64,000 bases of DNA from an uncultured Carboxylicivirga sp. (lineage in GTDB: Bacteria > Bacteroidota > Bacteroidia > Bacteroidales > Marinilabiliaceae), in assembly GCA_947503525.1 (NCBI GenBank), contig CANNEA010000002.1:744001-808000 (forward strand), read 5' to 3'. Below, one piece after another: positions 1-64,000 of this stretch. How positions within the stretch are numbered: the stretch's first letter is position 1; the number at the start of each line of letters is the position of its first letter. The notes under the pieces were generated by a model. The model was not told the origin of the DNA, searched no databases, and saw nothing but the letters and a program-made list of their open reading frames with translations. A program made the translations under genes and the position numbers.

Positions 1-330
1 TTCGTAGGTTTGACCAATTGAAAAGACAGATGTTACTCCATCTATATCCATCAAGGTCTCTGAAAAGTCTTGCCAGTGATTAAATTCTTCCAGCTCAAAA
101 AAGTCATCGTTTTGAATGCCTATTATAACCAGATTACCACCACTGCCAAAGGTTTCTACAAAAGATTGATTTGCCAGATATGTTGAATCATCTTCCGGTA
201 ACAATGGCGCATATTGATACGACATCTCTATTCTTCTGGATTGTATTCCCATAAACAGTGTAAGGAGAAACAATCCAATAAGTATTGCTATTCTATTACG
301 TAATATATATCCTGCTATTCTAATCCACAT
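1..330 (-). CDS. RND/MMPL-superfamily exporter, N-terminal part (runs off left edge)
   Basis: Partial gene: only the first 110 codons are inside the window and the reading frame is open to position 1. The ATG at 330 starts a short basic N-terminus (MWIRIAGYILRNR), then one strong membrane segment at about residues 14-28, then an extracytoplasmic stretch with the pattern LPEDDSTYLANQSFVETFGSGGNLVIIG. That arrangement, including a 'large periplasmic loop after TM1' with a G-[GN]-N-L-V-I-I-G strand, is typical of the predicted RND/MMPL exporters of Bacteroidota. Substrate cannot be told. Its upstream neighbour (410-1459) is on the same strand with an 80-bp gap. Confidence 0.7.
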   Translation of the reverse strand, partial: MWIRIAGYILRNRIAILIGLFLLTLFMGIQSRRIEMSYQYAPLLPEDDSTYLANQSFVETFGSGGNLVIIGIQNDDFFELEEFNHWQDFSETLMDIDGVTSVFSIGQTYE

Positions 331-409
331 CTCTCAATTCTTCTTCAGTCAATTTTAATCTTGCGAAAGTAGGTAAAAACCATAGGTCCACCAATCCCAA
401 TTTAAGTAA

Positions 410-1459
410 TCATTTTAAAGTGCCGGTGGTTTCAATTTTAATTAGGCGTTGAGGGTCTGCCTTATCCGATAGAATAAAGAGGTAATTATTTGAAGACAAT
501 TGTTGTTCAATGATCAGTTTGGTATCCTCATAATCATTAAAATCCTTAAGGAAAATCTTAAGGTATTCTAGTTCGTAATCTGAATCTACACTTAGGAGTT
601 TTTGCAGAAAATTTACACAAGCCTTGGTTTGTGATATTATATTATCAGCTTGTTCATCTGAAGAAGAACTGGAATCAACACCAGCAATTAATATCTGGTT
701 CCAGTCTGGAATCTGTACACTATTTTCAACTTGAATATTATTGTTTAGTACAAAAGCTTGATGAATGGGAAAGGAATCTTTAACGGCTGCAATAAATTGG
801 CCACTTATTCCAGCTGTTAACATACTGCTTGTGCCCAATGAAGGATAATTATTTTTAAATAATGTCGGATCGAAGTATAAGTTTTGTACCTGATCGAGTA
901 ACTGCCAGGCATCCATCCCATCATATTTGTCGGATAGAAATATTTGATCAATACAAGTGTTACATTGGATCATATGACCAAAGTGCATTTCTTCATGATC
1001 AAGTAACTGCTCCATGAAATCATATACCAGCTGAGTACTTCTTAATGGATCGTTCTGTTCATTAAAATCAATTTGTCCGGAAAATAAAATTTTACCACTA
1101 GACGTATTACAAATTGTATAATTGTGCTTCTGAAATATTTTGTGTTCGATTTGGTTATCAACACCTTCTTGATATGTAATTACAAACTTACTTTCACCAT
1201 CACCTGTTACTTGAGGAAACAAATAATAAGCAGGAGTTTTTCCTTGTCCAACTTTTTTAAGTGCAAGACCCATTTGTTGCTTGCAATAGGAATAGTCATC
1301 CAACGACGAAATGTCCGTGTAGGCCTCTATACATAGTATGTCCGAGGGTTTTATATTATTGGTTTTTAAGGAAGAATTAATGATTGCTTGTAGTTCATCT
1401 ATTCGTCCGGATAGAAGGTTATTGTCGTTGAAATTTATGATATGATATTGCAATTTCAT
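410..1459 (-). CDS. Hypothetical protein, 349 aa, unrecognised
   Basis: Open frame of 349 codons with a clear ATG and composition like its neighbours, so a real gene. No signal peptide or membrane segment is visible; the protein looks soluble and cytosolic. It has a Ser run (DSSSSSDEQ) near residue 265 and otherwise alternating short hydrophobic strands and helices without a motif I recognise. It could be a divergent bacteroidotal 'domain of unknown function' protein of actin-like fold, but that is speculation. A possible -7 element on this strand (TACCTTTG, 1532-1539) lies upstream, back to back with a plus-strand -7 element at 1553-1560. No function is proposed. Confidence 0.6.
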   Translation of the reverse strand: MKLQYHIINFNDNNLLSGRIDELQAIINSSLKTNNIKPSDILCIEAYTDISSLDDYSYCKQQMGLALKKVGQGKTPAYYLFPQVTGDGESKFVITYQEGVDNQIEHKIFQKHNYTICNTSSGKILFSGQIDFNEQNDPLRSTQLVYDFMEQLLDHEEMHFGHMIQCNTCIDQIFLSDKYDGMDAWQLLDQVQNLYFDPTLFKNNYPSLGTSSMLTAGISGQFIAAVKDSFPIHQAFVLNNNIQVENSVQIPDWNQILIAGVDSSSSSDEQADNIISQTKACVNFLQKLLSVDSDYELEYLKIFLKDFNDYEDTKLIIEQQLSSNNYLFILSDKADPQRLIKIETTGTLK

Positions 1460-1552
1460 TGCTTGTAAATTAAGGTTTTACTCAAGTTGATGATAAAGAA
1501 TGAACTTAAATTAAGCTTGAAAATATTGCTGCAAAGGTAGATTAATCCGATT

Positions 1553-1560
1553 TATTTTTG
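1553..1560 (+). promoter_or_regulatory. Candidate -7 element (TAnnTTTG) upstream of the yfiR-like gene
   Basis: TATTTTTG matches the Bacteroidota -7 consensus TAnnTTTG. No well-placed -33 TTTG was found (nearest TTG at 1526-1528, 24-nt spacer), so support is partial. It would give a leader of about 110 nt before the ATG at 1680. Confidence 0.4.
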
Positions 1561-1679
1561 ACGCTTAATGGCTTCTTTCTTAAAAGACAAAATCAAAAAT
1601 TATTAGAAGAAAAGAAACTAATCCGATTGTATTGCGTACCAAACGCATTAAGAAGTTGAATTTGAAAGGACATTTTATT

Positions 1680-2192
1680 ATGAAAAAGATTTTACTCTTT
1701 TTAAGCATTATGCTTTTGCCTTTTGGGGCAAGTTCACAAATTGCTAAGTTTAAATCAGTCTTTACCTTGAATTTTATTCGTCATATTGGTTGGGCTGAAG
1801 AATCAAAACAAGGTGATTTCGTGATAGGCGTATTGCGTAACAAGGAAGTATCGGGTTGGATGGAAAAACTTTCCGCAGGAAAGAAGTTTGGTTTTCAGAA
1901 TGTGGTAATTAAAGATTTTAAATCACCTGAAGAGATACAGGACTGTCAAGTACTATTTGTATCGTCAACGGTAAACTTTGGGAAACATTCCTCAGCTATA
2001 ATTGATAAGTGTGGTGGAAAGAACACGCTTATTGTATGTGAATCTGAAGGGGCTACCGACAGTGGAGCAATGTTTAACTTTGTGGTAAGAGACGACAAAT
2101 TGAAGTTTGAGATCCATAAGGCTAATGCCGCTAAGTTTGGTTTGCAAATCAGTTCTAAATTGGAAGGTATGGCTGCAGCAATTAATTTATAG
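1680..2192 (+). CDS. YfiR-like (DUF4154) periplasmic protein
   Basis: 170-aa protein. The chosen ATG at 1680 opens a classic signal peptide (MKKILLFLSIMLLPFGASSQ) and is preceded by AAAGGA; the frame can be extended 16 codons upstream but this would bury the signal. The mature part shows the YfiR/HmsC pattern: a first helix (AKFKSVFTLNFIRHIGW), a strand FVIGVLR, an 'LFVSS' strand with following KCGGKNTLIVCESEG turn, and the family-typical ending FEIHKANAAKFGLQISSKL. Family knowledge: YfiR is a periplasmic repressor of the diguanylate cyclase YfiN; here no cyclase is adjacent. Instead it sits 165 bp before the chemosensory operon, suggesting an input or accessory role there (inference). Confidence 0.75.
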   Translation: MKKILLFLSIMLLPFGASSQIAKFKSVFTLNFIRHIGWAEESKQGDFVIGVLRNKEVSGWMEKLSAGKKFGFQNVVIKDFKSPEEIQDCQVLFVSSTVNFGKHSSAIIDKCGGKNTLIVCESEGATDSGAMFNFVVRDDKLKFEIHKANAAKFGLQISSKLEGMAAAINL

Positions 2193-2257
2193 AAATATAA
2201 AAATTGCTGACTTCTATACTACAATCTTGATTTAGAAAACTTAATTAAGAATATTCT

Positions 2258-2288
2258 TTTGTTATGTAAGCTTAGGATTATATTTTTG
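2258..2288 (+). promoter_or_regulatory. Promoter of the chemosensory operon
   Basis: TTTG at 2258-2261 and TATTTTTG at 2281-2288 are separated by 19 nt, matching the Bacteroidota consensus TTTG-N(17-23)-TAnnTTTG. It lies 68 bp upstream of the receptor gene start and is the best promoter seen before the 17-gene cluster. Confidence 0.65.
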
Positions 2289-2356
2289 TTCAAATACGCA
2301 ATAATAGAATCGAAATAAGAAATTTAAGCCGGCAAAAGAAAATTAACAATAAGCAA

Positions 2357-4066
2357 ATGAAGAATATCAAACTTAATATTGCTCAAAAATTACTCTTTGG
2401 ATTTGGTGTGATTCTGGTACTTATAGCTATTAATGGTATTTGGACGTTTTCAACATTAACATCCAGTAAAAACCTAAATAGTAAACTTACGGGTACCTAT
2501 TCTCCATCAGCTGAAAAGCTTAATCGCTTATCAGCAATGGTAACAAATTCCACCATGCTTGTGAGAAGTTGGGTTTTTATTGATAAGCAATCTGATACTC
2601 CCGATAAAATCAGACTTAAGGAATTACATACCGATGTGTATCCGCAATTGCGTGATGAAATAAAAACATTTTATACCGATTGGGATGAAGCTGATGTGAA
2701 AGATGCGAATGTTATTTTTCACGAAGTTGATTCACTGTTTGAGATGCAGCAGTATGTAATGAGTAGCCTTAACTCCTTTAACGCCTACGAAGACGTTATG
2801 GTTCTTTTTGAGGTTGAGCCTCAGGTTCAGGATGGTGGCGAAATTATCGAGTTAGGAAATCAGGTGAATTATCGCATTGCCACATTGGCTGGAAAATATT
2901 TAACAGCGAGTGATGAGGCTTTAGTTGAAACCAATGGTAGTTTTACTGTTTTACAATGGGTTATAATTATAATGAGCCTATTGGTAATTTTAGGAGCTAC
3001 AGGAACCGCTTACTTATTATACAATTCAATTGTAAGTCCTCTGAATAAAGGGGTAAATTTTGCACAAGCCATTGGTAAAGGTGACCTTACCGCTACTGTA
3101 GATATTGATCAAAGTGATGAGATTGGAGACTTGGCGAAAGCTTTAGTTATAATGGCTGATCAATTAAAAACGACAGTGCTTACCATTAAAGGTAATGCTA
3201 ACGATTTGGTAACTTCCAGCTCGCAACTTAAGACAAGTTCAATGCAATTGTCTAAAGGATCAGCAGACCAGGCAGCTTCAGCGGAAGAAGTATCTACTTC
3301 CATTGAAGAAATGGTGGCTAATATCGACCAAAATACAGACAACTCAATACAGACAGAGAAAATTACGGTTGAAACAGCAAGTGATGTAGGTGTAGCAGAT
3401 AAGCTATCTTCACAGGCAGCAAAAGTAATGAAGGATGTTTCAGAGAAGATTACCATAATTGGTGATATTGCTTTCCAAACAAATATTCTTGCCTTAAATG
3501 CAGCGGTTGAAGCTGCAAGAGCAGGTGAGCATGGTAGAGGCTTTTCTGTGGTGGCAGCGGAAGTTCGTAAGTTGGCCGAAAGAAGTAAGTTGGCAGCGGA
3601 TGAAATTGTTTCGTTGGTTAAAACCGGATTAAAGGTGTCGCAGGAAGCAGGTGAAAAATCTAAAGCTCTTGTACCAGACATTGAAAAGACGACACAGCTG
3701 ATTAAAGAAATTTCTGCGGCAAGTATGGAGCAGAAAACTGGAGCAGAGCAAATTAATTTGGCTATGCAACAGCTGAATATGATTACTCAGGAAAATGCTT
3801 CATCATCGGATGAGCTAACTCAAAGTTCAGACCAGTTGGCGAACTTAGCCGATAACTTAAAAGAGGCGGTTAGCTTCTTTAATATTGGCGATGGTGACAC
3901 TGTGAAACAAAAAGTGAAAGCAAAGCCTGAATCGAAAAAGGTAAAGGCACCTGCTGCTACAAAAACAGCTAAAGTGACCGACAAAAAGGAGACCTCAAAG
4001 AAAGAGAGCAATCCTTTTACAAATTTCGATAAGGATTTTGATATGGATAATTACGAGAAATTCTAA
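2357..4066 (+). CDS. Methyl-accepting chemotaxis protein (transmembrane receptor)
   Basis: 569-aa chemoreceptor. Residues ~12-32 form TM1; ~33-195 an extracytoplasmic, mostly helical ligand-binding domain of four-helix-bundle type; ~197-223 TM2; then a HAMP linker ([19 protein letters not shown]). The signalling hairpin tip is clear at ~372-396 ([20 protein letters not shown]), the most conserved MCP motif. Glu/Gln-rich helix segments ([13 protein letters not shown]) are candidate methylation sites for the CheR/CheB/CheD encoded downstream. The C-terminus is a Lys/Ala-rich linker ending in FDMDNYEKF rather than the NWETF-like CheR-docking pentapeptide. First gene of the operon; the only receptor in it. 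Ligand unknown. Confidence 0.95.
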
Positions 4067-4077
4067 GAATTTAGTTT

Positions 4078-4389
4078 ATGGATAATTTACCATATAAAGT
4101 AATTTATGACGAGCTGCCTGAAAAAGCGATTATTCGCTTTTCAGGTCAGCTAATTATAAATTTTATTGAAAGTATAACCGAAGTGGTTAAGGAGCGAGTT
4201 AAAACGTCAAAAAATCTTGAAATACAGGTGGATAATCCCGACAGCATGGATGTAACCTTTATTCAGTTACTTTTGGCCTTAAAGAACACTTTTGAAACCG
4301 CTGGTAAAGAGGTTAGTGTTTCTGCTGAATTGAAAGATGAGCTTCGCACTCTTATCGATAATTCGGGATTTAATTATGTGCTTAATTAA
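4078..4389 (+). CDS. STAS-domain protein (possible anti-sigma-antagonist/MlaB-like)
   Basis: 103-aa single-domain protein with the alternating beta-alpha pattern of STAS proteins: AIIRFSGQLIINFIESI, LEIQVDNPDSMDVTFIQLLLALK, and a final helix before SGFNYVLN. The MDVTFIQLL segment aligns with the MDSSGLGVL/VDTAGLQLL loop that carries the phosphorylated Ser/Thr in SpoIIAA/RsbV proteins; a Thr is present at the second hydroxyl position. It lies 11 bp after the receptor and 24 bp before cheY. Since the last gene of the operon encodes a SpoIIE-type phosphatase, the two could form a partner-switch pair (inference); no matching RsbW-type kinase is in the window. Confidence 0.7.
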   Translation: MDNLPYKVIYDELPEKAIIRFSGQLIINFIESITEVVKERVKTSKNLEIQVDNPDSMDVTFIQLLLALKNTFETAGKEVSVSAELKDELRTLIDNSGFNYVLN

Positions 4390-4413
4390 TCAAAATAAAT
4401 AGAACATTAGATT

Positions 4414-4779
4414 ATGGCTAAAACAGTTCTTATCGTTGATGATTCAGAAAGTATTCGCGAAGTAGTCAACTTTACCCTAGAAAATGAAGGTTACGATGTG
4501 TTAGTTGGTGTCGACGGAGAAGATGCTCTGAAGTTTCTTGACGGTCGTACAATTGACATTGTTATTACTGACTTACATATGCCTAACTTGGATGGTCTTG
4601 GACTTATCCGTAAAGTTAGAGAAATGGAAGCCTACAAACATATTCCAATTTTGTTTCTGACTACAGAGTCGCAAGCATCAAAGAAAATGGAAGCAAAACA
4701 AGCAGGTGCAACCGGTTGGATTATCAAGCCATTCGTGCCAGCTAAATTATTAAGTGCGATTACTCGCGTTCTACGATGA
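4414..4779 (+). CDS. cheY: CheY-like single-domain response regulator
   Basis: 121 aa, receiver domain only. Acidic pocket D9/D10, phosphoacceptor D53 (VITDLHMPNLDG), switch T83/T84 and K105 (IIKPF) are all present, so it should be phosphorylated by CheA. There is no output domain, as in diffusible CheY. The stop codon overlaps the next start (ATGA at 4776-4779), showing tight coupling with the stand-alone HPt gene. With no flagellar switch genes in view, the target of CheY~P is unknown. Confidence 0.92.
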   Translation: MAKTVLIVDDSESIREVVNFTLENEGYDVLVGVDGEDALKFLDGRTIDIVITDLHMPNLDGLGLIRKVREMEAYKHIPILFLTTESQASKKMEAKQAGATGWIIKPFVPAKLLSAITRVLR

Positions 4780-5174
4780 TAGATAAAATCAAACATATCT
4801 TTATTGAGGAAACCTCTGGTGATTTGCAAGTGATACAACGCGAACTTGAGACCGCTGTATCAGAAAGTATGTGTTCTACCACAGTTGATAAGGTATTCAG
4901 AGCCATGCACACCATAAAGGGATCCGGGCCTATGTTTGGATTTAGCCATCTTCCGGAAATTACCTTGCCTGTTGAAATGGCATATCGAAATCTGAGTGAT
5001 GGAAATTTAGAGTTAAGTAATCAAATTATTGACAAAACAAAAGATGTTGTTTCTCTTATTCAGGATGTGCTGGATATGGATGACGACCATTTGCCGCGAA
5101 TTGAAGAAGAAAAGCAAATGCTAATTCGTTATTTTAACAATATCAACCGGTTAAACGATCGAACTAATGATTGA
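4776..5174 (+). CDS. Stand-alone HPt (CheA P1-like) phosphotransfer protein
   Basis: 132 aa. The motif AMHTIKGSGPMFGF carries the phospho-accepting histidine at residue 45. The whole N-terminal half parallels that of the CheA encoded next: both begin MIDK.K..F.EE and both place the His at residue 45 in FRAMH(S/T)(L/I)KG. This points to a duplicated and separated CheA P1 domain. It overlaps cheY by 4 nt and cheA by 8 nt. Likely role: additional phosphate acceptor or sink for CheA, or a shuttle to another regulator (inference). Confidence 0.88.
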   Translation: MIDKIKHIFIEETSGDLQVIQRELETAVSESMCSTTVDKVFRAMHTIKGSGPMFGFSHLPEITLPVEMAYRNLSDGNLELSNQIIDKTKDVVSLIQDVLDMDDDHLPRIEEEKQMLIRYFNNINRLNDRTND

Positions 5175-7206
5175 TAAGTTTAAAGATAAATTTGTTGAGG
5201 AATCGCTCGATAATATCAATGATCTTGAAGAAGCTTTATTTCTTCTTGAGAAAGATATGAAAAACAGCGAGATAATTGAACGTATCTTTCGGGCAATGCA
5301 CTCCTTAAAGGGAGGTGGAGCCATGTTTGGTTTTAACCACTTAAGTGAGTTTACCCATCATCTTGAAACTGTTTTTGATTTGGTGCGCAACAATAAGTTA
5401 AATGTAGATAATGATATTATCTCCTTAACTTTTGAAGCGATTGACCAGATAAAGCATCTCTTGCAAATTGGTGATTTAACCGAAGCTGGTGACATTGCTC
5501 ATCAACAAGCTTTTATAAAGCGTATTGAAGCCGCATCTAACTTAGATGGTACCTCACCTAAAGACACACAGGATTCTACTAGTGAGACACAGGTAACTAA
5601 AGATGACGGATCAAAAAACTTCCTTATACACATCAAACCTAACAGTGATATTTTAAGGAATGGTACTAATCCGTTTTACCTATTGGATGATTTACATGCG
5701 ATGGGAACGGCTAAAGTTCTGGCATTTACTAAAGATGTGCCGGACTTAGTACAGTTTCAGCCAATTTCAAACTACTGTAATTGGCAAGTCATATTGAACA
5801 CCACAGAATCGGTAAATGAAATAAAAGATGTTTTCATTTTTGTAGAGGATGAGTGTGAAATTGACATTCAGCAACTTAATGTAGGAAATATTAGCCAATC
5901 TACTGCCTTAGATAAGGCGATTGAGTTGGCAAATACTGAGCAAAAGCCATTAACTAAAGAGCAGATTGAAGCCTTTGATGGCAATAAGGAAGGTGAAGAA
6001 AAGAAAGATACCAAAAGAAGAGTTCAGCTTAAAGAACACAAAATATCAAGTATAAGGGTTAATTCAAACAAGATTGATGATCTTGTAAATCTTGTTAGTG
6101 AATTGGTAACAATTCAGGCACAATTGAACCTTTATGCTGAGAAAGATGGTAACAATGATATTGTATCATTAGCCGAAAACATACAAAAGTTAAGTCGTCA
6201 GTTAAGAGATAATGCATTTGAGATAAGTCTGATTCCTTTGCAAAGTGAATTAATGCGTTTTCAACGTTTGGTAAGAGACTTATCCAAAGAGCTGGATAAA
6301 GAAATTGATTTTGTTATTGAAGGTGGTGATATTGAATTGGATAAAAACATCATTGAACACCTGACTGATCCATTGCTACATATAATTCGTAATTCTGTCG
6401 ATCATGGTATTGAAATGCCTGATGAACGAATTAAGGATGGAAAATCACCGAAAGGGACAATTATATTCAAGGCATTTTATTCCGGAGCAAGTGTTATTGT
6501 TCAGGTAATTGATGACGGTAAAGGTATTGATCCGGAGTTTATTAAAAGCAAAGCCATAAGCAAAGGCTTGATTGCTGAGAATGTAGAGTTAAGCCGAAAA
6601 GAAATATTTGACCTTGTTTTTCTGAGTGGTTTCTCAACAAAAGATCAAGTTTCGGATGTTTCAGGACGCGGTGTTGGAATGGATGTTGTGAAAAAGAAAA
6701 TTGGTGAAATTCGAGGCGAAGTAAGTCTTGATTCCGAAGTTGGCAAAGGCACAACATTGACATTAGAACTTCCATTAACGCTTTCGATAATTGATGGTTT
6801 ATTAGTGAAGGTAACAAACAACCAGTATGTTATTCCTATTGCTAATATTGAAAAGATACATGCCATTAGCGATGTGAAATTCGGATCAAGTTTCAATCAT
6901 GTGGTTACAATTGATGAGGCACAATATCCTTATATTGACCTGAGAGAAACATTTGGAGCTGAGGCAATTCAAAAGGGAACAGAACAATTGATACTGGTTA
7001 AGTTTGAAACTAAAAAGGTAGGCTTATTAGTTGATCAGGTAATTGGAGAATACCAAACTGTTGTTAAGCCACTTGGACGATTCCTTAAAAAGCAAGAAAA
7101 TATATCTGGTGCATCTATAATGGGAGATGGAACGATATCATTGGTTATTGATACCAATCGTTTAATCCACAATAATGCCATGAAGAAATACCGAACTAAG
7201 AAGTAA
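5167..7206 (+). CDS. cheA: Chemotaxis histidine kinase CheA
   Basis: 679 aa with full CheA layout: HPt/P1 at ~1-110 (His45 in AMHSLKGGGAMFGF), a response-regulator-binding-like region at ~150-240, dimerisation helices at ~290-350, ATPase ~355-535 with N-box HIIRNSVDHGIE (about residues 403-414), G1 DDGKGID and G2 SGRGVGMDVV, and a CheW-like domain at ~540-670. Central kinase of the array: phosphorylates CheY (4414) and the CheB receiver (10559), is coupled to the receptor by the two CheW proteins. Starts 8 nt inside the preceding HPt gene. All catalytic motifs look intact. Confidence 0.96.
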   Translation: MIDKFKDKFVEESLDNINDLEEALFLLEKDMKNSEIIERIFRAMHSLKGGGAMFGFNHLSEFTHHLETVFDLVRNNKLNVDNDIISLTFEAIDQIKHLLQIGDLTEAGDIAHQQAFIKRIEAASNLDGTSPKDTQDSTSETQVTKDDGSKNFLIHIKPNSDILRNGTNPFYLLDDLHAMGTAKVLAFTKDVPDLVQFQPISNYCNWQVILNTTESVNEIKDVFIFVEDECEIDIQQLNVGNISQSTALDKAIELANTEQKPLTKEQIEAFDGNKEGEEKKDTKRRVQLKEHKISSIRVNSNKIDDLVNLVSELVTIQAQLNLYAEKDGNNDIVSLAENIQKLSRQLRDNAFEISLIPLQSELMRFQRLVRDLSKELDKEIDFVIEGGDIELDKNIIEHLTDPLLHIIRNSVDHGIEMPDERIKDGKSPKGTIIFKAFYSGASVIVQVIDDGKGIDPEFIKSKAISKGLIAENVELSRKEIFDLVFLSGFSTKDQVSDVSGRGVGMDVVKKKIGEIRGEVSLDSEVGKGTTLTLELPLTLSIIDGLLVKVTNNQYVIPIANIEKIHAISDVKFGSSFNHVVTIDEAQYPYIDLRETFGAEAIQKGTEQLILVKFETKKVGLLVDQVIGEYQTVVKPLGRFLKKQENISGASIMGDGTISLVIDTNRLIHNNAMKKYRTKK

Positions 7207-7211
7207 GCACA

Positions 7212-7658
7212 ATGAAAGATCAATTTACATCACTGATATCGTTTTATGTGAACAAAGAAGTTTTCGCATTTGACACACTTAAAGTGCGAAACATTCTTGA
7301 ATTTGGGAAAATTACCTGGGTGCCTAATGTAAAGGATTACCTTTTGGGGGTAATTAATTTACATGGTAATATTATTCCAATTGCCGATTTAAGAGTGATG
7401 ATGCAGATGGAAAATATTGAAAATACTAATGATACAGCAGTTATTGTTGTTTCTAACGACGATAAGGCCGGGTCCTTAATTGGAATTGTTGTAGATAGTG
7501 TAAATGAAGTATTTGATACTGAGGGGTTGGAAGTGCAGGAATCCGTTTTTAATGGAAATACAGGGGTGATAAGTTCATTTTTAGGCTCTATTCATAGGAA
7601 CGAGGAATTTGTACACATTATAGATCTCGACGAGACTGTCAAGGAAATTGAAAATTAA
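7212..7658 (+). CDS. cheW: CheW adaptor protein (first copy)
   Basis: 148 aa, single CheW domain: SFYVNKEVFAFDTLKVRNILE, then VKDYLLGVINLHGNIIPIADLR (the conserved [VI]xG[VI][VI]NLRGxxIPVxDLR motif), ending in the SFLGSIHRNEEFVHIIDLDE strand. It bridges receptor and CheA. Five bases after cheA. Less charged and less similar to canonical CheW at its N-terminus than the second copy, so the two are probably not interchangeable. Confidence 0.92.
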   Translation: MKDQFTSLISFYVNKEVFAFDTLKVRNILEFGKITWVPNVKDYLLGVINLHGNIIPIADLRVMMQMENIENTNDTAVIVVSNDDKAGSLIGIVVDSVNEVFDTEGLEVQESVFNGNTGVISSFLGSIHRNEEFVHIIDLDETVKEIEN

Positions 7659-7670
7659 AAAGACCAATTG

Positions 7671-8156
7671 ATGAGTGATCATATCAACGCATATTTAACT
7701 TTTTCTATAGGGCAGAATGCATTTGGTGTTCATGTTGAAAAAGTTGTTGAGATACAGGAGTATACTAAACCAAAGCAAGTGCCTGAAAGTTTAGCCTATA
7801 TGAGAGGTGTTATCGACCATCGGGAAGAGGTTATACCTGTTATTGACACTGGATTAAAATTCAATCTTGGTGAAATTGAAATTACTCCGCAATCATGTAT
7901 TGTTGTTTTGGAGATTGATAAACCAGATGGAAACGGCAAGTTCAGTATTGGCATTTTGGTTGATGCAGTTTCTGACGTATTTGAATCAGATCCTGAAAAG
8001 GTAAAAGTTATTGAGAATGACTTTAAACCCGGTTATATATCCGCTACATACAAAAACAATGACTCCTTAGTAATGATATTGAATTCGGATAAGGTATTTA
8101 CCGAGACTGATATTATTGCTATAGATCAGATAATGGGCAATATCGATAAAGAGTAG
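7671..8156 (+). CDS. cheW: CheW adaptor protein (second copy)
   Basis: 161 aa from the ATG at 7671; an in-frame TTG one codon earlier is an alternative but the ATG is preferred. CheW domain with YLTFSIGQNAFGVHVEKVVEI, LAYMRGVIDHREEVIPVIDTGLKF and GILVDAVSDVFE. Twelve bases after the first cheW. Two adaptors for one visible receptor suggest either paralog specialisation or service to receptors encoded elsewhere in the genome (inference). Confidence 0.92.
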   Translation: MSDHINAYLTFSIGQNAFGVHVEKVVEIQEYTKPKQVPESLAYMRGVIDHREEVIPVIDTGLKFNLGEIEITPQSCIVVLEIDKPDGNGKFSIGILVDAVSDVFESDPEKVKVIENDFKPGYISATYKNNDSLVMILNSDKVFTETDIIAIDQIMGNIDKE

Positions 8157-8158
8157 GA

Positions 8159-9025
8159 ATGTTTACAGGGAAGGAAGATAACGCTCAAAACGATTTTGAT
8201 TGCTTTAAGGCAGAATTGTCGGATGCCGATTTTTTGGCCTTCAGTGAATTCATTTATAATGAATTTGGCATAAAGATGCCACCGATTAAAAGAGTTATGT
8301 TACAAGGACGTTTATTAAAACGTATCCGCGAGCTTAATATGCAATCGTACACTGAGTACAAGAATTATTTTTTTAGCCAGGAAGGACAAAAAAAAGAGAT
8401 CTTTAACTTTTTGAATGTTGTTACAACCAATAAAACAGATTTTTTCCGAGAACCTGTTCATTTCGATTTCTTGAGAAACGAGATATTACCAGAGTTTGTT
8501 GGAAACAATCGTAACTTAAAAATTTGGAGCGCTGGATGTTCCAGTGGGGAAGAACCATATACAATATCAATCGTTTTAAACGAATTTAAAACAGAAAATC
8601 CATTATTCAATTTCTCAATATTGGGATCTGATATTTCTAACAAGGTACTTACAAATGCCTCAAAAGGAATATATGCTGAGCATAAAGTTGCTCTCATTCC
8701 TATGGATTTGAAAAAGAAATACTTTTTGAAAAGTAAAGATCGCGACAATCCATCGGTTAGGGTAAAGCCTGAATTACAAAAAAGTATTGCTTTAAAATAT
8801 GTCAACTTAATGGATAATCATTACAATGTTAATGATTCCTTTGATGTTATCTTTTGCCGAAATGTTTTAATCTATTTCGATAGAGCTACTCAGGAGAGAG
8901 TTATTTCTAAATTGAGTCAGTATTTAAAACCCGGCGGCTATTTTTTTATTGGTCATTCCGAATCATTATCCGGAATGGATGTGCCTTTGAAGCATGTTAA
9001 GCCAACAATATTTATTAAAGAATAA
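8159..9025 (+). CDS. cheR: CheR protein-glutamate methyltransferase (first, intact)
   Basis: 288 aa. An all-helical CheR N-terminal domain is followed by the catalytic domain with TTNKTDFFRE (receptor-glutamate site Arg), the SAM motif WSAGCSSGEEPYTI, the ribose-binding GSDIS, and FCRNVLIYFD. All key positions are present, so it should methylate receptor glutamates using S-adenosylmethionine. Starts 2 bp after the second cheW stop. No C-terminal TPR or pentapeptide-binding extension. Confidence 0.94.
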   Translation: MFTGKEDNAQNDFDCFKAELSDADFLAFSEFIYNEFGIKMPPIKRVMLQGRLLKRIRELNMQSYTEYKNYFFSQEGQKKEIFNFLNVVTTNKTDFFREPVHFDFLRNEILPEFVGNNRNLKIWSAGCSSGEEPYTISIVLNEFKTENPLFNFSILGSDISNKVLTNASKGIYAEHKVALIPMDLKKKYFLKSKDRDNPSVRVKPELQKSIALKYVNLMDNHYNVNDSFDVIFCRNVLIYFDRATQERVISKLSQYLKPGGYFFIGHSESLSGMDVPLKHVKPTIFIKE

Positions 9026-9054
9026 AATAAATCCGGAAATATAAAAAATAAATT

Positions 9055-9954
9055 ATGAGCGAGTTAACGGATAAGCAACTATTGCGCGAATTACGATTAA
9101 GACTTGAGGAAAGGAAAAAGTTCGATAACGAAATGAAGGAGCTTTCAAAAGACTTTCAGTCAGTTACTAAAAAACTGAAGGAATCTGAAGCTTTAAAGAG
9201 TCACTTTATTTCTAATATATCCAACGAGATTGTAAATCCATTTACATCAATTCTCGGATTGTCAAAAGCCATTTTGTCTGTTGAGAAGAACGACTGGAAG
9301 AAAGTGGTTTCGATGGTTGCCTTAATACATAGTGAAGCATTTAACCTGGATTTTCAGCTTCGAAATATTTTTGTTGCTGCTAAAATTGAAGCCGGTGAAA
9401 TAGCACCAAATATCACCAAGGTGAATATCCGAAGTTTAGCTCAAACTGTGATCGATTCGTTTAATATCATCTCGCGCAAGATGGGTATTGATATTGATCT
9501 GCAATTCAATGTCGAATATGGTTTTGGAAAGAATTTTTATTTCAAAACAGATTCTGAAAAGCTAAAACTTATCCTAAGCAACCTTATTAACAACGCCTTG
9601 AAATATAGCTATAAGGATAGCAAGGTAATCGTTAAGATATGGGTTGATGAGGATATCTTAAATATATCTGTACAGGATTACGGAACCGGTATTTCTGAGA
9701 AGAATCAAAAGATTATTTTCGAGCGTTTCAAACGTCTTGATTCCGGAATAAATTCAATTAATCGCGGTCATGGTTTAGGATTATCTATTACTAAGTCATT
9801 GCTAGATGTATTAGGAGGTAAAATTGAAATTGATAGTAAAAAAGGAGAAGGTTCAACATTTTCAATTGAACTACCAGAAGCTAAGAATGTAATAGAAGGC
9901 TTCAGTGGTGATGGTAATGATGTATTCTTTGATGACGATGATGAGATTTTTTAA
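9055..9954 (+). CDS. Histidine-kinase-like protein lacking the phospho-accepting His
   Basis: 299 aa, no membrane segment. A coiled-coil (about 1-45) leads into a HisKA-like helix whose H-box reads ISNISNEIVNPFTSILGLS: the position of the invariant His (SHEIRTP) is Asn57 (codon AAC at 9223-9225). The ATPase half is well preserved: N-box LSNLINNALKYS, G1 DYGTGIS, F-box FERFKR, G2 GHGLGLSITK. It ends in a very acidic tail (DVFFDDDDEIF). So it should bind ATP but cannot autophosphorylate in the usual way; it could act as a dimer partner, phosphatase or nucleotide sensor (inference). It sits between cheR and cheD in the operon. Confidence 0.88.
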   Translation: MSELTDKQLLRELRLRLEERKKFDNEMKELSKDFQSVTKKLKESEALKSHFISNISNEIVNPFTSILGLSKAILSVEKNDWKKVVSMVALIHSEAFNLDFQLRNIFVAAKIEAGEIAPNITKVNIRSLAQTVIDSFNIISRKMGIDIDLQFNVEYGFGKNFYFKTDSEKLKLILSNLINNALKYSYKDSKVIVKIWVDEDILNISVQDYGTGISEKNQKIIFERFKRLDSGINSINRGHGLGLSITKSLLDVLGGKIEIDSKKGEGSTFSIELPEAKNVIEGFSGDGNDVFFDDDDEIF

Positions 9955-9964
9955 GGAAAATTAG

Positions 9965-10441
9965 ATGGAGAATAGATATTTACAACATTTTCTATACCCT
10001 TCTTCCTTGTTTGTCAACAAAGAACCTTTTGTCATCAAAACTATTTTAGGGAGCTGTGTTGCCATCTGCATATGGGATAAGAAGCTTAAATTTGGTGGAA
10101 TGAACCACTATATGCTTCCCAACTGGAATGGTAACGATTTGGCTTCACCAAAATATGGTAATATCGCCATTGACAAATTGATTGAGCGGATGTTCTATTA
10201 CGGAAGTAATAGAAAAGATTTAGTCGCTAAAATATTTGGAGGAGGCGAGTTGCTTGAGGCAAGCACTGGTAATTCGATGATGATTGGGGAACGCAATATC
10301 CGGGTGGCGCGATTGATGTTAGAAGAACGAAACATTCCAATTGTGGCATCAAGTACTGGTGGGAAAAGAGGTAGGAAAATAATATTTTTTAATGATACAG
10401 GTGAAGTAAGGCACAAGTTTCTGGAAAAAAAAGTATATTAA
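9965..10441 (+). CDS. cheD: CheD receptor glutamine deamidase
   Basis: 158 aa. Catalytic Cys is in the motif TILGSCVAIC and catalytic His in GGMNHYMLP, with the later AKIFGGGELL and GKRGRKIIFFNDTGEV segments of the CheD family. CheD converts receptor Gln to Glu so that CheR can methylate, and in some bacteria also binds CheC or CheY; no CheC is seen here. Ten bases after the kinase-like gene. A 117-bp gap follows before cheB, the largest gap inside the operon. Confidence 0.93.
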   Translation: MENRYLQHFLYPSSLFVNKEPFVIKTILGSCVAICIWDKKLKFGGMNHYMLPNWNGNDLASPKYGNIAIDKLIERMFYYGSNRKDLVAKIFGGGELLEASTGNSMMIGERNIRVARLMLEERNIPIVASSTGGKRGRKIIFFNDTGEVRHKFLEKKVY

Positions 10442-10558
10442 ACCCTGCTAAGCACAGGAGGTAGTTGCTATTTCGTTTCTTGGCTGCATTAAAGTATTGA
10501 AGAGCTTAACAAAACGACAAGCTTTATTGTTTGTTGTTAGAGTAAATAGAATTAACAC

Positions 10559-11635
10559 ATGGAAAAAAAGATTCGGGTATTAGTTGTAGACGATTCGGCG
10601 GTTGTAAGACAAAGCTTATCGTCTATTCTTGAATCAGATCCTGATATCGAAGTAATGGGAACAGCCGCAGATCCTATTATTGCCGTGAAGAAAATAATGA
10701 AGGAGATTCCCGATGTTATAACTCTCGACATCGAGATGCCAAGAATGGATGGGCTTACTTTCCTTCGTAAAATAATGTCGCAGCATCCAATCCCTGTCGT
10801 TGTTATTTCAAGTCTGACAACGGAGGGTACAGAAGTCGCCATGAAAGCGCTTGAATATGGGGCTAGTGAAATAATTGGTAAACCGGCGATGAATGCCGCT
10901 CAATTCATCAACGAATCCAAAATAATGCTTTGCGATGCCGTTAAAGCTGCTTCACATGTGAAGCTTAAACGCAGGAAAATTGCAGCTCCAACCGCTCCAA
11001 AAGTCAGTCCAAAATTATCGGCTGATGTAATGATTGATAAGGCTCCTTCAATCAAGCGGATTATTGATACTGAAAAAATAATTGTGCTTGGTGCTTCTAC
11101 CGGAGGCACTGAGGCTATACGAAATTTCTTGAAAGCATTACCTGATCGAATGCCGGGTATTGCAATAGTTCAACATATGCCTGAAGGTTTTACAAAATCA
11201 TTTGCTAATAGCCTGAATAATATATGTGGCCTAGAGGTAAAAGAGGCAGAACAAGGCGATCGTTTATATCAAGGACGTGTTTTAGTGGCTCCGGGTAATA
11301 AGCATATGTTATTAAAAAGAGTAGGAAAGGAATACACTGTAGACGTTAAAGAAGGTCCTTTGGTAAATCGCCACCGTCCTTCTGTTGATGTTTTATTCCG
11401 ATCAGCCGCACGTTATGCTGCTAATAATGCCACAGGTATATTGCTTACCGGAATGGGTAATGACGGTGCTAAAGGATTACTTGAATTAAAAGAGTCCGGA
11501 GCCCATACCATTGCTCAGGATGAATCATCATCAGTAGTTTTTGGTATGCCAAAAGAAGCTATTAAATTAGGGGCTGCTGAGGAAATTTTATCTTTGGAAA
11601 AAATAGCACCATATTTGCTTTCAAAGCTGAAATAA
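10559..11635 (+). CDS. cheB: CheB receptor methylesterase with receiver domain
   Basis: 358 aa. Receiver domain at ~1-120 (VDDSAVVR, phosphoacceptor in [11 protein letters not shown], Lys in IIGKP) linked to the C-terminal esterase (~170-355). The catalytic triad is intact: Ser in [10 protein letters not shown], His in IVQHMPEG, Asp in GMGNDGAKG. Phosphorylation by CheA should activate removal of methyl groups from the receptor. This is the canonical CheB of the cluster; a second, receiver-less copy lies at 15253. Confidence 0.95.
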
Positions 11636-11680
11636 TCTAACCAAATCTTAAGTTGTCGTTTAAATCTAACGCCGTTTCTT

Positions 11681-13558
11681 ATGGGTAAAGAAAATATAAA
11701 AAATATCAGAAGTAAATTTACGTTAAGGGGCTTTTTTATTGGCCTCTTGTTGTACGTTTTTACTTTGGCTTTTAGTTTTAGCGTTTTTGAACATGTTGAT
11801 ATGAAAGTGTCAGTTCCTAACGCTTACATCATGTTTCCTGGATTGTGGGTGGTAACTTTTGCTCCTTTTATCGCAGCATTAGTTGGGTATATTATCTCGG
11901 GCAACTTCTATAATATCATTAAAAAACAACGTAAGCACCTTAAATACGAGGCCAACCGTAGTAATCAGGTTCTTGATTTTGTGGACAACCTTCGTAAAGA
12001 TAATTTTAAAGCTGCTTTACACCTGAATGAAAATAAAGATGTATTAGCCAAATCATTACTTCGCCTTCGCGACTATCTGATTCAAAGTAAAAAGGATGTT
12101 GAGCAACGAAGAGTTGAAGAGGAGCAGCGTAATTGGGTGACTCAGGGTTTGGCTCAATTTGGCGAGATACTTCGAAAGGAAAGTGATAATCTAGAAGATT
12201 TAAGTTACAATATCATAAGTTATCTGGTTGATTATATGAAAATCAATCAGGCCGGTTTTTACTTGTTGAATAGCTTAAGTAAAAGCGAAAAGTATTTTGA
12301 GTTGACGGCTTGCGTGGCTTATGATCGTAAGAAGTTTGCTGACAAGAGAATTAATTGGGAAGAAGGTTTAATTGGTCGCTGTGCTCAGGAAAAAGAGACC
12401 ATTCACATGACAGATGTGCCCAATGATTATCTCAATATCACTTCTGGTTTAGGGGAAGCCAATCCGAGATCAATATTGATCGTACCACTTAAGACCAATG
12501 ATGAGGTTTATGGGGTGCTTGAAATGGCGACGTTTAAAGAATTTGATGAGTTCGAGATAGAGTTTGTTGAAAAAACAGCTGAGAGTATTGCATTAACTAT
12601 TCAGTCAGTACAAAATACAATTCGCACCACTAAACTGCTCAAAGAGACTCAGAATCAGGCTGAACGTATGTCGCAGCAAGAAGAAGAACTGAGACAGAAC
12701 CTTGAGGAAATGCAGGCTACCCAGGAAGAGAGTGACAGAAGGGAAGTGGAGATGAAAGGTATTCTTGAAGCCATTGACCATGCCGCAATCAGTTCTGAGT
12801 TTGAGGTAGATGGTACATTAATTAATGTGAATCAAAATTTCCTTAGAACCTTCCGATATAATCCAGAGGAGATAGAAGGACAGAACATTAAAATATTCTT
12901 CTTTAAGGATGATGTTACAGAGTTAGACCAGATTTTAACGGATTTAAGAAACGGTCATAATTTCAAAGGTCGTGTTAAGCGTAGAACAAAAATGGGTGAT
13001 GAAATTTACCTGTTAAGTACGTATACGCCAGTTATTGATCATGAAGGCGAGATCATAAAGATATTAAGCTTAGAGAATGATATTACCGAGCAGGTAAAAA
13101 TGGAAGAAGAGCTTAAGCACAGTAAGGATGAACTCGGTGTAATGTTAGAGGAAGCGAAGAGAGAAGTTACAGAACAGTTCAAAGAAATTGAAGGCGTTAA
13201 AATTCGTAACGAAAAAACTCTGGAAGGTGCACTGGATGCTATAATTACTACAAATAAGGAAGGTATTCTTGAATTCTTTAATGTAGCTGCCGAAAAGCTT
13301 TGGGGTTACGATAGGAATGAAGTTCTGGGACAGCATGTTTCTATGTTATTCTCCACTGAAACTGTAAATAACGACGAATTCATATCAGCTTTCGTTTCCA
13401 ATGACAAAGAAAAGATCATTGGCGAACGCAGAGAGGCTCCGATCAAAAACAAAGTGGGTAGTGAGGAAGCAGTTTTATTCCTTTTATCTGAAGCACAAGT
13501 AGGCGAGGATCACTCGTATACTGCCTTTATTCAGAATGTTGAGGTAGAGTTATTTTAA
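11681..13558 (+). CDS. Membrane GAF-PAS-PAS sensory protein without output domain
   Basis: 625 aa. Two membrane segments (~17-37 and ~51-73) enclose a short loop (VDMKVSVPNAYIMFPGLW); a helical linker follows, then a GAF domain (~160-305, with NWEEGLIGRCAQEKETIHMTDVPNDY), a Gln/Glu-rich coiled coil (~320-360), a PAS domain (~355-475) closing with a 'DITEQVKMEEELK' PAC end, and a second PAS (~515-620, DAIITTNKEGILEFFNVAAEKLWGY). No kinase, cyclase or MCP domain is attached. It resembles the front parts of the 16574 protein and of the 15826 protein, so these form a related trio. Probably a signalling scaffold for the che operon (inference). Confidence 0.85.
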   Translation: MGKENIKNIRSKFTLRGFFIGLLLYVFTLAFSFSVFEHVDMKVSVPNAYIMFPGLWVVTFAPFIAALVGYIISGNFYNIIKKQRKHLKYEANRSNQVLDFVDNLRKDNFKAALHLNENKDVLAKSLLRLRDYLIQSKKDVEQRRVEEEQRNWVTQGLAQFGEILRKESDNLEDLSYNIISYLVDYMKINQAGFYLLNSLSKSEKYFELTACVAYDRKKFADKRINWEEGLIGRCAQEKETIHMTDVPNDYLNITSGLGEANPRSILIVPLKTNDEVYGVLEMATFKEFDEFEIEFVEKTAESIALTIQSVQNTIRTTKLLKETQNQAERMSQQEEELRQNLEEMQATQEESDRREVEMKGILEAIDHAAISSEFEVDGTLINVNQNFLRTFRYNPEEIEGQNIKIFFFKDDVTELDQILTDLRNGHNFKGRVKRRTKMGDEIYLLSTYTPVIDHEGEIIKILSLENDITEQVKMEEELKHSKDELGVMLEEAKREVTEQFKEIEGVKIRNEKTLEGALDAIITTNKEGILEFFNVAAEKLWGYDRNEVLGQHVSMLFSTETVNNDEFISAFVSNDKEKIIGERREAPIKNKVGSEEAVLFLLSEAQVGEDHSYTAFIQNVEVELF

Positions 13559-13567
13559 CTGATTGGT

Positions 13568-14419
13568 ATGGATGAGGGGAAAGCATTTAGGGAGTATCTG
13601 AATGAATTGAAGAAGCACACGCCATATGATTTTAGCGAGTATTCTGATAGTTCAATTAATAGACGCTTGCAAAAGATCCTTAAAGATTATGACATAAGCA
13701 TGGATCAGCTCCATGAAAGGACTAAATCTGATCAGGAATTTGTTGAAAAAGTTGTTGAGGAGATTACGGTTAATACAACGGAACTTTTTCGAGATCCTGA
13801 TATTTGGACTTCTCTTTATGATAATATCTATTCAAGTCTAAAAAATAAAAAAACAATTAATATCTGGCATGCTGGATGCAGTTCCGGTATGGAGGTGTAC
13901 TCAAACCTTATCATCTTAAATGAACTTGGTTTATTGGAGCGGACTAAGGTGTTTGGTACCGATATTAATGCCAGAATGATTAAGCAAGCCAAGTCAGGTA
14001 AGTTTGCTCTGCAATTCAATAAAATACAATTGGATGCCTTTAAAGCAAGTTTGAAGAAACGTCCAATTCAAGGTATATCGTCAATCGACTTTGATAAATA
14101 TTTTATTTTCAATAAGAGTGAAGATACGCTTGAGGCAAAAGATATAATTCGTAAAGTGCCTTGGTTTGTCAAACATGATTTGGTTAATGAAGAAATACCT
14201 TTTTACAATAGGTTTGACCTTATCTTTTGTAGAAATGTTTTAATCTATTTTAATTCAAGTCTTCAATCAAAGATATTTAAGCTTTTTCACGACCAAATGT
14301 TTGCAGGAGGATGTTTATTGCTGGGGAATCATGAAGGTATGTCAGGGTTTTATAAGACCAAATTCTCAAAAAGTGGACCTGTTTTCTTGAAAAATAATTC
14401 CTTTCATTTTAAATATTAA
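13568..14419 (+). CDS. CheR-family methyltransferase (second copy)
   Basis: 283 aa, CheR fold. Motifs: TVNTTELFRDPDIW (active Arg region), HAGCSSGMEVYSNLI (SAM loop, with the usual 'EEPY' changed to 'MEVY'), FGTDINARMI (ribose Asp kept), FCRNVLIYFN. Likely SAM-binding and perhaps active, with a different target from the first CheR. Follows the GAF-PAS protein by 9 bp. Its N-terminal domain begins FREYLNELKKHTPYDFSEYSDSSINRRLQ, the pattern seen in PAS/CheB-CheR hybrid proteins. Confidence 0.9.
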   Translation: MDEGKAFREYLNELKKHTPYDFSEYSDSSINRRLQKILKDYDISMDQLHERTKSDQEFVEKVVEEITVNTTELFRDPDIWTSLYDNIYSSLKNKKTINIWHAGCSSGMEVYSNLIILNELGLLERTKVFGTDINARMIKQAKSGKFALQFNKIQLDAFKASLKKRPIQGISSIDFDKYFIFNKSEDTLEAKDIIRKVPWFVKHDLVNEEIPFYNRFDLIFCRNVLIYFNSSLQSKIFKLFHDQMFAGGCLLLGNHEGMSGFYKTKFSKSGPVFLKNNSFHFKY

Positions 14420-14422
14420 GAA

Positions 14423-15247
14423 ATGGCTGTGAACTATAACATAAGGGAATTAAGAGCTTTGTCAGAACATTTGACTACAGTCACAGGTATACCTTTTGAT
14501 CAAATGAATCAGTCATTTTTAAAGCGTAGGTTGAATTATTTCAACGATAAAAAGGGTTTTAGAAAAGGAGAGCAACTGATTGAATTCATAATGAAAGATG
14601 AGTTCAAGGAAGAGTTTATTGCTTACATGACAATTCCAGTAAGTGAGTTGTTTCGTGATGCTGGCCTATGGAGAAATATAAGGCATTATTTAACTGAGTT
14701 AGCTTTCGTTTCGGAAATTAATGTTTGGATTCCGCAAGTATCATCAGGCGAAGAGTTGTATACGCTACTTATAATTGCGAAAGAAGAAGGGATCATAGAT
14801 AAGCTAAATGTTACGGTAGGTTATTCATCCAATTATAAAATAGATTGTATTCAAAAAGGCTATTTAAGAGCCAAAAGGATGGATACCAACTTATATAACT
14901 ATAAACGCTTTGAGGGTAAGGCGGCCTTAGAGGATTATTTCGATACTAAAGAAGATGGACTTTATTTAAAGAATAATCTAATGGATGGAGTAAAGTTTAA
15001 GAAGGGATTGGTTACCGCAGGACAACCTGATGAAAAAATGGATCTTGTTCTTTTTCGAAATGCCATGTTGTATTATAAAAAGGATTATCAATCCATTTTT
15101 AAAAATGCCATTGATGATTGTCTAAAGCCGGGAGGCTTGTTGTGTGTTGGAGTTAAAGAAATATTACCATCACCTTTTTCCGATCGATTTGAATGTATCG
15201 ATCAGAAAGAAAAAATTTATAAGAAGTTTAAAGCCTTAATGGATTAA
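14423..15247 (+). CDS. Degenerate CheR-like protein (third copy)
   Basis: 274 aa, aligned end to end with the two other CheR proteins but with eroded SAM-binding motifs: 'xAGCSSGEEPYT' is WIPQVSSGEELYT, the ribose-binding 'GTDI' is GYSSN (Asp lost), 'TTNxTxFFR' is MTIPVSELFR, and 'CRNVLIYF' is FRNAMLYYKK. The fold is clearly kept, and the frame is open with no damage, so the gene is maintained but probably not an efficient methyltransferase. A regulatory or docking role alongside the preceding CheR is plausible (inference). Four bases separate it from that gene. Confidence 0.82.
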   Translation: MAVNYNIRELRALSEHLTTVTGIPFDQMNQSFLKRRLNYFNDKKGFRKGEQLIEFIMKDEFKEEFIAYMTIPVSELFRDAGLWRNIRHYLTELAFVSEINVWIPQVSSGEELYTLLIIAKEEGIIDKLNVTVGYSSNYKIDCIQKGYLRAKRMDTNLYNYKRFEGKAALEDYFDTKEDGLYLKNNLMDGVKFKKGLVTAGQPDEKMDLVLFRNAMLYYKKDYQSIFKNAIDDCLKPGGLLCVGVKEILPSPFSDRFECIDQKEKIYKKFKALMD

Positions 15248-15252
15248 GCGAT

Positions 15253-15819
15253 ATGAAATTAAAGTATAAAGCAGTGGTTATAGGTGGTTCCGCTGGAAGT
15301 TTTTCTGTGGTTAGTAAGATATTGTCTAAAATTGACCCTAAATTTCCATTGCCTATTATTCTTTGTTTGCATCGCTTAAAGCATGTTCGATCCGGCTTGG
15401 TTGAAGGGATTAATTTAAAATCAAATCTAAGCGTAGTTGAACCAAATGATAAAGAAAAGATAGTTGCTGGTAAGGTTTATCTGGCACCATCTAATTATCA
15501 TTTATTTATCGAATTTGATGGCTCGTTTAGTTTATCAACAGAGGAACCTCTTAACCATAGTCGTCCTTCAATAGATCATACCTTATCTTCTTCATCCTAT
15601 TTTTTTAGAGAGAAGATGATAGGAGTTCTTTTGACAGGGGCCAATAAGGATGGTGCAAAAGGAATGAAAGATATTGCGGACAAGAAGGGTATAACACTGG
15701 TACAGGATCCAGATACTTGTGATGTAGATACAATGCCTAAAATGGCTTTAAGAATGATGACGCCTACAAAGGTGTTATCGCCAGATGGAATTATTGATTA
15801 TTTAAACCAATTAGCCTGA
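15253..15819 (+). CDS. CheB methylesterase domain protein without receiver
   Basis: 188 aa, esterase domain only. Catalytic residues are present: Ser in IGGSAGSFSVV, His in LCLHRLKHV, Asp in LTGANKDGAKG. Lacking a receiver domain it cannot be controlled by CheA phosphorylation directly. Lies 5 bp after the degenerate cheR-like gene. In many bacteria such a CheB domain is fused to CheR and PAS domains; here the same parts (PAS, CheR, CheR-like, CheB) occur as separate adjacent genes. Confidence 0.9.
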   Translation: MKLKYKAVVIGGSAGSFSVVSKILSKIDPKFPLPIILCLHRLKHVRSGLVEGINLKSNLSVVEPNDKEKIVAGKVYLAPSNYHLFIEFDGSFSLSTEEPLNHSRPSIDHTLSSSSYFFREKMIGVLLTGANKDGAKGMKDIADKKGITLVQDPDTCDVDTMPKMALRMMTPTKVLSPDGIIDYLNQLA

Positions 15820-15825
15820 CATAAT

Positions 15826-16569
15826 ATGAGTAAGAATAAGTATATCTATTTGTTAGGAGTATTATTCCTTATTATTTCGATCGTGAAATACATTTTATTT
15901 CCAGCGGTTTTGCCGCCGGAATATTTTACGTTTGAAATGCTTGGTTTATTTTCGGTGCTTGGCTTAATTTTTTATGTTGCCAGGGCATATTTACCAAAGT
16001 CAATGTGTGTTTCAGAGGAGTTGGAAACTCAGAACGAAAATCTAATAAAGGACAATACACGTTTGAAGGAACGTATTTTAGAATTAGAAGCAGAAGAAGA
16101 TGAGAGCCTAAGTAAACAAAGCAATAAACAACAATTGTTGGCTTCATTGGATTCAATATGGCTTAATAAAGCTGAAGCCGAAGATTTAGGTAAAGAACTT
16201 TTTAATCTGATTAAACAACAATTTGAGCTTGTTGCGGGTATAATTTATAAGAAGTCTGATAATGGTAGTTTTACTTTGTCACATCAATATGGATTAGATA
16301 AAGATTGGGTGGTTGGAGAAGTAAATGTTGGAGAAGGAATTCATGGGCAGAGCATTAAGGAGGGTAAAGCATCTGAAATTACAGATGTCCCTGAGGATTA
16401 TCTTGAAGCCTCGTCAGGTACTGGTAGTGCTAAACCAGGCTATATTTATATACTGCCTTTATTGGATGTTGATAATGAAAGTTTACTTATTGAAATTGCT
16501 TCATTTAAAGAGTTGGGCTTACATCTTATATGGAACGAATTTTTAGTAAGCAAAAATAAAATGGACTAA
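15826..16569 (+). CDS. Small membrane GAF-domain protein
   Basis: 247 aa. Two membrane segments (~5-27 and ~35-55), a coiled coil (~60-95, LETQNENLIKDNTRLKERILELEAE broken here for length), and a GAF domain (~105-245) with NVGEGIHGQSIKEGKASEITDVPEDYLEASSG, closely matching the GLIG..A.E.E.I..TD.P.DY..I.SGLG motif of the 11681 and 16574 proteins. It therefore looks like a shortened version of those two, lacking PAS and output domains. Four-base gap to the next gene. Confidence 0.8.
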   Translation: MSKNKYIYLLGVLFLIISIVKYILFPAVLPPEYFTFEMLGLFSVLGLIFYVARAYLPKSMCVSEELETQNENLIKDNTRLKERILELEAEEDESLSKQSNKQQLLASLDSIWLNKAEAEDLGKELFNLIKQQFELVAGIIYKKSDNGSFTLSHQYGLDKDWVVGEVNVGEGIHGQSIKEGKASEITDVPEDYLEASSGTGSAKPGYIYILPLLDVDNESLLIEIASFKELGLHLIWNEFLVSKNKMD

Positions 16570-16573
16570 GCAT

Positions 16574-19180
16574 ATGGTAAAATTAACAAATCAGTTAAAT
16601 AAGATGTTTAGCCGTGGTGCTATAAAAGAACGAGATTGGTATATGCTAATCATTGGCTTAATTATGCTTCTTGTTCTTGTATGGTCCGGTTTCCTTTCGT
16701 TTACAAATTTATACTTCTCAGTACCCAATATTATTATAATTCACAGATCAATATTGGTATGGTTTATTGATATTCTTGTGGTATCTACTCCGTTCATTAT
16801 TCTTTATATTCTTAATTATAATAAAACCCAAAACGTAAAACTTAACAAAGAACTCAGACAACTTCAACAGCGCGTAAATCTTAGTATTGAGTTAGCTGAA
16901 AAAATACGAAAAGGGGATTTAGATGACATAAAATACGATGATAGTCAGTTGTCTCAAACATTGGTTAATCTCGGTGAAAACCTAAAACGCAATAAAGAAC
17001 AGGAAGATATTTACAATTGGATTGCACGCGGTAAAGAAGTGATTTCAGATATACTTCGATCCCACAATAAAATTGATGAACTTACCGACGATGTTCTGCG
17101 TGGTATCATTGAATATTGCGATGGCGTTCAAGGCACACTTTATCTTTTAGAAAATAATAAGCTGGTCAATGTTTCAACATATGCTTACAATCGTAAGCGA
17201 TACGAAAAACAAGAAATCTCTATTGGAAATGGATTAATTGGAGAGGTAGCTTATGAGAAGGAGATGATTTACCGGACAGAATTGCCTGATGATTATTTTA
17301 ACATAACTTCTGGTATACTGGGGGATCGTAAGCCTAAAAGTTTAATTGTGGTTCCTTTACTTCAGGAAGAGAAGTTGCAAGGCGTGTTCGAAATCGCGTT
17401 TTTGAAGAATAAATTGCCGAATCATGTTCTGCAATTGGCTAATGAGTTGAGTAACATTGTTGGTAGGACAATATATAATCTGAAGGTTAATCAAAAGACT
17501 GAGATTCTTTTAAAGGAGTCTCAGGAAATGACGGAGACCCTTCAGAATAATGAACGTCAACTTCAGGAGAATGCTACTGAGATGCTGGAGGCTCAAGAGG
17601 AACTGGAGAAATCAAACCATGCCTTAGAAAGCCAGATTCAAGAGGTGGAGCACGCACAGCAAAGGTTAGAGGCCCTGTTAACAAATGCCTCGGAGTTTAT
17701 TTCTATATACAACGAGGAGCAAGTGCTTCTATTTGAGAGTCCTTCAGTAAAGAATATCTTGGGCTATTCCGAGGAGGATAATGTGACTGGAATGGATCCT
17801 GAACTACTTACACCACGTGGATATAAGACGATAAATAATTTGTTCCAGTATTTATTGGAAACACCTGGCGGGGAACAAATGGCTCAGTATACTTACCTTA
17901 AGAAAGATGGGAAGAAGCTATTTTTGGAAACTAAGGGTAAAAATCTTCTGCATGATCCGGCGATTAAAGGAATAATATTTAATACACAGGACATTACCGA
18001 ACGAAAAAGGGCTGAAAAGGAAGAGCGAATGAAGAGTAGAATGCAATCGCTTTCTGAGAATTCACCTGATATGATAATACGTATCAACACTGGCGGGAAG
18101 TTAGTTTATGTGAATCCAAGAGTGTCGTCTTTTATTGGTTTACCTGCATCGGAAATTGTTAAAAAGAGAGTCAATGAACTGGCAATTGATGACCGCTTCA
18201 AAGACTACATGAAAAGTGCTCTTCTCGAGATCAGATCCGGATTGGAACAAACCATAAGTGAAGTTGAGATTGATTCAATGCTTGGTGTGCGTATAATGGA
18301 AATTAAAGCTATTCCTGAGTTTAACGAAGAAAAGGATTTGGAATCCATATTGTTTGTGGCTCATGATATGACCGAGTTCAAACAGATTGAGCAAGAAATA
18401 AAAGAGAAGAATAAAAAGATTTCGGATAGTATAAATTACGCCCAACGTATCCAAACAGCAATTTTACCTGATTCGGATTTATTACAGCAGTTTTTCCCTC
18501 GATCATTTATTTTCTATCGTCCAAAGGATGTGGTTAGTGGTGATTTTCCATGGATGTTTAAGAAGGACAACCACTTTTATATTGCTGCTGTTGATTGTAC
18601 GGGTCACGGTGTTCCAGGAGCGCTGTTGTCGTTTATTGGATACTTCCTGATGAATAATATTGTGAATGCCAGCGAGGAGCTATCGGCAGCTGAGTTATTG
18701 GATTTACTCCACCTTGAAGTTAGAAGAACCTTAAGACAGGATCAAGAAGGGGCGAATGGTAGAGATGGCATGGATTTAGCGTTGGCAAAAATTGATTTAG
18801 AGTCTAATAAGCTTGAATTCTCAGGTGCACATAATCCTTTGTATTATTTATCTGAAGGCGAATTAACGGTCTACAAAGGTTCGCGAAAGGGAATTGGTGG
18901 TAAACCTCTTCTTAAGAAAATAGAAAAGGACTTTGAGAACCATGAGATTCAATATAAAAAGGGTGATCAGTTCTTTATATTCTCGGATGGTCTGCCGGAT
19001 CAATCAGGAGGTCCAAAGGGTCGCAAGTATCAAACGAAACGCATTAGAGAAACCTTAACCGAAGCACCTAATCAAACCATGGCGCATTTCGAACGTCAAT
19101 TCTCAAATGATTTTTATGATTGGATGGGAGATGAATACAAACAGGTGGATGATGTCCTCTTAATAGGACTTGAGTTATAA
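16574..19180 (+). CDS. Membrane GAF-PAS-PAS-SpoIIE (PP2C-type) phosphatase
   Basis: 868 aa, last gene of the operon. Two membrane segments (~22-44, ~58-80), linker helices, GAF (~155-295), long coiled coil (~310-370), PAS (~365-480, ending DITERKRAEKEE), PAS (~485-605), a helical linker (EKNKKISDSINYAQRIQTAILP, the usual lead-in to bacteroidotal SpoIIE domains) and a SpoIIE/PP2C phosphatase (~630-868). Metal-binding acids are visible in DVVSGDF, AVDCTGHGVPGA, FSDGLPDQ and QVDDVLL, so it should be an active Ser/Thr phosphatase. The STAS protein at 4078 is a candidate substrate (inference). Confidence 0.92.
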   Translation: MVKLTNQLNKMFSRGAIKERDWYMLIIGLIMLLVLVWSGFLSFTNLYFSVPNIIIIHRSILVWFIDILVVSTPFIILYILNYNKTQNVKLNKELRQLQQRVNLSIELAEKIRKGDLDDIKYDDSQLSQTLVNLGENLKRNKEQEDIYNWIARGKEVISDILRSHNKIDELTDDVLRGIIEYCDGVQGTLYLLENNKLVNVSTYAYNRKRYEKQEISIGNGLIGEVAYEKEMIYRTELPDDYFNITSGILGDRKPKSLIVVPLLQEEKLQGVFEIAFLKNKLPNHVLQLANELSNIVGRTIYNLKVNQKTEILLKESQEMTETLQNNERQLQENATEMLEAQEELEKSNHALESQIQEVEHAQQRLEALLTNASEFISIYNEEQVLLFESPSVKNILGYSEEDNVTGMDPELLTPRGYKTINNLFQYLLETPGGEQMAQYTYLKKDGKKLFLETKGKNLLHDPAIKGIIFNTQDITERKRAEKEERMKSRMQSLSENSPDMIIRINTGGKLVYVNPRVSSFIGLPASEIVKKRVNELAIDDRFKDYMKSALLEIRSGLEQTISEVEIDSMLGVRIMEIKAIPEFNEEKDLESILFVAHDMTEFKQIEQEIKEKNKKISDSINYAQRIQTAILPDSDLLQQFFPRSFIFYRPKDVVSGDFPWMFKKDNHFYIAAVDCTGHGVPGALLSFIGYFLMNNIVNASEELSAAELLDLLHLEVRRTLRQDQEGANGRDGMDLALAKIDLESNKLEFSGAHNPLYYLSEGELTVYKGSRKGIGGKPLLKKIEKDFENHEIQYKKGDQFFIFSDGLPDQSGGPKGRKYQTKRIRETLTEAPNQTMAHFERQFSNDFYDWMGDEYKQVDDVLLIGLEL

Positions 19181-19187
19181 TATAACA

Positions 19188-19220
19188 AAAGCCAGATTCA
19201 CTTGAGTCTGGCTTTGTTTT
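19188..19220 (+). terminator. Terminator of the chemosensory operon
   Basis: Perfect 9-bp stem AAAGCCAGA (19188-19196) / TCTGGCTTT (19207-19215) with a 10-nt loop, followed by TGTTTT on the plus strand. It lies between the convergent SpoIIE gene and ilvA and may serve both. Confidence 0.85.
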
Positions 19221-19225
19221 GGATA

Positions 19226-20512
19226 TTATACCAAATATTGGAATAAATCGGGTTTCTCATTAAGGTACTCCATCACAAAGTCGTTATCCTCCATGCGTTG
19301 AACAAGCCCCTTAAAATCAGCCTTATTTTGAAGCTCTATGCCAATAATAGCAGGACCTTTTTCCCGGCTTGTTTTTTTACTGTACTCAAAGTGGGTAATA
19401 TCATCTGTTGGGCCAAGCACCTTATCTACAAAGTCACGTAAAGCCCCGGCACGTTGAGGAAAGCGAACGATAAAGTAGTGCTTTAGACCTTCATAAAGTA
19501 AGGAACGTTCTTTAATGTCTTCCATGCGGGTAATGTCATTATTACTACCACTTAGGATACATACCACATTTTTGCCTTTGATCTTATCTTTGTATTGATC
19601 CAATGCAGCAATACTTAATGCGCCTGCAGGTTCTACCACAATGGCATCAAAATTATATAGTTCTAAAATCTTGGTGCAAATTTTTCCCTCGGGCACTAAA
19701 AGCATATCATCAATAACTTTTTTGCTGATATCAAATGTATAACTGCCAACACGTTGCACAGCAGCACCATCTACAAACTTATCAATTTCTTCGAGCTCAA
19801 TAAGCTGATTGGCTCTTAATGACCAATCCATGGCAGGAGCACCTTCCGGTTCTATCCCTATAATCTTTGTTTCCGGGCTCATTTGTTTAATATAGCTGCC
19901 CAAGCCTGAAATTAGCCCACCACCACCTATTGGTACAAAAATGTAATCAATGGGCTCAGTCGTTTGCTCCAGAATTTCTAATCCAACAGTCGCCTGGCCC
20001 TCGATTATTTTAGGATCATCAAAAGGGTGGATAAAAGTACGACCAGTTTTATCACATTCAGCCATAGCTGCTGTATATGCAGCATCATAAGTATCACCTG
20101 TGAGTACAACTTTTACTTTGTCCTGCCCAAACATTTTAACTTGGTTGATTTTTTGTTTGGGTGTAGTACTGGGCATATATATTAATCCTTCGATGCCTAA
20201 CATCTGACAGGAGTAGGCTACTCCCTGGGCGTGGTTGCCGGCACTGGCACAAACAATTCCAGCTTTTATCTGGTCATTATTAAGGCTTTTGATTTTATTA
20301 AAAGCCCCACGTATTTTGTAGGAACGTACATTCTGCAGATCCTCGCGTTTCAGTAGGATATTAGCCTGATATTTGGTCGAAAGGTTTCGGTTTTTAGTTA
20401 AAGGAGTGGTTTCAACTACATTATTGAGGGTCAGTTTAGCTGCAAGGATATCTTCTACTTTTGGAAAGTAGTTTTCTTCTTGAGTATTTTTTTTGTTGTC
20501 GGGATGCATCAT
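19226..20512 (-). CDS. ilvA: Threonine dehydratase (ammonia-lyase), biosynthetic
   Basis: 428 aa. PLP-dependent enzyme turning threonine into 2-oxobutanoate for isoleucine synthesis. PLP-lysine is in VRSYKIRGAFNK, the glycine-rich phosphate loop in FVPIGGGGLISG, with ASAGNHAQGVA downstream of the Lys. A C-terminal ACT-like regulatory part (~340-428; HYFIVRFPQRAGALRDFV) is present but of single-repeat size, shorter than the two-repeat domain of E. coli IlvA. Two Met codons begin the frame (MMHPDNKK); either may be used. Last gene of the branched-chain operon, 56 bp after leuB with a hairpin between. Confidence 0.94.
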   Translation of the reverse strand: MMHPDNKKNTQEENYFPKVEDILAAKLTLNNVVETTPLTKNRNLSTKYQANILLKREDLQNVRSYKIRGAFNKIKSLNNDQIKAGIVCASAGNHAQGVAYSCQMLGIEGLIYMPSTTPKQKINQVKMFGQDKVKVVLTGDTYDAAYTAAMAECDKTGRTFIHPFDDPKIIEGQATVGLEILEQTTEPIDYIFVPIGGGGLISGLGSYIKQMSPETKIIGIEPEGAPAMDWSLRANQLIELEEIDKFVDGAAVQRVGSYTFDISKKVIDDMLLVPEGKICTKILELYNFDAIVVEPAGALSIAALDQYKDKIKGKNVVCILSGSNNDITRMEDIKERSLLYEGLKHYFIVRFPQRAGALRDFVDKVLGPTDDITHFEYSKKTSREKGPAIIGIELQNKADFKGLVQRMEDNDFVMEYLNEKPDLFQYLV

Positions 20513-20527
20513 GTCTTATTAAATCAA

Positions 20528-20559
20528 AAACACCGGCCATTTGGAGTTGACCGGTGTTT
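20528..20559 (-). terminator. Hairpin between leuB and ilvA (partial terminator?)
   Basis: 9-bp perfect stem AAACACCGG (20528-20536) / CCGGTGTTT (20551-20559), 14-nt loop. On the minus strand it is followed by TTTTTGATTT, so it can act as an intrinsic terminator after leuB that reduces ilvA expression. Confidence 0.6.
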
Positions 20560-20568
20560 GAATTTTTA

Positions 20569-21627
20569 TTATTTAATTGCAGCAGCCAGCCAGTCTCCGA
20601 CTTCGGAGGTTTTATAGGCTTTGCCGTCTTTGCTTATATCTTCAGTAACCACACCCTTTTCAAGTGATTGGTTAACCGCTTCACGAACAGCCTTAGCTTC
20701 ATCTAAAAGATCCAATGATTCCAATAACATAGCCGCTGATAGAACTGTAGCAATAGGGTTAGCAATATCTTTTCCAGCTGCTTGTGGATATGATCCATGG
20801 ATAGGTTCAAATACCGAAGTATGGATACCAACCGAAGCAGAAGGTAATAAGCCCAATGAACCAGTAATCACAGATGCTTCATCACTGATGATATCTCCAA
20901 ACATATTTTCGGTTACCATCACATCAAATTTCTTTGGCCATTGAATCAGCTGCATAGCTGCATTATCAACAAACATATAGTCGACTTCAATATCTTTGTA
21001 GTCAGCTTCCATGCCTTGAGCGGTTTCTCTCCACAAACGAGATGTGGCCAATACATTGGCTTTGTCGATAACCGTTAATCGCTTATCGCGCTTTCCAGCA
21101 TATGAAAAGGCTAATTTTAGGATACGCTCAATTTCTTCAGTTGTATAAGTACAAGTATCGAAAGCTTTTGTTAAATCTTCAGATCGGCCTTTCTCACCAA
21201 AGTAAATGCCACCCGTAAGTTCACGTACCACTACAAAATCAGCACCTTCGACAATATCAAGTCGTAAAGGACTCTTGTCCAATAATGATGGAAATGTAGA
21301 TACCGGACGTATGTTGGCATATAAACCCAATTTTTTACGCATGGCTAATAATCCCTGCTCAGGACGCACCTTAGCTTTTGGATCATTATCGTATTTAGGA
21401 TCACCAATTGCTCCAAACAACACAGCATCCGAATCCATACAAATGTCATGTGTTTCATCAGGGTATGGATTACCCACCTTGTCAATGGCAGTAGCACCAA
21501 CAAGAGCATTCGTATATTTAACTTCATGACCGAATTTTACGGCAACAGCGTCAATCACTTTTTGTGCCTGATCAACTATCTCAGGACCGATGCCATCTCC
21601 TGGCAAAACTGCAATATTCAATTTCAT
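20569..21627 (-). CDS. leuB: 3-isopropylmalate dehydrogenase
   Basis: 352 aa, normal family length. Oxidises 3-isopropylmalate with NAD in leucine synthesis. Visible: N-terminal [13 protein letters not shown], the [12 protein letters not shown] substrate loop, [44 protein letters not shown] and the NAD-adenine region [20 protein letters not shown]. Sits after the leuA-like gene with 50 bp between. Confidence 0.96.
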
Positions 21628-21677
21628 ACTAAAAAATCTTATAGCTATTGTCTGCTAGCTAACAGCCAATAGCCTTT

Positions 21678-23204
21678 TTATAATTTCAAATTTCCGTTCT
21701 CAATAAGGTTAAGCATCTTAACTGTAGCTTTAATTGCAGCTTCAGTCTGGTCAGCATCAAGGCCTCGTGTTTTAAATAATTTCCCATTATAATCCCAGGC
21801 AATAACTGTTTCTACCAAGGCATCTGTTTTACCTCCCGGAGGAATAGTTACCCAATAATCATCCAAAATAGGATGGGGCTTATCCAATTCGTCATAGATT
21901 TTCCAAAGGGCCTTCATAAAGGCATCGTACTGACCATCTCCAGTTGAAGAAGCCTGGTAGTCCTTTTCTTTAATGCGAATGCTTAATGAGGCCGTGGGTT
22001 TCATTCCACGTGTTAAAGATAAGCTATAATTATTTACCTTAATGTATTCCATTATGGATGAGCTTTTCAGAACATCGGCAATAATGTATGGTAAGTCTTC
22101 AGTGGTCACAGTCTCTTTCTTATCTCCCAATTCAATCACTTCCTGAGTGACTTTTTTCATTTCCTCCGAAGTAAGACTTATACCAAGTTCTTCCAGGTTC
22201 TTTAATATATTGGCTTTACCAGAAGTTTTTCCAAGTGCATATTTGCGTACTCGTCCAAAACGTTCAGGCATTAAGTTGTTAAAATACAGGTTGTCTTTGC
22301 TGTCGCCGTCGGCATGAATCCCTGCACATTGCGTAAAGACATACTCTCCAGTTAATGGTTTATTGGCTGGAATTCGAATGCCACTAAAGCTTTCCACCAT
22401 CTGACTCATCTTGGTCAGTTTGGATTCGTCTAGATTTGTATTGGTTTTAAGGTGGTCATTAAGTATTCCGGTAATACTGGCCAAAGGCGCATTCCCTGCT
22501 CGTTCACCAAGTCCATTAATTGTTGTGTGAATACCTTGAACGCCACACCTTACAGCCGCAAAAACATTAGCCACGGCTAAATCATAATCGTTATGCGCGT
22601 GAAAATCAAAATGTAAATCAGGGTACCTGGTAATGATTGATGAACAAAACTCAGTGACCTGATCCGGATTAAGAACACCTAATGTATCCGGTAGCATAAA
22701 GCGTTTAATGGAAGAATCCTTTAACTGATCAAGAAGGTAAAATACGTATTCAGGAGAATCCAACATTCCGTTAGACCAATCTTCCAAATAGATATTGACA
22801 TCAATATCCATCTCTTCAGCCTTTTTAATCACTGATTTTATATCGTTGACATGTTGCTCAGGGGTTCTTCGCAATTGACTGGTTACATGCTTTAAAGATC
22901 CTTTGGTAAGCAAGTTAATAACTCGAGCACCAGCATCTTTTATCCATTCCAGACTAACTCCATTATCCACAAAGCCAAGAACTTCAATCTTGTCTAAGAT
23001 GCCATTTTGAGACGCCCATTCGCTAATTTTTTTAACGGCCTTAAACTCTCCTTCACTTACCCTGGCTGATGCAACTTCAATTCGGTCAACCTTTAATTCC
23101 TCGAGAAGAATACGTGCCATGGTAAGCTTTTCGGCATCATTAAATGAAACACCGCTGGTTTGCTCACCATCCCTGAGGGTCGTATCCATTAGCTCTATAG
23201 TCAT
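21678..23204 (-). CDS. 2-isopropylmalate/citramalate synthase family protein (leuA paralogue)
   Basis: 508 aa, DRE-TIM metallolyase family. The name motif is [15 protein letters not shown]; later motifs are HFDFHAHNDYDLA and [12 protein letters not shown], and a C-terminal LeuA-type allosteric domain (~380-500) ends with DADQTEAAIKATVKML. It is clearly distinct from the leuA at 25457. In Bacteroidota this second copy is usually named either 2-isopropylmalate synthase or (R)-citramalate synthase; citramalate synthesis would feed isoleucine via LeuCD/LeuB, in parallel to IlvA. The sequence alone does not decide which acceptor is used. Confidence 0.8.
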   Translation of the reverse strand: MTIELMDTTLRDGEQTSGVSFNDAEKLTMARILLEELKVDRIEVASARVSEGEFKAVKKISEWASQNGILDKIEVLGFVDNGVSLEWIKDAGARVINLLTKGSLKHVTSQLRRTPEQHVNDIKSVIKKAEEMDIDVNIYLEDWSNGMLDSPEYVFYLLDQLKDSSIKRFMLPDTLGVLNPDQVTEFCSSIITRYPDLHFDFHAHNDYDLAVANVFAAVRCGVQGIHTTINGLGERAGNAPLASITGILNDHLKTNTNLDESKLTKMSQMVESFSGIRIPANKPLTGEYVFTQCAGIHADGDSKDNLYFNNLMPERFGRVRKYALGKTSGKANILKNLEELGISLTSEEMKKVTQEVIELGDKKETVTTEDLPYIIADVLKSSSIMEYIKVNNYSLSLTRGMKPTASLSIRIKEKDYQASSTGDGQYDAFMKALWKIYDELDKPHPILDDYWVTIPPGGKTDALVETVIAWDYNGKLFKTRGLDADQTEAAIKATVKMLNLIENGNLKL

Positions 23205-23302
23205 CCCCTTGTTTGTTTTTTAGGTTATTTTGCTCATTTTGAAAGCGTATTGTCAAGTCAAGAATGAGCTAACAATAGTGGTTTGCTTTCTATATTTAAA
23301 AT

Positions 23303-23334
23303 CCTACCGGTATCTGGCAAAAAATACCGGTAGG
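23303..23334 (-). repeat. Stem-loop between leuD and the leuA paralogue
   Basis: Perfect 11-bp inverted repeat CCTACCGGTAT (23303-23313) / ATACCGGTAGG (23324-23334), 10-nt loop. Not followed by a good U-run on the minus strand, so more likely an mRNA processing or stability element than a terminator. Confidence 0.6.
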
Positions 23335-23359
23335 GATGGGAAAAACCCATTTCGAAGAA

Positions 23360-23959
23360 TTAAAACTTTACAGCTTGCTTTTCGTAAGCTGCTATCTCAT
23401 CCTTCAGACTCAATAAGTAATCAATATCATCAAGGCCGTTAAGCAGACAATCTTTCTTATAAGAGTTGATCTCAAATGATTCAAATTCACCAGTACTTAC
23501 GTTAGTAATTGTTTGTGCTTGCAAATCAATTTTCAACTCTGCTTTTGGATCAGCATCTATTGACTTGAATAGTCCAGCCAAAAATGCCTCACTTACAATA
23601 ACAGGAAGCACACCATTATTTAGCGCATTCCCGCGAAATATATCAGCAAAGAAACTCGATACCACGGCTTTAAATCCATAGCCAGCAATGGCCCATGCTG
23701 CATGCTCACGACTTGAACCGCTTCCAAAGTTCTTACCTGCTACAAGTACTGATCCTGAATATTTATCATTATTTAAAACGAAATCAGCTTTAGGCTCGCC
23801 CGACTTTTCATAACGCCAGTCGTAGAATAAGTTATCTCCAAAACCTTCCTTAGTTGTTGCTTTAAGGAAGCGGGCCGGAATAATCTGATCGGTATCCACA
23901 TTCTCAATTGGCAATGGTACCACTGTAGTTTGTACAGTTACAAATTTTTCTATTGACAT
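23360..23959 (-). CDS. leuD: 3-isopropylmalate dehydratase small subunit
   Basis: 199 aa. Swivel-domain subunit that works with LeuC to isomerise isopropylmalate. Motifs: [19 protein letters not shown] near the N-terminus and the substrate-loop [19 protein letters not shown], followed by [19 protein letters not shown]. Fourteen bases downstream of leuC on the same strand. Confidence 0.96.
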
Positions 23960-23973
23960 AGTTCTTCCTCCGT

Positions 23974-25377
23974 TTACAAGTTAAAGATGGTTCGTGGATC
24001 AGCGATAGTACCTGTTACAGCTGCTGCCGCTGCCGTTAATGGACTAGCTAGCAATGTGCGTGATCCCGGTCCCTGACGACCTTCAAAGTTTCTGTTTGAT
24101 GTAGAAACGGCATATTTACCTTCAGGAATTTTGTCATCGTTCATAGCCAAACAAGCCGAACATCCAGGCTGACGTAATTCAAATCCGGCAGCTTCCAATT
24201 CTTCTTTGATACCCTCGGCCAAAGCTTGTTTTTCAACTTGCTTACTTCCGGGAACAATCCATGCTGTCACGCTATCGGCTTTCTTTTTGCCTTTTACTGC
24301 AGCAGCAAATTGGCGTAAATCTTCGATACGACCATTAGTACAACTTCCAACAAAAACATAATCAATAGCCTTGCCTTCCAGTTTATCTCCGGCTGCAAAA
24401 CCCATATAATCCATCGATTTCTGGAAAGTGTTTTTTGAGCTGTCTTCAATACTATCCAAAGTTGGGATGTTGCTATTTACTTTAGCGCCCATTCCAGGAT
24501 TAGTACCATAAGTGATCATTGGCTCGATATCGGATGCCTTGTAATTTAATTCTTTATCAAATACAGCATCATCATCCGTACAAAGTGATTTCCAATAAGC
24601 CACAGCTTTATCCCACTTTTCTGCCTTAGGCGCAAACTCACGACCTTTAATGTACTCGTAAGTGGTTTCATCAGGAGCGATCATTCCACCACGGGCACCC
24701 ATTTCGATACTCATGTTACAAATGGTCATACGTGCTTCCATCGATAAACTGCGAATAGCTGAACCGGCAAATTCAACAAAATAGCCAGTACCGCCACCTG
24801 TAGAAATCTGTGCGATGATATAAAGGATAATGTCTTTTGAAGTAACGCCATTAGCCAATTCACCTTCAATATTAATGCGCATACTCTTAGGCTTAGGCTG
24901 CATTATACATTGTGTAGCCAGAGCCATTTCAACCTCGCTGGTTCCGATTCCGAAAGCAATACTTCCGAAGGCACCATGAGTTGATGTGTGACTATCACCA
25001 CAAACCATTGTCATACCAGGTTGAGTAATCCCCAACTCAGGTCCAACAACATGAACAATGCCATTGTAAGGATGATTTAATCCATACATAGTTATGCCAT
25101 TCTCTTCACAATTCTTTTTCAAAGTTTCAACCTGAAGTCGAGACAACTCATCCTGAATAGTCAGGTGTTGATCTATTGTCGGAATATTGTGATCCGGAGT
25201 AGCGACAACCTGATCAGGTCGGGCTACTTTGCCTCCACGTTCTTTAATGCCGGCAAAAGCTTGCGGGCTTGTCACCTCGTGGATAAAGTGACGATCGATA
25301 TACAAGACATTTGGTCCATCATCAATGCTCTTGACGACATGACTGTCCCATATTTTATCAAATAATGTTTTTCCCAT
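23974..25377 (-). CDS. leuC: 3-isopropylmalate dehydratase large subunit
   Basis: 467 aa from the ATG at 25377 ([15 protein letters not shown], the usual LeuC N-terminus); a TTG six codons upstream also opens the frame but is not favoured. Aconitase-family [4Fe-4S] enzyme: [22 protein letters not shown], the cluster cysteines in [13 protein letters not shown] and [11 protein letters not shown], and [15 protein letters not shown]. Paired with leuD just downstream. Confidence 0.96.
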
Positions 25378-25386
25378 TTTTTCTTT

Positions 25387-25447
25387 AAGTATCAAGTATC
25401 AAGATTAAAGTATCAAGACTAATCTTGTGTCTTAAACCTTGATACTT
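25387..25447. repeat. Short repeats AAGTATCAAG between leuA and leuC
   Basis: Three direct copies of AAGTATCAAG (25387-25396, 25394-25403, 25408-25417) and one inverted copy CTTGATACTT (25438-25447) fill the gap. The inverted pair can fold into a 10-bp stem. Possibly a small dispersed intergenic repeat of this genome. Confidence 0.6.
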
Positions 25448-25456
25448 ATGTCTAAA

Positions 25457-26953
25457 TTATCCAATTTTTGAGATGGCATCTAAGAAGGCTTCAACTGAGG
25501 CTGTGATGATATCTACATTAGCTGCGAAACCGTAATAGGTTTTACCTTTATGTTCAACCTGAACGTGTACTTTACCCAAATCATCGCTACCACGAGTAAT
25601 GGCTTGGATTAAGAATTCTTCTAGATGAACTTTACGTTTAACAAGATTTTTAACTGCAGAGAAGGCCGCATCAATAGGACCATTACCTGAAGCTGTTTCG
25701 GTAAATACATCACCGCTAAAGGATACGGCAACCGTAGCCGTTGGTATAGTTGAGCTACCAGAGATGACCTGAAGTGATTCTAACTTAATCGATCGGTCTT
25801 CCTTGATACGTTCAGTTCCAGCTAAAGCTTCTAAATCCTCGTCAGCCACATCCTTTTTCTTATCTGCTAAGTCAAGAAAACGGTTATAGATGTCGTTTAA
25901 TTCTTCATCTTCGAAAGTATAACCTAATACATGAAGACGGTGCTTTAAGGCAGCTCTACCACTACGTGCTGTTAATACAATGCTTGATTCTTCAACACCT
26001 ACTTCAGCTGGGTCAATGATTTCGTAATTTTCACGATTCTTTAACACACCATCCTGGTGAATACCTGAAGAATGGGCAAATGCATTACGACCAACAATAG
26101 CTTTGTTTGCCTGAACAGGCATACGCATTAAGGTTGACACCAACTTGCTTGACTTCATCAATTGCTTGGTATCAATAGAAGTATCATAATCCAAATCATG
26201 ATGACTGCGCATGGCCATTACCACCTCTTCTAAAGAAGTGTTACCGGCACGTTCACCAAGTCCGTTAATGGTTACCTCAACCTGACGAGCTCCATTAACC
26301 ACACCAGCTAAAGTATTGGCTGTCGCCATACCCAAATCGTTATGACAATGTGTTGATAAAATAGCTTTATCTACATTAGGTACATTATTAACTAAATAGG
26401 CAATTTTTTCGCCATATTCTGATGGTAAGCAATAACCCGTAGTATCCGGAATATTGATTACAGTGGCCCCCGCTTTTATAACGGCTTCAACCACACGCGC
26501 TAAGTATGCATTATCAGAACGACCTGCATCTTCAGCATAAAATTCCACATCCTCAACAAAACTCTTAGCGTATTTTACAGCTGCAACTGCACGCTCAACA
26601 ATCTCATCTTCGTTGGAGTTTAACTTGTATTTGATATGATATGGAGATGTTCCAATACCTGTGTGAATTCTGCCACGCTTGGCAAATTTTAAAGCATCAG
26701 CAGCAACTTCAATATCCTTTTTTACGGCACGTGTTAAGGCACATATTGTTGGATTAGTGACCGCCTTTGATATTTCAACAACCGAATTAAAATCACCCGG
26801 ACTTGAAATGGGGAATCCTGCTTCGATTACATCAACACCGAGCTTCTCCAACTGACGGGCTACTTCTATCTTTTCAATAGTGTTTAACTGGCATCCCGGC
26901 ACTTGTTCGCCGTCTCTTAATGTTGTATCGAATATAAAAATCTTGTTACTCAT
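25457..26953 (-). CDS. leuA: 2-isopropylmalate synthase
   Basis: 498 aa. First step of leucine synthesis: acetyl-CoA plus 2-oxoisovalerate. Catalytic TIM barrel (~1-280) with [41 protein letters not shown] and [11 protein letters not shown]; linker and C-terminal LeuA allosteric domain (~370-498) that normally senses leucine. [10 protein letters not shown] is present. Close to the standard LeuA1 type, unlike the paralogue at 21678. Confidence 0.95.
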
Positions 26954-27027
26954 GATAATTGGGATTTAATGATGACTCCACTTCCTTTCCCCTTTGGAAT
27001 TATGGAGATCAAATCAATCATTGTTAT

Positions 27028-27069
27028 TCATCGGGTGAAAATGAATTGTTTACTTTATTCACCCGATGA
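27028..27069 (-). repeat. Stem-loop between ilvC and leuA
   Basis: Perfect 12-bp inverted repeat TCATCGGGTGAA (27028-27039) / TTCACCCGATGA (27058-27069), 18-nt loop. No U-run follows on the minus strand. It sits in the 136-bp gap, probably shaping mRNA stability or processing between the ilv and leu halves. Confidence 0.6.
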
Positions 27070-27089
27070 TTAAATGATCGAGATGAATA

Positions 27090-28136
27090 CTACTGGTTTT
27101 CTGGTCTCAATTTACGGACAGCAGCACCTGCCTGCCACATTTCCGATTCACGGAGTTCCTTGAGTTCATCTTCCAGTTTCACCCTATAATCTGATTGACT
27201 GTTAGAGTCAATTGAGCGTTGAGCTTCGTTACCTGCAGCAACTTCGCTGTATAATTTCTCAAATACAGGCTTGGTAGCATCACGGAATGGTTTCCACCAA
27301 TCCAAAGCACCACGTTGAGCTGTAGTTGAAGTGTTGGCATACATCCAATCCATTCCGTTTTCAGCAACCAATGGCATCAAACTTTGAGTCAGCTCTTCAA
27401 CTGTTTCGTTGAAAGCTTCAGATGGAGAGTGACCATTTGCACGCAATACATCGTACTGTGCAGCAAAAATACCCTGGATACATCCCATAAGTGTACCACG
27501 CTCACCTGTTAAATCTGAATAAACCTCTTTCTTGAAGTTAGTTTCGAATAAATATCCTGAACCAACACCAATACCTAAAGCTACCACACGATCAAATGCT
27601 TTACCCGTTGCATCCTGGAAGATTGCATAAGAAGAGTTTAAACCGCGTCCTTCAAGGAACATACGACGAAGTGATGTACCTGATCCTTTAGGAGCAACTA
27701 AAATAACATCAACATCAGCCGGAGGTACAATACCTGTACGCTCTTTGTAAGTGATACCAAAACCATGCGAGAAATACAAAGCTTTACCTGGAGTCAGATG
27801 TTTTTTAACGGTATCCCACATTTGAATCTGTCCGGCATCTGAAAGCAGATACTGGATGATTGTTGCTCTCTCAAGAGCTTCTTCAATTTCGAAAAGTGTT
27901 TCACCAGGAACCCATCCGTCAGCAATGGCTTTGTCCCATGTTTTTGATTCTTTACGCTGACCGATAATTACGTTAAAACCGTTGTCTTTAAGGTTGAGTG
28001 ATTGTCCCGGACCTTGCACACCATAACCGATAACAGCAATGGTTTCGTCTTTTAATACTTCACGTGCTTTCTCCAATGGGAACTCTTCCCTTGTTACAAC
28101 GTTTTCTTCTGTTCCTCCGAAATTAATTTTTGCCAT
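27090..28136 (-). CDS. ilvC: Ketol-acid reductoisomerase
   Basis: 348 aa. NADPH- and Mg-dependent isomeroreductase of valine/isoleucine synthesis. The Rossmann motif is IAVIGYGVQGPGQSLNLKD with the cofactor loop GQRKESKTW; metal ligands are in ETNFKKEVYSDLTGERGTLMG and later VEELTQSLMPLVAENGMDWMYANTS. The length and the VQGPGQ form follow the Bacteroidota type rather than the E. coli 491-aa form. Downstream of ilvN by 64 bp. Confidence 0.95.
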   Translation of the reverse strand: MAKINFGGTEENVVTREEFPLEKAREVLKDETIAVIGYGVQGPGQSLNLKDNGFNVIIGQRKESKTWDKAIADGWVPGETLFEIEEALERATIIQYLLSDAGQIQMWDTVKKHLTPGKALYFSHGFGITYKERTGIVPPADVDVILVAPKGSGTSLRRMFLEGRGLNSSYAIFQDATGKAFDRVVALGIGVGSGYLFETNFKKEVYSDLTGERGTLMGCIQGIFAAQYDVLRANGHSPSEAFNETVEELTQSLMPLVAENGMDWMYANTSTTAQRGALDWWKPFRDATKPVFEKLYSEVAAGNEAQRSIDSNSQSDYRVKLEDELKELRESEMWQAGAAVRKLRPENQ

Positions 28137-28200
28137 GATAAAATATTGATTAATGTTTATTTTTTAATGCTTCAGTTGTCGGCCTTCGGCCAATACTTAT

Positions 28201-28743
28201 TTAGTCTAATAATGATTTTTCCGATTCGAGTTTTCTCAAGTAGTTTGAGAGGAGCTCCTTATTAAGTTTGGTTACAGCAATACGTCCTGAACGAACAAAC
28301 TGCTGAACACCAAAATTGTCGAGTTTGTCGAAGAGCTCTTGTGTCTCTTCTTTATGACCTGTTTTTTCAATTACGGTATATTCACTAGTCACTTCAAGTA
28401 TACGTGCCCCGTATTGGCGAACCAAACGTTCTATCTCATTACTGTTTAGAAGCGATTCCGTCTTTACTTTATATAAGGCCACCTCTTGGTGAATAATTTC
28501 GTCAGCCGTAAACACAAATGCTTTAATTACATCTATGCGTTTTTCGATCTGCCCGATTAATTTATTCATCGCATCACGTGATGTGAAAGCTACGATAGTG
28601 AATTTATGAATGCCGGGTATGGCAGATTCAGATGTAGTCAAGCTCTCAATATTGATGTGACGACGCGTAAAAATTGTCGTGATCTGATTAAGCAAACCTA
28701 CATGGTTCTCTGAATATATTGATAATGTGAATTCTTGTTTCAT
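28201..28743 (-). CDS. ilvN: Acetolactate synthase small (regulatory) subunit
   Basis: 180 aa. N-terminal ACT domain (~1-75; FTLSIYSENHVGLLNQITTIFTRRHINIESLT) and a C-terminal AHAS-regulatory domain (~85-170). Binds valine-type effectors and activates the IlvB catalytic subunit encoded just upstream on this strand. Confidence 0.94.
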   Translation of the reverse strand: MKQEFTLSIYSENHVGLLNQITTIFTRRHINIESLTTSESAIPGIHKFTIVAFTSRDAMNKLIGQIEKRIDVIKAFVFTADEIIHQEVALYKVKTESLLNSNEIERLVRQYGARILEVTSEYTVIEKTGHKEETQELFDKLDNFGVQQFVRSGRIAVTKLNKELLSNYLRKLESEKSLLD

Positions 28744-28825
28744 TTTTCTTTCTTTTAGATAAGAGACCTAAATCATGCTCTTTTGTGTTTCTTCAAATCT
28801 AATCGTCTAACAATCTATTATCTAA

Positions 28826-30562
28826 TTATTCAAGGCGCACTTCAGCAACAGATGCTCCGGTTGGTACCATTGGGAAAACATTTCCTTCTTTCTCAACGGT
28901 CACCTCAAGTAAGAATGGACCATCATGATCGGCCATACGTTTGACAGCATCATCCAGATTATCTCTTGAATCAACTAACTCGCCAGCTATGCCATAACCT
29001 TTAGCGATCATTTGGAAATCGGGATTAACCAATTCCGTAGAAGCATAACGACGGTCAAAAAACATCTCTTGCCACTGACGAACCATGCCCAAGAAGTTAT
29101 TATTCAATAAGATGATTTTAACAGGTGCTTTGGTTTGAAAGATTGTTCCCAATTCCTGAATCGTCATCTGGAATCCACCATCACCAACGAAACAGCATAC
29201 TGGTCTTTCGGGTTGTCCAAGCTGAGCTCCAAGAGCTGCCGGTAAACCAAAACCCATGGTTCCTAAACCACCTGAAGTAACTACGCTTCGTGTATTTTTA
29301 AATTTGAAGTAACGTGAAGCCATCATTTGATGCTGACCAACATCAGTCACCATTATTGCATCATCATTATATACTTCAGTAACACGACGAACAACCTCAC
29401 CCATCGTCATACCTGCTTTTGTAGGATGAAGTTCTTCATTAATGATTTTCTGATCTTCAATCTTATCGCAAGCCCTGAATTCCTGTAGCCATTCTTTATG
29501 ATCAGTTTCCGCCACCATCTCTGTAAGCATTGGTAAGGCTTCTTTTACGTCACCTACAACAGGAACATCCGCATATATAATTTTATTGATTTCAGCAGGA
29601 TCAATCTCCAAATGAACCACTTTAGCATTCTTGGCATATTTCTGAACATTTCCTGTTACGCGATCGTCGAAACGCATACCGATGGCAATGATCAAGTCGC
29701 TATCATTTGTTTTTACATTAGGTCCATAATTACCATGCATACCTAACATACCCACATTTAATTCATGATCAGATGGAAAAGCCGATAAGCCTAATAATGT
29801 CCAGGCTGCAGGAATACCTGCCTTTTCTAAAAATACTTTTAGTTCTTCTTCAGCTCCACCTAGAACGACACCCTGACCAACTAAGGCCAATGGCTTTTTC
29901 GAAAGGTTGATTAACTGAGCTGCTTCGGCAACCTTATCTTTTTTAACCGGAGATGAAGGCTTATAAGATCTAACTTTATCTACTTTCTTATATTCATAAT
30001 CAAACATGCCAAATTGAGCATCCTTGGTAATGTCAATTAATACGGGTCCCGGACGACCTGTTCTTGCAATATAAAAGGCTTTGGCGATGGCTTCCGGAAT
30101 TTCTTCCGCACGCTTTACCTGATAGTTCCATTTTGTGATTGGTTGAGTAATGCCTACTACGTCGGTTTCCTGAAAAGCATCAGTTCCTAAAAGAGGAGAA
30201 GCCACCTGGCCACTGATTACAACCATTGGGGTTGAATCGACCATGGCATCAGCAATACCGGTTACAGCATTTGTCGCACCCGGTCCACTGGTTACCATGC
30301 AAAGACCTACCTTGCCGGTTACTCGCGCAAAACCTTGTGCTGCATGAACTGCTCCTTGTTCGTGGCGAACAAGAACATGGTTAATTTTATCTTGATATTG
30401 GTAAAGGGCATCGTATATTGGCATTATAGCACCGCCCGGGTAACCAAATACTAAATTAGCACCTTCATGCAATAACGATTGCATTACTGCTTCGGAACCA
30501 CTCATTCTTTGCTTTTTCATAGGACTTGCCTCCTCTGTTAATGGTTGCGTTTTTGTTTCCAT
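28826..30562 (-). CDS. ilvB: Acetolactate synthase large (catalytic) subunit
   Basis: 578 aa. Thiamine-diphosphate enzyme. Catalytic Glu lies in RHEQGAVHAAQGFARVTG, preceded by VFGYPGGAIMPIYDAL; a FAD-domain follows (~200-350) and the ThDP/Mg motif is GDGGFQMTIQELGTIFQ...NNNFLGMVRQWQEMFF. Forms 2-acetolactate or 2-aceto-2-hydroxybutanoate. 124 bp after ilvD and 82 bp before ilvN. Confidence 0.96.
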   Translation of the reverse strand: METKTQPLTEEASPMKKQRMSGSEAVMQSLLHEGANLVFGYPGGAIMPIYDALYQYQDKINHVLVRHEQGAVHAAQGFARVTGKVGLCMVTSGPGATNAVTGIADAMVDSTPMVVISGQVASPLLGTDAFQETDVVGITQPITKWNYQVKRAEEIPEAIAKAFYIARTGRPGPVLIDITKDAQFGMFDYEYKKVDKVRSYKPSSPVKKDKVAEAAQLINLSKKPLALVGQGVVLGGAEEELKVFLEKAGIPAAWTLLGLSAFPSDHELNVGMLGMHGNYGPNVKTNDSDLIIAIGMRFDDRVTGNVQKYAKNAKVVHLEIDPAEINKIIYADVPVVGDVKEALPMLTEMVAETDHKEWLQEFRACDKIEDQKIINEELHPTKAGMTMGEVVRRVTEVYNDDAIMVTDVGQHQMMASRYFKFKNTRSVVTSGGLGTMGFGLPAALGAQLGQPERPVCCFVGDGGFQMTIQELGTIFQTKAPVKIILLNNNFLGMVRQWQEMFFDRRYASTELVNPDFQMIAKGYGIAGELVDSRDNLDDAVKRMADHDGPFLLEVTVEKEGNVFPMVPTGASVAEVRLE

Positions 30563-30686
30563 GTTAATGGAGTTTTATGGATGTTTTTAGATCTTAGAAG
30601 GTGAAATAATAGATTGATAGAATCTTAGATATGTTTTTTACTATTTGTCTATTACCTCTTTGTCTCTAAACTTTAAATCTCTTTTC

Positions 30687-32516
30687 TTAATCAATTAATC
30701 TCACTGCGCCTTTATCGGCTGAACTTACCAGACTTGCATAAGCTCGCAAGGCTTTCGATACCTTCCTGACTCGTGCACCAGGCTTATAAGCATCATCTCC
30801 TTTTTGTGCTTCAGCTGCTTGGCGTTTAGCTAATTCTTCATCAGATATGCCAAGTTCGATCTTCCTGTTAGGAATGTCAATAAGAATTGGATCTCCATTT
30901 TGAACAAGAGCAATATTACCTCCAGCTGCAGCTTCCGGTGAGGCATGCCCTATTGACAAGCCAGATGTGCCACCTGAAAAACGACCATCTGTTAGTAAGG
31001 CACATTCTTTTCCAAGGTGTTTTGATTTCAGGTAAGAAGTAGGGTATAGCATTTCTTGCATACCCGGACCACCTTTAGGTCCTTCATATGTAATAACCAC
31101 AACATCACCGGCTTTTACCTCGTTGGATAAAATGCCATCGATGGCTGCATCCTGAGACTGGTAAACACGAGCTTTACCATCAAATTTAAAGATGGACTCG
31201 TCAACACCAGCCGTTTTTACAATACAACCTTTTTCAGCAATATTTCCAAATAATACGGCTAAACCACCATCCTTTGAATAAGCCCCTTCGATACTGCGGA
31301 TACATCCTTTTTCACGATCCAGGTCTAACTTGGCATACATCGATTTTTGTGAACCCATAACCAGGTTAAATAATCCGGCAGGTGCACTGCTATATACTTC
31401 TTTGGCCGCTTCAATCGCTGTTCCGCCTGCCACATCGTAATCTCTTATGGCATCTGCTAAAGATGGATAATCCACACGGCTTACATCGGTATGTAATAAA
31501 CCACCTCTGTCAAGCTCAGCCAGTATTCCTAATATACCTCCGGCTCTATTAACATCTTCAATATGGTAGTCTGAGTTAGGAGCTACTTTTGATAATACAG
31601 GCGTTCGGCGTGAAATCTGATCGATATCATCCATGGTAAAGTCAACTTCCGCCTCATGTGCTATGGCCAGTATGTGTAATACTGTATTGGTTGAACCACC
31701 CATGGCCACATCCAATGTCATGGCATTTTCAAAAGCTTTTTTAGTTGCAATTGAACGAGGCAGTACTGACACATCGCCATCACGATAATATTTATGAGTG
31801 ATATCAACTATTAAGTCTGCAGCCGATTCAAATAACATCTTACGGTTTTGGTGAGTGGCTACTATTGTGCCATTGCCTGGTAAAGCCAATCCAATGGCTT
31901 CGTTTAAGCAATTCATCGAGTTGGCAGTAAACATACCTGAACATGATCCACAAGTAGGACAGGCGTTTTTCTCCACCAAGTCAACTTCTTCATCTGATAC
32001 GGTATCATCTGCTGCCATAACCATGGCATCCACCAAGTCTAAGGCTTTGCCTCCGGCTTTGCCAGCTTCCATTGGTCCGCCTGATATAAAAACGGCGGGG
32101 ATATTCAAGCGCATTGCCGCCATTAACATCCCCGGTGTAATTTTATCGCAGTTGCTGATGCAAACCAATGCATCAGCCATGTGTGCATTGGCCATGTATT
32201 CAACACTATCAGCTATAATATCGCGAGATGGCAATGAATACAACATGCCATCGTGGCCCATGGCTATTCCATCATCTATGGCTATGGTATTAAATTCAGC
32301 CGCAAAACAGCCTTTCGCTTCTATTTGCTTTTTAACCATTTGGCCAATATCATGCAAGTGGGCATGACCTGGAACAAATTGAGTAAATGAATTCACAACA
32401 GCGATTACTGGTTTGCCAAAATGGGTTTCTTTCATTCCATTGGCACGCCAAAGACTTCTGGCCCCTGCCATTCGTCTTCCTTCAGTTGATGTTGCGCTTC
32501 GTAATGTAATTTTCAT
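30687..32516 (-). CDS. ilvD: Dihydroxy-acid dehydratase
   Basis: 609 aa, the first structural gene of the operon. Fe-S dehydratase of the IlvD/Edd family: cluster cysteines in [12 protein letters not shown] and [36 protein letters not shown], and the C-terminal [21 protein letters not shown]. Converts dihydroxy acids to 2-oxoacids for Val, Ile and Leu. Its start lies 20 bp downstream of the attenuator terminator (32537-32570), so all genes down to ilvA depend on read-through. Confidence 0.96.
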
Positions 32517-32536
32517 TTCTATGGTTGTTTTGCTAT

Positions 32537-32570
32537 AAAAAAAGCCTTTCTCGTTATTGTGAGAAAGGCT
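32537..32570 (-). terminator. Attenuator terminator in front of ilvD
   Basis: Perfect 10-bp stem AGCCTTTCTC (32543-32552) / GAGAAAGGCT (32561-32570), 8-nt loop, followed on the minus strand by a run of seven U (32537-32543). It lies between the leader peptide and ilvD, as expected of an attenuator. Confidence 0.88.
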
Positions 32571-32610
32571 CTATGTTTTCGTTATATCTTTAACTATACA
32601 GCATTCTCAC
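32559..32610 (-). promoter_or_regulatory. Predicted antiterminator pairing
   Basis: On the minus strand GTGAGAA (within 32601-32610), just after the leader stop, can pair with TTCTCAC at 32559-32565, and the adjacent GCT can pair with AGC at 32568-32570 across a small bulge. The second arm overlaps the 5' arm of the terminator, so the two structures exclude each other. An earlier TCACT inside the leader coding part could pair with AGTGA of the first arm, giving a 1:2 pause-type structure. Pairings were found by eye. Confidence 0.6.
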
Positions 32611-32615
32611 TTCCC

Positions 32616-32678
32616 TCAGGTAATAATGACCACGAGAATAATAATAATATCGAGAACGAGTGATAGGTTAAATTTCAT
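32616..32678 (-). CDS. Branched-chain leader peptide (ilv operon)
   Basis: 20-codon ORF ATG...TGA. After MKFNLSLVL it reads DIIIILVVIIT: 6 Ile, 4 Leu and 3 Val, i.e. 13 of 20 residues are the products of this operon, with four consecutive Ile codons. It starts about 23 nt after the -7 element and ends just before the antiterminator arm. Ribosome stalling at the Ile/Val codons when charged tRNA is short should favour the antiterminator and read-through into ilvD. No strong Shine-Dalgarno, as is common in this phylum. Too short for ordinary gene finders. Confidence 0.82.
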   Translation of the reverse strand: MKFNLSLVLDIIIILVVIIT

Positions 32679-32700
32679 TATGCTTTGCTTTTTACGATAG

Positions 32701-32731
32701 CAAATGTAGGATTGATTTTTATATCTCCAAA
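32701..32731 (-). promoter_or_regulatory. Promoter of the ilv-leu operon
   Basis: Minus-strand TTTG (32728-32731) and TACATTTG (32701-32708) with a 19-nt spacer, matching the Bacteroidota promoter. It fires just upstream of the leader peptide. Confidence 0.72.
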
Positions 32732-32972
32732 GAAATAGTCAAAAAAATATCAAAAAAAATTACGCATTGATAGTTTAAGGCAGTTTTATCTTACTGTTTT
32801 TAGCCTTAAAATGAATCTAAAAGAGTGATTCGAGAACTAGGTATCTTAAAAGACTACGAAGTCTTATTTATAAATGCTGAAAATTAGGCTTCTAATGAGC
32901 ATTTGATTGTATGGCTTGATTTTTGATTGGAATTTCAAAGTGAAAGTTCAAAACATGACAAATGTTGTGAAC

Positions 32973-33740
32973 TTATGGTTTGATGCTATCTGTTTGAAGA
33001 GAAAGATATGCTTCGAATACATTACCAATAGCCGCCATCATATCATATTCTGATAGTTTTGGATCGATATTATGTTTTGTTCTGAGGAACACAATAAATG
33101 AATCTAATTCAGCCCCTTCTAATTGTGTGAAAGCTTGCAGATTTTCATGACTCGTGAGTTTATTGTATCTGCTATAGAGTCTTTCATGAGCAAGTAGTCT
33201 ATTATATTTGCGCTGACTACTGTTTGTAGCTCCGGCACCAAATGACATTCCAAATCTACCTTCTTCGGCTTTTGACTCCGCTTTTACTTCGGCCAGTATC
33301 TTATCAAGATCAATTGTAAATGGTAATTTAAATTTAGTTTCCTCAATAGGCATATTGGCAATCTTGTGGCGAAAAGTTGCATAGGATCTAAACCATAGAA
33401 CATCCACTCCCTTTAAAGCATAGTTTTTTACCGTAACGGGCAATGCAATGGTGTCATCCATTATGGCAAGCTCGTCTACTGCCCATCTGGCATCTTCAAA
33501 ACCCATACATCTAAATAATAAGGTATCGCCTTGCTCTACATCAATTCTGAACATTCCATTTTCGTTGGTTTCCTTACCAATACCGGTTTTGCTATTGGCT
33601 ATGAATGCAAAGGGAACAATAGAATCGGTATTTTGTATATATACCTTGCCGAGTATTTGAACGTACTCTGAATCCTGTGCCTTAGCCTTCAATGTAATTG
33701 AAAGCAGAACCATTAAACTGATATATAATTTAATCCTCAT
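32973..33740 (-). CDS. Secreted carboxypeptidase-regulatory-like domain protein
   Basis: 255 aa. Signal peptide ending KAKAQ (~22). Mature N-terminal ~85 residues match the CarboxypepD_reg-like beta-sandwich: VQILGKVYIQNTDSIVPFAFIANSKTGIGKETNENGMFRIDVEQGDTLLFRCMGFE. The rest is helical (KANMPIEETKFKL..., then a region around RLYSRYNKL) without a known motif. In other Bacteroidota this domain sits at the N-terminus of TonB-dependent receptors; here it stands alone. It overlaps the preceding gene by 4 nt (ATGA-type), and the two proteins share layout, so they are a tandem pair. Confidence 0.75.
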   Translation of the reverse strand: MRIKLYISLMVLLSITLKAKAQDSEYVQILGKVYIQNTDSIVPFAFIANSKTGIGKETNENGMFRIDVEQGDTLLFRCMGFEDARWAVDELAIMDDTIALPVTVKNYALKGVDVLWFRSYATFRHKIANMPIEETKFKLPFTIDLDKILAEVKAESKAEEGRFGMSFGAGATNSSQRKYNRLLAHERLYSRYNKLTSHENLQAFTQLEGAELDSFIVFLRTKHNIDPKLSEYDMMAAIGNVFEAYLSLQTDSIKP

Positions 33741-34510
33741 TTCTCCTCATTTTGATACGCTTGATATAAATCCATAACCTTTACAGTAATACTCTCCTCA
33801 CTTTCTTGGTCGCGAAGATCCATGTTAATATTACAGTAAATCATAAATTTGTCAAGCTCTTTTTTTTCAAGATCAATATAACGGGCCACCAACTCCCGTG
33901 TTAATTGTGATCTAATTTTATCTTCACGCAAGATTTTCTGAGATTTAACTTTCATCCTTTCTGATTTGCTGGTGTGGTAGTACAGGAAACTTAGTGGCTG
34001 CACAACCGCGGCTAAAATGGGCGGTGGACTGCTGTAAGTTGGCTTTGTATATGCCAATGTATCCGTCACCTTTTTAAACCTTATACTGCCGTCAAGTTCT
34101 TTTTGTTGATCACGTTTTTGCTTTAATAAATTATTAAACTCTGCAAACTCCTTGAATCCACTAACATCAACTCTGCGTATCAGATATGACGTTCGTTTTA
34201 ATGGAATCAGGTAAGCCTCATCTTCTTCAATAGTTATGCTATCTGTAATTAATATTTTGGGCTCAAATCCAAGTGCCGTAATCATTAAACTATCTCCTTT
34301 AGGAAATGTCATTCGAAATTCGCCTATGGAATCGCAAGCAAAGATCTGTACCAATTTATAACTGGCCACCTGTGCTAATGGAATCGATAGACTATCATCT
34401 TCTGTTATTACTTTTCCTTTAATCCATACCAAATCCTCATTTTGTCCAACCAATGGTCCATTTATTTCAATGAACAGAAATATTATGATTATTCTCTTTA
34501 GGCTAGTCAT
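33737..34510 (-). CDS. Secreted carboxypeptidase-regulatory-like domain protein (tandem paralogue)
   Basis: 257 aa, same layout as the next gene on this strand: N-terminal signal (RIIIIFLFIEINGPLVGQ), a beta-sandwich (WIKGKVITEDDSLSIPLAQVASYKLVQ...GEFRMTFPKGDSLMITALGFEP), then a helical C-terminal half with PTYSSPPPILAAVVQPLSFLYYHTSKSERMK. The PP-P-L segment followed by a charged helix recurs in bacteroidotal proteins of this kind. Likely periplasmic or outer-membrane-associated; function unknown. Confidence 0.75.
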   Translation of the reverse strand: MTSLKRIIIIFLFIEINGPLVGQNEDLVWIKGKVITEDDSLSIPLAQVASYKLVQIFACDSIGEFRMTFPKGDSLMITALGFEPKILITDSITIEEDEAYLIPLKRTSYLIRRVDVSGFKEFAEFNNLLKQKRDQQKELDGSIRFKKVTDTLAYTKPTYSSPPPILAAVVQPLSFLYYHTSKSERMKVKSQKILREDKIRSQLTRELVARYIDLEKKELDKFMIYCNINMDLRDQESEESITVKVMDLYQAYQNEEK

Positions 34511-34777
34511 CTAGGTGTTGAATATAAGTGAGTTAAATATAGTAATCATTCCTTCTTAAGAACTGCTTTTTTAGTAAGTTTTAAAACTATTAACAGCCGT
34601 TAACGACTTTTTCAGAATTTGTATTTACTAAAATTGGAAGCAAAATTTTTTTCTTCAGAATTAAACATTGCGTCCATTAATTAATAATGCATTATTGGAC
34701 CAATAGGTTGCTTCTGTTTAAAAAATTAACAATGTTGAGTAAAGAAGTTAAATTAGGATGTATTAGTCTTAAATTAG

Positions 34778-34807
34778 TTGCTTACTTATTTTTTCCATAT
34801 ATTTTTG
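34778..34807 (+). promoter_or_regulatory. Promoter of dapD
   Basis: TTG (34778-34780), 19-nt spacer, TATTTTTG (34800-34807), 25 bp before the start codon. The rest of the 321-bp gap 34511-34831 shows only AT-rich sequence and no other element I can support. Confidence 0.65.
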
Positions 34808-34831
34808 TGTTCAAAATAAAAAGGATTACAA

Positions 34832-35647
34832 ATGAGCGATTTAAAAAATCAGATTGAAAAGGCCTGGGAAGACCGAAGCTTATTAAATAATGCTGAAACC
34901 CTAGAAGCAATCAAAACGGTTGTTGAAAAATTAGATAAAGGAGAGCTTCGTGTTGCAGAACCACAAGGTGATGAGTGGATTGTAAATGAATGGGTGAAAA
35001 AAGCGGTTATTCTATATTTCCCAACCCAAAAGATGGAAACCATTGAAGTGGGACCATTTGAATTTCATGATAAAATTGCCCTTAAAACCAATTATAAAGA
35101 ATTAGGAGTTCGTGTTGTTCCTCATGCTGTAGCGCGTTACGGAGCTTTTATCGAAAGTGGTGTGGTAATGATGCCTTCTTATGTAAACATAGGTGCCTAT
35201 GTTGAAGGGGGAACCATGGTGGATACCTGGGCTACTGTTGGTAGTTGTGCTCAAATTGGTAAAAACGTTCACCTGAGTGGTGGTGTAGGTATCGGAGGTG
35301 TACTTGAGCCAATTCAGGCTGCTCCAGTAATTATCGAAGATGATGCATTTATTGGTTCGCGTTGTATAGTTGTAGAAGGTTGCAGAGTTGGTAAAGAAGC
35401 TGTTCTGGGTGCCAACGTGGTATTAACCGGTTCAACTAAAATTATTGATGTTACCGGATTTGAACCTGTTATTTACAACGGTTATGTTCCTCCTCGTTCA
35501 GTAGTTATACCAGGATCGTATACTAAGAAATTCCCTGCTGGAGAGTATCAGGTTCCTGCTGCCTTAATAATTGGTAAGCGCAAAGAGTCGACTGACAAAA
35601 AGACCTCTTTAAATGATGCACTACGTGAGAATAATGTAGCTGTTTAA
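34832..35647 (+). CDS. dapD: Tetrahydrodipicolinate N-succinyltransferase
   Basis: 271 aa, usual DapD length. Transfers succinyl from succinyl-CoA to tetrahydrodipicolinate in lysine and meso-diaminopimelate synthesis. N-terminal helical domain (~1-95), then the left-handed beta-helix hexapeptide repeats (~100-235; VVMMPSYVNIGAYVEGGTMVDTWATVGSC, broken here) and the C-terminal GKRKESTDKKTSLNDALR. Preceded by AAAAGGA. Monocistronic, with promoter and terminator on each side. Consistent with the DAP-type wall implied by mpl at 38434. Confidence 0.96.
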   Translation: MSDLKNQIEKAWEDRSLLNNAETLEAIKTVVEKLDKGELRVAEPQGDEWIVNEWVKKAVILYFPTQKMETIEVGPFEFHDKIALKTNYKELGVRVVPHAVARYGAFIESGVVMMPSYVNIGAYVEGGTMVDTWATVGSCAQIGKNVHLSGGVGIGGVLEPIQAAPVIIEDDAFIGSRCIVVEGCRVGKEAVLGANVVLTGSTKIIDVTGFEPVIYNGYVPPRSVVIPGSYTKKFPAGEYQVPAALIIGKRKESTDKKTSLNDALRENNVAV

Positions 35648-35686
35648 AATAAAACAATAAGATTTTATATACAGTTGTAAAGACTT

Positions 35687-35720
35687 AAAGCCGTTGGATG
35701 ATTTTCCAACGGCTTTTCTT
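35687..35720 (+). terminator. Terminator of dapD
   Basis: Perfect 11-bp stem AAGCCGTTGGA (35688-35698) / TCCAACGGCTT (35705-35715) with 6-nt loop and a T-rich tail TTCTTT. Confidence 0.88.
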
Positions 35721-35747
35721 TATCTTGCAGCACCAATATAATTTATC

Positions 35748-36311
35748 ATGCACGACGACTTAAAACAGGCTCTTGAGACACTACGAAATGGAGGATTAAT
35801 TTTATATCCTACAGATACCATTTGGGGAATAGGATGTGACGCTACAAATGCAGAAGCTGTTAAAAGTATATATAAACTAAAACAGCGAGAAGATTCAAAA
35901 AGCATGTTGGTGCTATTGGATAATACGGCCAAGCTGGGCGCATATGTTAATGATATTCCTGAGGTGGCTTATGATATGGCAGAACTCACCAATAAGCCTT
36001 TGACCATTATTTATGATGATGCCAAAAATTTAGCTTCTAACCTTCTCGCTGAAGATGGAAGTGTGGGTATTCGAATGACTGAGGAAGAATTTTCTCAACA
36101 GCTTTGTGCAAGATTTAAAAAGCCAATCGTTTCTACTTCAGCTAATGTGAGTGGTGAACCATCACCACAAAACTTCGGAAAGATTAGTGAAAGCATTAAA
36201 GATGGAGTAGACTATATTGTCAAATTCCGACAGGAAGAAACTCAAAATCCTGCACCATCAAGTATTATTAAAATCACTAAGGATAGCCAGGTAACTGTTA
36301 TTCGAGAGTAG
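35748..36311 (+). CDS. tsaC: L-threonylcarbamoyladenylate synthase (YrdC/Sua5 family)
   Basis: 187 aa. Makes threonylcarbamoyl-AMP for the t6A37 modification of ANN-decoding tRNAs. Motifs: ILYPTDTIWGIGCDATN at the N-terminus, KLKQREDSKSMLVLL, the KPLTIIYDDA turn, and SVGIRMTEE with PIVSTSANVSGEPSPQNF near the C-terminus. Single YrdC domain, no Sua5 C-terminal domain. Start ATG fits the conserved N-terminus. Confidence 0.92.
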   Translation: MHDDLKQALETLRNGGLILYPTDTIWGIGCDATNAEAVKSIYKLKQREDSKSMLVLLDNTAKLGAYVNDIPEVAYDMAELTNKPLTIIYDDAKNLASNLLAEDGSVGIRMTEEEFSQQLCARFKKPIVSTSANVSGEPSPQNFGKISESIKDGVDYIVKFRQEETQNPAPSSIIKITKDSQVTVIRE

Positions 36312-36362
36312 TAGAGTAGAGCATTATGAAGGAAGTTTGTAAAGAACTTTAAGAAAAATATC

Positions 36363-36794
36363 ATGGAAATTAAAGAAATAAACTTTCATCAGGAGAGTCC
36401 GGTTCAAATCCGTTTTAACGATATTGATCTCTTGGGTCATGTTAATAATGCCACGCTTCAGGAATATTTCGACTTAGGCCGAATGCATTATATTCACGAG
36501 GCATTTGGCGATGAGTTATTTAAAGGAAACAAAGCTTTAATCATCGCATCTATTCATACCGATTTTGTGATGCCAACCTTTTTGAGAGAGGACATTGTTG
36601 TAAAAACCGCTATTCTGCGAATTGGAGAAAAAAGCCTCCAGATGGAACAGCATCTGGTAGAAACAAATACTAATGAGGTTAAGGCTGTATGTAAATCAGT
36701 GATGGTAGCAATAGATAAGCAAATGCACCAAAGCATTGTGATGCCTCAGAGCTGGAGGGATAAAATTGGTAAGCTTGAGCAGAAAAAGATGTGA
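36363..36794 (+). CDS. Hotdog-fold acyl-CoA thioesterase
   Basis: 143 aa, 4-hydroxybenzoyl-CoA thioesterase/YbgC-like. The motif RFNDIDLLGHVNNATLQEYFDLGRM places the catalytic-type Asp (in NDIDLLGHVNN) at the start of the long helix. Rest is one hotdog domain (FVMPTFLREDIVVKTAILRIGEKSLQMEQHL). Substrate not predictable; likely short acyl-CoA in housekeeping role. 51 bp after tsaC on the same strand, possibly cotranscribed. Confidence 0.85.
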   Translation: MEIKEINFHQESPVQIRFNDIDLLGHVNNATLQEYFDLGRMHYIHEAFGDELFKGNKALIIASIHTDFVMPTFLREDIVVKTAILRIGEKSLQMEQHLVETNTNEVKAVCKSVMVAIDKQMHQSIVMPQSWRDKIGKLEQKKM

Positions 36795-36812
36795 TATTAG
36801 CACATCTACTAA

Positions 36813-37346
36813 TTATTCCAAATCAATTAATCCTTCCGGAAGTTCAAAAATGATGAATTGCTTTTCATCATCAATCTGAACAATAAAATCCTCAACTATA
36901 GGAACCAATAACTCTTTCCCATTGTGATCTATTTCAAATAGTGGGTTTTTGGAGATGTCCTTAATGGCTACAACTTTTCCTAGAGGACCATGTCCAACAG
37001 CTTGAGTTTCATATCCAATTAACTGATAGGCCGAAAAGGCTTCATCCTCTCCTTCGTCTTCAATTGATTCTGCTAATTTCTTAAGGTATACAGGAGCATC
37101 CATAAGACGTTCTACCTCGCTGGTATCTTTTGCCTGTTCCAATTTTATAAGAATGTCTGTTTTATTTTTCTCACGAGCTTCTTCCAGAAAAAAAGGAACG
37201 AGGCCACCATCCAGATCTAAAAAGAGATATTCTGTATCAACATGATCAATACTAAATTCTTCGAACAAACGAAGAACCAATTCATTTTTTACACCATGGG
37301 TTTTAACAATAACTCCTATTTGTCGGCACTCGTGCTTATCAATCAT
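36813..37346 (-). CDS. rimM: Ribosome maturation factor RimM
   Basis: 177 aa. Assists 30S assembly by binding S19 and the 16S rRNA head. N-terminal RimM domain (~1-95; IGVIVKTHGVKNELVLRLF, FLDLDGGLVPFFLEE) and C-terminal PRC-barrel (~100-175; YQLIGYETQAVGHGPLGKVVAIKDISKNPLFEI...LVPIVEDFIVQID). No rpsP or trmD next to it, unlike the common arrangement; here it is a lone gene convergent with the thioesterase gene. Confidence 0.9.
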   Translation of the reverse strand: MIDKHECRQIGVIVKTHGVKNELVLRLFEEFSIDHVDTEYLFLDLDGGLVPFFLEEAREKNKTDILIKLEQAKDTSEVERLMDAPVYLKKLAESIEDEGEDEAFSAYQLIGYETQAVGHGPLGKVVAIKDISKNPLFEIDHNGKELLVPIVEDFIVQIDDEKQFIIFELPEGLIDLE

Positions 37347-37401
37347 ATTAAAAAAGTATAATTCAAAAATAGTGCTTTATATTAAGCAAAGTTTATTTTG
37401 A

Positions 37402-38247
37402 CTAACTATTTTGCCACTGCTCAAGAGTGAACTTCTCTTTTAGTTTATAGCCTTTTTTAGTTTGTTCTATTGTGCAACATTCTGTATGTAAATCATGCTC
37501 AAAATACAAAGTGATATCATTATCAAGAGCTTCCTTAAGGAAGCGTGTTTTGTCATCAATACTGGTAATTGGATTAGTATCAAATGCACTCACCCAAGGC
37601 AAGGCCAAACAAGGAGCAACCGGGATGTGATCACCAACAAAAGCAATTTTGCCTTTGGGCGTTTCAATAATGGGCACCATATTACCAATGGTATGACCAT
37701 CATAAATACGTATATCAATTCCTGGTATCCATTCTCCTTCCTGATCAATGGTTTTAAGTCGACCGGCTTCATGAATCGGCATTAAATTCTCAGGAAAATA
37801 CACTACTCCTTCACGCATATTTGGCTTGAGGTAATTCTCCCATTGTGTTTTTGAAGCCCAATATGTAGCATTTGGAAAACTTAATTGAAGTTCATGATTA
37901 GCATCGTAATGTACACAGCCTCCACAATGATCAAAATGCAAATGACTTAGTAATACATCTGTAATGTCATCAACGGTATATCCGGCTATATGTAATGATT
38001 GACTTAAAGTATCATCTCCATTGAGATGTTGGTATTCCAGAAATTTCTCACTTTGTTTTTCACCAATGCCTGTATCAATCAATATTCGTCGGTCACCTGT
38101 GTCAATCAATAAACAACGCAGACTCATATTGCAATAGTTTTTTTCGTTTACAGGATATTGTTTCTCCCACATCTTCTTAGGAATAACGCCAAATAAGGCT
38201 CCCCCATCACACATAAAATTTCCGGTTTCTATCTTGTAAAGCTTCAT
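37402..38247 (-). CDS. Metallo-beta-lactamase-fold hydrolase
   Basis: 281 aa. The metal motif is LLSHLHFDHCGGCVHYD, with further ligands in YDGHTIGNMVPII, FVGDHIPVAPC and the final EHDLH. CLLIDTGDRRILIDTGIGEKQ gives the usual N-terminal strand pattern. Related to quorum-quenching lactonase-like and other MBL-fold enzymes, but the substrate cannot be told. A -7-like element on this strand (TACATTTG, 38278-38285) lies 31 bp upstream. Confidence 0.87.
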   Translation of the reverse strand: MKLYKIETGNFMCDGGALFGVIPKKMWEKQYPVNEKNYCNMSLRCLLIDTGDRRILIDTGIGEKQSEKFLEYQHLNGDDTLSQSLHIAGYTVDDITDVLLSHLHFDHCGGCVHYDANHELQLSFPNATYWASKTQWENYLKPNMREGVVYFPENLMPIHEAGRLKTIDQEGEWIPGIDIRIYDGHTIGNMVPIIETPKGKIAFVGDHIPVAPCLALPWVSAFDTNPITSIDDKTRFLKEALDNDITLYFEHDLHTECCTIEQTKKGYKLKEKFTLEQWQNS

Positions 38248-38433
38248 CTTAAACTATTCTTCTGTATTTTTAGCATGCAAATGTAGCAATTGATCATTAG
38301 ATTTTAGAGAATAGATTATAGATTGACATGCAAAATACTTAGCAGCGGAATAGGCAATCTAAATCATTACAAAAGCTAATAAGCTATTGTTGAATTGATA
38401 ATTAAATAGAGTTTAACAGATTAACAAAAAGAT

Positions 38434-39789
38434 ATGAGGGTTCATTTTATTGCCATCGGGGGAAGTGCCATGCACAATTTAGCCATTGCTTTATATTTGA
38501 AAGGATTTAATGTTAGTGGTTCAGATGATGAAATTTTTGAACCTTCAAAATCCCGTTTGGCATCTTATGGATTATTACCACAGAATGAAGGATGGGACGT
38601 TAATAATATTAGCGATGATCTGGATGCTATAATTCTAGGCATGCATGCCAGAAAGGATAATCCTGAATTATTGAAAGCACAGGAGTTGGGCTTGAAGATC
38701 TTCTCTTATCCCGAATATTTGTATGAGCAAACTAAGGATAAAAAACGTGTTGTAATAGGAGGGAGTCATGGCAAAACCACCACAACAGCAATGGTAATGC
38801 ATGTACTAAAGGTTCTGGAGATGGACTTTGATTATATGGTTGGTGCGCAATTAGAAGGCTTCGACACCATGGTTAAACTAAGTAAAGAAGCCCCTATCGC
38901 TGTTTTTGAAGGGGATGAATACTTGTCCTCGCCAATTGATTTAACTCCTAAGTTTCATTGGTACAAACCTCAGGTGGCCATGTTAACCGGTATTGCCTGG
39001 GATCATATGAATGTATTTCCTACCTGGGAGAATTATATAAGTCAGTTTAGCATTTTTGCTGATTCAATGCCTGATAAGTCATCATTAGTCTATTTTGATG
39101 GAGATGAGGAATTAAGGAAGTTAGCTTCCAGTGTAAAAAACAGGCTTGATGTTGAAGCCTATAATACCTTAGCCAACAAAAATGTTGATGGGCAAACAAT
39201 AGTAGTATGGGAAGGAAAAGAATATGCGATGGAAGTATTCGGGGAACACAACCTTCAGAATATGAATGGGGCTCGTTTGCTTTGCAATCAGCTTGATATA
39301 TCGGATGATGATTTTTTAAAAGCGATGCAAAGTTTTAAAGGAGCAGCAAAACGATTACAATTGTTAGAGCGTAAGGACTTCACAAACATATATCTTGATT
39401 TTGCACATTCGCCTTCTAAATTGAAGGCCACCACTTCTGCCATGAAAAAGCAATTTGAAAAGCGCAGATTAATTGCGGTTATGGAGCTGCATACGTTTAG
39501 TAGTTTGAGCAAAGAATTCCTACCCCAATATAAAGATACCATGAATGAGGCAGATCAAGCTGTTGTGTTTTTTAATCCGGAAGTGTTGAAACATAAGAAA
39601 CTACCGTCCATTTCTACCGAAGAAGTGTATCAGGCTTTTGGGAATGATAACTTAATTGTAATGACTGAATCAGAGCAATTAGTTAATTGGCTTAGGAATC
39701 TGGAATTAGCCAATAGCAACTTGCTGATAATGACTTCTGGTAATTTTTCGGGTGTAGATATCAAAGCCTTAGCAGCAGACTTAATTTAA
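38434..39789 (+). CDS. mpl: UDP-MurNAc:L-Ala-gamma-D-Glu-meso-DAP ligase (peptidoglycan recycling)
   Basis: 451 aa, Mur ligase family. N-terminal Rossmann part FIAIGGSAMHNLAIALYLKGFNVSGSDDE, ATP loop IGGSHGKTTTTAMVMHVL, central metal-site EGDEYLSSPIDLTPKFHWY and DHMNVFPTWENY, then the C-terminal domain with YLDFAHSPSKLKATTSAMK. The GSDDEIFEPSKSRL start and lack of a MurC-type 'GIGG.GMS' mark it as Mpl rather than MurC. It reattaches the recycled tripeptide to UDP-MurNAc. Confidence 0.9.
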   Translation: MRVHFIAIGGSAMHNLAIALYLKGFNVSGSDDEIFEPSKSRLASYGLLPQNEGWDVNNISDDLDAIILGMHARKDNPELLKAQELGLKIFSYPEYLYEQTKDKKRVVIGGSHGKTTTTAMVMHVLKVLEMDFDYMVGAQLEGFDTMVKLSKEAPIAVFEGDEYLSSPIDLTPKFHWYKPQVAMLTGIAWDHMNVFPTWENYISQFSIFADSMPDKSSLVYFDGDEELRKLASSVKNRLDVEAYNTLANKNVDGQTIVVWEGKEYAMEVFGEHNLQNMNGARLLCNQLDISDDDFLKAMQSFKGAAKRLQLLERKDFTNIYLDFAHSPSKLKATTSAMKKQFEKRRLIAVMELHTFSSLSKEFLPQYKDTMNEADQAVVFFNPEVLKHKKLPSISTEEVYQAFGNDNLIVMTESEQLVNWLRNLELANSNLLIMTSGNFSGVDIKALAADLI

Positions 39790-39907
39790 GTTTGATATTT
39801 TTTTTCATTGAATTTGTAACTTCTCAGCTTTTTGGGGCGTCATAATTAGTGTGATAGCAATTGCTATGTAAAAAATGAAAATTTCATTAACACTAAATAC
39901 CCATAAT

Positions 39908-40939
39908 ATGAGAAAAGTATTCAAAAGTGGACTAATGGTATTATCTCTGATGACCATAGTTCTGTCATTCTCTTGTCTTCAGGCACAAGATGCAATTGAT
40001 AAAGTAGATGAAACCTATAGCAATGTTAGCACAATTGAAGTAGAGGGTTCATTTTGTTCAGTGAACGTTGTTGGTGGTTCTTCATCCGACGTTAGTTTTA
40101 CCGGTGAGATTCTTTCTTCGCGCGATTATGACATTAAGATTCGCCACAATGTGAGTGGAGAAACCCTTCGTGTTTGGATTGATCGTCCCAGATCGATTCG
40201 CGGAAATATCAAAGGTAAGTTAGAATTTAGTGTGCCAAAGAATACCAATGTGTTGGTTGATAATTCAAGTGGAAGCGTAAGTGTTCAGGATATCGGACAA
40301 AGCCAGGTGCGATTAAAAGCCTCTAGTGGTAGTGTGAGAGCTCGAAATATCAATTCTGATTTAAGTGCAAGCGCTTCATCTGGCAGTTTAACGATTGAAG
40401 AAATTAGTGGTGATCTTAAAGCTGGTACTTCATCAGGATCACAGCGTATTCGTAATGTAAATGGGAATGTGAAAACCAAAGCTTCATCAGGTGGAATAAA
40501 AGTTGAAGGAGTAGGAGGAGATGTCGATCTGTCAACTTCATCAGGTGGACAATCTATAATGATGGTAAGCGGAAATCTTTGGACTGAAGCTACATCAGGT
40601 AGTCTTAATATCAATGATGTAACAGGTGATGTAAAAGCAGGAACGTCTTCTGGTAGCATTAAACTGGATAGAATTACTGGTTCAGTTAATCTTTCAAGTT
40701 CGAGTGGAAGTCAAAGAGGAACAAATATTAAATTAACAGGTTCGTCCTATTTTAAGGCATCATCAGGAAGTGTAAATATGGAGTTGCTGAACGACAGTGA
40801 AGAGTTGAGTTTCTCACTCTCAGCATCATCCGGAGGTTTAAATGCTAAAGGAAGTAGCGGGCGTAAGAATTTGATTATTGAAAGAGGACCAATAAAGGTA
40901 GTTGGTAATACTAGTTCCGGAAGTCAGAATTACAGATAA
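39908..40939 (+). CDS. Secreted beta-repeat protein (DUF4097-like adhesin fold)
   Basis: 343 aa from the ATG at 39908, which opens a signal peptide (MRKVFKSGLMVLSLMTIVLS) running to CLQAQ; an ATG 11 codons earlier is also open. The C-terminal two thirds are about ten repeats of ~20 residues, each with a short turn SSGS, SSGG or TSGS between two strands (KASSGSVRARNIN, SASSGSLTIEEISGD, TSSGSQRIRNVNGN, KASSGGIKVEGVGGD, ...). This is a beta-solenoid typical of DUF4097 'putative adhesin' proteins. Located on the cell surface or in the periplasm. A hairpin terminator follows. Confidence 0.85.
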   Translation: MRKVFKSGLMVLSLMTIVLSFSCLQAQDAIDKVDETYSNVSTIEVEGSFCSVNVVGGSSSDVSFTGEILSSRDYDIKIRHNVSGETLRVWIDRPRSIRGNIKGKLEFSVPKNTNVLVDNSSGSVSVQDIGQSQVRLKASSGSVRARNINSDLSASASSGSLTIEEISGDLKAGTSSGSQRIRNVNGNVKTKASSGGIKVEGVGGDVDLSTSSGGQSIMMVSGNLWTEATSGSLNINDVTGDVKAGTSSGSIKLDRITGSVNLSSSSGSQRGTNIKLTGSSYFKASSGSVNMELLNDSEELSFSLSASSGGLNAKGSSGRKNLIIERGPIKVVGNTSSGSQNYR

Positions 40940-40963
40940 TATTTGGTTAGAAGTGATAGAAGT

Positions 40964-41000
40964 AAAGCCCCCATTGGAAGAAATTCCACTGGGGGCTTTT
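40964..41000. terminator. Bidirectional terminator
   Basis: AAAGCCCCCATTGGAA / TTCCACTGGGGGCTTT stem around a GAAA loop (40964-41000; one mismatch), with T-runs on both strands. Serves the beta-repeat gene (plus) and the lipoprotein gene (minus). Confidence 0.85.
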
Positions 41001-41018
41001 ATAATAGGATAGTTAGGT

Positions 41019-41462
41019 TCAAATAAATATCTTATAAGCTCCGGTTTCTCTCTCCAATGAAAAGTCTTGATGTTCAATCTCAACAGAATTGTATTCGGTC
41101 CATGAGCAGCATTCATCGCTTTTGGCTGTTGCATCAACTTTTAGTGTCAGTATTTTTTCATTTTTCAACCAAAGTTCCGCATTTACCACTTCAGTTTGCC
41201 AACCAATAGAATTGATCATGATTATATTAATATCGTTCTCATCAAGAAAGGCAAATCCAAGTTCCTTATTGTCTATTGTATTGATCAGTTTAAGATCTTG
41301 AGGTTTTGCCAATTCTAAAGTGAAAATATTTTGATTGGTTTCTTTGTCAACTATCTCAAAATAAAAGGGTGCAGGAGGAGTCATGCATGCCGGACATTGA
41401 GTCTCACTGTTGCAGCTCCACAGGGTTGCCATAATAAGAATTAGTAGGGGTAAGGTTTTCAT
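41019..41462 (-). CDS. Putative lipoprotein, unknown
   Basis: 147 aa from the ATG at 41462; the upstream 8 codons (MDFILTKQ) would spoil the signal. The signal ends in TLWSC, a lipobox, so it is probably a lipoprotein. Next comes a CPACM motif. Remaining sequence is beta-rich (FYFEIVDKETNQNIF...) and ends TGAYKIF. Five nt separate its start from the stop of the outer-membrane-like gene upstream, so they are likely cotranscribed. Family not recognised. Confidence 0.65.
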   Translation of the reverse strand: MKTLPLLILIMATLWSCNSETQCPACMTPPAPFYFEIVDKETNQNIFTLELAKPQDLKLINTIDNKELGFAFLDENDINIIMINSIGWQTEVVNAELWLKNEKILTLKVDATAKSDECCSWTEYNSVEIEHQDFSLERETGAYKIFI

Positions 41463-41466
41463 CTGC

Positions 41467-42198
41467 TTAGTTAAAATAAAATCCAATTTTCACAGCAAAG
41501 CGATTATACTCATCATATAAAGTGGAGTTATACATGACATGATTGGACGATTTTCCCACTTCAATTTCCTGAAACTGATATCCGGCTTCCATAACAAAGC
41601 CAAAACCATTATTCGACCATAACTTTACACCAACGCCACCTCCATAGCGGATTCCACCTTTCGAGTCATAGGTTTCAGTTGTATTGCTTTTTCTATCATC
41701 TATGGCAAAGGCCCAGCCTCCATGACCATATACGTATGGGGCAATTTTATTTTGATTGAAAAAATACTGGAACTCACCATAGGCAGGTAAAAGAATTTCT
41801 TTGTAAAACTCTAAGCCCGTTCCAATTCCTGCTGTAAATTTAGGTGATATGTGGTATCCCAATGATGAGGTAAATACAAAAGGGGCCTTTTGCTCGCTCG
41901 AACTACTTCCTGCCAATATACCTAAGCTTGTTTTATTAAAAATACCGGAATATTCTTTTTTGTCAGTTTCTACTGAACCGTTATTCTTACCGTCAAGATT
42001 GATGCTTTGAATTTCTGAATTCTTTAAATGGAAAAGATGCTCACCGGATTTGATTTTGACTCCTTCGTTTGGAATGATTTCAACAATCTCACCTTTTATA
42101 ATAGTGCCGTTTTTTAAAACAACTGTATTCTTGTTTTTCTGAGCATAGGATAAGCTGAAGCAGAATAGTACTATGATGACTAAATAATATTTTTTCAT
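41467..42198 (-). CDS. Outer-membrane beta-barrel-like protein
   Basis: 243 aa. Signal peptide MKKYYLVIIVLFCFSLSYAQ. Then ~60 residues (VVLKNGTIIKGEIVEIIPNEGVKIKSGEHLFHL) resembling a small beta domain seen in bacteroidotal proteins, then alternating amphipathic strands (SLGYHISPKFTAGIGTGLEFYKEILLPAYGEFQYFF..., RYGGGVGVKLW, FGFVMEAGYQFQ), ending with a Phe near the C-terminus (KIGFYFN), typical of outer membrane barrels. Likely 8-stranded. Function unknown. Confidence 0.7.
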   Translation of the reverse strand: MKKYYLVIIVLFCFSLSYAQKNKNTVVLKNGTIIKGEIVEIIPNEGVKIKSGEHLFHLKNSEIQSINLDGKNNGSVETDKKEYSGIFNKTSLGILAGSSSSEQKAPFVFTSSLGYHISPKFTAGIGTGLEFYKEILLPAYGEFQYFFNQNKIAPYVYGHGGWAFAIDDRKSNTTETYDSKGGIRYGGGVGVKLWSNNGFGFVMEAGYQFQEIEVGKSSNHVMYNSTLYDEYNRFAVKIGFYFN

Positions 42199-42259
42199 TC
42201 GAATAGGGTTATAGTTTATATACCCCTAATGATGAAAATAATAACGAAGGGTTGCGCGG

Positions 42260-42311
42260 AAAGAAAAACAGAACATCGACCTTTAATCAATTTTACGTTT
42301 AAAGATCGATG
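42260..42311 (-). terminator. Probable terminator after the prfB-arsC pair
   Basis: Imperfect inverted repeat: CATCGAC-CTTTAA (42274-42286) with TTAAAG-A-TCGATG (42299-42311), one mismatch in 13. Minus-strand sequence after it is TTCTGTTTTTCTTTC, a weak T-run. Confidence 0.5.
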
Positions 42312-42320
42312 CCAAATGTT

Positions 42321-42662
42321 TTATAATATAGTTTCAATAATTTCTGCAGGACGTCCGATAACAGCCTTTTCGCCATTAATAATAATTGGACGTTCAATTA
42401 AGCGTGGATACTCAAGCATGGCTAAAATCCATTCTTCATCCGACAATTCTTTGTCTTTAAATTCCTCTTTAAACACATCTTCTTTTGTACGGATAATATC
42501 CAACGGACGCTTACCTAACTTTCTTAAAATCTCGCTTAACTCATCTGGAGTCATGGCTTCGTCAAGATATTTACATACTTCAAACTCTACTCCTTTTTCT
42601 TCCAGAACTTGCAAGCCGGCACGACTTTTTGAACATCTGGGATTGTGTAATATGGTTATCAT
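42321..42662 (-). CDS. ArsC/Spx-family arsenate-reductase-like protein
   Basis: 113 aa, thioredoxin-fold ArsC family. Active-site motif ILHNPRCSKSRAGLQVL contains the catalytic Cys; the later ERPIIINGEKAVIGRPAEII holds the Arg-containing substrate region (LIERPI, GRP) as in glutaredoxin-coupled ArsC. No arsenic pump or ars regulator is nearby; it is 12 bp downstream of prfB, so it may have a general redox or housekeeping role. Confidence 0.85.
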   Translation of the reverse strand: MITILHNPRCSKSRAGLQVLEEKGVEFEVCKYLDEAMTPDELSEILRKLGKRPLDIIRTKEDVFKEEFKDKELSDEEWILAMLEYPRLIERPIIINGEKAVIGRPAEIIETIL

Positions 42663-42673
42663 AACTCTTGTGT

Positions 42674-43778
42674 TTAATTATCAAATACTTCTTCACCACC
42701 AAATTCCATTAAATAGGCTTTGATAAACCCATCAATATCGCCATCCAAAACAGCTTGAACATTTGAAGTTTCATGACTGGTTCGGACATCCTTAACAAGT
42801 TTGTACGGCTGTAATACGTAGGAACGAATTTGTGACCCCCATTCAATCTTCTTCTTTTGAGACTCAATTTTGTTTTGCTCTTCCAATTGTTTTCTAAGCT
42901 CGATTTCAAAAAGCTGAGATTTAAGAAGACGCATTGCATTTTCCTTATTGCCCAGCTGAGAACGTGATTCGGTATTTTCAATCACTATGCCTGAAGGCGC
43001 GTGTCGAAGTCGAACACCAGTCTCAACTTTATTTACATTCTGACCCCCGGCACCTCCTGAACGGAATGTTTCCCACTCAATTTCACTTGGGTTAACTTCA
43101 ATTTCGATGGAATCATCGATCAGTGGAATAACAAATACTGATGTAAAAGAAGTCATTCGCTTGTTGGCTGAATTAAAAGGAGAAAGGCGTACCAATCGAT
43201 GCACACCGTTTTCGCTTTTTAAATAGCCATACGCAAAGTCACCTTCAAACTGAATGGTAACCGATTTTACACCGGCTTCATCTCCCGGTTGATAGTTGAC
43301 TTCTTTGACCTTATAATTATGTGCTTCTCCCCAGCGTATATACATGCGCATAAGCATCTCAGCCCAGTCCTGACTTTCAGTTCCACCAGCACCGGCATTG
43401 ATTTTGAGCACAGCACCCATCTTATCCTCTTCGCGTCGAAGCATATTTTTTAATTCCAGCTTCTCTATTAAATCCAGAGTCAGGGCATTCTGTTCTTCAA
43501 CATCGGCTGCATCGGCATCACCGGATTTATGAAAGTCAAATAGAATCTGAAGATCATCAACTGCCGTTTTTACTTCGTTGTAGGCCTTAACCCAGCTCTT
43601 GAGTTCACGTAATTTTTTCATTTGGATTTCTGCCTTTTTAGCATCATTCCAAAAGTCCGGAGCTTGCGATCGAAGCTCTTCTTCTTCTATTTCAACAGTT
43701 TTACGATCGATGTCAAAGATACCTCCTTAACGCCAACTCGCGCCCATTCAAGTCTTTAAGAATTTCTTGTGTAATCAT
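42674..43778 (-). CDS. prfB: Peptide chain release factor 2 with programmed +1 frameshift
   Basis: Full protein of about 367 aa in two frames. From the ATG at 43778 the first 21 codons read to CTT-TGA-C, the TGA being 43713-43715. An internal AGGAGG sits just upstream (AGGAGGTATCTTTGAC on the minus strand), the textbook slippery site CUU-UGA-C with stimulatory SD. A +1 shift gives GAC (43714-43712) and an open frame to 42674. Downstream: GGQ motif in [15 protein letters not shown], the SPF codon-recognition tripeptide in [13 protein letters not shown]2 reads UAA/UGA, so low RF2 promotes frameshift. Upstream of arsC by 12 bp. Confidence 0.95.
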
Positions 43779-43935
43779 TATTTGTTTTATTTAATACAAA
43801 GGTAAAAAAAGGCCAGATAGTGACGATATGCAATTAAGAATAACTCTTAATCACTTCTATGGAGAGTTAGATGGAATAGAAGGCAAATAGAATTATGAAG
43901 TGAAATAATTTGACAAAAAACAGTTTTGAATTCTT

Positions 43936-45393
43936 CTAATTGGGATAGATGCCTTTCTGAACTTCTTTGCAAAATCGCGATATATATTTGAATGCTTTAT
44001 AATCGCCCAGTTCACCAGCTTTTTCCCAGTCTTCACATGCTTCTTCCTGCAAACCAATGTTATAATTGGCAATACCGCGATTAAAATAGGCATGAACGTC
44101 CTTGGGATCCTTACTTATGGCCTCATCATAATCTTCGATAGCACCCAGCATATCTTTTTTCAAAGATCGTAGAATTCCTCTAATGGTATATATCCCTGAT
44201 AAAGCCGGATCGAGATAAATGGTTTTATTTACATCTTCCATCACGCCATCCATATTATCTGAATATTTAAACCTTAAACGGCTTCGTTCGTAATACGCTG
44301 TTGCTTCTAAGGAATCATGTAATAAAGCTTCGGTAAAGCGATTATAAGCTTCTTGCACCTCATTGCGTTTTTCAAGGTTAAGGAGGGCCAACTGTACAAT
44401 AGCTGGTGCATAATTAGGCTGCTTATCAAGGCATAATTCAAAATTTATCTGTGCGTCATTCTTTTTGTTTTCCTGAAGCTCAAAAATACCTTTCATATAG
44501 TACTGAAGGTAAAAATTCGGATCTTTCTGATAGCAGGTGTTAAAGTCTTCGCGGCTACCTACTTTATTGTTATACTTATAACGTGCATATGCTCGAAGGC
44601 AGCTACCTTCGGCATCATCATTAACCAATTTTAGATGACGGCTAAATTCCCGGGCAGCCTCAATATAATCTTCAACTAATAACTCATAAATGCCCTGACT
44701 GATTTTGGAACTTAGTAATGAACGAACTTCAGGAGAGCTTCGGATTTGTTCAACTTTTATATTAATGTCGATCCAGTTGGTATCGTTTAATAGGTAAGAG
44801 TTATATACGATTTTTTTAATCTTTTTCGGATTTCCATTAATTATGCCGGCTAACTCACCTCTATAGTTGATGGCAGGTGCTCCGTTGGACTTAACGCCAA
44901 TGCTTTCTGTTATTACGCCTGTACGGCTTACATAAGGAAAGTGTTTGATGTATTCGACCGGAGCAAGGGTAGTACCACCTTCACTTTCATCGGGATGGCT
45001 GAAAGTTAATAATTCTTCATTCTCTCTATAAGATTGCTTTGCAGGCAAGAGGTAGTTGAATTTCTTTTGTCGATTGGGTTCAACTTTTATAAGGGCTAAG
45101 TTTGAATAGGGATGCGTGGAAATAATGCGTTCGATACGATAGTCTCTACCATTACGCAGAACGACCTCTGCTGAATCGGCATGTTCGAAAATTGAACTCA
45201 TTGTAATGGCCAGACCATTGGGAGAAATAAAAAAACCGGAAGCACTTCTTAAAGGATTACCATCCTTATCAAAACTTCTGGATTCAAATACAGCTTTTTC
45301 CGTTCTGTCAATAATGTCCATTAAGTTTTGGGCTTCAACATCAACAGCGCCACCAACCAGAAAAAGACAAAAACTAATAATTATATACTTCAT
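43936..45393 (-). CDS. Secreted TPR protein with inactive trypsin-like domain
   Basis: 485 aa from the ATG at 45393 (a GTG three codons earlier is disfavoured). Signal peptide to VEAQ (~22). N-terminal ~30-230 has trypsin-like strands, but the triad is lost: the position of His in 'TNxHV' is TMSSIF, 'DLALLKV' is NLALIKV, and 'GNSGGP' is KSNGAPAI. From about residue 240 there are TPR-type helices (DNMDGVMEDVNKTIYLDPALSGIYTIRGILR, IEDYDEAISKDPKDVHAYFNRGIANYNIGLQEEACEDWEKAGELGD; each longer than given). Probably a periplasmic scaffold rather than a protease. No neighbour explains its role. Confidence 0.8.
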   Translation of the reverse strand: MKYIIISFCLFLVGGAVDVEAQNLMDIIDRTEKAVFESRSFDKDGNPLRSASGFFISPNGLAITMSSIFEHADSAEVVLRNGRDYRIERIISTHPYSNLALIKVEPNRQKKFNYLLPAKQSYRENEELLTFSHPDESEGGTTLAPVEYIKHFPYVSRTGVITESIGVKSNGAPAINYRGELAGIINGNPKKIKKIVYNSYLLNDTNWIDINIKVEQIRSSPEVRSLLSSKISQGIYELLVEDYIEAAREFSRHLKLVNDDAEGSCLRAYARYKYNNKVGSREDFNTCYQKDPNFYLQYYMKGIFELQENKKNDAQINFELCLDKQPNYAPAIVQLALLNLEKRNEVQEAYNRFTEALLHDSLEATAYYERSRLRFKYSDNMDGVMEDVNKTIYLDPALSGIYTIRGILRSLKKDMLGAIEDYDEAISKDPKDVHAYFNRGIANYNIGLQEEACEDWEKAGELGDYKAFKYISRFCKEVQKGIYPN

Positions 45394-45596
45394 TATTCCC
45401 ACTTAGCTGCGCCAAAAATAATAAAAAAGAAAGGGTAAAATAATATAGTTTGATAAATGAATCCTAATGTTCAAATGTAGGGCATATTTTGATTGGCAGA
45501 AGAAACAACATTGTCTTAACTTGTTTTTACAGTCACATATTTACTTTGTTACATATAATCCTTTACTTGTATAGATAATTATTAATCCCTTATGCA

Positions 45597-46328
45597 ATGG
45601 ACATTCAATATACACGACCGGAAACACGCTACGGCGTACCCGCTGCGGACAAAGTACTTATTAACCGACATTATACCCTTGGTTATTCTTTTTATTTCAG
45701 ACAGGCTAAGTGGGCCCTGGAAATTATTGATGAAAAAGATGAAGATGTGGAAGTGGAACGCCACGATAATTTCAGGTCCGACTTTAGAATACCTCCTTAT
45801 TTTAGAGCTGACTTAAAAGATTACTACAAGTCAGGTTTCGACAGAGGGCATCTGGTGGCCAGTGCCAATCAGATAGATAAGAAAATCCAAAATAGCGAAA
45901 CTTTCCTGTTATCTAATATGGCACCACAGCATCCTGGTTTTAATAGGGTAATTTGGCGCCAACTTGAAAAGAGTATTCGCGAATTAAATGGCAGGGAAGA
46001 TATTTATGAGACCTATGTGATAACAGGTCCGATTTTTTATTTTGATCAGATGGTGACTTGCATTGGTGAGGATGATGATAATGGAGTGAGTTTGCCTGTT
46101 CCACATGCCTTTTTTAAATCGATACTGGCTGAGGATAAAATGGGCAAGTTTCACTTATGGTCTTTTCTGGTGCCCAATAAAGAAGCGGATGATGAACTCA
46201 AAGACTTTTTGGTTACTACTCATTTTGTTGAGAAAGTAGCCGGAATTGAACTATGGGAAAATCTTCATGGTGAGAAAATTGAAAAGAAAAAGAACAAAAA
46301 AGGAAAACTATGGAAAGCTGATGATTAG
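45597..46328 (+). CDS. DNA/RNA non-specific endonuclease (NucA-type)
   Basis: 243 aa. Beta-beta-alpha-metal nuclease: the catalytic His is in FDRGHLVASANQ and the metal-binding Asn in SNMAPQHPGFNRVIWRQLE; also YVITGPIF. Members are usually secreted, but here there is no signal peptide: an in-frame stop lies 7 codons upstream of the ATG, leaving no room for one. So it is either cytosolic or exported another way. Ends Lys-rich (EKKKNKKGKLW). Monocistronic; facing the methyltransferase gene. Confidence 0.88.
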   Translation: MDIQYTRPETRYGVPAADKVLINRHYTLGYSFYFRQAKWALEIIDEKDEDVEVERHDNFRSDFRIPPYFRADLKDYYKSGFDRGHLVASANQIDKKIQNSETFLLSNMAPQHPGFNRVIWRQLEKSIRELNGREDIYETYVITGPIFYFDQMVTCIGEDDDNGVSLPVPHAFFKSILAEDKMGKFHLWSFLVPNKEADDELKDFLVTTHFVEKVAGIELWENLHGEKIEKKKNKKGKLWKADD

Positions 46329-46338
46329 TTAAAATAGA

Positions 46339-46962
46339 TCATTTAGCTTTTTTAAGGACGATAAGTCTGTCAGTTAAAATTTCTATTTCAAGATTCTGTT
46401 TTCTTGCGATATATTCGATTGTTTCTTCCCGGTAAATAAAAACATGTGTAGGATCTTTTCGATAAACCCATGAGCTGAAATCAATCTGATCGTTATATAA
46501 CATGGTCTTAATAAGCATAACGCCATTAGTGTTTAATATGGAACAAAGTTTATTAATTTCCATTTGTGGATTGTGAAAATGCTCAAATACTTCACAGCTG
46601 GCGATATAATCATACTTAAGAGTTAATACATGTTGATCAGGCGCAAAAAAAGGATCGTACTGTACTATATCATAACCTTTTTTCTTAAGCATACTTGAAA
46701 TAACAGGTCCGGTACCGCTGCCAAAATCTAGACCTTTTTGCTTAGGTGAAAAGTTAGTGGCAATATAGTTTGTTATTGGAGATGTAAAGTTTTGATAACG
46801 AACATCATTTACATCATTGTTGTGAGTTTCATATCGTGCTTTTTCTTCATCCGGACTTAAGTATTGAATATCATCCATTACAATTGCCTTACAAGTGTCA
46901 CAATCATAATAATGCTCTTCCTTTTTGTTGATAAGTGCTGAGCCGCATAGTGTACAATCCAT
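46339..46962 (-). CDS. Class I SAM methyltransferase with zinc-ribbon N-terminus
   Basis: 207 aa. N-terminal CTLCGSALINKK...YYDCDTCKAIV gives four Cys for a zinc ribbon (~3-30). Then a Rossmann methyltransferase: GLDFGSGTGPVISSMLKKKGYDIVQYDP, SCEVFEHFHNPQMEINKLCSIL. This type (ribbon plus methyltransferase_23-like) often acts on small metabolites or sugars, but no target can be read. 10 bp beyond the convergent nuclease gene's stop. Confidence 0.8.
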   Translation of the reverse strand: MDCTLCGSALINKKEEHYYDCDTCKAIVMDDIQYLSPDEEKARYETHNNDVNDVRYQNFTSPITNYIATNFSPKQKGLDFGSGTGPVISSMLKKKGYDIVQYDPFFAPDQHVLTLKYDYIASCEVFEHFHNPQMEINKLCSILNTNGVMLIKTMLYNDQIDFSSWVYRKDPTHVFIYREETIEYIARKQNLEIEILTDRLIVLKKAK

Positions 46963-47488
46963 TTTTGCTTTAGAGTTTGTTTTGTAATTACAATTAAGAC
47001 TATTCTAGCAAAATTGCGTACACTTTAATTAAGTGTGTGTGCCCGCAATAAGCACGAGTGCTAAAGTAGTCAATTAATTGAGATAGCAAAATGTACCCCG
47101 TGGCTTGGCATTTAAGCAAAATATAAATCTTTAAAGTTCGCTGGTTTTATTTTTGTTTAGTGATTTGAATGATCATAACTGATTCAGCACTCTATTGTTG
47201 TTATGCTCAAGTTACGAGGCTTTTTATTTATTCATACTTTATTTTGTTTGTTTGGCATTCATGATTTTTAATTTTTGCCTTGATGTAAGAAATCGAAACA
47301 AAGGAAGCCTATTGTTATTGGATCAAGGCTACCTGAGGTCAGATCTTTGATTAGTGTATATCAATAAGTTTTACCAGGTGTTCTCCCAGGATGGAACGAA
47401 GTTTGCCAGCCATACTTTGAAAATACTGCCATACAAAAATCATCACTAATTAGGCAAGATGTATAATTTCAATTAAATATTTTGATTG
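46963..47488. other. 526-bp intergenic region, no gene seen
   Basis: No open frame of convincing size or motif. It holds AT-rich sequence, no strong TAnnTTTG pair and no perfect long inverted repeat. It separates two minus-strand genes, so promoter elements for 46339-46962 may lie at its left end; nothing more can be supported. Confidence 0.6.
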
Positions 47489-48766
47489 TTACCAACTTCC
47501 TCCGGCACCGCCGCCACCAAAACCACCTCCACCGAAGCCGCCACCTCCGCCAAAGCCACCTCCAAAACTTCCACCTCCATATCCTCCCGAACTAATAATA
47601 AATATTGGGTGATGACTGTATGTTTTAGTTTTTGGATCGTAACGTTTTTCTATATTCTTTCTAAATAAAGCATTAAGCGCAAAAAGTGATACGCTTACGC
47701 CCCCCAGGTATTTGACATTTTTTCGTAGCGAATATTGTTGAATTTCAACAAAAGAGACAAGAAGATTCAACATGGCAAAAATAGCCAGCAGGGAAACAGA
47801 GGCTGTCATCATTGCAGGAAAAGAACCATAGCCCATATATACAAATGCAGCTAAGGCCGCAAAGTACGCAAACAAATAAGGGATAATAAATTTTAAGAAA
47901 GGATCCCACATTTCGCCAAAAACTTTAACTCTATCACGTCCGTTTAATAGATGGCAAAACAAAGTACGATCAATTTTATCGGCGTATTTAAGTAACTTGT
48001 TTTTTGAAACTCGTTCATAGTTTTTGATTTGCTTCTTAAACTTAGGGTACTTCTTATTATTCTCTTGTTCAATTAACTCTACTTGCTTAATTACATTTTC
48101 CGAATTATAGGGTCCTGTAATATAGAACTTGTTATACTTTGGGTCAACTTTTCTTCTTTTTAGATAGTCCAGATATATGAATGGTAGTATGATTGTAATG
48201 ATTGTCAAAAGAATCATCAGATTCTTAAATTCCGCCAATTGTTCTTCACTTGATAACTCTTCAGTATAGTTGCCATCAATATGGGCCATTATTTGGTCTA
48301 GCGATTTATCCAGTCCTTTGTAGTAGTTCTCTGATTTAAAATGGGGAATAATAACTTTATCAATAATCCTTTTGGCCGAGGCATCGCTTAAAGCATGTTC
48401 TAAGCCATAACCCACTGTAATGTATACCTGCCCCCTTTCATTCGGATATTTGGGCTTAACCAGAATTAATACACCATTATTTTTGTCCTTTTGTCCAACG
48501 CCCCATTTATTGGCTAATTTTCGTGCTAGTTCATCGGGAGCATAGCCTTCAAGCGAGTTAACTGTAACCAGCGCTATTTGATTGGTACTTTGTGTTTCAT
48601 GTTCCCGAACCTTTAGTTCTAAGCTTTTTTCTTCATTATCATCAAGTAAATTGGCAAAGTCGTTAACAAAGGTATTTGGTCTTGGTAGGTCAAGTACTGA
48701 ATTCTGACTATATATGGAATTCATAATGAGAAGACCGAGAATGGGTACGATAAGTTTAGTTTTCAT
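47489..48766 (-). CDS. TPM-domain membrane protein (YgcG-like) with Gly-rich tail
   Basis: 425 aa from the ATG at 48766 (MKTKLIVPILGLLIMNSIYSQ, signal peptide). TPM_phosphatase domain ~30-155 (VNDFANLLDDNEEKSLELKVREHE...IALVTVNSLEGYAPDELARKLANKWGVG), a membrane anchor (~185-205), a cytoplasmic middle, two or three more membrane helices (~285-355), and a Gly-rich C-terminus ending GGGGAGGSW. This matches the YgcG family. It overlaps the upstream TPM gene by 11 nt. The usual partner LemA is absent here. Confidence 0.85.
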   Translation of the reverse strand: MKTKLIVPILGLLIMNSIYSQNSVLDLPRPNTFVNDFANLLDDNEEKSLELKVREHETQSTNQIALVTVNSLEGYAPDELARKLANKWGVGQKDKNNGVLILVKPKYPNERGQVYITVGYGLEHALSDASAKRIIDKVIIPHFKSENYYKGLDKSLDQIMAHIDGNYTEELSSEEQLAEFKNLMILLTIITIILPFIYLDYLKRRKVDPKYNKFYITGPYNSENVIKQVELIEQENNKKYPKFKKQIKNYERVSKNKLLKYADKIDRTLFCHLLNGRDRVKVFGEMWDPFLKFIIPYLFAYFAALAAFVYMGYGSFPAMMTASVSLLAIFAMLNLLVSFVEIQQYSLRKNVKYLGGVSVSLFALNALFRKNIEKRYDPKTKTYSHHPIFIISSGGYGGGSFGGGFGGGGGFGGGGFGGGGAGGSW

Positions 48767-49196
48767 AGATAGAGATTTCATCTGATAATTCGTTAATATC
48801 ATCGCTTTGGTATGGGAAATGTTCTTTTAGCTTTTGGCCAATATTGCTAATGACCTGAGTAATTCCCAAGGTAAAGTCCTCACTTTTAAAATAGCCAAGA
48901 AGAGTATTAACTTCCTCATCCCAATAGTTTTCTGCTGTCACCTGATCAATGCCCTTATCACCAACTATGGCTACCCGTCTATCTTTAATCGCAATATAGA
49001 CGAGAACTCCATTTTTTTCTTCTGTATCATCCATGCCCAGACTTAAGAATACTTCTTTGGCCCGTTCTATTGCGTTGGCCTGACAATGGTTTTCGATATG
49101 TACTCGCAGCTCGCCAGAGGTGCATAGTTCAGCTTCCTGTATGGCCAGTAGAACTTGCTTTTTTTGTTTTTTGTTTAAAAGTTGAGATGCTTTCAT
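48756..49196 (-). CDS. TPM-domain protein (second, soluble)
   Basis: 146 aa from the ATG at 49196 (MKASQLLNKKQKKQVLLAIQEAE); upstream codons look non-coding. TPM domain with TSGELRVHIENHCQ, MDDTEEKNGVLVYIAIKDRRVAIVGDKGID and YFKSEDFTLGITQVISNIGQ. No signal peptide. Forms an overlapping pair with 47489-48766, an arrangement common in Bacteroidota, where LemA usually precedes; no lemA is here. Confidence 0.82.
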   Translation of the reverse strand: MKASQLLNKKQKKQVLLAIQEAELCTSGELRVHIENHCQANAIERAKEVFLSLGMDDTEEKNGVLVYIAIKDRRVAIVGDKGIDQVTAENYWDEEVNTLLGYFKSEDFTLGITQVISNIGQKLKEHFPYQSDDINELSDEISIYEN

Positions 49197-49335
49197 TAAG
49201 GTTATTTTGTAGTTGATATTTTTTAAGATTTTCTCTTTGAGCTTATAATGCTTCAAGAAAATTTTCAATTAATCGTTTAGAAATACTAAACGGCTTTTAT
49301 TAGCTCAATAAATCATACTTTACATGTCTGGTAAT

Positions 49336-49854
49336 TTATTTCTCGATTTTATAAAATAGCAATTCCTCCTCATCATCCGGAAGTGTTGTTGTACCAACTA
49401 ATTTCAGACCTAATTTCTCCAATAGTTTTTGAGATGAGGTATTATCTTTCACTGTTATGGCGTTTAAATCCTTCAGTCCAAATTGACTAAATGCTATAGT
49501 TTTTAATTTATTAGCGGATTCAAATGCATAACCTTTTCTTTCATATTCCGGGAAGAAGGCAAAGCCAATATCAATCCCATCCAATCCATCTCTGTCGTAT
49601 AAGCCACAAATTCCAATTTTGCAATTATCTGCTTTTTTGATCAAGGTATAATTTGAATAGCCAAGTCTGTTAAGTTGGGGTAGCATTTTTGTTTTAATAT
49701 ATGCTTTGGCATCTTCTATGGTCTTTAAGTTTCTATCGCCAACATATTTAAGCCATTTTGGGGTATTGAATAAGTTTAAAATAAATTCAGCATCTTCTTC
49801 CAGGGTTGGTTTAAGAATTAGCCGTTCAGTTTCAAATTGTAGATATTGACTCAT
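49336..49854 (-). CDS. GNAT-family acetyltransferase (RimJ/RimL-like)
   Basis: 172 aa. Starts with FETERLILKPTLEEDAEFILNLFN, the usual opening of RimJ/RimL-type enzymes; acetyl-CoA loop EYERKGYAFESANKLKTIAF and C-terminal KDLNAITVKDNTSSQKLLEKLGLKLVG. Probably acetylates a protein N-terminus or small amine; substrate unknown. 24 bp downstream of the 142-aa gene. Confidence 0.88.
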   Translation of the reverse strand: MSQYLQFETERLILKPTLEEDAEFILNLFNTPKWLKYVGDRNLKTIEDAKAYIKTKMLPQLNRLGYSNYTLIKKADNCKIGICGLYDRDGLDGIDIGFAFFPEYERKGYAFESANKLKTIAFSQFGLKDLNAITVKDNTSSQKLLEKLGLKLVGTTTLPDDEEELLFYKIEK

Positions 49855-49878
49855 TTATTGATTTATTGTTAGCGGTAT

Positions 49879-50307
49879 TTATAATGCCATTTCACTTATA
49901 AAATTGTCCAGTTGGTTTTCGCTAAGGCGCGTATTGCCTAACCAGTTTATTGCTGCCGGTGTAGTATAAAAAGTTTCAGCCTTTATTGGAATGTCCTTCA
50001 ATTGTAGTTTAAAAAGAGTTGTTAATACAACTTCATTGGGTTTTGTAGTCAGATAGGCTACACGTTTTTCTGCCTGAAGCGAAGGATTAGATTTGAGAAA
50101 TTCTACAAGAATGCCTATTTCATCGAAGGGGTTCTCAATGTGAGCCTTCCGGAAATCTAAAAGCAGATTGTAATTTGGTTTATAATCAAGATTTTGTATT
50201 GTATTCTGTTTGTTTTTAATGATGTCGGAAAAGGTGATTTGACCAGAATATATTTCGATGATAAGCTTATATTCTTCGCAAATTCGATAGTTTACTAATT
50301 TATTCAT
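49879..50307 (-). CDS. 142-aa protein of unknown function (STAS/SpoIIAA-like shape)
   Basis: Soluble, alpha/beta pattern: YKLIIEIYSGQITFSDII, NYNLLLDFRKAHIEN, KRVAYLTTKPNEVVLTTLFKLQ, AETFYTTPAAINWLG. This order (strand, helix, strand 'LLLDFR', helix, strand 'VAYLT', helix) resembles the SpoIIAA-like/STAS-type proteins of Bacteroidota, but it is not certain. Its N-terminal ~40 codons, start region and upstream are duplicated at 54007-54254 (see repeat entries). Confidence 0.6.
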   Translation of the reverse strand: MNKLVNYRICEEYKLIIEIYSGQITFSDIIKNKQNTIQNLDYKPNYNLLLDFRKAHIENPFDEIGILVEFLKSNPSLQAEKRVAYLTTKPNEVVLTTLFKLQLKDIPIKAETFYTTPAAINWLGNTRLSENQLDNFISEMAL

Positions 50308-50414
50308 ACTGTACCAGGCATTAAGTTTTAGCTATTCCGTTGTTATAAAGCTAAAAAATAATTCATTAGGAATAGTCAGTAAATCAAAAAGCCCCGAATA
50401 TAGTCGGGGCTGAT
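50192..50414. repeat. Direct repeat, copy A (with 5' end of the 142-aa gene)
   Basis: About 223 bp aligned without gaps to 54032-54254, an offset of exactly 3,840 bp. By hand count about 31 mismatches, so roughly 86% identity. The copy covers the first ~39 codons of the 142-aa gene, its upstream sequence and the hairpin terminator. Together with copy B it brackets katG and oxyR. Confidence 0.85.
50385..50411 (-). terminator. Terminator after katG
   Basis: 8-bp stem AGCCCCGA (50390-50397) / TCGGGGCT (50404-50411), 6-nt loop, then TTTTTGATTT on the minus strand. It is part of repeat copy A. Confidence 0.75.
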
Positions 50415-50513
50415 TCTTATAGATTATACTGATAATTGCTATAATAGTCGAAAATAAATAGTGATTTGGAAAGTATCCAAAATCACTATTTACTTAAACT
50501 GCTTATTGAATCT

Positions 50514-52792
<2,279 letters not shown>

Positions 52793-52857
52793 AAGTGTTT
52801 GTTTTTAATGCCTTAACAAACTTACGACAGAAATTATATTTATAAAAACTATATTTT

Positions 52858-52886
52858 AGATATTAATATTGAGTATGTAGATATTA
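52858..52886. promoter_or_regulatory. Direct repeat TAGATATTA x2, candidate operator of katG/oxyR
   Basis: TAGATATTA occurs at 52858-52866 and 52878-52886, 20 bp (two helical turns) apart in the 111-bp katG-oxyR gap. Candidate OxyR site, by position only; the gap also has a -7 element (TAAGTTTG, minus, 52817-52824) for katG. Confidence 0.4.
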
Positions 52887-52896
52887 TATATATTTG
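52869..52896 (+). promoter_or_regulatory. Promoter of oxyR
   Basis: TTG at 52869-52871, 17-nt spacer, TATATTTG at 52889-52896. The -7 box ends only 7 nt before the ATG, so transcripts would be leaderless or nearly so. Confidence 0.45.
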
Positions 52897-52903
52897 CATC
52901 TAT

Positions 52904-53839
52904 ATGAATATTCAACAATTTCAATATGTATTAGCAGTTGTAGATTCGAAGAACTTTGAACTCGCAGCTGAAAGGTGTTTTGTGACGCAATCAACACTTA
53001 GTACAATGATTGGTCGCCTTGAAGATGAGATCGGAATTAAAATATTCAATCGAAAAACAAAGCCTGTATCTCTTACAGATGAAGGAAGTCAGATTGTAAA
53101 CCGATTACGGATCATTATAAATGAGGTTGACTCGCTTGAAAATGTAGTACAAGAAATAAAAGGTGAGATGATTGGAGAGTTAAGAATAGGCGTAATTCCT
53201 ACCATTGCACCATACTTATTGCCATTATTTTTGTCAAAATTTGCAAGTCAATTTCCCAAGGTTAAAATGATAATCAGGGAGATGACAACTGCTAATATTC
53301 GGAAAGCCTTATTAAATCGAAGCCTGGATATAGGTATACTGGCCTTGCCAATAGATGATCCTGATCTGATTGAACAGGAATTGTATACTGAGCCTTTTAT
53401 GATTTACGATTGTCGTAAAAAGAAGGCAGTAAATAAAATATCAATTAATGAATTAGATTACTCAAGGTTATGGCTGTTACAAGAAGGACATTGCTTGCGA
53501 ACTCAAGTTTATCAAATCTGTGAACGATCTAATAAGTCGCCTAAGAATAACTTGAATTTTGAATTTGAGTCGGGATCGATGGATAGCCTATTGCGATTTA
53601 CAAAGGCAAATAAAGGAATGACCATTATTCCATACTTAGCGTCTTTGTGTTTTTCTGGTCAAGAAAAAGAAAATATATTGGAGTTTAAGGTGCCAAGTCC
53701 TGTTAGGTCAGTTGGTTTATTAACGCATAAGTTTTTTGTAAAAACAAAGTTAGCCAATGAGCTTCAAAAAAATATTCGAGATTCAGTTTCCAAATTAATT
53801 CCCACATATAAAGCAACGGAAGTAATTAAACCAATTTAG
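52904..53839 (+). CDS. oxyR: Redox-sensing LysR-type regulator OxyR
   Basis: 311 aa. N-terminal winged HTH (~1-60: MNIQQFQYVLAVVDSKNFELAAERCFVTQSTLS..., the typical OxyR start) and effector domain (~90-300). Two cysteines sit in EGHCLRTQVYQICERSN, matching the peroxide-sensing pair C199/C208 of E. coli OxyR, including the GHCLR context. Divergent from katG, the classical target. It should activate katG upon disulfide formation. Confidence 0.9.
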   Translation: MNIQQFQYVLAVVDSKNFELAAERCFVTQSTLSTMIGRLEDEIGIKIFNRKTKPVSLTDEGSQIVNRLRIIINEVDSLENVVQEIKGEMIGELRIGVIPTIAPYLLPLFLSKFASQFPKVKMIIREMTTANIRKALLNRSLDIGILALPIDDPDLIEQELYTEPFMIYDCRKKKAVNKISINELDYSRLWLLQEGHCLRTQVYQICERSNKSPKNNLNFEFESGSMDSLLRFTKANKGMTIIPYLASLCFSGQEKENILEFKVPSPVRSVGLLTHKFFVKTKLANELQKNIRDSVSKLIPTYKATEVIKPI

Positions 53840-54006
53840 CAGCTAATTAACTCAACTAAGACAGTATAATACCGTTTTCTCCAGAATTGATCATCAAAAG
53901 GGATACGATTCGCGTAAGTGTGAAAGATTCGTGCCACATGATAAAACCACTATTGGGATTTGCCATAAGGAAATAACTAATTACAATAATAGTTGGGGAC
54001 ATGTTA

Positions 54007-54147
54007 TCAATTATAATGGTTTTGTTTGAGGTTTTGTATTGTTTCCTGTTTGTTTTTAATGATATCGGAAAAGGTGATTTGACCAGAATAAATTTCGATG
54101 ATAAGCTTGTGTTTTTTTGAAGCTCTATAGTTTCCTAATTTATTCAT
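54007..54147 (-). pseudogene. Truncated copy of the 142-aa gene
   Basis: The ATG at 54147 opens MNKLGNYRASKKHKLIIEIYSG... which follows the first ~40 residues of the 49879-50307 protein closely (shared: KLIIEIYSGQITFSDIIKNKQ), then diverges (NLKQNHYN) and stops at codon 47. The remaining 100 codons are missing. It lies inside repeat copy B and is a remnant of duplication. Confidence 0.75.
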
Positions 54148-54254
54148 ATTATACCGGGCATTAAGTTTCAACTATTCCCTTGTTATGCAGTTTAAAAATA
54201 ATTGCTTAGGAATTGTCAGTAAATAAAATAGCCCCGAGTATGGTCGGGGCTGAT
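54032..54254. repeat. Direct repeat, copy B
   Basis: Partner of 50192-50414 at constant offset 3,840 bp without gaps. Carries the truncated 142-aa gene start and the fucosidase-operon terminator. Homology ends abruptly around 54031, where the copy-A gene continues and copy B does not. Confidence 0.85.
54230..54251 (-). terminator. Terminator after the fucosidase operon
   Basis: AGCCCCGA (54230-54237) / TCGGGGCT (54244-54251), then TATTTTATTT on the minus strand. Near-copy of the katG terminator because it lies in the repeat. Confidence 0.7.
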
Positions 54255-54309
54255 CAAAGAATATCATGTTTGAGAAGAGGTAAAAAGACCAGGCCTTATC
54301 CATTAGATA

Positions 54310-55821
54310 TCAATTAATCCTAAAGACAAAGGCGTGCTCACAAGGTTTATTGTCAGGTAATTGAATCTCCAGTGCATTAAGATTTTGCTCGAAATCAATT
54401 TTAGGTTCATGACCAATTAATTCGACACTTTTAATCTTGCCATTGTAATTGGTGGAACCTAATGATTTCACTGACAAAATACCTGATTCCGGCCATCCTA
54501 ATGCAATGGCGTACAACTGACCAGCACGTGTTGTGAAACGTATATCTTCATCGCCGAATCCATCGAATTGCATATCAGCTAAGTGGCCTGTTTTCGTTTC
54601 GGTTGGACCTTCTCCATAGATTAGCCATGGACGACTTTCATAAATGGCTTCACCATTTAATTTTAGCCATTTACCCATTTCTCTAAGACGCTGTTTTTGA
54701 TCTTCAGGAATGCTACCATCAGGGTGTGGTGCCAGGTTAAGTAGTAAATTTCCGTTTTTACTAACGATGTCAACAAGGTCATCGATTAGATTATTTGTTG
54801 GATAACATTCCAGTTCTGTAGTCCAAATCCATAACTTTTGGGATATGGAGTTATCAGTTAACCAGGGCTCAGGATATATCTTAGGCATACGATTTCTTTC
54901 AAGATCAACAGTCCCGGTTCCAAGCGGAAAGTCAGGGCGTTTGAAAGTTAACACAAATTCCTGATTGTTTTGTTCAGCCTGATTATACGCATACGCCATC
55001 ATTTGCTGGCGCACCTCTTCTGAAAGAATTTGTACCCTATTGTCGAACCAAAGCAAGTCAGGTGAATAGCCATCTACTACCTCCTTTACTTTCTCGAGCC
55101 AAACGCTTTCAAACTCGGCACTTGGCATTGGATTAACTTTATAATAGCCTTTTGTATCTTTTGTTCTCCATGCAGTTTCCGGCACCTTTTCTCCATACAG
55201 TGAAGAATTTGCAGGATCTGCACAATCGGAGTTTTCATCCCATGTTGGAAACCATCCCCATAACCACGAATGGTGTAAGCTCACGACGTATTTTAATCCG
55301 CGCTTACGAATGGCTTTTTCTAACTCGGCAACAATATCACGCTTTGGACCCATATCTACAGCATTCCATGGATTTACTTTAGAGTCCCACATTGCAAAAC
55401 CATCAGCATGTTCTCCGCAAGGTCCTGCAAAACGTGCTCCGGATTCTACAAATAAATCGGCCCATTCGTCGGCATTAAACTTGGGTGCAGTAAATAAAGG
55501 AACCAGGTCTTTATAGCCAAATTTATCCTGTTCGCCGTATGTTTCTTTATGGAATTTGTAGTTGGGATGTTGTTCATTATACATATAATGTCCGTACCAA
55601 TCTGATGGGCATTCCGGAACAGAATAAACTCCCCAGTGTGTGTATATTCCAAACTTGGCATCCTGAAACCACTCTGGACATTCGTACTGCTGCAGAGATT
55701 CCCATGTTGGTTCAAAATGTTTGGAATCCCCCTTTGTAGTTTCTTCTACTGCACTGTTATCTAGTGCGCTACATGCTAGTAACATCACAAATGAAATGGC
55801 TGGTAATAAGTGAAATTTCAT
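54310..55821 (-). CDS. GH29 alpha-L-fucosidase, lipoprotein
   Basis: 503 aa. Lipoprotein signal ([17 protein letters not shown]). GH29 catalytic barrel: [59 protein letters not shown], and the nucleophile Asp in [13 protein letters not shown] (usual form WFDG). C-terminal part includes [31 protein letters not shown]. Releases alpha-L-fucose from glycans at the cell surface or periplasm. Last gene of its operon, 11 bp after the MaoC-like gene. Confidence 0.93.
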
Positions 55822-55832
55822 ATTTTTTTTGT

Positions 55833-56336
55833 TTACTTTTTAAAGTTTTCAGGATGACGATATTTAACTGTTTGTAAGTGTTCGCAATACAGTACCAGTT
55901 CTCCGGGTTGTTTGTAAACTTCGTAACTCACCGTTATCAATCCCATTTCGTCATACTTGGCTTGTTTGTTCAGATGGGTTCTAATTGTATAAATGGTATC
56001 CCCAATAAATACTGGTTTAATAAAACGAAGTTTATCGTATCCATAACTAAAGGTATTAATGTTGTTATTGGCCATCAAACCAAGGCCCATACTAAATACC
56101 ATTGCACCAGCAACTAACCGTTTTCCAAACAGACCTTTTTCCTGAGCAAACTTTTCATCTCCAACATATGGGTGCATATCCAGTACAAGCCCATTAAACA
56201 TCATTGACTCTCCTTCAGAGATCGTTCTGCTGATCGAGCGGTCTTTCTGGCCTAATACAAAATCTTCATAAAGCCAATCTTCTGTATTGTATAGTTTTAT
56301 GTCACTATGCTTTTCTATTGGTGTGTTTTCTGGCAT
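55833..56336 (-). CDS. MaoC-like (R)-hydratase/dehydratase
   Basis: 167 aa, single hotdog domain. The hydratase-2 motif with Asp and His is in [18 protein letters not shown], followed by [19 protein letters not shown]. Likely acts on a 2-enoyl-CoA-type or other acyl substrate. Its position between a solute-binding protein and a fucosidase gene suggests a step of a sugar- or deoxysugar-acid breakdown route (inference). Confidence 0.82.
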
Positions 56337-56347
56337 AACTGTTCAAT

Positions 56348-57574
56348 TTAAAGTTCATTATATTTTTGTTGTGCGTTATTTAAAATTTCTTCTATATCCG
56401 TTTCTGAATTTATGACATCAAGGACTAATTTGTCGATGATGTCACCAACCTTAGCCCAATCATCCATTCTTGGTAGCGCTTTTGTGTTCTTGTGTAGTTC
56501 TTCCAATTTATGGAAATAAGGTGCAAGCTGGTTTATTTCCGAATCTTTCCAGGTAGATTTTCTGCAACCAATCCCTCCTTCAAGGGTCATGAGTTTGTCA
56601 TTCTCTGTGCTAATTGCATAACGCATAAAGTCATATGCAATCTGCTTGTGTTTACTTCCGGTGCCAAGGGCATATAACCAATATGCATTTAATGAAATGC
56701 CTTCACCACCTTTGCCTGCCGGCACATATGCAATATCCACTTTGCCTTTAACTTTGGAATCTTCATACACTTCACACATAGAAGCAAAGCCAAACCAGTT
56801 AACCATCATAGCTATCTCTCCATTGGCAAAAGCCATTCCTGATTGAACAGAGTCAAAATCGCGAGACTTTGGATGTATCATTTCGGAATTAATCAATGCG
56901 GCCCGGTAATATTTCATTCCTTCAATGGCAGCTTTTGAGTTAAGCGTGATTTTTCCATCATCAGCAATTAATTCACCACCTCTTGTCCACACTTGAAGGC
57001 AAAAATCAAATACGGTATTATGGCCATCAGGATAGGCAGCAAAAATTGTCCCATACAAACCTTCTTTAGGGCGTTGGAAGAATTCAGCAATCTGAATAAA
57101 TTCCTCCCAGCTTGAAGGCACTTCTAAATTTTTGCCGTAACGTTTCTTGAATTCTTCCTTCTCAGATGAACTTTCAAAAAGGTCTTTTCTAAAAATGAGG
57201 CACTCCGGTCCATTATGCATGGGAAAACCAAAAACGCCGCCATCAAATGTTTGCATTTCAATTAATGATGGTGACCATCCTTGGGGGTAATCGTCTGGTG
57301 AAGAACTTTCTATATAGTCTTTTAAATTCTCTATATGACCATTCTGAACGGCTTCGGTAATCCAATCGGTATTGATAAATGTAAGGTCCCATTCTCCGTT
57401 CTTCAGACCATTCTTAACAATAATTTCAGCATAAAGAGTATGCAAATCAAAGGCTTCAAATTCCAGCTCCAAAGGACAAGCCGTATCCTGTTTAAACTTA
57501 TTCCAAATTTTTTCTATTGCAGATTCAAAGGGATCATACTTTCTTACTGCAATTCGTAGTTTATTTGAATTCAT
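56348..57574 (-). CDS. Solute-binding-protein fold (family 1) without signal peptide
   Basis: 408 aa. Family 1 extracellular solute-binding protein pattern: LRIAVRKYDPFESAIEKIWNKF, DLTFINTDWITEAVQNGHIENLKDYI, FGFPMHNGPECLIFRKDLFE, MMVNWFGFASMCEVYED, YALGTGSKHKQIAYDFMRYAIS. No signal peptide; an in-frame TAA directly precedes the ATG, so none is lost upstream. No ABC permease or ATPase gene is nearby. Possibly a cytoplasmic sugar-binding sensor or carrier working with the neighbouring enzymes (inference). Confidence 0.85.
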   Translation of the reverse strand: MNSNKLRIAVRKYDPFESAIEKIWNKFKQDTACPLELEFEAFDLHTLYAEIIVKNGLKNGEWDLTFINTDWITEAVQNGHIENLKDYIESSSPDDYPQGWSPSLIEMQTFDGGVFGFPMHNGPECLIFRKDLFESSSEKEEFKKRYGKNLEVPSSWEEFIQIAEFFQRPKEGLYGTIFAAYPDGHNTVFDFCLQVWTRGGELIADDGKITLNSKAAIEGMKYYRAALINSEMIHPKSRDFDSVQSGMAFANGEIAMMVNWFGFASMCEVYEDSKVKGKVDIAYVPAGKGGEGISLNAYWLYALGTGSKHKQIAYDFMRYAISTENDKLMTLEGGIGCRKSTWKDSEINQLAPYFHKLEELHKNTKALPRMDDWAKVGDIIDKLVLDVINSETDIEEILNNAQQKYNEL

Positions 57575-57599
57575 TTAATTGATTTTTCTTTGTCTGTAA

Positions 57600-58784
57600 T
57601 TAGCATTCAAGAGGATAATTTCCATACTCACGTACGAGCTTTATAATGTAATCATAGGTATGACCAGAGACTTCACTTGAAACAGAATGGTCGGACTGGA
57701 AAATAAAGCTACCTCCTTTTGCCGATTGAAGCTTATTCATCACTTCTCCTTTAATTCGACTTTTGTCTCCTGATTCCCAAAGCATCACATCGTTATTGCC
57801 ACAGAAGCCAATGTTATGATTGTATTGTTGCCTAAGTTGCACTATGTCCATATTGGCTTTAACTTCCAGCGGATTATAAAAGTCTATCCCAATTTCTATA
57901 AAGTCTTCAAAAATGGAATTTACATTTCCACAACCATGGTATATCACCATCAAGTTCTTTTCGTGACAGTAATCAACCATCTTTTTTACCCAAGGTTTAA
58001 AATGTTCACGCCAATAATCCGGGTCGAAGAACATTCCATTTTTATAGGCTACATCTCCCCAAATGACCATTCCATCAAGCATGCCATTTGCTGCCTCAAC
58101 CTGTGCTTTACAGATGTCGAAGTAAAACTGGCCTATTTTAGCAATGGCTTCAGGAAATTGGTCGCAATGCATCATGGTCCACAACATGGCATTTTCTTGT
58201 CCGATCAAACGGGTAAGGCATTCGTTAATTTCACCCACTCCGCCAAATACAGCAAAATCGGGATAAAATGATTTAACTCGTTCCACAAAGGCAGGAGTGT
58301 TCCGATGGAATGTATCACCTACTCCATTGATATGGTCGTCACCCTTCTCATAATACCTGCGTTGATCATAGGGATCATCAAACTTAAAATCCAGCAGTTT
58401 GTCAATGGTATCCACATTCCATTTCATCATTTCAGGCATTGGAAAATCGAAACGTTTACGCATAACTACTTCGTACCCGGTTTCAACATGTACTTCCTGC
58501 TTATCTTCGAAAAGAACACTAAAATCCTTTATATGCGGATCCATATTGGGATTCACAACAATCCAATCCAAGTCGTAATGATAATAAGGGTTGGCGTCTT
58601 CGGGCAATCCCAGTTCGCTTCTCCATCTTTCGATAAAACTGTTCCAATAAAACTCACCAATGGGAATTCTATCCGGTTCCTGATGATTAGCTGCCATTTG
58701 TAATCGCTTTACCTTTTTAATGGCATTCGCACTGCGTTTTGACTTGTTCGACTTTCCTGTGTAATTAAACATCTGCTTTGGCAT
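57600..58784 (-). CDS. Uroporphyrinogen-decarboxylase-family protein (methyltransferase-like)
   Basis: 394 aa, URO-D superfamily (TIM barrel). DRIPIGEFYWNSF at the N-terminus; IYHGCGNVNSIFEDFIEIGIDFYNPLE (the H-x-C-G motif, Zn-type in MtaA/MtbA-like enzymes); IGFCGNNDVMLWESGD. Not the heme-pathway HemE, which has a different N-terminus. This subfamily is found next to sugar genes in Bacteroidota and Planctomycetes; its reaction is unclear. First gene of the four-gene operon, transcribed away from the AraC gene. Confidence 0.85.
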   Translation of the reverse strand: MPKQMFNYTGKSNKSKRSANAIKKVKRLQMAANHQEPDRIPIGEFYWNSFIERWRSELGLPEDANPYYHYDLDWIVVNPNMDPHIKDFSVLFEDKQEVHVETGYEVVMRKRFDFPMPEMMKWNVDTIDKLLDFKFDDPYDQRRYYEKGDDHINGVGDTFHRNTPAFVERVKSFYPDFAVFGGVGEINECLTRLIGQENAMLWTMMHCDQFPEAIAKIGQFYFDICKAQVEAANGMLDGMVIWGDVAYKNGMFFDPDYWREHFKPWVKKMVDYCHEKNLMVIYHGCGNVNSIFEDFIEIGIDFYNPLEVKANMDIVQLRQQYNHNIGFCGNNDVMLWESGDKSRIKGEVMNKLQSAKGGSFIFQSDHSVSSEVSGHTYDYIIKLVREYGNYPLEC

Positions 58785-58933
58785 TTATACTAAAGTCAAA
58801 GTTAGATAGCGAAGAAGTCTTAATGTATTACAAATCGAATTAGAAATTGTCCATTTACAACATTGTTATATTAAAACAGATTTAATATGTGGGTTTTATG
58901 TTATTTTAGCCTTGTATTATAAAGATATTTAGA

Positions 58934-59791
58934 ATGAATAGCATTGAACTTTTGAAGAACATATCTTTTAATCTTTCATCGGTAGCCCATTGTAGAGTTG
59001 GGGAGGAATGGAATTACAAGAATATCATAAGTTCTTTTACCAGATTGTATTTGGTTACAGAAGGGAAAGCCTCAATTTACATTGGTGAAAAAAGAATGGA
59101 TTTAAAGAGGGGATATCTTTACCTGGTGCCAAGTTTTAAACATTGCAGTTATCTGTGTGAAGGTAATATGGAACATTACTATGCCACATTTAATGTTCAG
59201 CTTCCCGATAATTTAAGTATTTACCAATTATTTAAATTTAAGTATGAGCTTGAGGCCGGGGCAGAACATTATGAATATTTTAAAAAACTTTACGAGATAA
59301 ACCCTAACATGGCTTTGCCCGCAAAAGATCCAAGAATTTATCAACGAGTTAATAGTAAAAGCTGGAATCACACAATAAAGGATGCGCAAAGAAGTTTAAC
59401 TTCATCTGGATTGCTATACCTTTTGTTATCAAAATTTATTGGAGTATCAAAAATGGATATGGAGAAAGGAGGTTCCAGTAATATTTTATTGACTATTAAA
59501 TATATCCACAGCAACCTGAATGAAGATCTTACGGTGAGCCAACTTGCTGAATTGTCTTGTTTGTCGGTAGGCCATTTCTCACGAAGGTTTAAGCAATTAA
59601 CGCAACTCACACCCCTGGATTATATTAATAAACAGCGTATTGAAAAAGCACAGCTATTATTAAACACTACTTCACAATTGTGCGCCGAAATAGCGGAGAC
59701 ATGTGGCTATAAAAGCAATGCTTATTTCTGCAAAATTTTTAAGAAATACATAGGGCAGTCCCCCGGAGAATATAGAAATAATTCATTTTGA
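58934..59791 (+). CDS. AraC-family transcriptional regulator
   Basis: 285 aa. N-terminal cupin-like effector domain (~20-110; TRLYLVTEGKASIYIGEKRMDLKRGYLYLVPS) and C-terminal double-HTH (~185-285; VSQLAELSCLSVGHFSRRFKQLTQLTPLDYINKQRIEKAQLLL...IAETCGYKSNAYFCKIFKKYIGQSPGEYR). Divergent from the UroD-like/SBP/MaoC/GH29 operon with a 149-bp shared gap, so most likely its regulator, sensing a sugar or its derivative. Confidence 0.92.
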   Translation: MNSIELLKNISFNLSSVAHCRVGEEWNYKNIISSFTRLYLVTEGKASIYIGEKRMDLKRGYLYLVPSFKHCSYLCEGNMEHYYATFNVQLPDNLSIYQLFKFKYELEAGAEHYEYFKKLYEINPNMALPAKDPRIYQRVNSKSWNHTIKDAQRSLTSSGLLYLLLSKFIGVSKMDMEKGGSSNILLTIKYIHSNLNEDLTVSQLAELSCLSVGHFSRRFKQLTQLTPLDYINKQRIEKAQLLLNTTSQLCAEIAETCGYKSNAYFCKIFKKYIGQSPGEYRNNSF

Positions 59792-59947
59792 AATGGACAT
59801 TGCCAGTATACTCCTTCTGGTTAAAAACAATTAAAAGATTTGCAAAAAGGCCTTAGCCTCACTTTTAATGTAGCTACGGTCGATGGAATGTTAATTTTAC
59901 TTCTTGCATTCATTGAGTTAGTTCGAACTGTCGTGAATTGGAGGGCA

Positions 59948-59979
59948 CAAAAAAAGGTTAACACTATGTGTTAACCTTT
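59948..59979 (-). terminator. Terminator of tRNA-His
   Basis: Perfect 12-bp stem AAAGGTTAACAC (59953-59964) / GTGTTAACCTTT (59968-59979) with a TAT loop; minus-strand U-run follows (59949-59955). Confidence 0.9.
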
Positions 59980-59985
59980 AGTATG

Positions 59986-60060
59986 GGTGAAAGACCGGTC
60001 TCGAACCGGCGACCTCTGGAACCACAATCCAGCGCTCTAACCAACTGAGCTACAATCACC
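59986..60060 (-). tRNA. tRNA-His (GTG anticodon)
   Basis: Cloverleaf read on the minus strand from 60060: extra G-1, acceptor GTGATTG, D-arm GCTC..GAGC, anticodon stem CTGGA/TCCAG with loop TTGTGGT (anticodon GTG), variable AGGTC, T-arm GCCGG-TTCGAGA-CCGGT. The 3' acceptor strand is CTTTCAC plus C73, so pairs 5:68 and 6:67 would be U-U mismatches; other five pairs hold. CCA not encoded. Promoter (60080-60111) and terminator flank it. Confidence 0.88.
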
Positions 60061-60079
60061 ATTTTTGCTTTTAGCGATG

Positions 60080-60111
60080 CAAAGATAATATTATCGTATT
60101 AATTCACGCAA
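60080..60111 (-). promoter_or_regulatory. Promoter of tRNA-His
   Basis: Minus-strand TTG (60109-60111) and TATCTTTG (60080-60087), spacer 21 nt, 20 bp before the tRNA. Confidence 0.6.
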
Positions 60112-60170
60112 GAATATGACGGAAAAAAGTAAAAACTTTTTTTCTTTGCAGGCGTTTATTCAAGGTGGAT

Positions 60171-60860
60171 ATGAAGTTTTTTGTTGAAAATCAGGAAGTA
60201 GAAAAGGAAGTTGAGAATATACTTGCCTTAATAAAATTGCGAATGAATGGTACTACTGTGGGCCAAATGGAAAACAGAGGCATTCATTATCGCTTAAATT
60301 ATGGGGTATCCTTTCAGCATCTTAAAGAATTGTCTTTAAGTATAAAACCCAGTTATGCTCTGGCCGAGCGTCTGTGGTTTCTAGAGATTCGAGAAAGCAT
60401 GCTACTGGCCGCAATGCTGGTACCCCAGGCTGATATGGACATCAATAAAGCTTTGGAATGGTCTAAGTTGATTGCTAATATTGATTTAATCGAACGCTCG
60501 TCTATGTTTCTTTGGGGCAAGTTACCCTTTGCGCCGGACTTAATTCAGCAGTGGAGCACAGGTGATACTACCATCTTGGGTATATTGGCTATGTATACTT
60601 TGGGCTGGCATAAATATTACAGCGACCAATGTACCACAAAAGATATTGATCAACTTTTGGAACAAAGTAAGCGTTTTGAAGATTTGCTTCAATTGAAAGC
60701 ATTTTCTTTTGCCATCCGTAAAATGCTTCGCTTGACTAACGAGAGTACAGAGACCTTAAATAAGTGGGTAAATGAGGCTTTAGAATCTGATTCAAAGCAT
60801 CAGGCGTTAACAGCTCAGGAAATTAAGAGTGAGATTGATTTTGTGGAAAGTGACTTTTAG
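60171..60860 (+). CDS. Possible DNA-alkylation-repair-like (HEAT helical) protein
   Basis: 229 aa from the ATG at 60171 (AAGG with good spacing; a GTG two codons upstream is open too). All-helical, with HEAT-like arrangement: FQHLKELSLSIKPSYALAERLWFLEIRESMLLAAMLVP and repeated amphipathic helices (TTILGILAMYTLGW, LQLKAFSFAIRKML). The N-terminal part, 'L..LA..L...W.....E...LA.ML', is like AlkC/AlkD-type proteins, but key residues were not verified, so only a shape-level call. Confidence 0.45.
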   Translation: MKFFVENQEVEKEVENILALIKLRMNGTTVGQMENRGIHYRLNYGVSFQHLKELSLSIKPSYALAERLWFLEIRESMLLAAMLVPQADMDINKALEWSKLIANIDLIERSSMFLWGKLPFAPDLIQQWSTGDTTILGILAMYTLGWHKYYSDQCTTKDIDQLLEQSKRFEDLLQLKAFSFAIRKMLRLTNESTETLNKWVNEALESDSKHQALTAQEIKSEIDFVESDF

Positions 60861-61215
60861 TTGAACTAGACGATCAAAGATTCCTAAAGGCCATAGCGCA
60901 GCTAAAATGGTTTGATCTCAACAAATACAGCCTGGGCTTTTTTTTCTTTCGTTATTTGTATCATAATACAAAATGAAATTAGATTTGGACGATGCACCAG
61001 GAAATAGACGTGCAGTACGTATTCCTTGAGATCATATCTTCCAAAGTATTGATTTAGTTTTATAATTAGGTAAAATCTTACCTAATTGATTTACTCCTAC
61101 TTGCAGAAAATCATATTTAAATCATCCTTTTATTGTTTATATTTGCCAAAACATACAGATATGCAAATATCTATGTTTGTTAGTCATGGAAATCTTAATA
61201 TAAACCTGATTATTA
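60861..61215. other. 355-bp intergenic region with two inverted repeats
   Basis: No ORF supported. It contains the 10-bp perfect palindrome listed next, AGATAT-GCAA-ATATCT around 61157-61172, and a -7 element TATATTTG at 61138-61145, which could serve the aminotransferase gene. Confidence 0.6.
61064..61087. promoter_or_regulatory. Perfect 10-bp inverted repeat, operator candidate
   Basis: AATTAGGTAA (61064-61073), AATC, TTACCTAATT (61078-61087). No U-run follows, so not a terminator. Just upstream of the candidate -7 box of the aminotransferase gene. Confidence 0.5.
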
Positions 61216-62685
61216 ATGAATAATTTGGAGGCGTACTTCGAAAAATTTCGAAAAAATACCATTGGATGGGATGCAACAATTCAAACACCATACGGCGAAA
61301 AACCTTTGGTGTATGCTGATTGGATTGCTAGTGGACGATTATACGGTCCTATAGAGGACTTGATGAAGGATAAGATGGGGCCGATGGTTGCCAATACACA
61401 TTCCGAATCAAGTGATACGGGTATGATCATGACTAACATCTATAAGTTGTCGCATCGGATCATTAAAAATCATGTTAATGCCGGCGAAGAGGATATTATT
61501 ATTACAGCTGGTTTTGGAATGACCAATGTGGTGAATAAGCTGCAGCGTATTTTGGGCATGAGAGTGCCGGAGCAGGCGCAGCGTTTTTGCAATATTCCTA
61601 CCGATCAGCGTCCGGTAGTTTTTATTTCTCATCTTGAGCATCACTCTAATCATACTTCATGGCTTGAAACCAATGCCGATGTGGTAGTGATCGAGCCAGA
61701 TGATCAGTTGTTGATCAATCCGGATAACTTGCGCAAAGAAATTAAAAAATACGAGAATCGTACATTAAAGATCGGATCATTTAGTGCTTGCTCAAATGTA
61801 ACTGGTGTGCGAACGCCTTATTACGAGTTGGCTAAGATTATGCATGAGAATGGCGGCTTCTGTTTTGTTGACTTTGCTGCCTCTGCACCATACGATTCAA
61901 TAAATATGCATCCCGAAGATCCAAAAGAAAGTCTGGATGCCATATTCTTTTCACCACATAAATTTTTGGGAGGTCCGGGTAGCTCCGGCGTAATGGTATT
62001 TAACCGGGCTTTGTATCATAACTCGGCACCTGACAATTCAGGTGGAGGAACCGTTGATTGGACCAACCGTTGGGGAAAATACCGTTACATCGATGACATT
62101 GAGGCTCGTGAAGATGGTGGAACACCAGGGTTTTTGCAGTCGATCAAAGCAGCTTTAGTTATTAAGCTGAAAGAAGAAATGGGATGTAAAAATATCCAGG
62201 CCCGCGAAGAAGTGATGATCGAAAAGATCTTTAAAGAATTCAGAAGCATTCCGGGAATGAATATTCTGGCAGATAATGTGGATGAGCGTTTAGGGGCCAT
62301 TTCATTCTATATCGACGACTTGCACTTTAATTTGGCCGTACGCCTATTAAACGATCATTTTGGTATTCAGGTACGCGGAGGCTGTTCATGTGCCGGAACC
62401 TATGGTCACTATTTGTTACACGTTGACTATTATACCTCTAATAAAATTACCAGTAAAATCAATCACGGCGATTTATCTGAAAAGCCGGGTTGGATTCGCA
62501 TGTCCATTCATCCTACAATGACCGATAAGGAGTTGGATTACCTGATTACTTCGGTTAAAGAAGTAGCTGCCAACTGGCGCGAAATGGAAAAAGATTATAA
62601 TTATGTGGCTGCTTGCAACGAATACTTCCACAATGAAGTGCCTGCAAAGCAACCGGAAGATTATCAAAGCTGGTTTGAGTTTTAG
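61216..62685 (+). CDS. Class V PLP aminotransferase / cysteine-desulfurase-like
   Basis: 489 aa, longer than typical NifS/SufS (~400). PLP-lysine in FFSPHKFLGGPGSSG; cofactor binding in FISHLEHHSNHTSWLE and ACSNVTGVRTPYY. A Cys-rich loop VRGGCSCAGTYGHYLL occupies the place of the sulfur-accepting Cys. Substrate uncertain: SufS-like desulfurase or an aminotransferase. 27 bp before the next gene's promoter-like box. Confidence 0.85.
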   Translation: MNNLEAYFEKFRKNTIGWDATIQTPYGEKPLVYADWIASGRLYGPIEDLMKDKMGPMVANTHSESSDTGMIMTNIYKLSHRIIKNHVNAGEEDIIITAGFGMTNVVNKLQRILGMRVPEQAQRFCNIPTDQRPVVFISHLEHHSNHTSWLETNADVVVIEPDDQLLINPDNLRKEIKKYENRTLKIGSFSACSNVTGVRTPYYELAKIMHENGGFCFVDFAASAPYDSINMHPEDPKESLDAIFFSPHKFLGGPGSSGVMVFNRALYHNSAPDNSGGGTVDWTNRWGKYRYIDDIEAREDGGTPGFLQSIKAALVIKLKEEMGCKNIQAREEVMIEKIFKEFRSIPGMNILADNVDERLGAISFYIDDLHFNLAVRLLNDHFGIQVRGGCSCAGTYGHYLLHVDYYTSNKITSKINHGDLSEKPGWIRMSIHPTMTDKELDYLITSVKEVAANWREMEKDYNYVAACNEYFHNEVPAKQPEDYQSWFEF

Positions 62686-62704
62686 GAAAATTAAAATATT
62701 CGTT

Positions 62705-62712
62705 TATTTTTG
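62705..62712 (+). promoter_or_regulatory. Candidate -7 element of the GNAT-like gene
   Basis: TATTTTTG, 41 bp before the ATG at 62754, in the gap after the aminotransferase stop. No -33 at good distance. Confidence 0.4.
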
Positions 62713-62753
62713 TGGTGAGCCCTTTAGGTTCGCCATTTTTTTTACTTAAGCCT

Positions 62754-63938
62754 ATGGAGATACTTGAAGTTAAAGACCGGATTTCAAAAACACAATTTTT
62801 AGATGTGGTAAACGATGTTTATCGCAACGATGATTGTTACGTTCGACCATTAGATAGTATGATTGAAGAAGTTTTTGATCCTTCTGAAAATATCTTTTTC
62901 TCTCATGGCGAGGCCGCACGATTTATCCTATTGGACAATGACAAGGTTATTGGTCGGGTAGCTGCTTTTATCAATCAGAAAAAAGCAATGGGTTTTGACC
63001 AGCCTACAGGTGGCATGGGTTTTTTTGAATGCATCGATAATAAAGAAGCAGCCTTTAAGTTGTTTGATGCGGCCAGGGATTGGTTAAAAGAGCGTGGTAT
63101 GGAGGCCATGGACGGACCAATTAATTTCGGAGAAAATGATAGTTTCTGGGGTTTATTGGTTGAAGGATTTACCCAGCCTGGTTTTGGAATGCAATATAAT
63201 CCTAAGTACTATCAGGCCTTTTACGAAGCCTATGGTTTTGATACCTACTTTGAACAGGTAACCAATCACCTTGACTTAACGGTTCCTTTTCCTGAGCGTT
63301 TCTGGAAAATTGCCGGATGGGTGGTTAAAAAGGATGGCTACAGTTTTAAACATTTTAGCTGGAAGAAGAAAGAAAAATTTCTGGATGATTTTGAAACAAT
63401 ATATAATGATGCCTGGCAGTTTCATGAAAATTTCAAGCCCATCGACCGGGAAGTGCTGGATGCAACCATGCTAAAGTCAAAACCATTTATGGTTGAAGAA
63501 CTAATATGGTTTGCCTATCACGAAGATAAGCCAATTGGTTTTATTGTTTTATTCCCCGATATCAATCAAATTATTAAAGACTTCAACGGTAAAATGCATC
63601 TGATAAATAAGCTGCGTTTTTGGTGGAAGAATAAAAGTAAGCAAATGACACGGGCCAGAGTGGTCGTTTTGGGTGTTATTCCAAAGTTTCAACGCTCAGG
63701 TATAGAGTCTGGAATATTCTGGCATTTGCAGGCAGCTGTTGATCGCAATCCACAATTTAAGGAGTTGGAATTGTCGTGGGTTGGTGATTTTAATCCAAAG
63801 ATGAGGGTTTTGCAAGAGTCGATGGGAGCAATCTTTGGAAAAAAACACATTACTTATCGCTACCTGTTTAATGGTAAACTTGTAGCTAAAGAAAGGGCCA
63901 CAGCCATACCGGTAGACACTAAGTATAAGGAATCATAG
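62754..63938 (+). CDS. GNAT-like N-acetyltransferase family protein
   Basis: 394 aa from the ATG at 62754; GTG at 62712 opens 14 more codons but overlaps the -7 element TATTTTTG (62705-62712). Two-domain shape: N-terminal ~140 residues (KVIGRVAAFINQKKAMGFDQPTGGMGFFECIDNKEAAFKLFDAA...) then VVVLGVIPKFQRSGIESGIFWHLQAAVDRNPQFKELELSWVGDFNPKMRVLQESMGAIFGKKHITYRY, a GNAT acetyl-CoA-loop and C-terminal. Substrate unknown. Confidence 0.7.
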   Translation: MEILEVKDRISKTQFLDVVNDVYRNDDCYVRPLDSMIEEVFDPSENIFFSHGEAARFILLDNDKVIGRVAAFINQKKAMGFDQPTGGMGFFECIDNKEAAFKLFDAARDWLKERGMEAMDGPINFGENDSFWGLLVEGFTQPGFGMQYNPKYYQAFYEAYGFDTYFEQVTNHLDLTVPFPERFWKIAGWVVKKDGYSFKHFSWKKKEKFLDDFETIYNDAWQFHENFKPIDREVLDATMLKSKPFMVEELIWFAYHEDKPIGFIVLFPDINQIIKDFNGKMHLINKLRFWWKNKSKQMTRARVVVLGVIPKFQRSGIESGIFWHLQAAVDRNPQFKELELSWVGDFNPKMRVLQESMGAIFGKKHITYRYLFNGKLVAKERATAIPVDTKYKES

Positions 63939-64000
63939 AAAGGTTTTATTAATTTCGGGGGTTATTAGTAAGTCGCTATTTCCCTTGTTAATGCAAGTAT

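Follow-up and report, generated by a model that had tools for sequence, protein, structure and literature searches.

Judged by its gene content and gene order, the 17-gene operon in the window (the whole stretch of 64 000 nucleotides that was analysed) is two signalling modules joined end to end in the Marinilabiliaceae. Module 1, which runs from the MCP gene to CheB1 and includes a GAF–PAS protein (GP), is, by comparison of loci, the chemosensory operon of the order. By the same comparison, the genes that follow, encoding CheR2, the pseudo-methyltransferase CheR3, CheB2, a small GAF protein and a GAF–PAS–SpoIIE phosphatase, are a separable cassette. We somewhat favour the view that the operon holds two adaptation systems, a chemosensory core and a CheR2/CheB2 cassette that would act on the helix of the GAF–PAS protein.

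Gene content and boundaries of the operon

Seventeen genes were identified at 2357–19180, all on the + strand. Open reading frames and Pfam matches agree with the listed genes and bear out the inventory of chemosensory parts given in the initial annotation. The features and the methods used to assign them are as follows.

1632–2192, +, DUF4154 (YfiR/HmsC-like) gene, upstream neighbour (Pfam)
2259–2288, +, Bacteroidota-type promoter match TTG-N19-TATATTTTTG (pattern scan)
2357–4066, +, MCP with HAMP and signalling domains, a sub-threshold 4HB match and the C-terminal pentapeptide NYEKF (Pfam, alignment)
4078–4389, +, STAS protein (Pfam, alignment)
4414–4779, +, CheY, single receiver domain (Pfam)
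4776–5174, +, free HPt protein (Pfam, alignment)
5167–7206, +, CheA with HPt, dimerisation, ATPase and CheW domains (Pfam)
7212–7658, +, CheW-1 (Pfam)
7668–8156, +, CheW-2 (Pfam)
8159–9025, +, CheR1, motifs retained (Pfam, alignment)
9055–9954, +, pseudo-histidine kinase with Asn for His, ExxN and ATPase G2 box retained (Pfam, alignment)
9965–10441, +, CheD (Pfam)
10559–11635, +, CheB1 with REC and CheB domains (Pfam)
11681–13558, +, GP with GAF, a 79-residue helix and two PAS stretches, no output domain (Pfam, AlphaFold2 model)
12683–12730, +, proposed methyl-accepting motif EELRQNLEEMQATQEE, GP residues 335–350 (profile search, conservation)
13568–14419, +, CheR2, FR and SAM-site motifs retained (Pfam, alignment)
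14423–15247, +, CheR3, pseudo-methyltransferase (Pfam, alignment)
15253–15819, +, CheB2, no receiver (Pfam, alignment)
15826–16569, +, small GAF protein; GAF match below cut-off, hydrophobic N terminus judged by eye (Pfam, synteny)
16574–19180, +, GAF–PAS–SpoIIE phosphatase, catalytic Asp residues retained (Pfam, alignment)
19188–19215, +, terminator-like hairpin with a 12-pair stem (longest stem in terminator scan)

Spacing is mostly tight or overlapping, as had been noted: 12 of the 16 intergenic junctions lie within −8 to 11 bp and the other four measure 24, 29, 45 and 117 bp, the widest being the CheD–CheB1 junction. An enclosing promoter and terminator had also been described. The upstream promoter match fits what we take to be the Bacteroidota −33/−7 consensus, and no second full match of this type was found on the + strand of 2357–19180; this match and the hairpin bracket the 17 genes, and a single transcript is predicted. 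In the equivalent gap of the three relatives tested, the match is present in L122 and absent from L088 and L124. A σ70 promoter scan was uninformative: chance alone would give 65 sites, and it returned 53. The DUF4154 gene lies 5′ of the MCP gene in 7/7 family loci extending past the MCP, two further family loci that start inside the MCP not being counted.

The components by which a CheA/CheW chemosensory system is recognized (a four-domain CheA, CheW, MCP and CheY) are all present, and CheR1, CheD and CheB1 make up a complete adaptation set. In the STAS protein the Thr of D[IVL]T is invariant (11/11 rows) and stands at or beside what is presumably the canonical Ser/Thr phosphorylation place of STAS antagonists; the free HPt protein retains its His in 8/8 rows covering that site. 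The absence of motility genes claimed in the initial annotation holds at most for the operon: SprA is encoded in the genome, which also has 19 MCPsignal places above cut-off and one CheA recovered by CheW search. Module 1 may serve these MCPs via the one CheA found, perhaps steering gliding; the literature passages available on Carboxylicivirga contain no statement that the genus glides.

The gene described as a His-less kinase does have Asn at the His site, together with ExxN, in all 44 aligned rows, which derive from alignments of 27 and 18 rows that both include the window's own row. It is the only free HATPase gene (HATPase_c, 92.3 bits; HATPase_c_2, 26.9 bits, under the cut-off of 27.4), and no RsbW/SpoIIAB-like kinase was found in the operon. 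We propose that the pseudokinase strips phosphate from CheY, standing in for the CheC, CheX or CheZ missing from the operon. It is somewhat doubtful that it is instead a phospho-CheY sensor resembling DivL of Caulobacter, reportedly a repurposed kinase sensing a response regulator, and not a phosphatase. Such a role would accord with the combination of Asn at the His site and a GLGL[ST] ATPase box in 18/18 rows, with the term pseudo-histidine kinase used for DivL in the accessible text of PMC9430884, and with the repurposed kinase sensing a response regulator described in that of PMC4211667, but every pseudokinase row has the ExxN pair that the accessible text of PMC3510030 gives as required by the CheY phosphatase CheX, and Pfam found no CheC, CheX or CheZ among the 17 operon proteins.

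Separation of the two modules in related genomes

The final ten genes stand in the same order in 25 of 27 family loci, two of which (L054 and L089) are one place. As for the two others, the contig of L052 ends inside GP, and L181 is a true exception with no core che gene in the 4.1 kb upstream of its GP. In other families of the order, core che loci lack CheR2–CheR3–CheB2–GAF–SpoIIE in 20/20 stretches, six of which terminate at or just past GP; in those six genomes the nearest cassette CheR3 is on a different contig or >1 Mb off. A GP homologue scoring >300 bits was found in 11 of the 20 core loci. Conversely, 42 of 43 cassette loci contain no CheA, CheW, CheR1, CheD or MCP in the stretch fetched, which extended between 2.2 and 17 kb 5′ of the SpoIIE gene. 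Since other families have the core without the cassette and the cassette without the core, the operon is read as two modules joined in one family. Where the cassette lies apart from SpoIIE, CheR2–CheR3–CheB2 is found in 19 of 20 loci fetched, and 17 of the 20 also have the small GAF gene. The chemosensory array with phosphatase output suggested by the initial annotation is plausible, and gene order is kept within the family; in other families the modules are separate and che synteny is core-only, a result which that annotation had named as speaking against it.

Within the cassette, CheR2 has the Arg of FR in 91/91 rows and CheB2 the Ser, His, Asp triad in 92/92. CheR3 is indeed the one degenerate CheR reported earlier; it is degenerate throughout its family and has lost its SAM-site residues. 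The final gene encodes a PP2C phosphatase that retains metal-binding Asp, as expected of a partner switch. By listing three GAF/PAS membrane proteins in addition to a SpoIIE phosphatase, the initial annotation counted the SpoIIE protein twice. The idea of a split CheB–CheR–PAS fusion found no support in quick, unrooted, sampled CheR and CheB trees (50 and 35 rows): CheR1, CheR2, CheR3 and the CheR of fusion proteins fall into four distinct clades, CheB1, CheB2 and the CheB of fusion proteins into three, and CheR2, CheR3 and CheB2 lie outside the fused clades.

The glutamate-pair helix as a candidate methylation target

The helix between the GAF and PAS stretches is the likely target of CheR2 and CheB2, as far as sequence can indicate. 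By Pfam, GP has GAF and PAS only, with no MCPsignal domain and no kinase domain. Its motif consists of heptad-spaced Glu pairs and falls in a predicted long helix of an AlphaFold2 model that is weak (pTM 0.35). Methylation sites of MCPs follow a consensus of Glu pairs with small residues. Motif definitions vary between comparisons (strict for family GPs, Glu/Gln at all six places for SpoIIE adjacency and strictest for a check of eight loci). The strict form is present in the GP of 27/27 family members, and the motif ranks fourth of 610 GP windows by conservation. Because it was built solely from motif-positive SpoIIE and GP proteins, the motif profile (A4) is biased to that form; at E ≤ 1e-5 it gives a single match in this genome, GP, and up to 22 places per genome in relatives. 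Ten motif-carrying proteins of relatives, hand-picked from 14 frames with regions hand-picked from the motif hit list, gave no kinase or MCP domain match when scanned. Similar Glu-pair repeats occur in cis in fused CheB–CheR–PAS proteins (12/12), beginning 171–206 residues after CheR.

In the proposed mechanism, CheR2 would add and CheB2 remove methyl groups on these Glu pairs, the methylated carrier being GP in this genome and the SpoIIE protein and other GAF–PAS receptors in relatives. CheR3 may dock or orient CheR2. As CheB2 has no receiver, it would not be switched by CheA. Methylation would tune the setting of the SpoIIE phosphatase by GP, the likely substrate being the operon's STAS protein in a partner switch, and the joining of the modules in Marinilabiliaceae would couple phosphatase output to the array.

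Within the order, a CheR3-like protein was found in 83 of 88 motif genomes, five having no such match, against 30 of 207 others, which match at E ≤ 1e-51 and have no motif; such counts are not independent because the genomes are related. In a phylum sample outside the order, three genomes have the motif and the same three are the ones whose CheR3 match reaches E ≤ 5e-83, a cut drawn after the fact, and 27 weaker CheR3-like matches occur without the motif; the three motif genomes have loci of the form CheR3–CheB2–GAF–SpoIIE. Eight loci with a CheR3-like gene in motif-less genomes were inspected (5/30 in the order and 3/27 in the phylum sample). Six have a different CheR–CheB pair beside a hybrid kinase, two of these six with the strictest motif; L245 is ambiguous and L248 (G260) is a true cassette in a motif-less genome. 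E-value alone does not separate true CheR3 from the CheR of these other pairs, a true cassette in G272 scoring only 1.9e-52. Of the genomes outside the family that hold a SpoIIE gene, subsets were analysed, 52 in the CheW search and 38 in the set compared for CheR3-like genes. CheW is missing in 11 of the 52 and MCPs in ten of those 11; all ten genomes in which neither was found have a CheR3-like match and the motif.

The SpoIIE motif is intact in 31/43 loci with an adjacent cassette and in 3/29 without, in classes (with, without or edge) assigned from the best hit and the length of upstream sequence, with L094 (CheR3 named R2) and L103 placed in 'with' by hand, L113 placed there on CheR2 and CheB2 alone, L155 (weak CheB2 match) kept in 'without', and a CheR2-like gene retained in 8 of the 29 'without' loci. 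This covariation comprises 4–6 independent transitions, the motif following in an average of 1.3 of 4 pairs and never the opposite; it was rejected as proof, a sign test on the tree being far from significant. None of the 28 rows from the window's own family has an intact SpoIIE coil, despite the adjacent cassette. CheR/CheB loss as the cause of SpoIIE motif decay was mostly rejected, 35 of 38 genomes having a CheR3-like gene (E ≤ 1e-51) and G077, G291 and G331 having no match at that threshold.

Two other readings of the helix and its neighbours were weighed. CheR and CheB of other bacteria act on MCPs, and CheR2, CheR3 and CheB2 could be extra adaptation enzymes for the 19 MCPs, the GAF–PAS helix being conserved for coupling only. 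The presence of that many MCPs above cut-off and the catalytic residues retained in CheR2 and CheB2 are consistent with this, yet a CheR3-like gene occurs in the ten genomes with neither MCP nor CheW found, no MCP lies in the stretch of 42/43 cassette loci, and CheR1, CheD and CheB1 are already a complete set; we regard it as improbable. Slightly less so, but still unlikely, is that the motif is an unmethylated coiled-coil signal helix, shared history in signalling-rich lineages yielding the co-occurrence. The few independent transitions, the place of the motif within a predicted long helix, and the genomes with the motif without CheR3 or CheR3 without the motif would fit; against it stand the resemblance of the heptad Glu pairs and small residues to the MCP consensus, the Glu pairs in cis in 12/12 CheB–CheR fusions, and the coincidence of motif, strongest CheR3 matches and cassette in the three genomes outside the order. 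Methylation of the helix by the cassette is the reading somewhat favoured here. More broadly, we tentatively put forward, at close to even chances, a CheA- and MCP-free receptor system in which Cache–HAMP–GAF–helix–PAS receptors that have neither a kinase nor an MCP output domain undergo reversible adaptation by a dedicated set of CheR, pseudo-CheR and receiver-less CheB, with a GAF–PAS–SpoIIE readout sharing the helix; it would stand alone in some Bacteroidales, have kin in one family outside the order and, in Marinilabiliaceae, have become attached downstream of the chemotaxis operon.

Related systems and significance

By analogy, RsbM/RsbK of Bacillus cereus appears to be the nearest precedent, RsbM reportedly being a CheR-type methyltransferase; here too, a CheR-type enzyme is encoded next to a GAF sensor whose following helix carries Glu pairs. 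In the accessible text of PMC4574943, RsbM methylates the signalling helix of RsbK, which acts upstream of a PP2C phosphatase, and the likeness to RsbK–RsbM–RsbY lies in a methyltransferase acting on the helix behind a membrane sensor's GAF, with the phosphatase downstream. As described there, RsbK is a histidine kinase, whereas GP has no kinase; RsbM has no cognate methylesterase, whereas CheB and pseudo-CheR are added here; and, unlike in that system, the phosphatase is itself a GAF–PAS protein. Che1 of Shewanella oneidensis, with CrsR/CrsA, is likewise a chemosensory operon also encoding partner-switch proteins, but the accessible text of PMC9855816 describes no second CheR/CheB set or GAF–PAS methylation helix. 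Fused CheB–CheR–PAS proteins also bring together a receiver-less CheB, CheR and a Glu-pair helix, in one chain, whereas here the genes are separate and in separate clades. The Bacteroidota CheR–CheB pair beside a hybrid histidine kinase (six loci) similarly represents non-MCP CheR/CheB adjoining a sensor, but these six loci have no SpoIIE protein, small GAF gene or adjacent CheR pair in the stretch. No description of the cassette was recognized among the matches listed, by title and abstract opening, in the open literature on CheR/CheB/SpoIIE, MCP-free CheR systems and Bacteroidetes chemosensory systems or gliding.

To our knowledge, the targets of CheR and CheB outside chemotaxis operons are mostly unknown. 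The cassette genomes with no MCP found and the single-carrier genome make the question of what non-MCP CheR/CheB methylate directly testable. If the proposal is correct, chemotaxis-style adaptation would extend to CheA-independent receptors, and phosphatase-based signalling in bacteria would gain a reversible memory.

Operon layout and genome setting

The tight 17-gene operon claimed in the initial annotation was borne out: 17 genes are present, all on the forward strand, and 12 of the 16 junctions measure between −8 and 11 bp.

1632–2192, gene for a DUF4154 (YfiR/HmsC-like) protein, directly upstream of MCP
2259–2288, + strand, match to the Bacteroidota-type promoter
2357–19180, + strand, operon from MCP to the GAF-PAS-SpoIIE phosphatase
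10442–10558, gap of 117 bp between CheD and CheB1

The promoter match was the sole full match on the + strand across the operon in a scan with what we take to be the Bacteroidota consensus; the same gap holds a match in one relative (L122) and none in two others (L088 and L124). A 12-pair hairpin lies directly 3′ of the last gene. The CheD–CheB1 gap ranges from 14 to 257 bp across loci of the family Marinilabiliaceae, and neither the window nor any of 12 relatives scanned has a full promoter consensus match there. The DUF4154 gene occupies the same place in all seven family loci extending past MCP, and may encode a periplasmic protein that partners the MCP. The nearest named loci are from Marinilabiliaceae and Carboxylicivirga. 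The window's own genome encodes SprA and 19 MCPs above the cut-off, and its three CheW-domain places all lie inside the operon, one being CheA's own domain.

Two modules and their enzymes

The array with phosphatase output had been read as one unit. Within the family this stood, the order CheR1–pseudokinase–CheD–CheB1–GP–CheR2–CheR3–CheB2–GAF–SpoIIE being kept in 25 of 27 loci (26 distinct, as L054 and L089 are one place), where GP is a GAF-helix-PAS protein without an output domain; in other families the modules are separate. Of the two remaining family loci, L052 meets its contig end within GP, and L181 is an exception, with 4.1 kb upstream of GP (L181:1–4104) lacking any core che gene. A 904-residue frame stands there instead, upstream of GP and the cassette (CheR2, CheR3, CheB2, the small GAF protein and the SpoIIE phosphatase).

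Outside the family, 80 loci of SpoIIE-protein relatives were fetched: 43 have adjoining CheR/CheB, eight lie at contig edges and 29 lack both CheR3 and CheB2 across 6 kb or more, although eight of these 29 have a CheR2-like gene and L155 a weak CheB2 match. CheA, CheW, CheR1, CheD and MCP were absent from the fetched stretch of 42 of the 43 cassette-adjacent loci (L113 being the exception); a small gene separates CheB2 and SpoIIE in 42, and CheR2 is present in 36. Where SpoIIE stands apart, CheR2–CheR3–CheB2 was found elsewhere in the genome in 19 of 20 loci fetched (L209 lacks CheR2), accompanied by the small GAF gene in 17. No cassette genes were found in 20 core che loci from genomes with separate SpoIIE, several of these stretches being short and six (L251, L257, L265, L266, L267 and L269) stopping at or just behind GP; in the genomes of those six the nearest cassette CheR3 is either on a different contig or separated by over 1 Mb. 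These 20 loci hold the pseudokinase in 17 cases and a GP homologue above 300 bits in 11. Because GP occurs in core loci that hold no cassette, gene order indicates that GP is part of the core operon and that the cassette was added downstream of it. In L171 (1–10764) the core operon is followed directly by GAF–SpoIIE, without CheR2–CheR3–CheB2; here the two modules have been joined a second time, in part only. Immediately upstream of STAS, 13 of the 20 core stretches have a frame of about 560–615 residues, and two such frames (L259:3405–5135 and L266:10932–12773) gave no Pfam match.

The His-less kinase is confirmed as such, with Asn for His and an ExxN motif in 27/27 and 18/18 rows (44 rows and 43 distinct places, the window's row being in both sets). 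CheX is described as requiring ExxN for its action on CheY (PMC3510030). No CheC, CheX or CheZ was detected by Pfam among the operon's 17 proteins, and we infer that the pseudokinase acts as a phosphatase. In the cassette, the Ser, His and Asp of CheB2 are conserved in 92/92 rows; in CheR2 the FR-motif Arg is conserved in 91/91 and the TDIN Asp in 90/91. The degenerate CheR noticed earlier is CheR3, in which the AGCS and TDIN residues are gone and FR is kept in 89/89 rows; given this loss, and on our assumption of which CheR residues bind SAM, it is a pseudo-methyltransferase. The metal-binding Asp residues of the SpoIIE protein are intact in every row covering them.

The Glu-pair helix and its possible link to the cassette

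The helix of GP between GAF and PAS carries EELRQNLEEMQATQEE at residues 335–350, with Glu pairs spaced seven residues apart and small residues after them, a pattern like that of the MCP methylation consensus. This 16-residue stretch ranks fourth of 610 such stretches in conservation among 27 rows and lies within a single helix (290–368) of an AlphaFold2 model of modest confidence (mean pLDDT 73.7, pTM 0.35). The strict form of this putative methyl-accepting motif is present in 27/27 family GPs; RQNMEEL is kept in 9 of 11 core-operon GPs across the order (decayed in L255 and L256), and a 38-position profile matched only GP in the window's own genome.

Within the order Bacteroidales the motif occurs in 88 of 295 genomes, at up to 22 places per genome, and a CheR3-like protein (E ≤ 1e-51) in 83 of these 88, against 30 of 207 motif-less genomes; five motif genomes lack such a match, and the p value was set aside because the genomes are related. 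In a phylum sample (n = 296) four genomes gave a motif match, one of them the window's own. At the same threshold, 30 genomes other than the own have CheR3-like matches. The three strongest of these, at E ≤ 5e-83 (next best 4.4e-68), are the three other motif genomes, and the motif was not found in the remaining 27. The cut is drawn post hoc, and a true cassette within the order scores only 1.9e-52 (genome G272). The three motif loci read CheR3–CheB2–GAF–SpoIIE with no adjoining CheR2, and their SpoIIE proteins carry RQNAEEM[QR]ATQEEL. Ten further carriers of our choosing gave Pfam matches to GAF (10), HAMP (9), PAS (8) and Cache (6), some HAMP and Cache matches being sub-threshold, and none to a histidine kinase or MCP domain; two (L217 and L219) end in hemerythrin and one has a sub-threshold HPt match. 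L218 holds three carriers in tandem.

Against the link, the SpoIIE motif is intact in 31 of 43 loci with an adjacent cassette versus 3 of 29 without, but this correlation is not significant, with only 4–6 transitions. None of 28 rows from the window's family has an intact SpoIIE coil, and in L121 the cassette is present with a decayed SpoIIE motif, that genome holding six motif places. L248 (genome G260) has a CheR2–CheR3–CheB2 cassette with no helix motif found in the genome; it adjoins a 1421-residue frame that matched no query used. Among eight loci with a CheR3-like match from motif-less genomes, six are CheR–CheB adjoining a hybrid kinase, and two of these six hold the strictest motif.

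Known and possible methyl-accepting sensors beyond MCPs

In RsbK, a CHASE3-HAMP-GAF-S-helix sensor kinase, the signalling helix is methylated by RsbM, for which a cognate methylesterase was reported absent (PMC4574943), and the che1 locus of Shewanella includes the partner-switch proteins CrsR and CrsA (PMC9855816). Fused CheB-CheR-PAS proteins have repeated Glu pairs 171–206 residues behind CheR (12/12). A literature search yielded no account recognized, by title or abstract opening, as a CheR2–CheR3–CheB2–GAF–SpoIIE cassette.

A CheW search of 52 genomes that have a SpoIIE relative gave no match in 11; MCP likewise gave none in 10 of these 11, including all nine with completeness ≥ 90% and contamination ≤ 5%, absence in such draft assemblies not being absolute. 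All ten genomes without a CheW or MCP match have CheR3-like and motif matches. The hemerythrin ends of the L217 and L219 GAF-PAS receptors suggest oxygen or redox sensing. The cassette and its Glu-pair helices may constitute an MCP- and CheA-free methyl-accepting system, a reading to which we give slightly less than an even chance.
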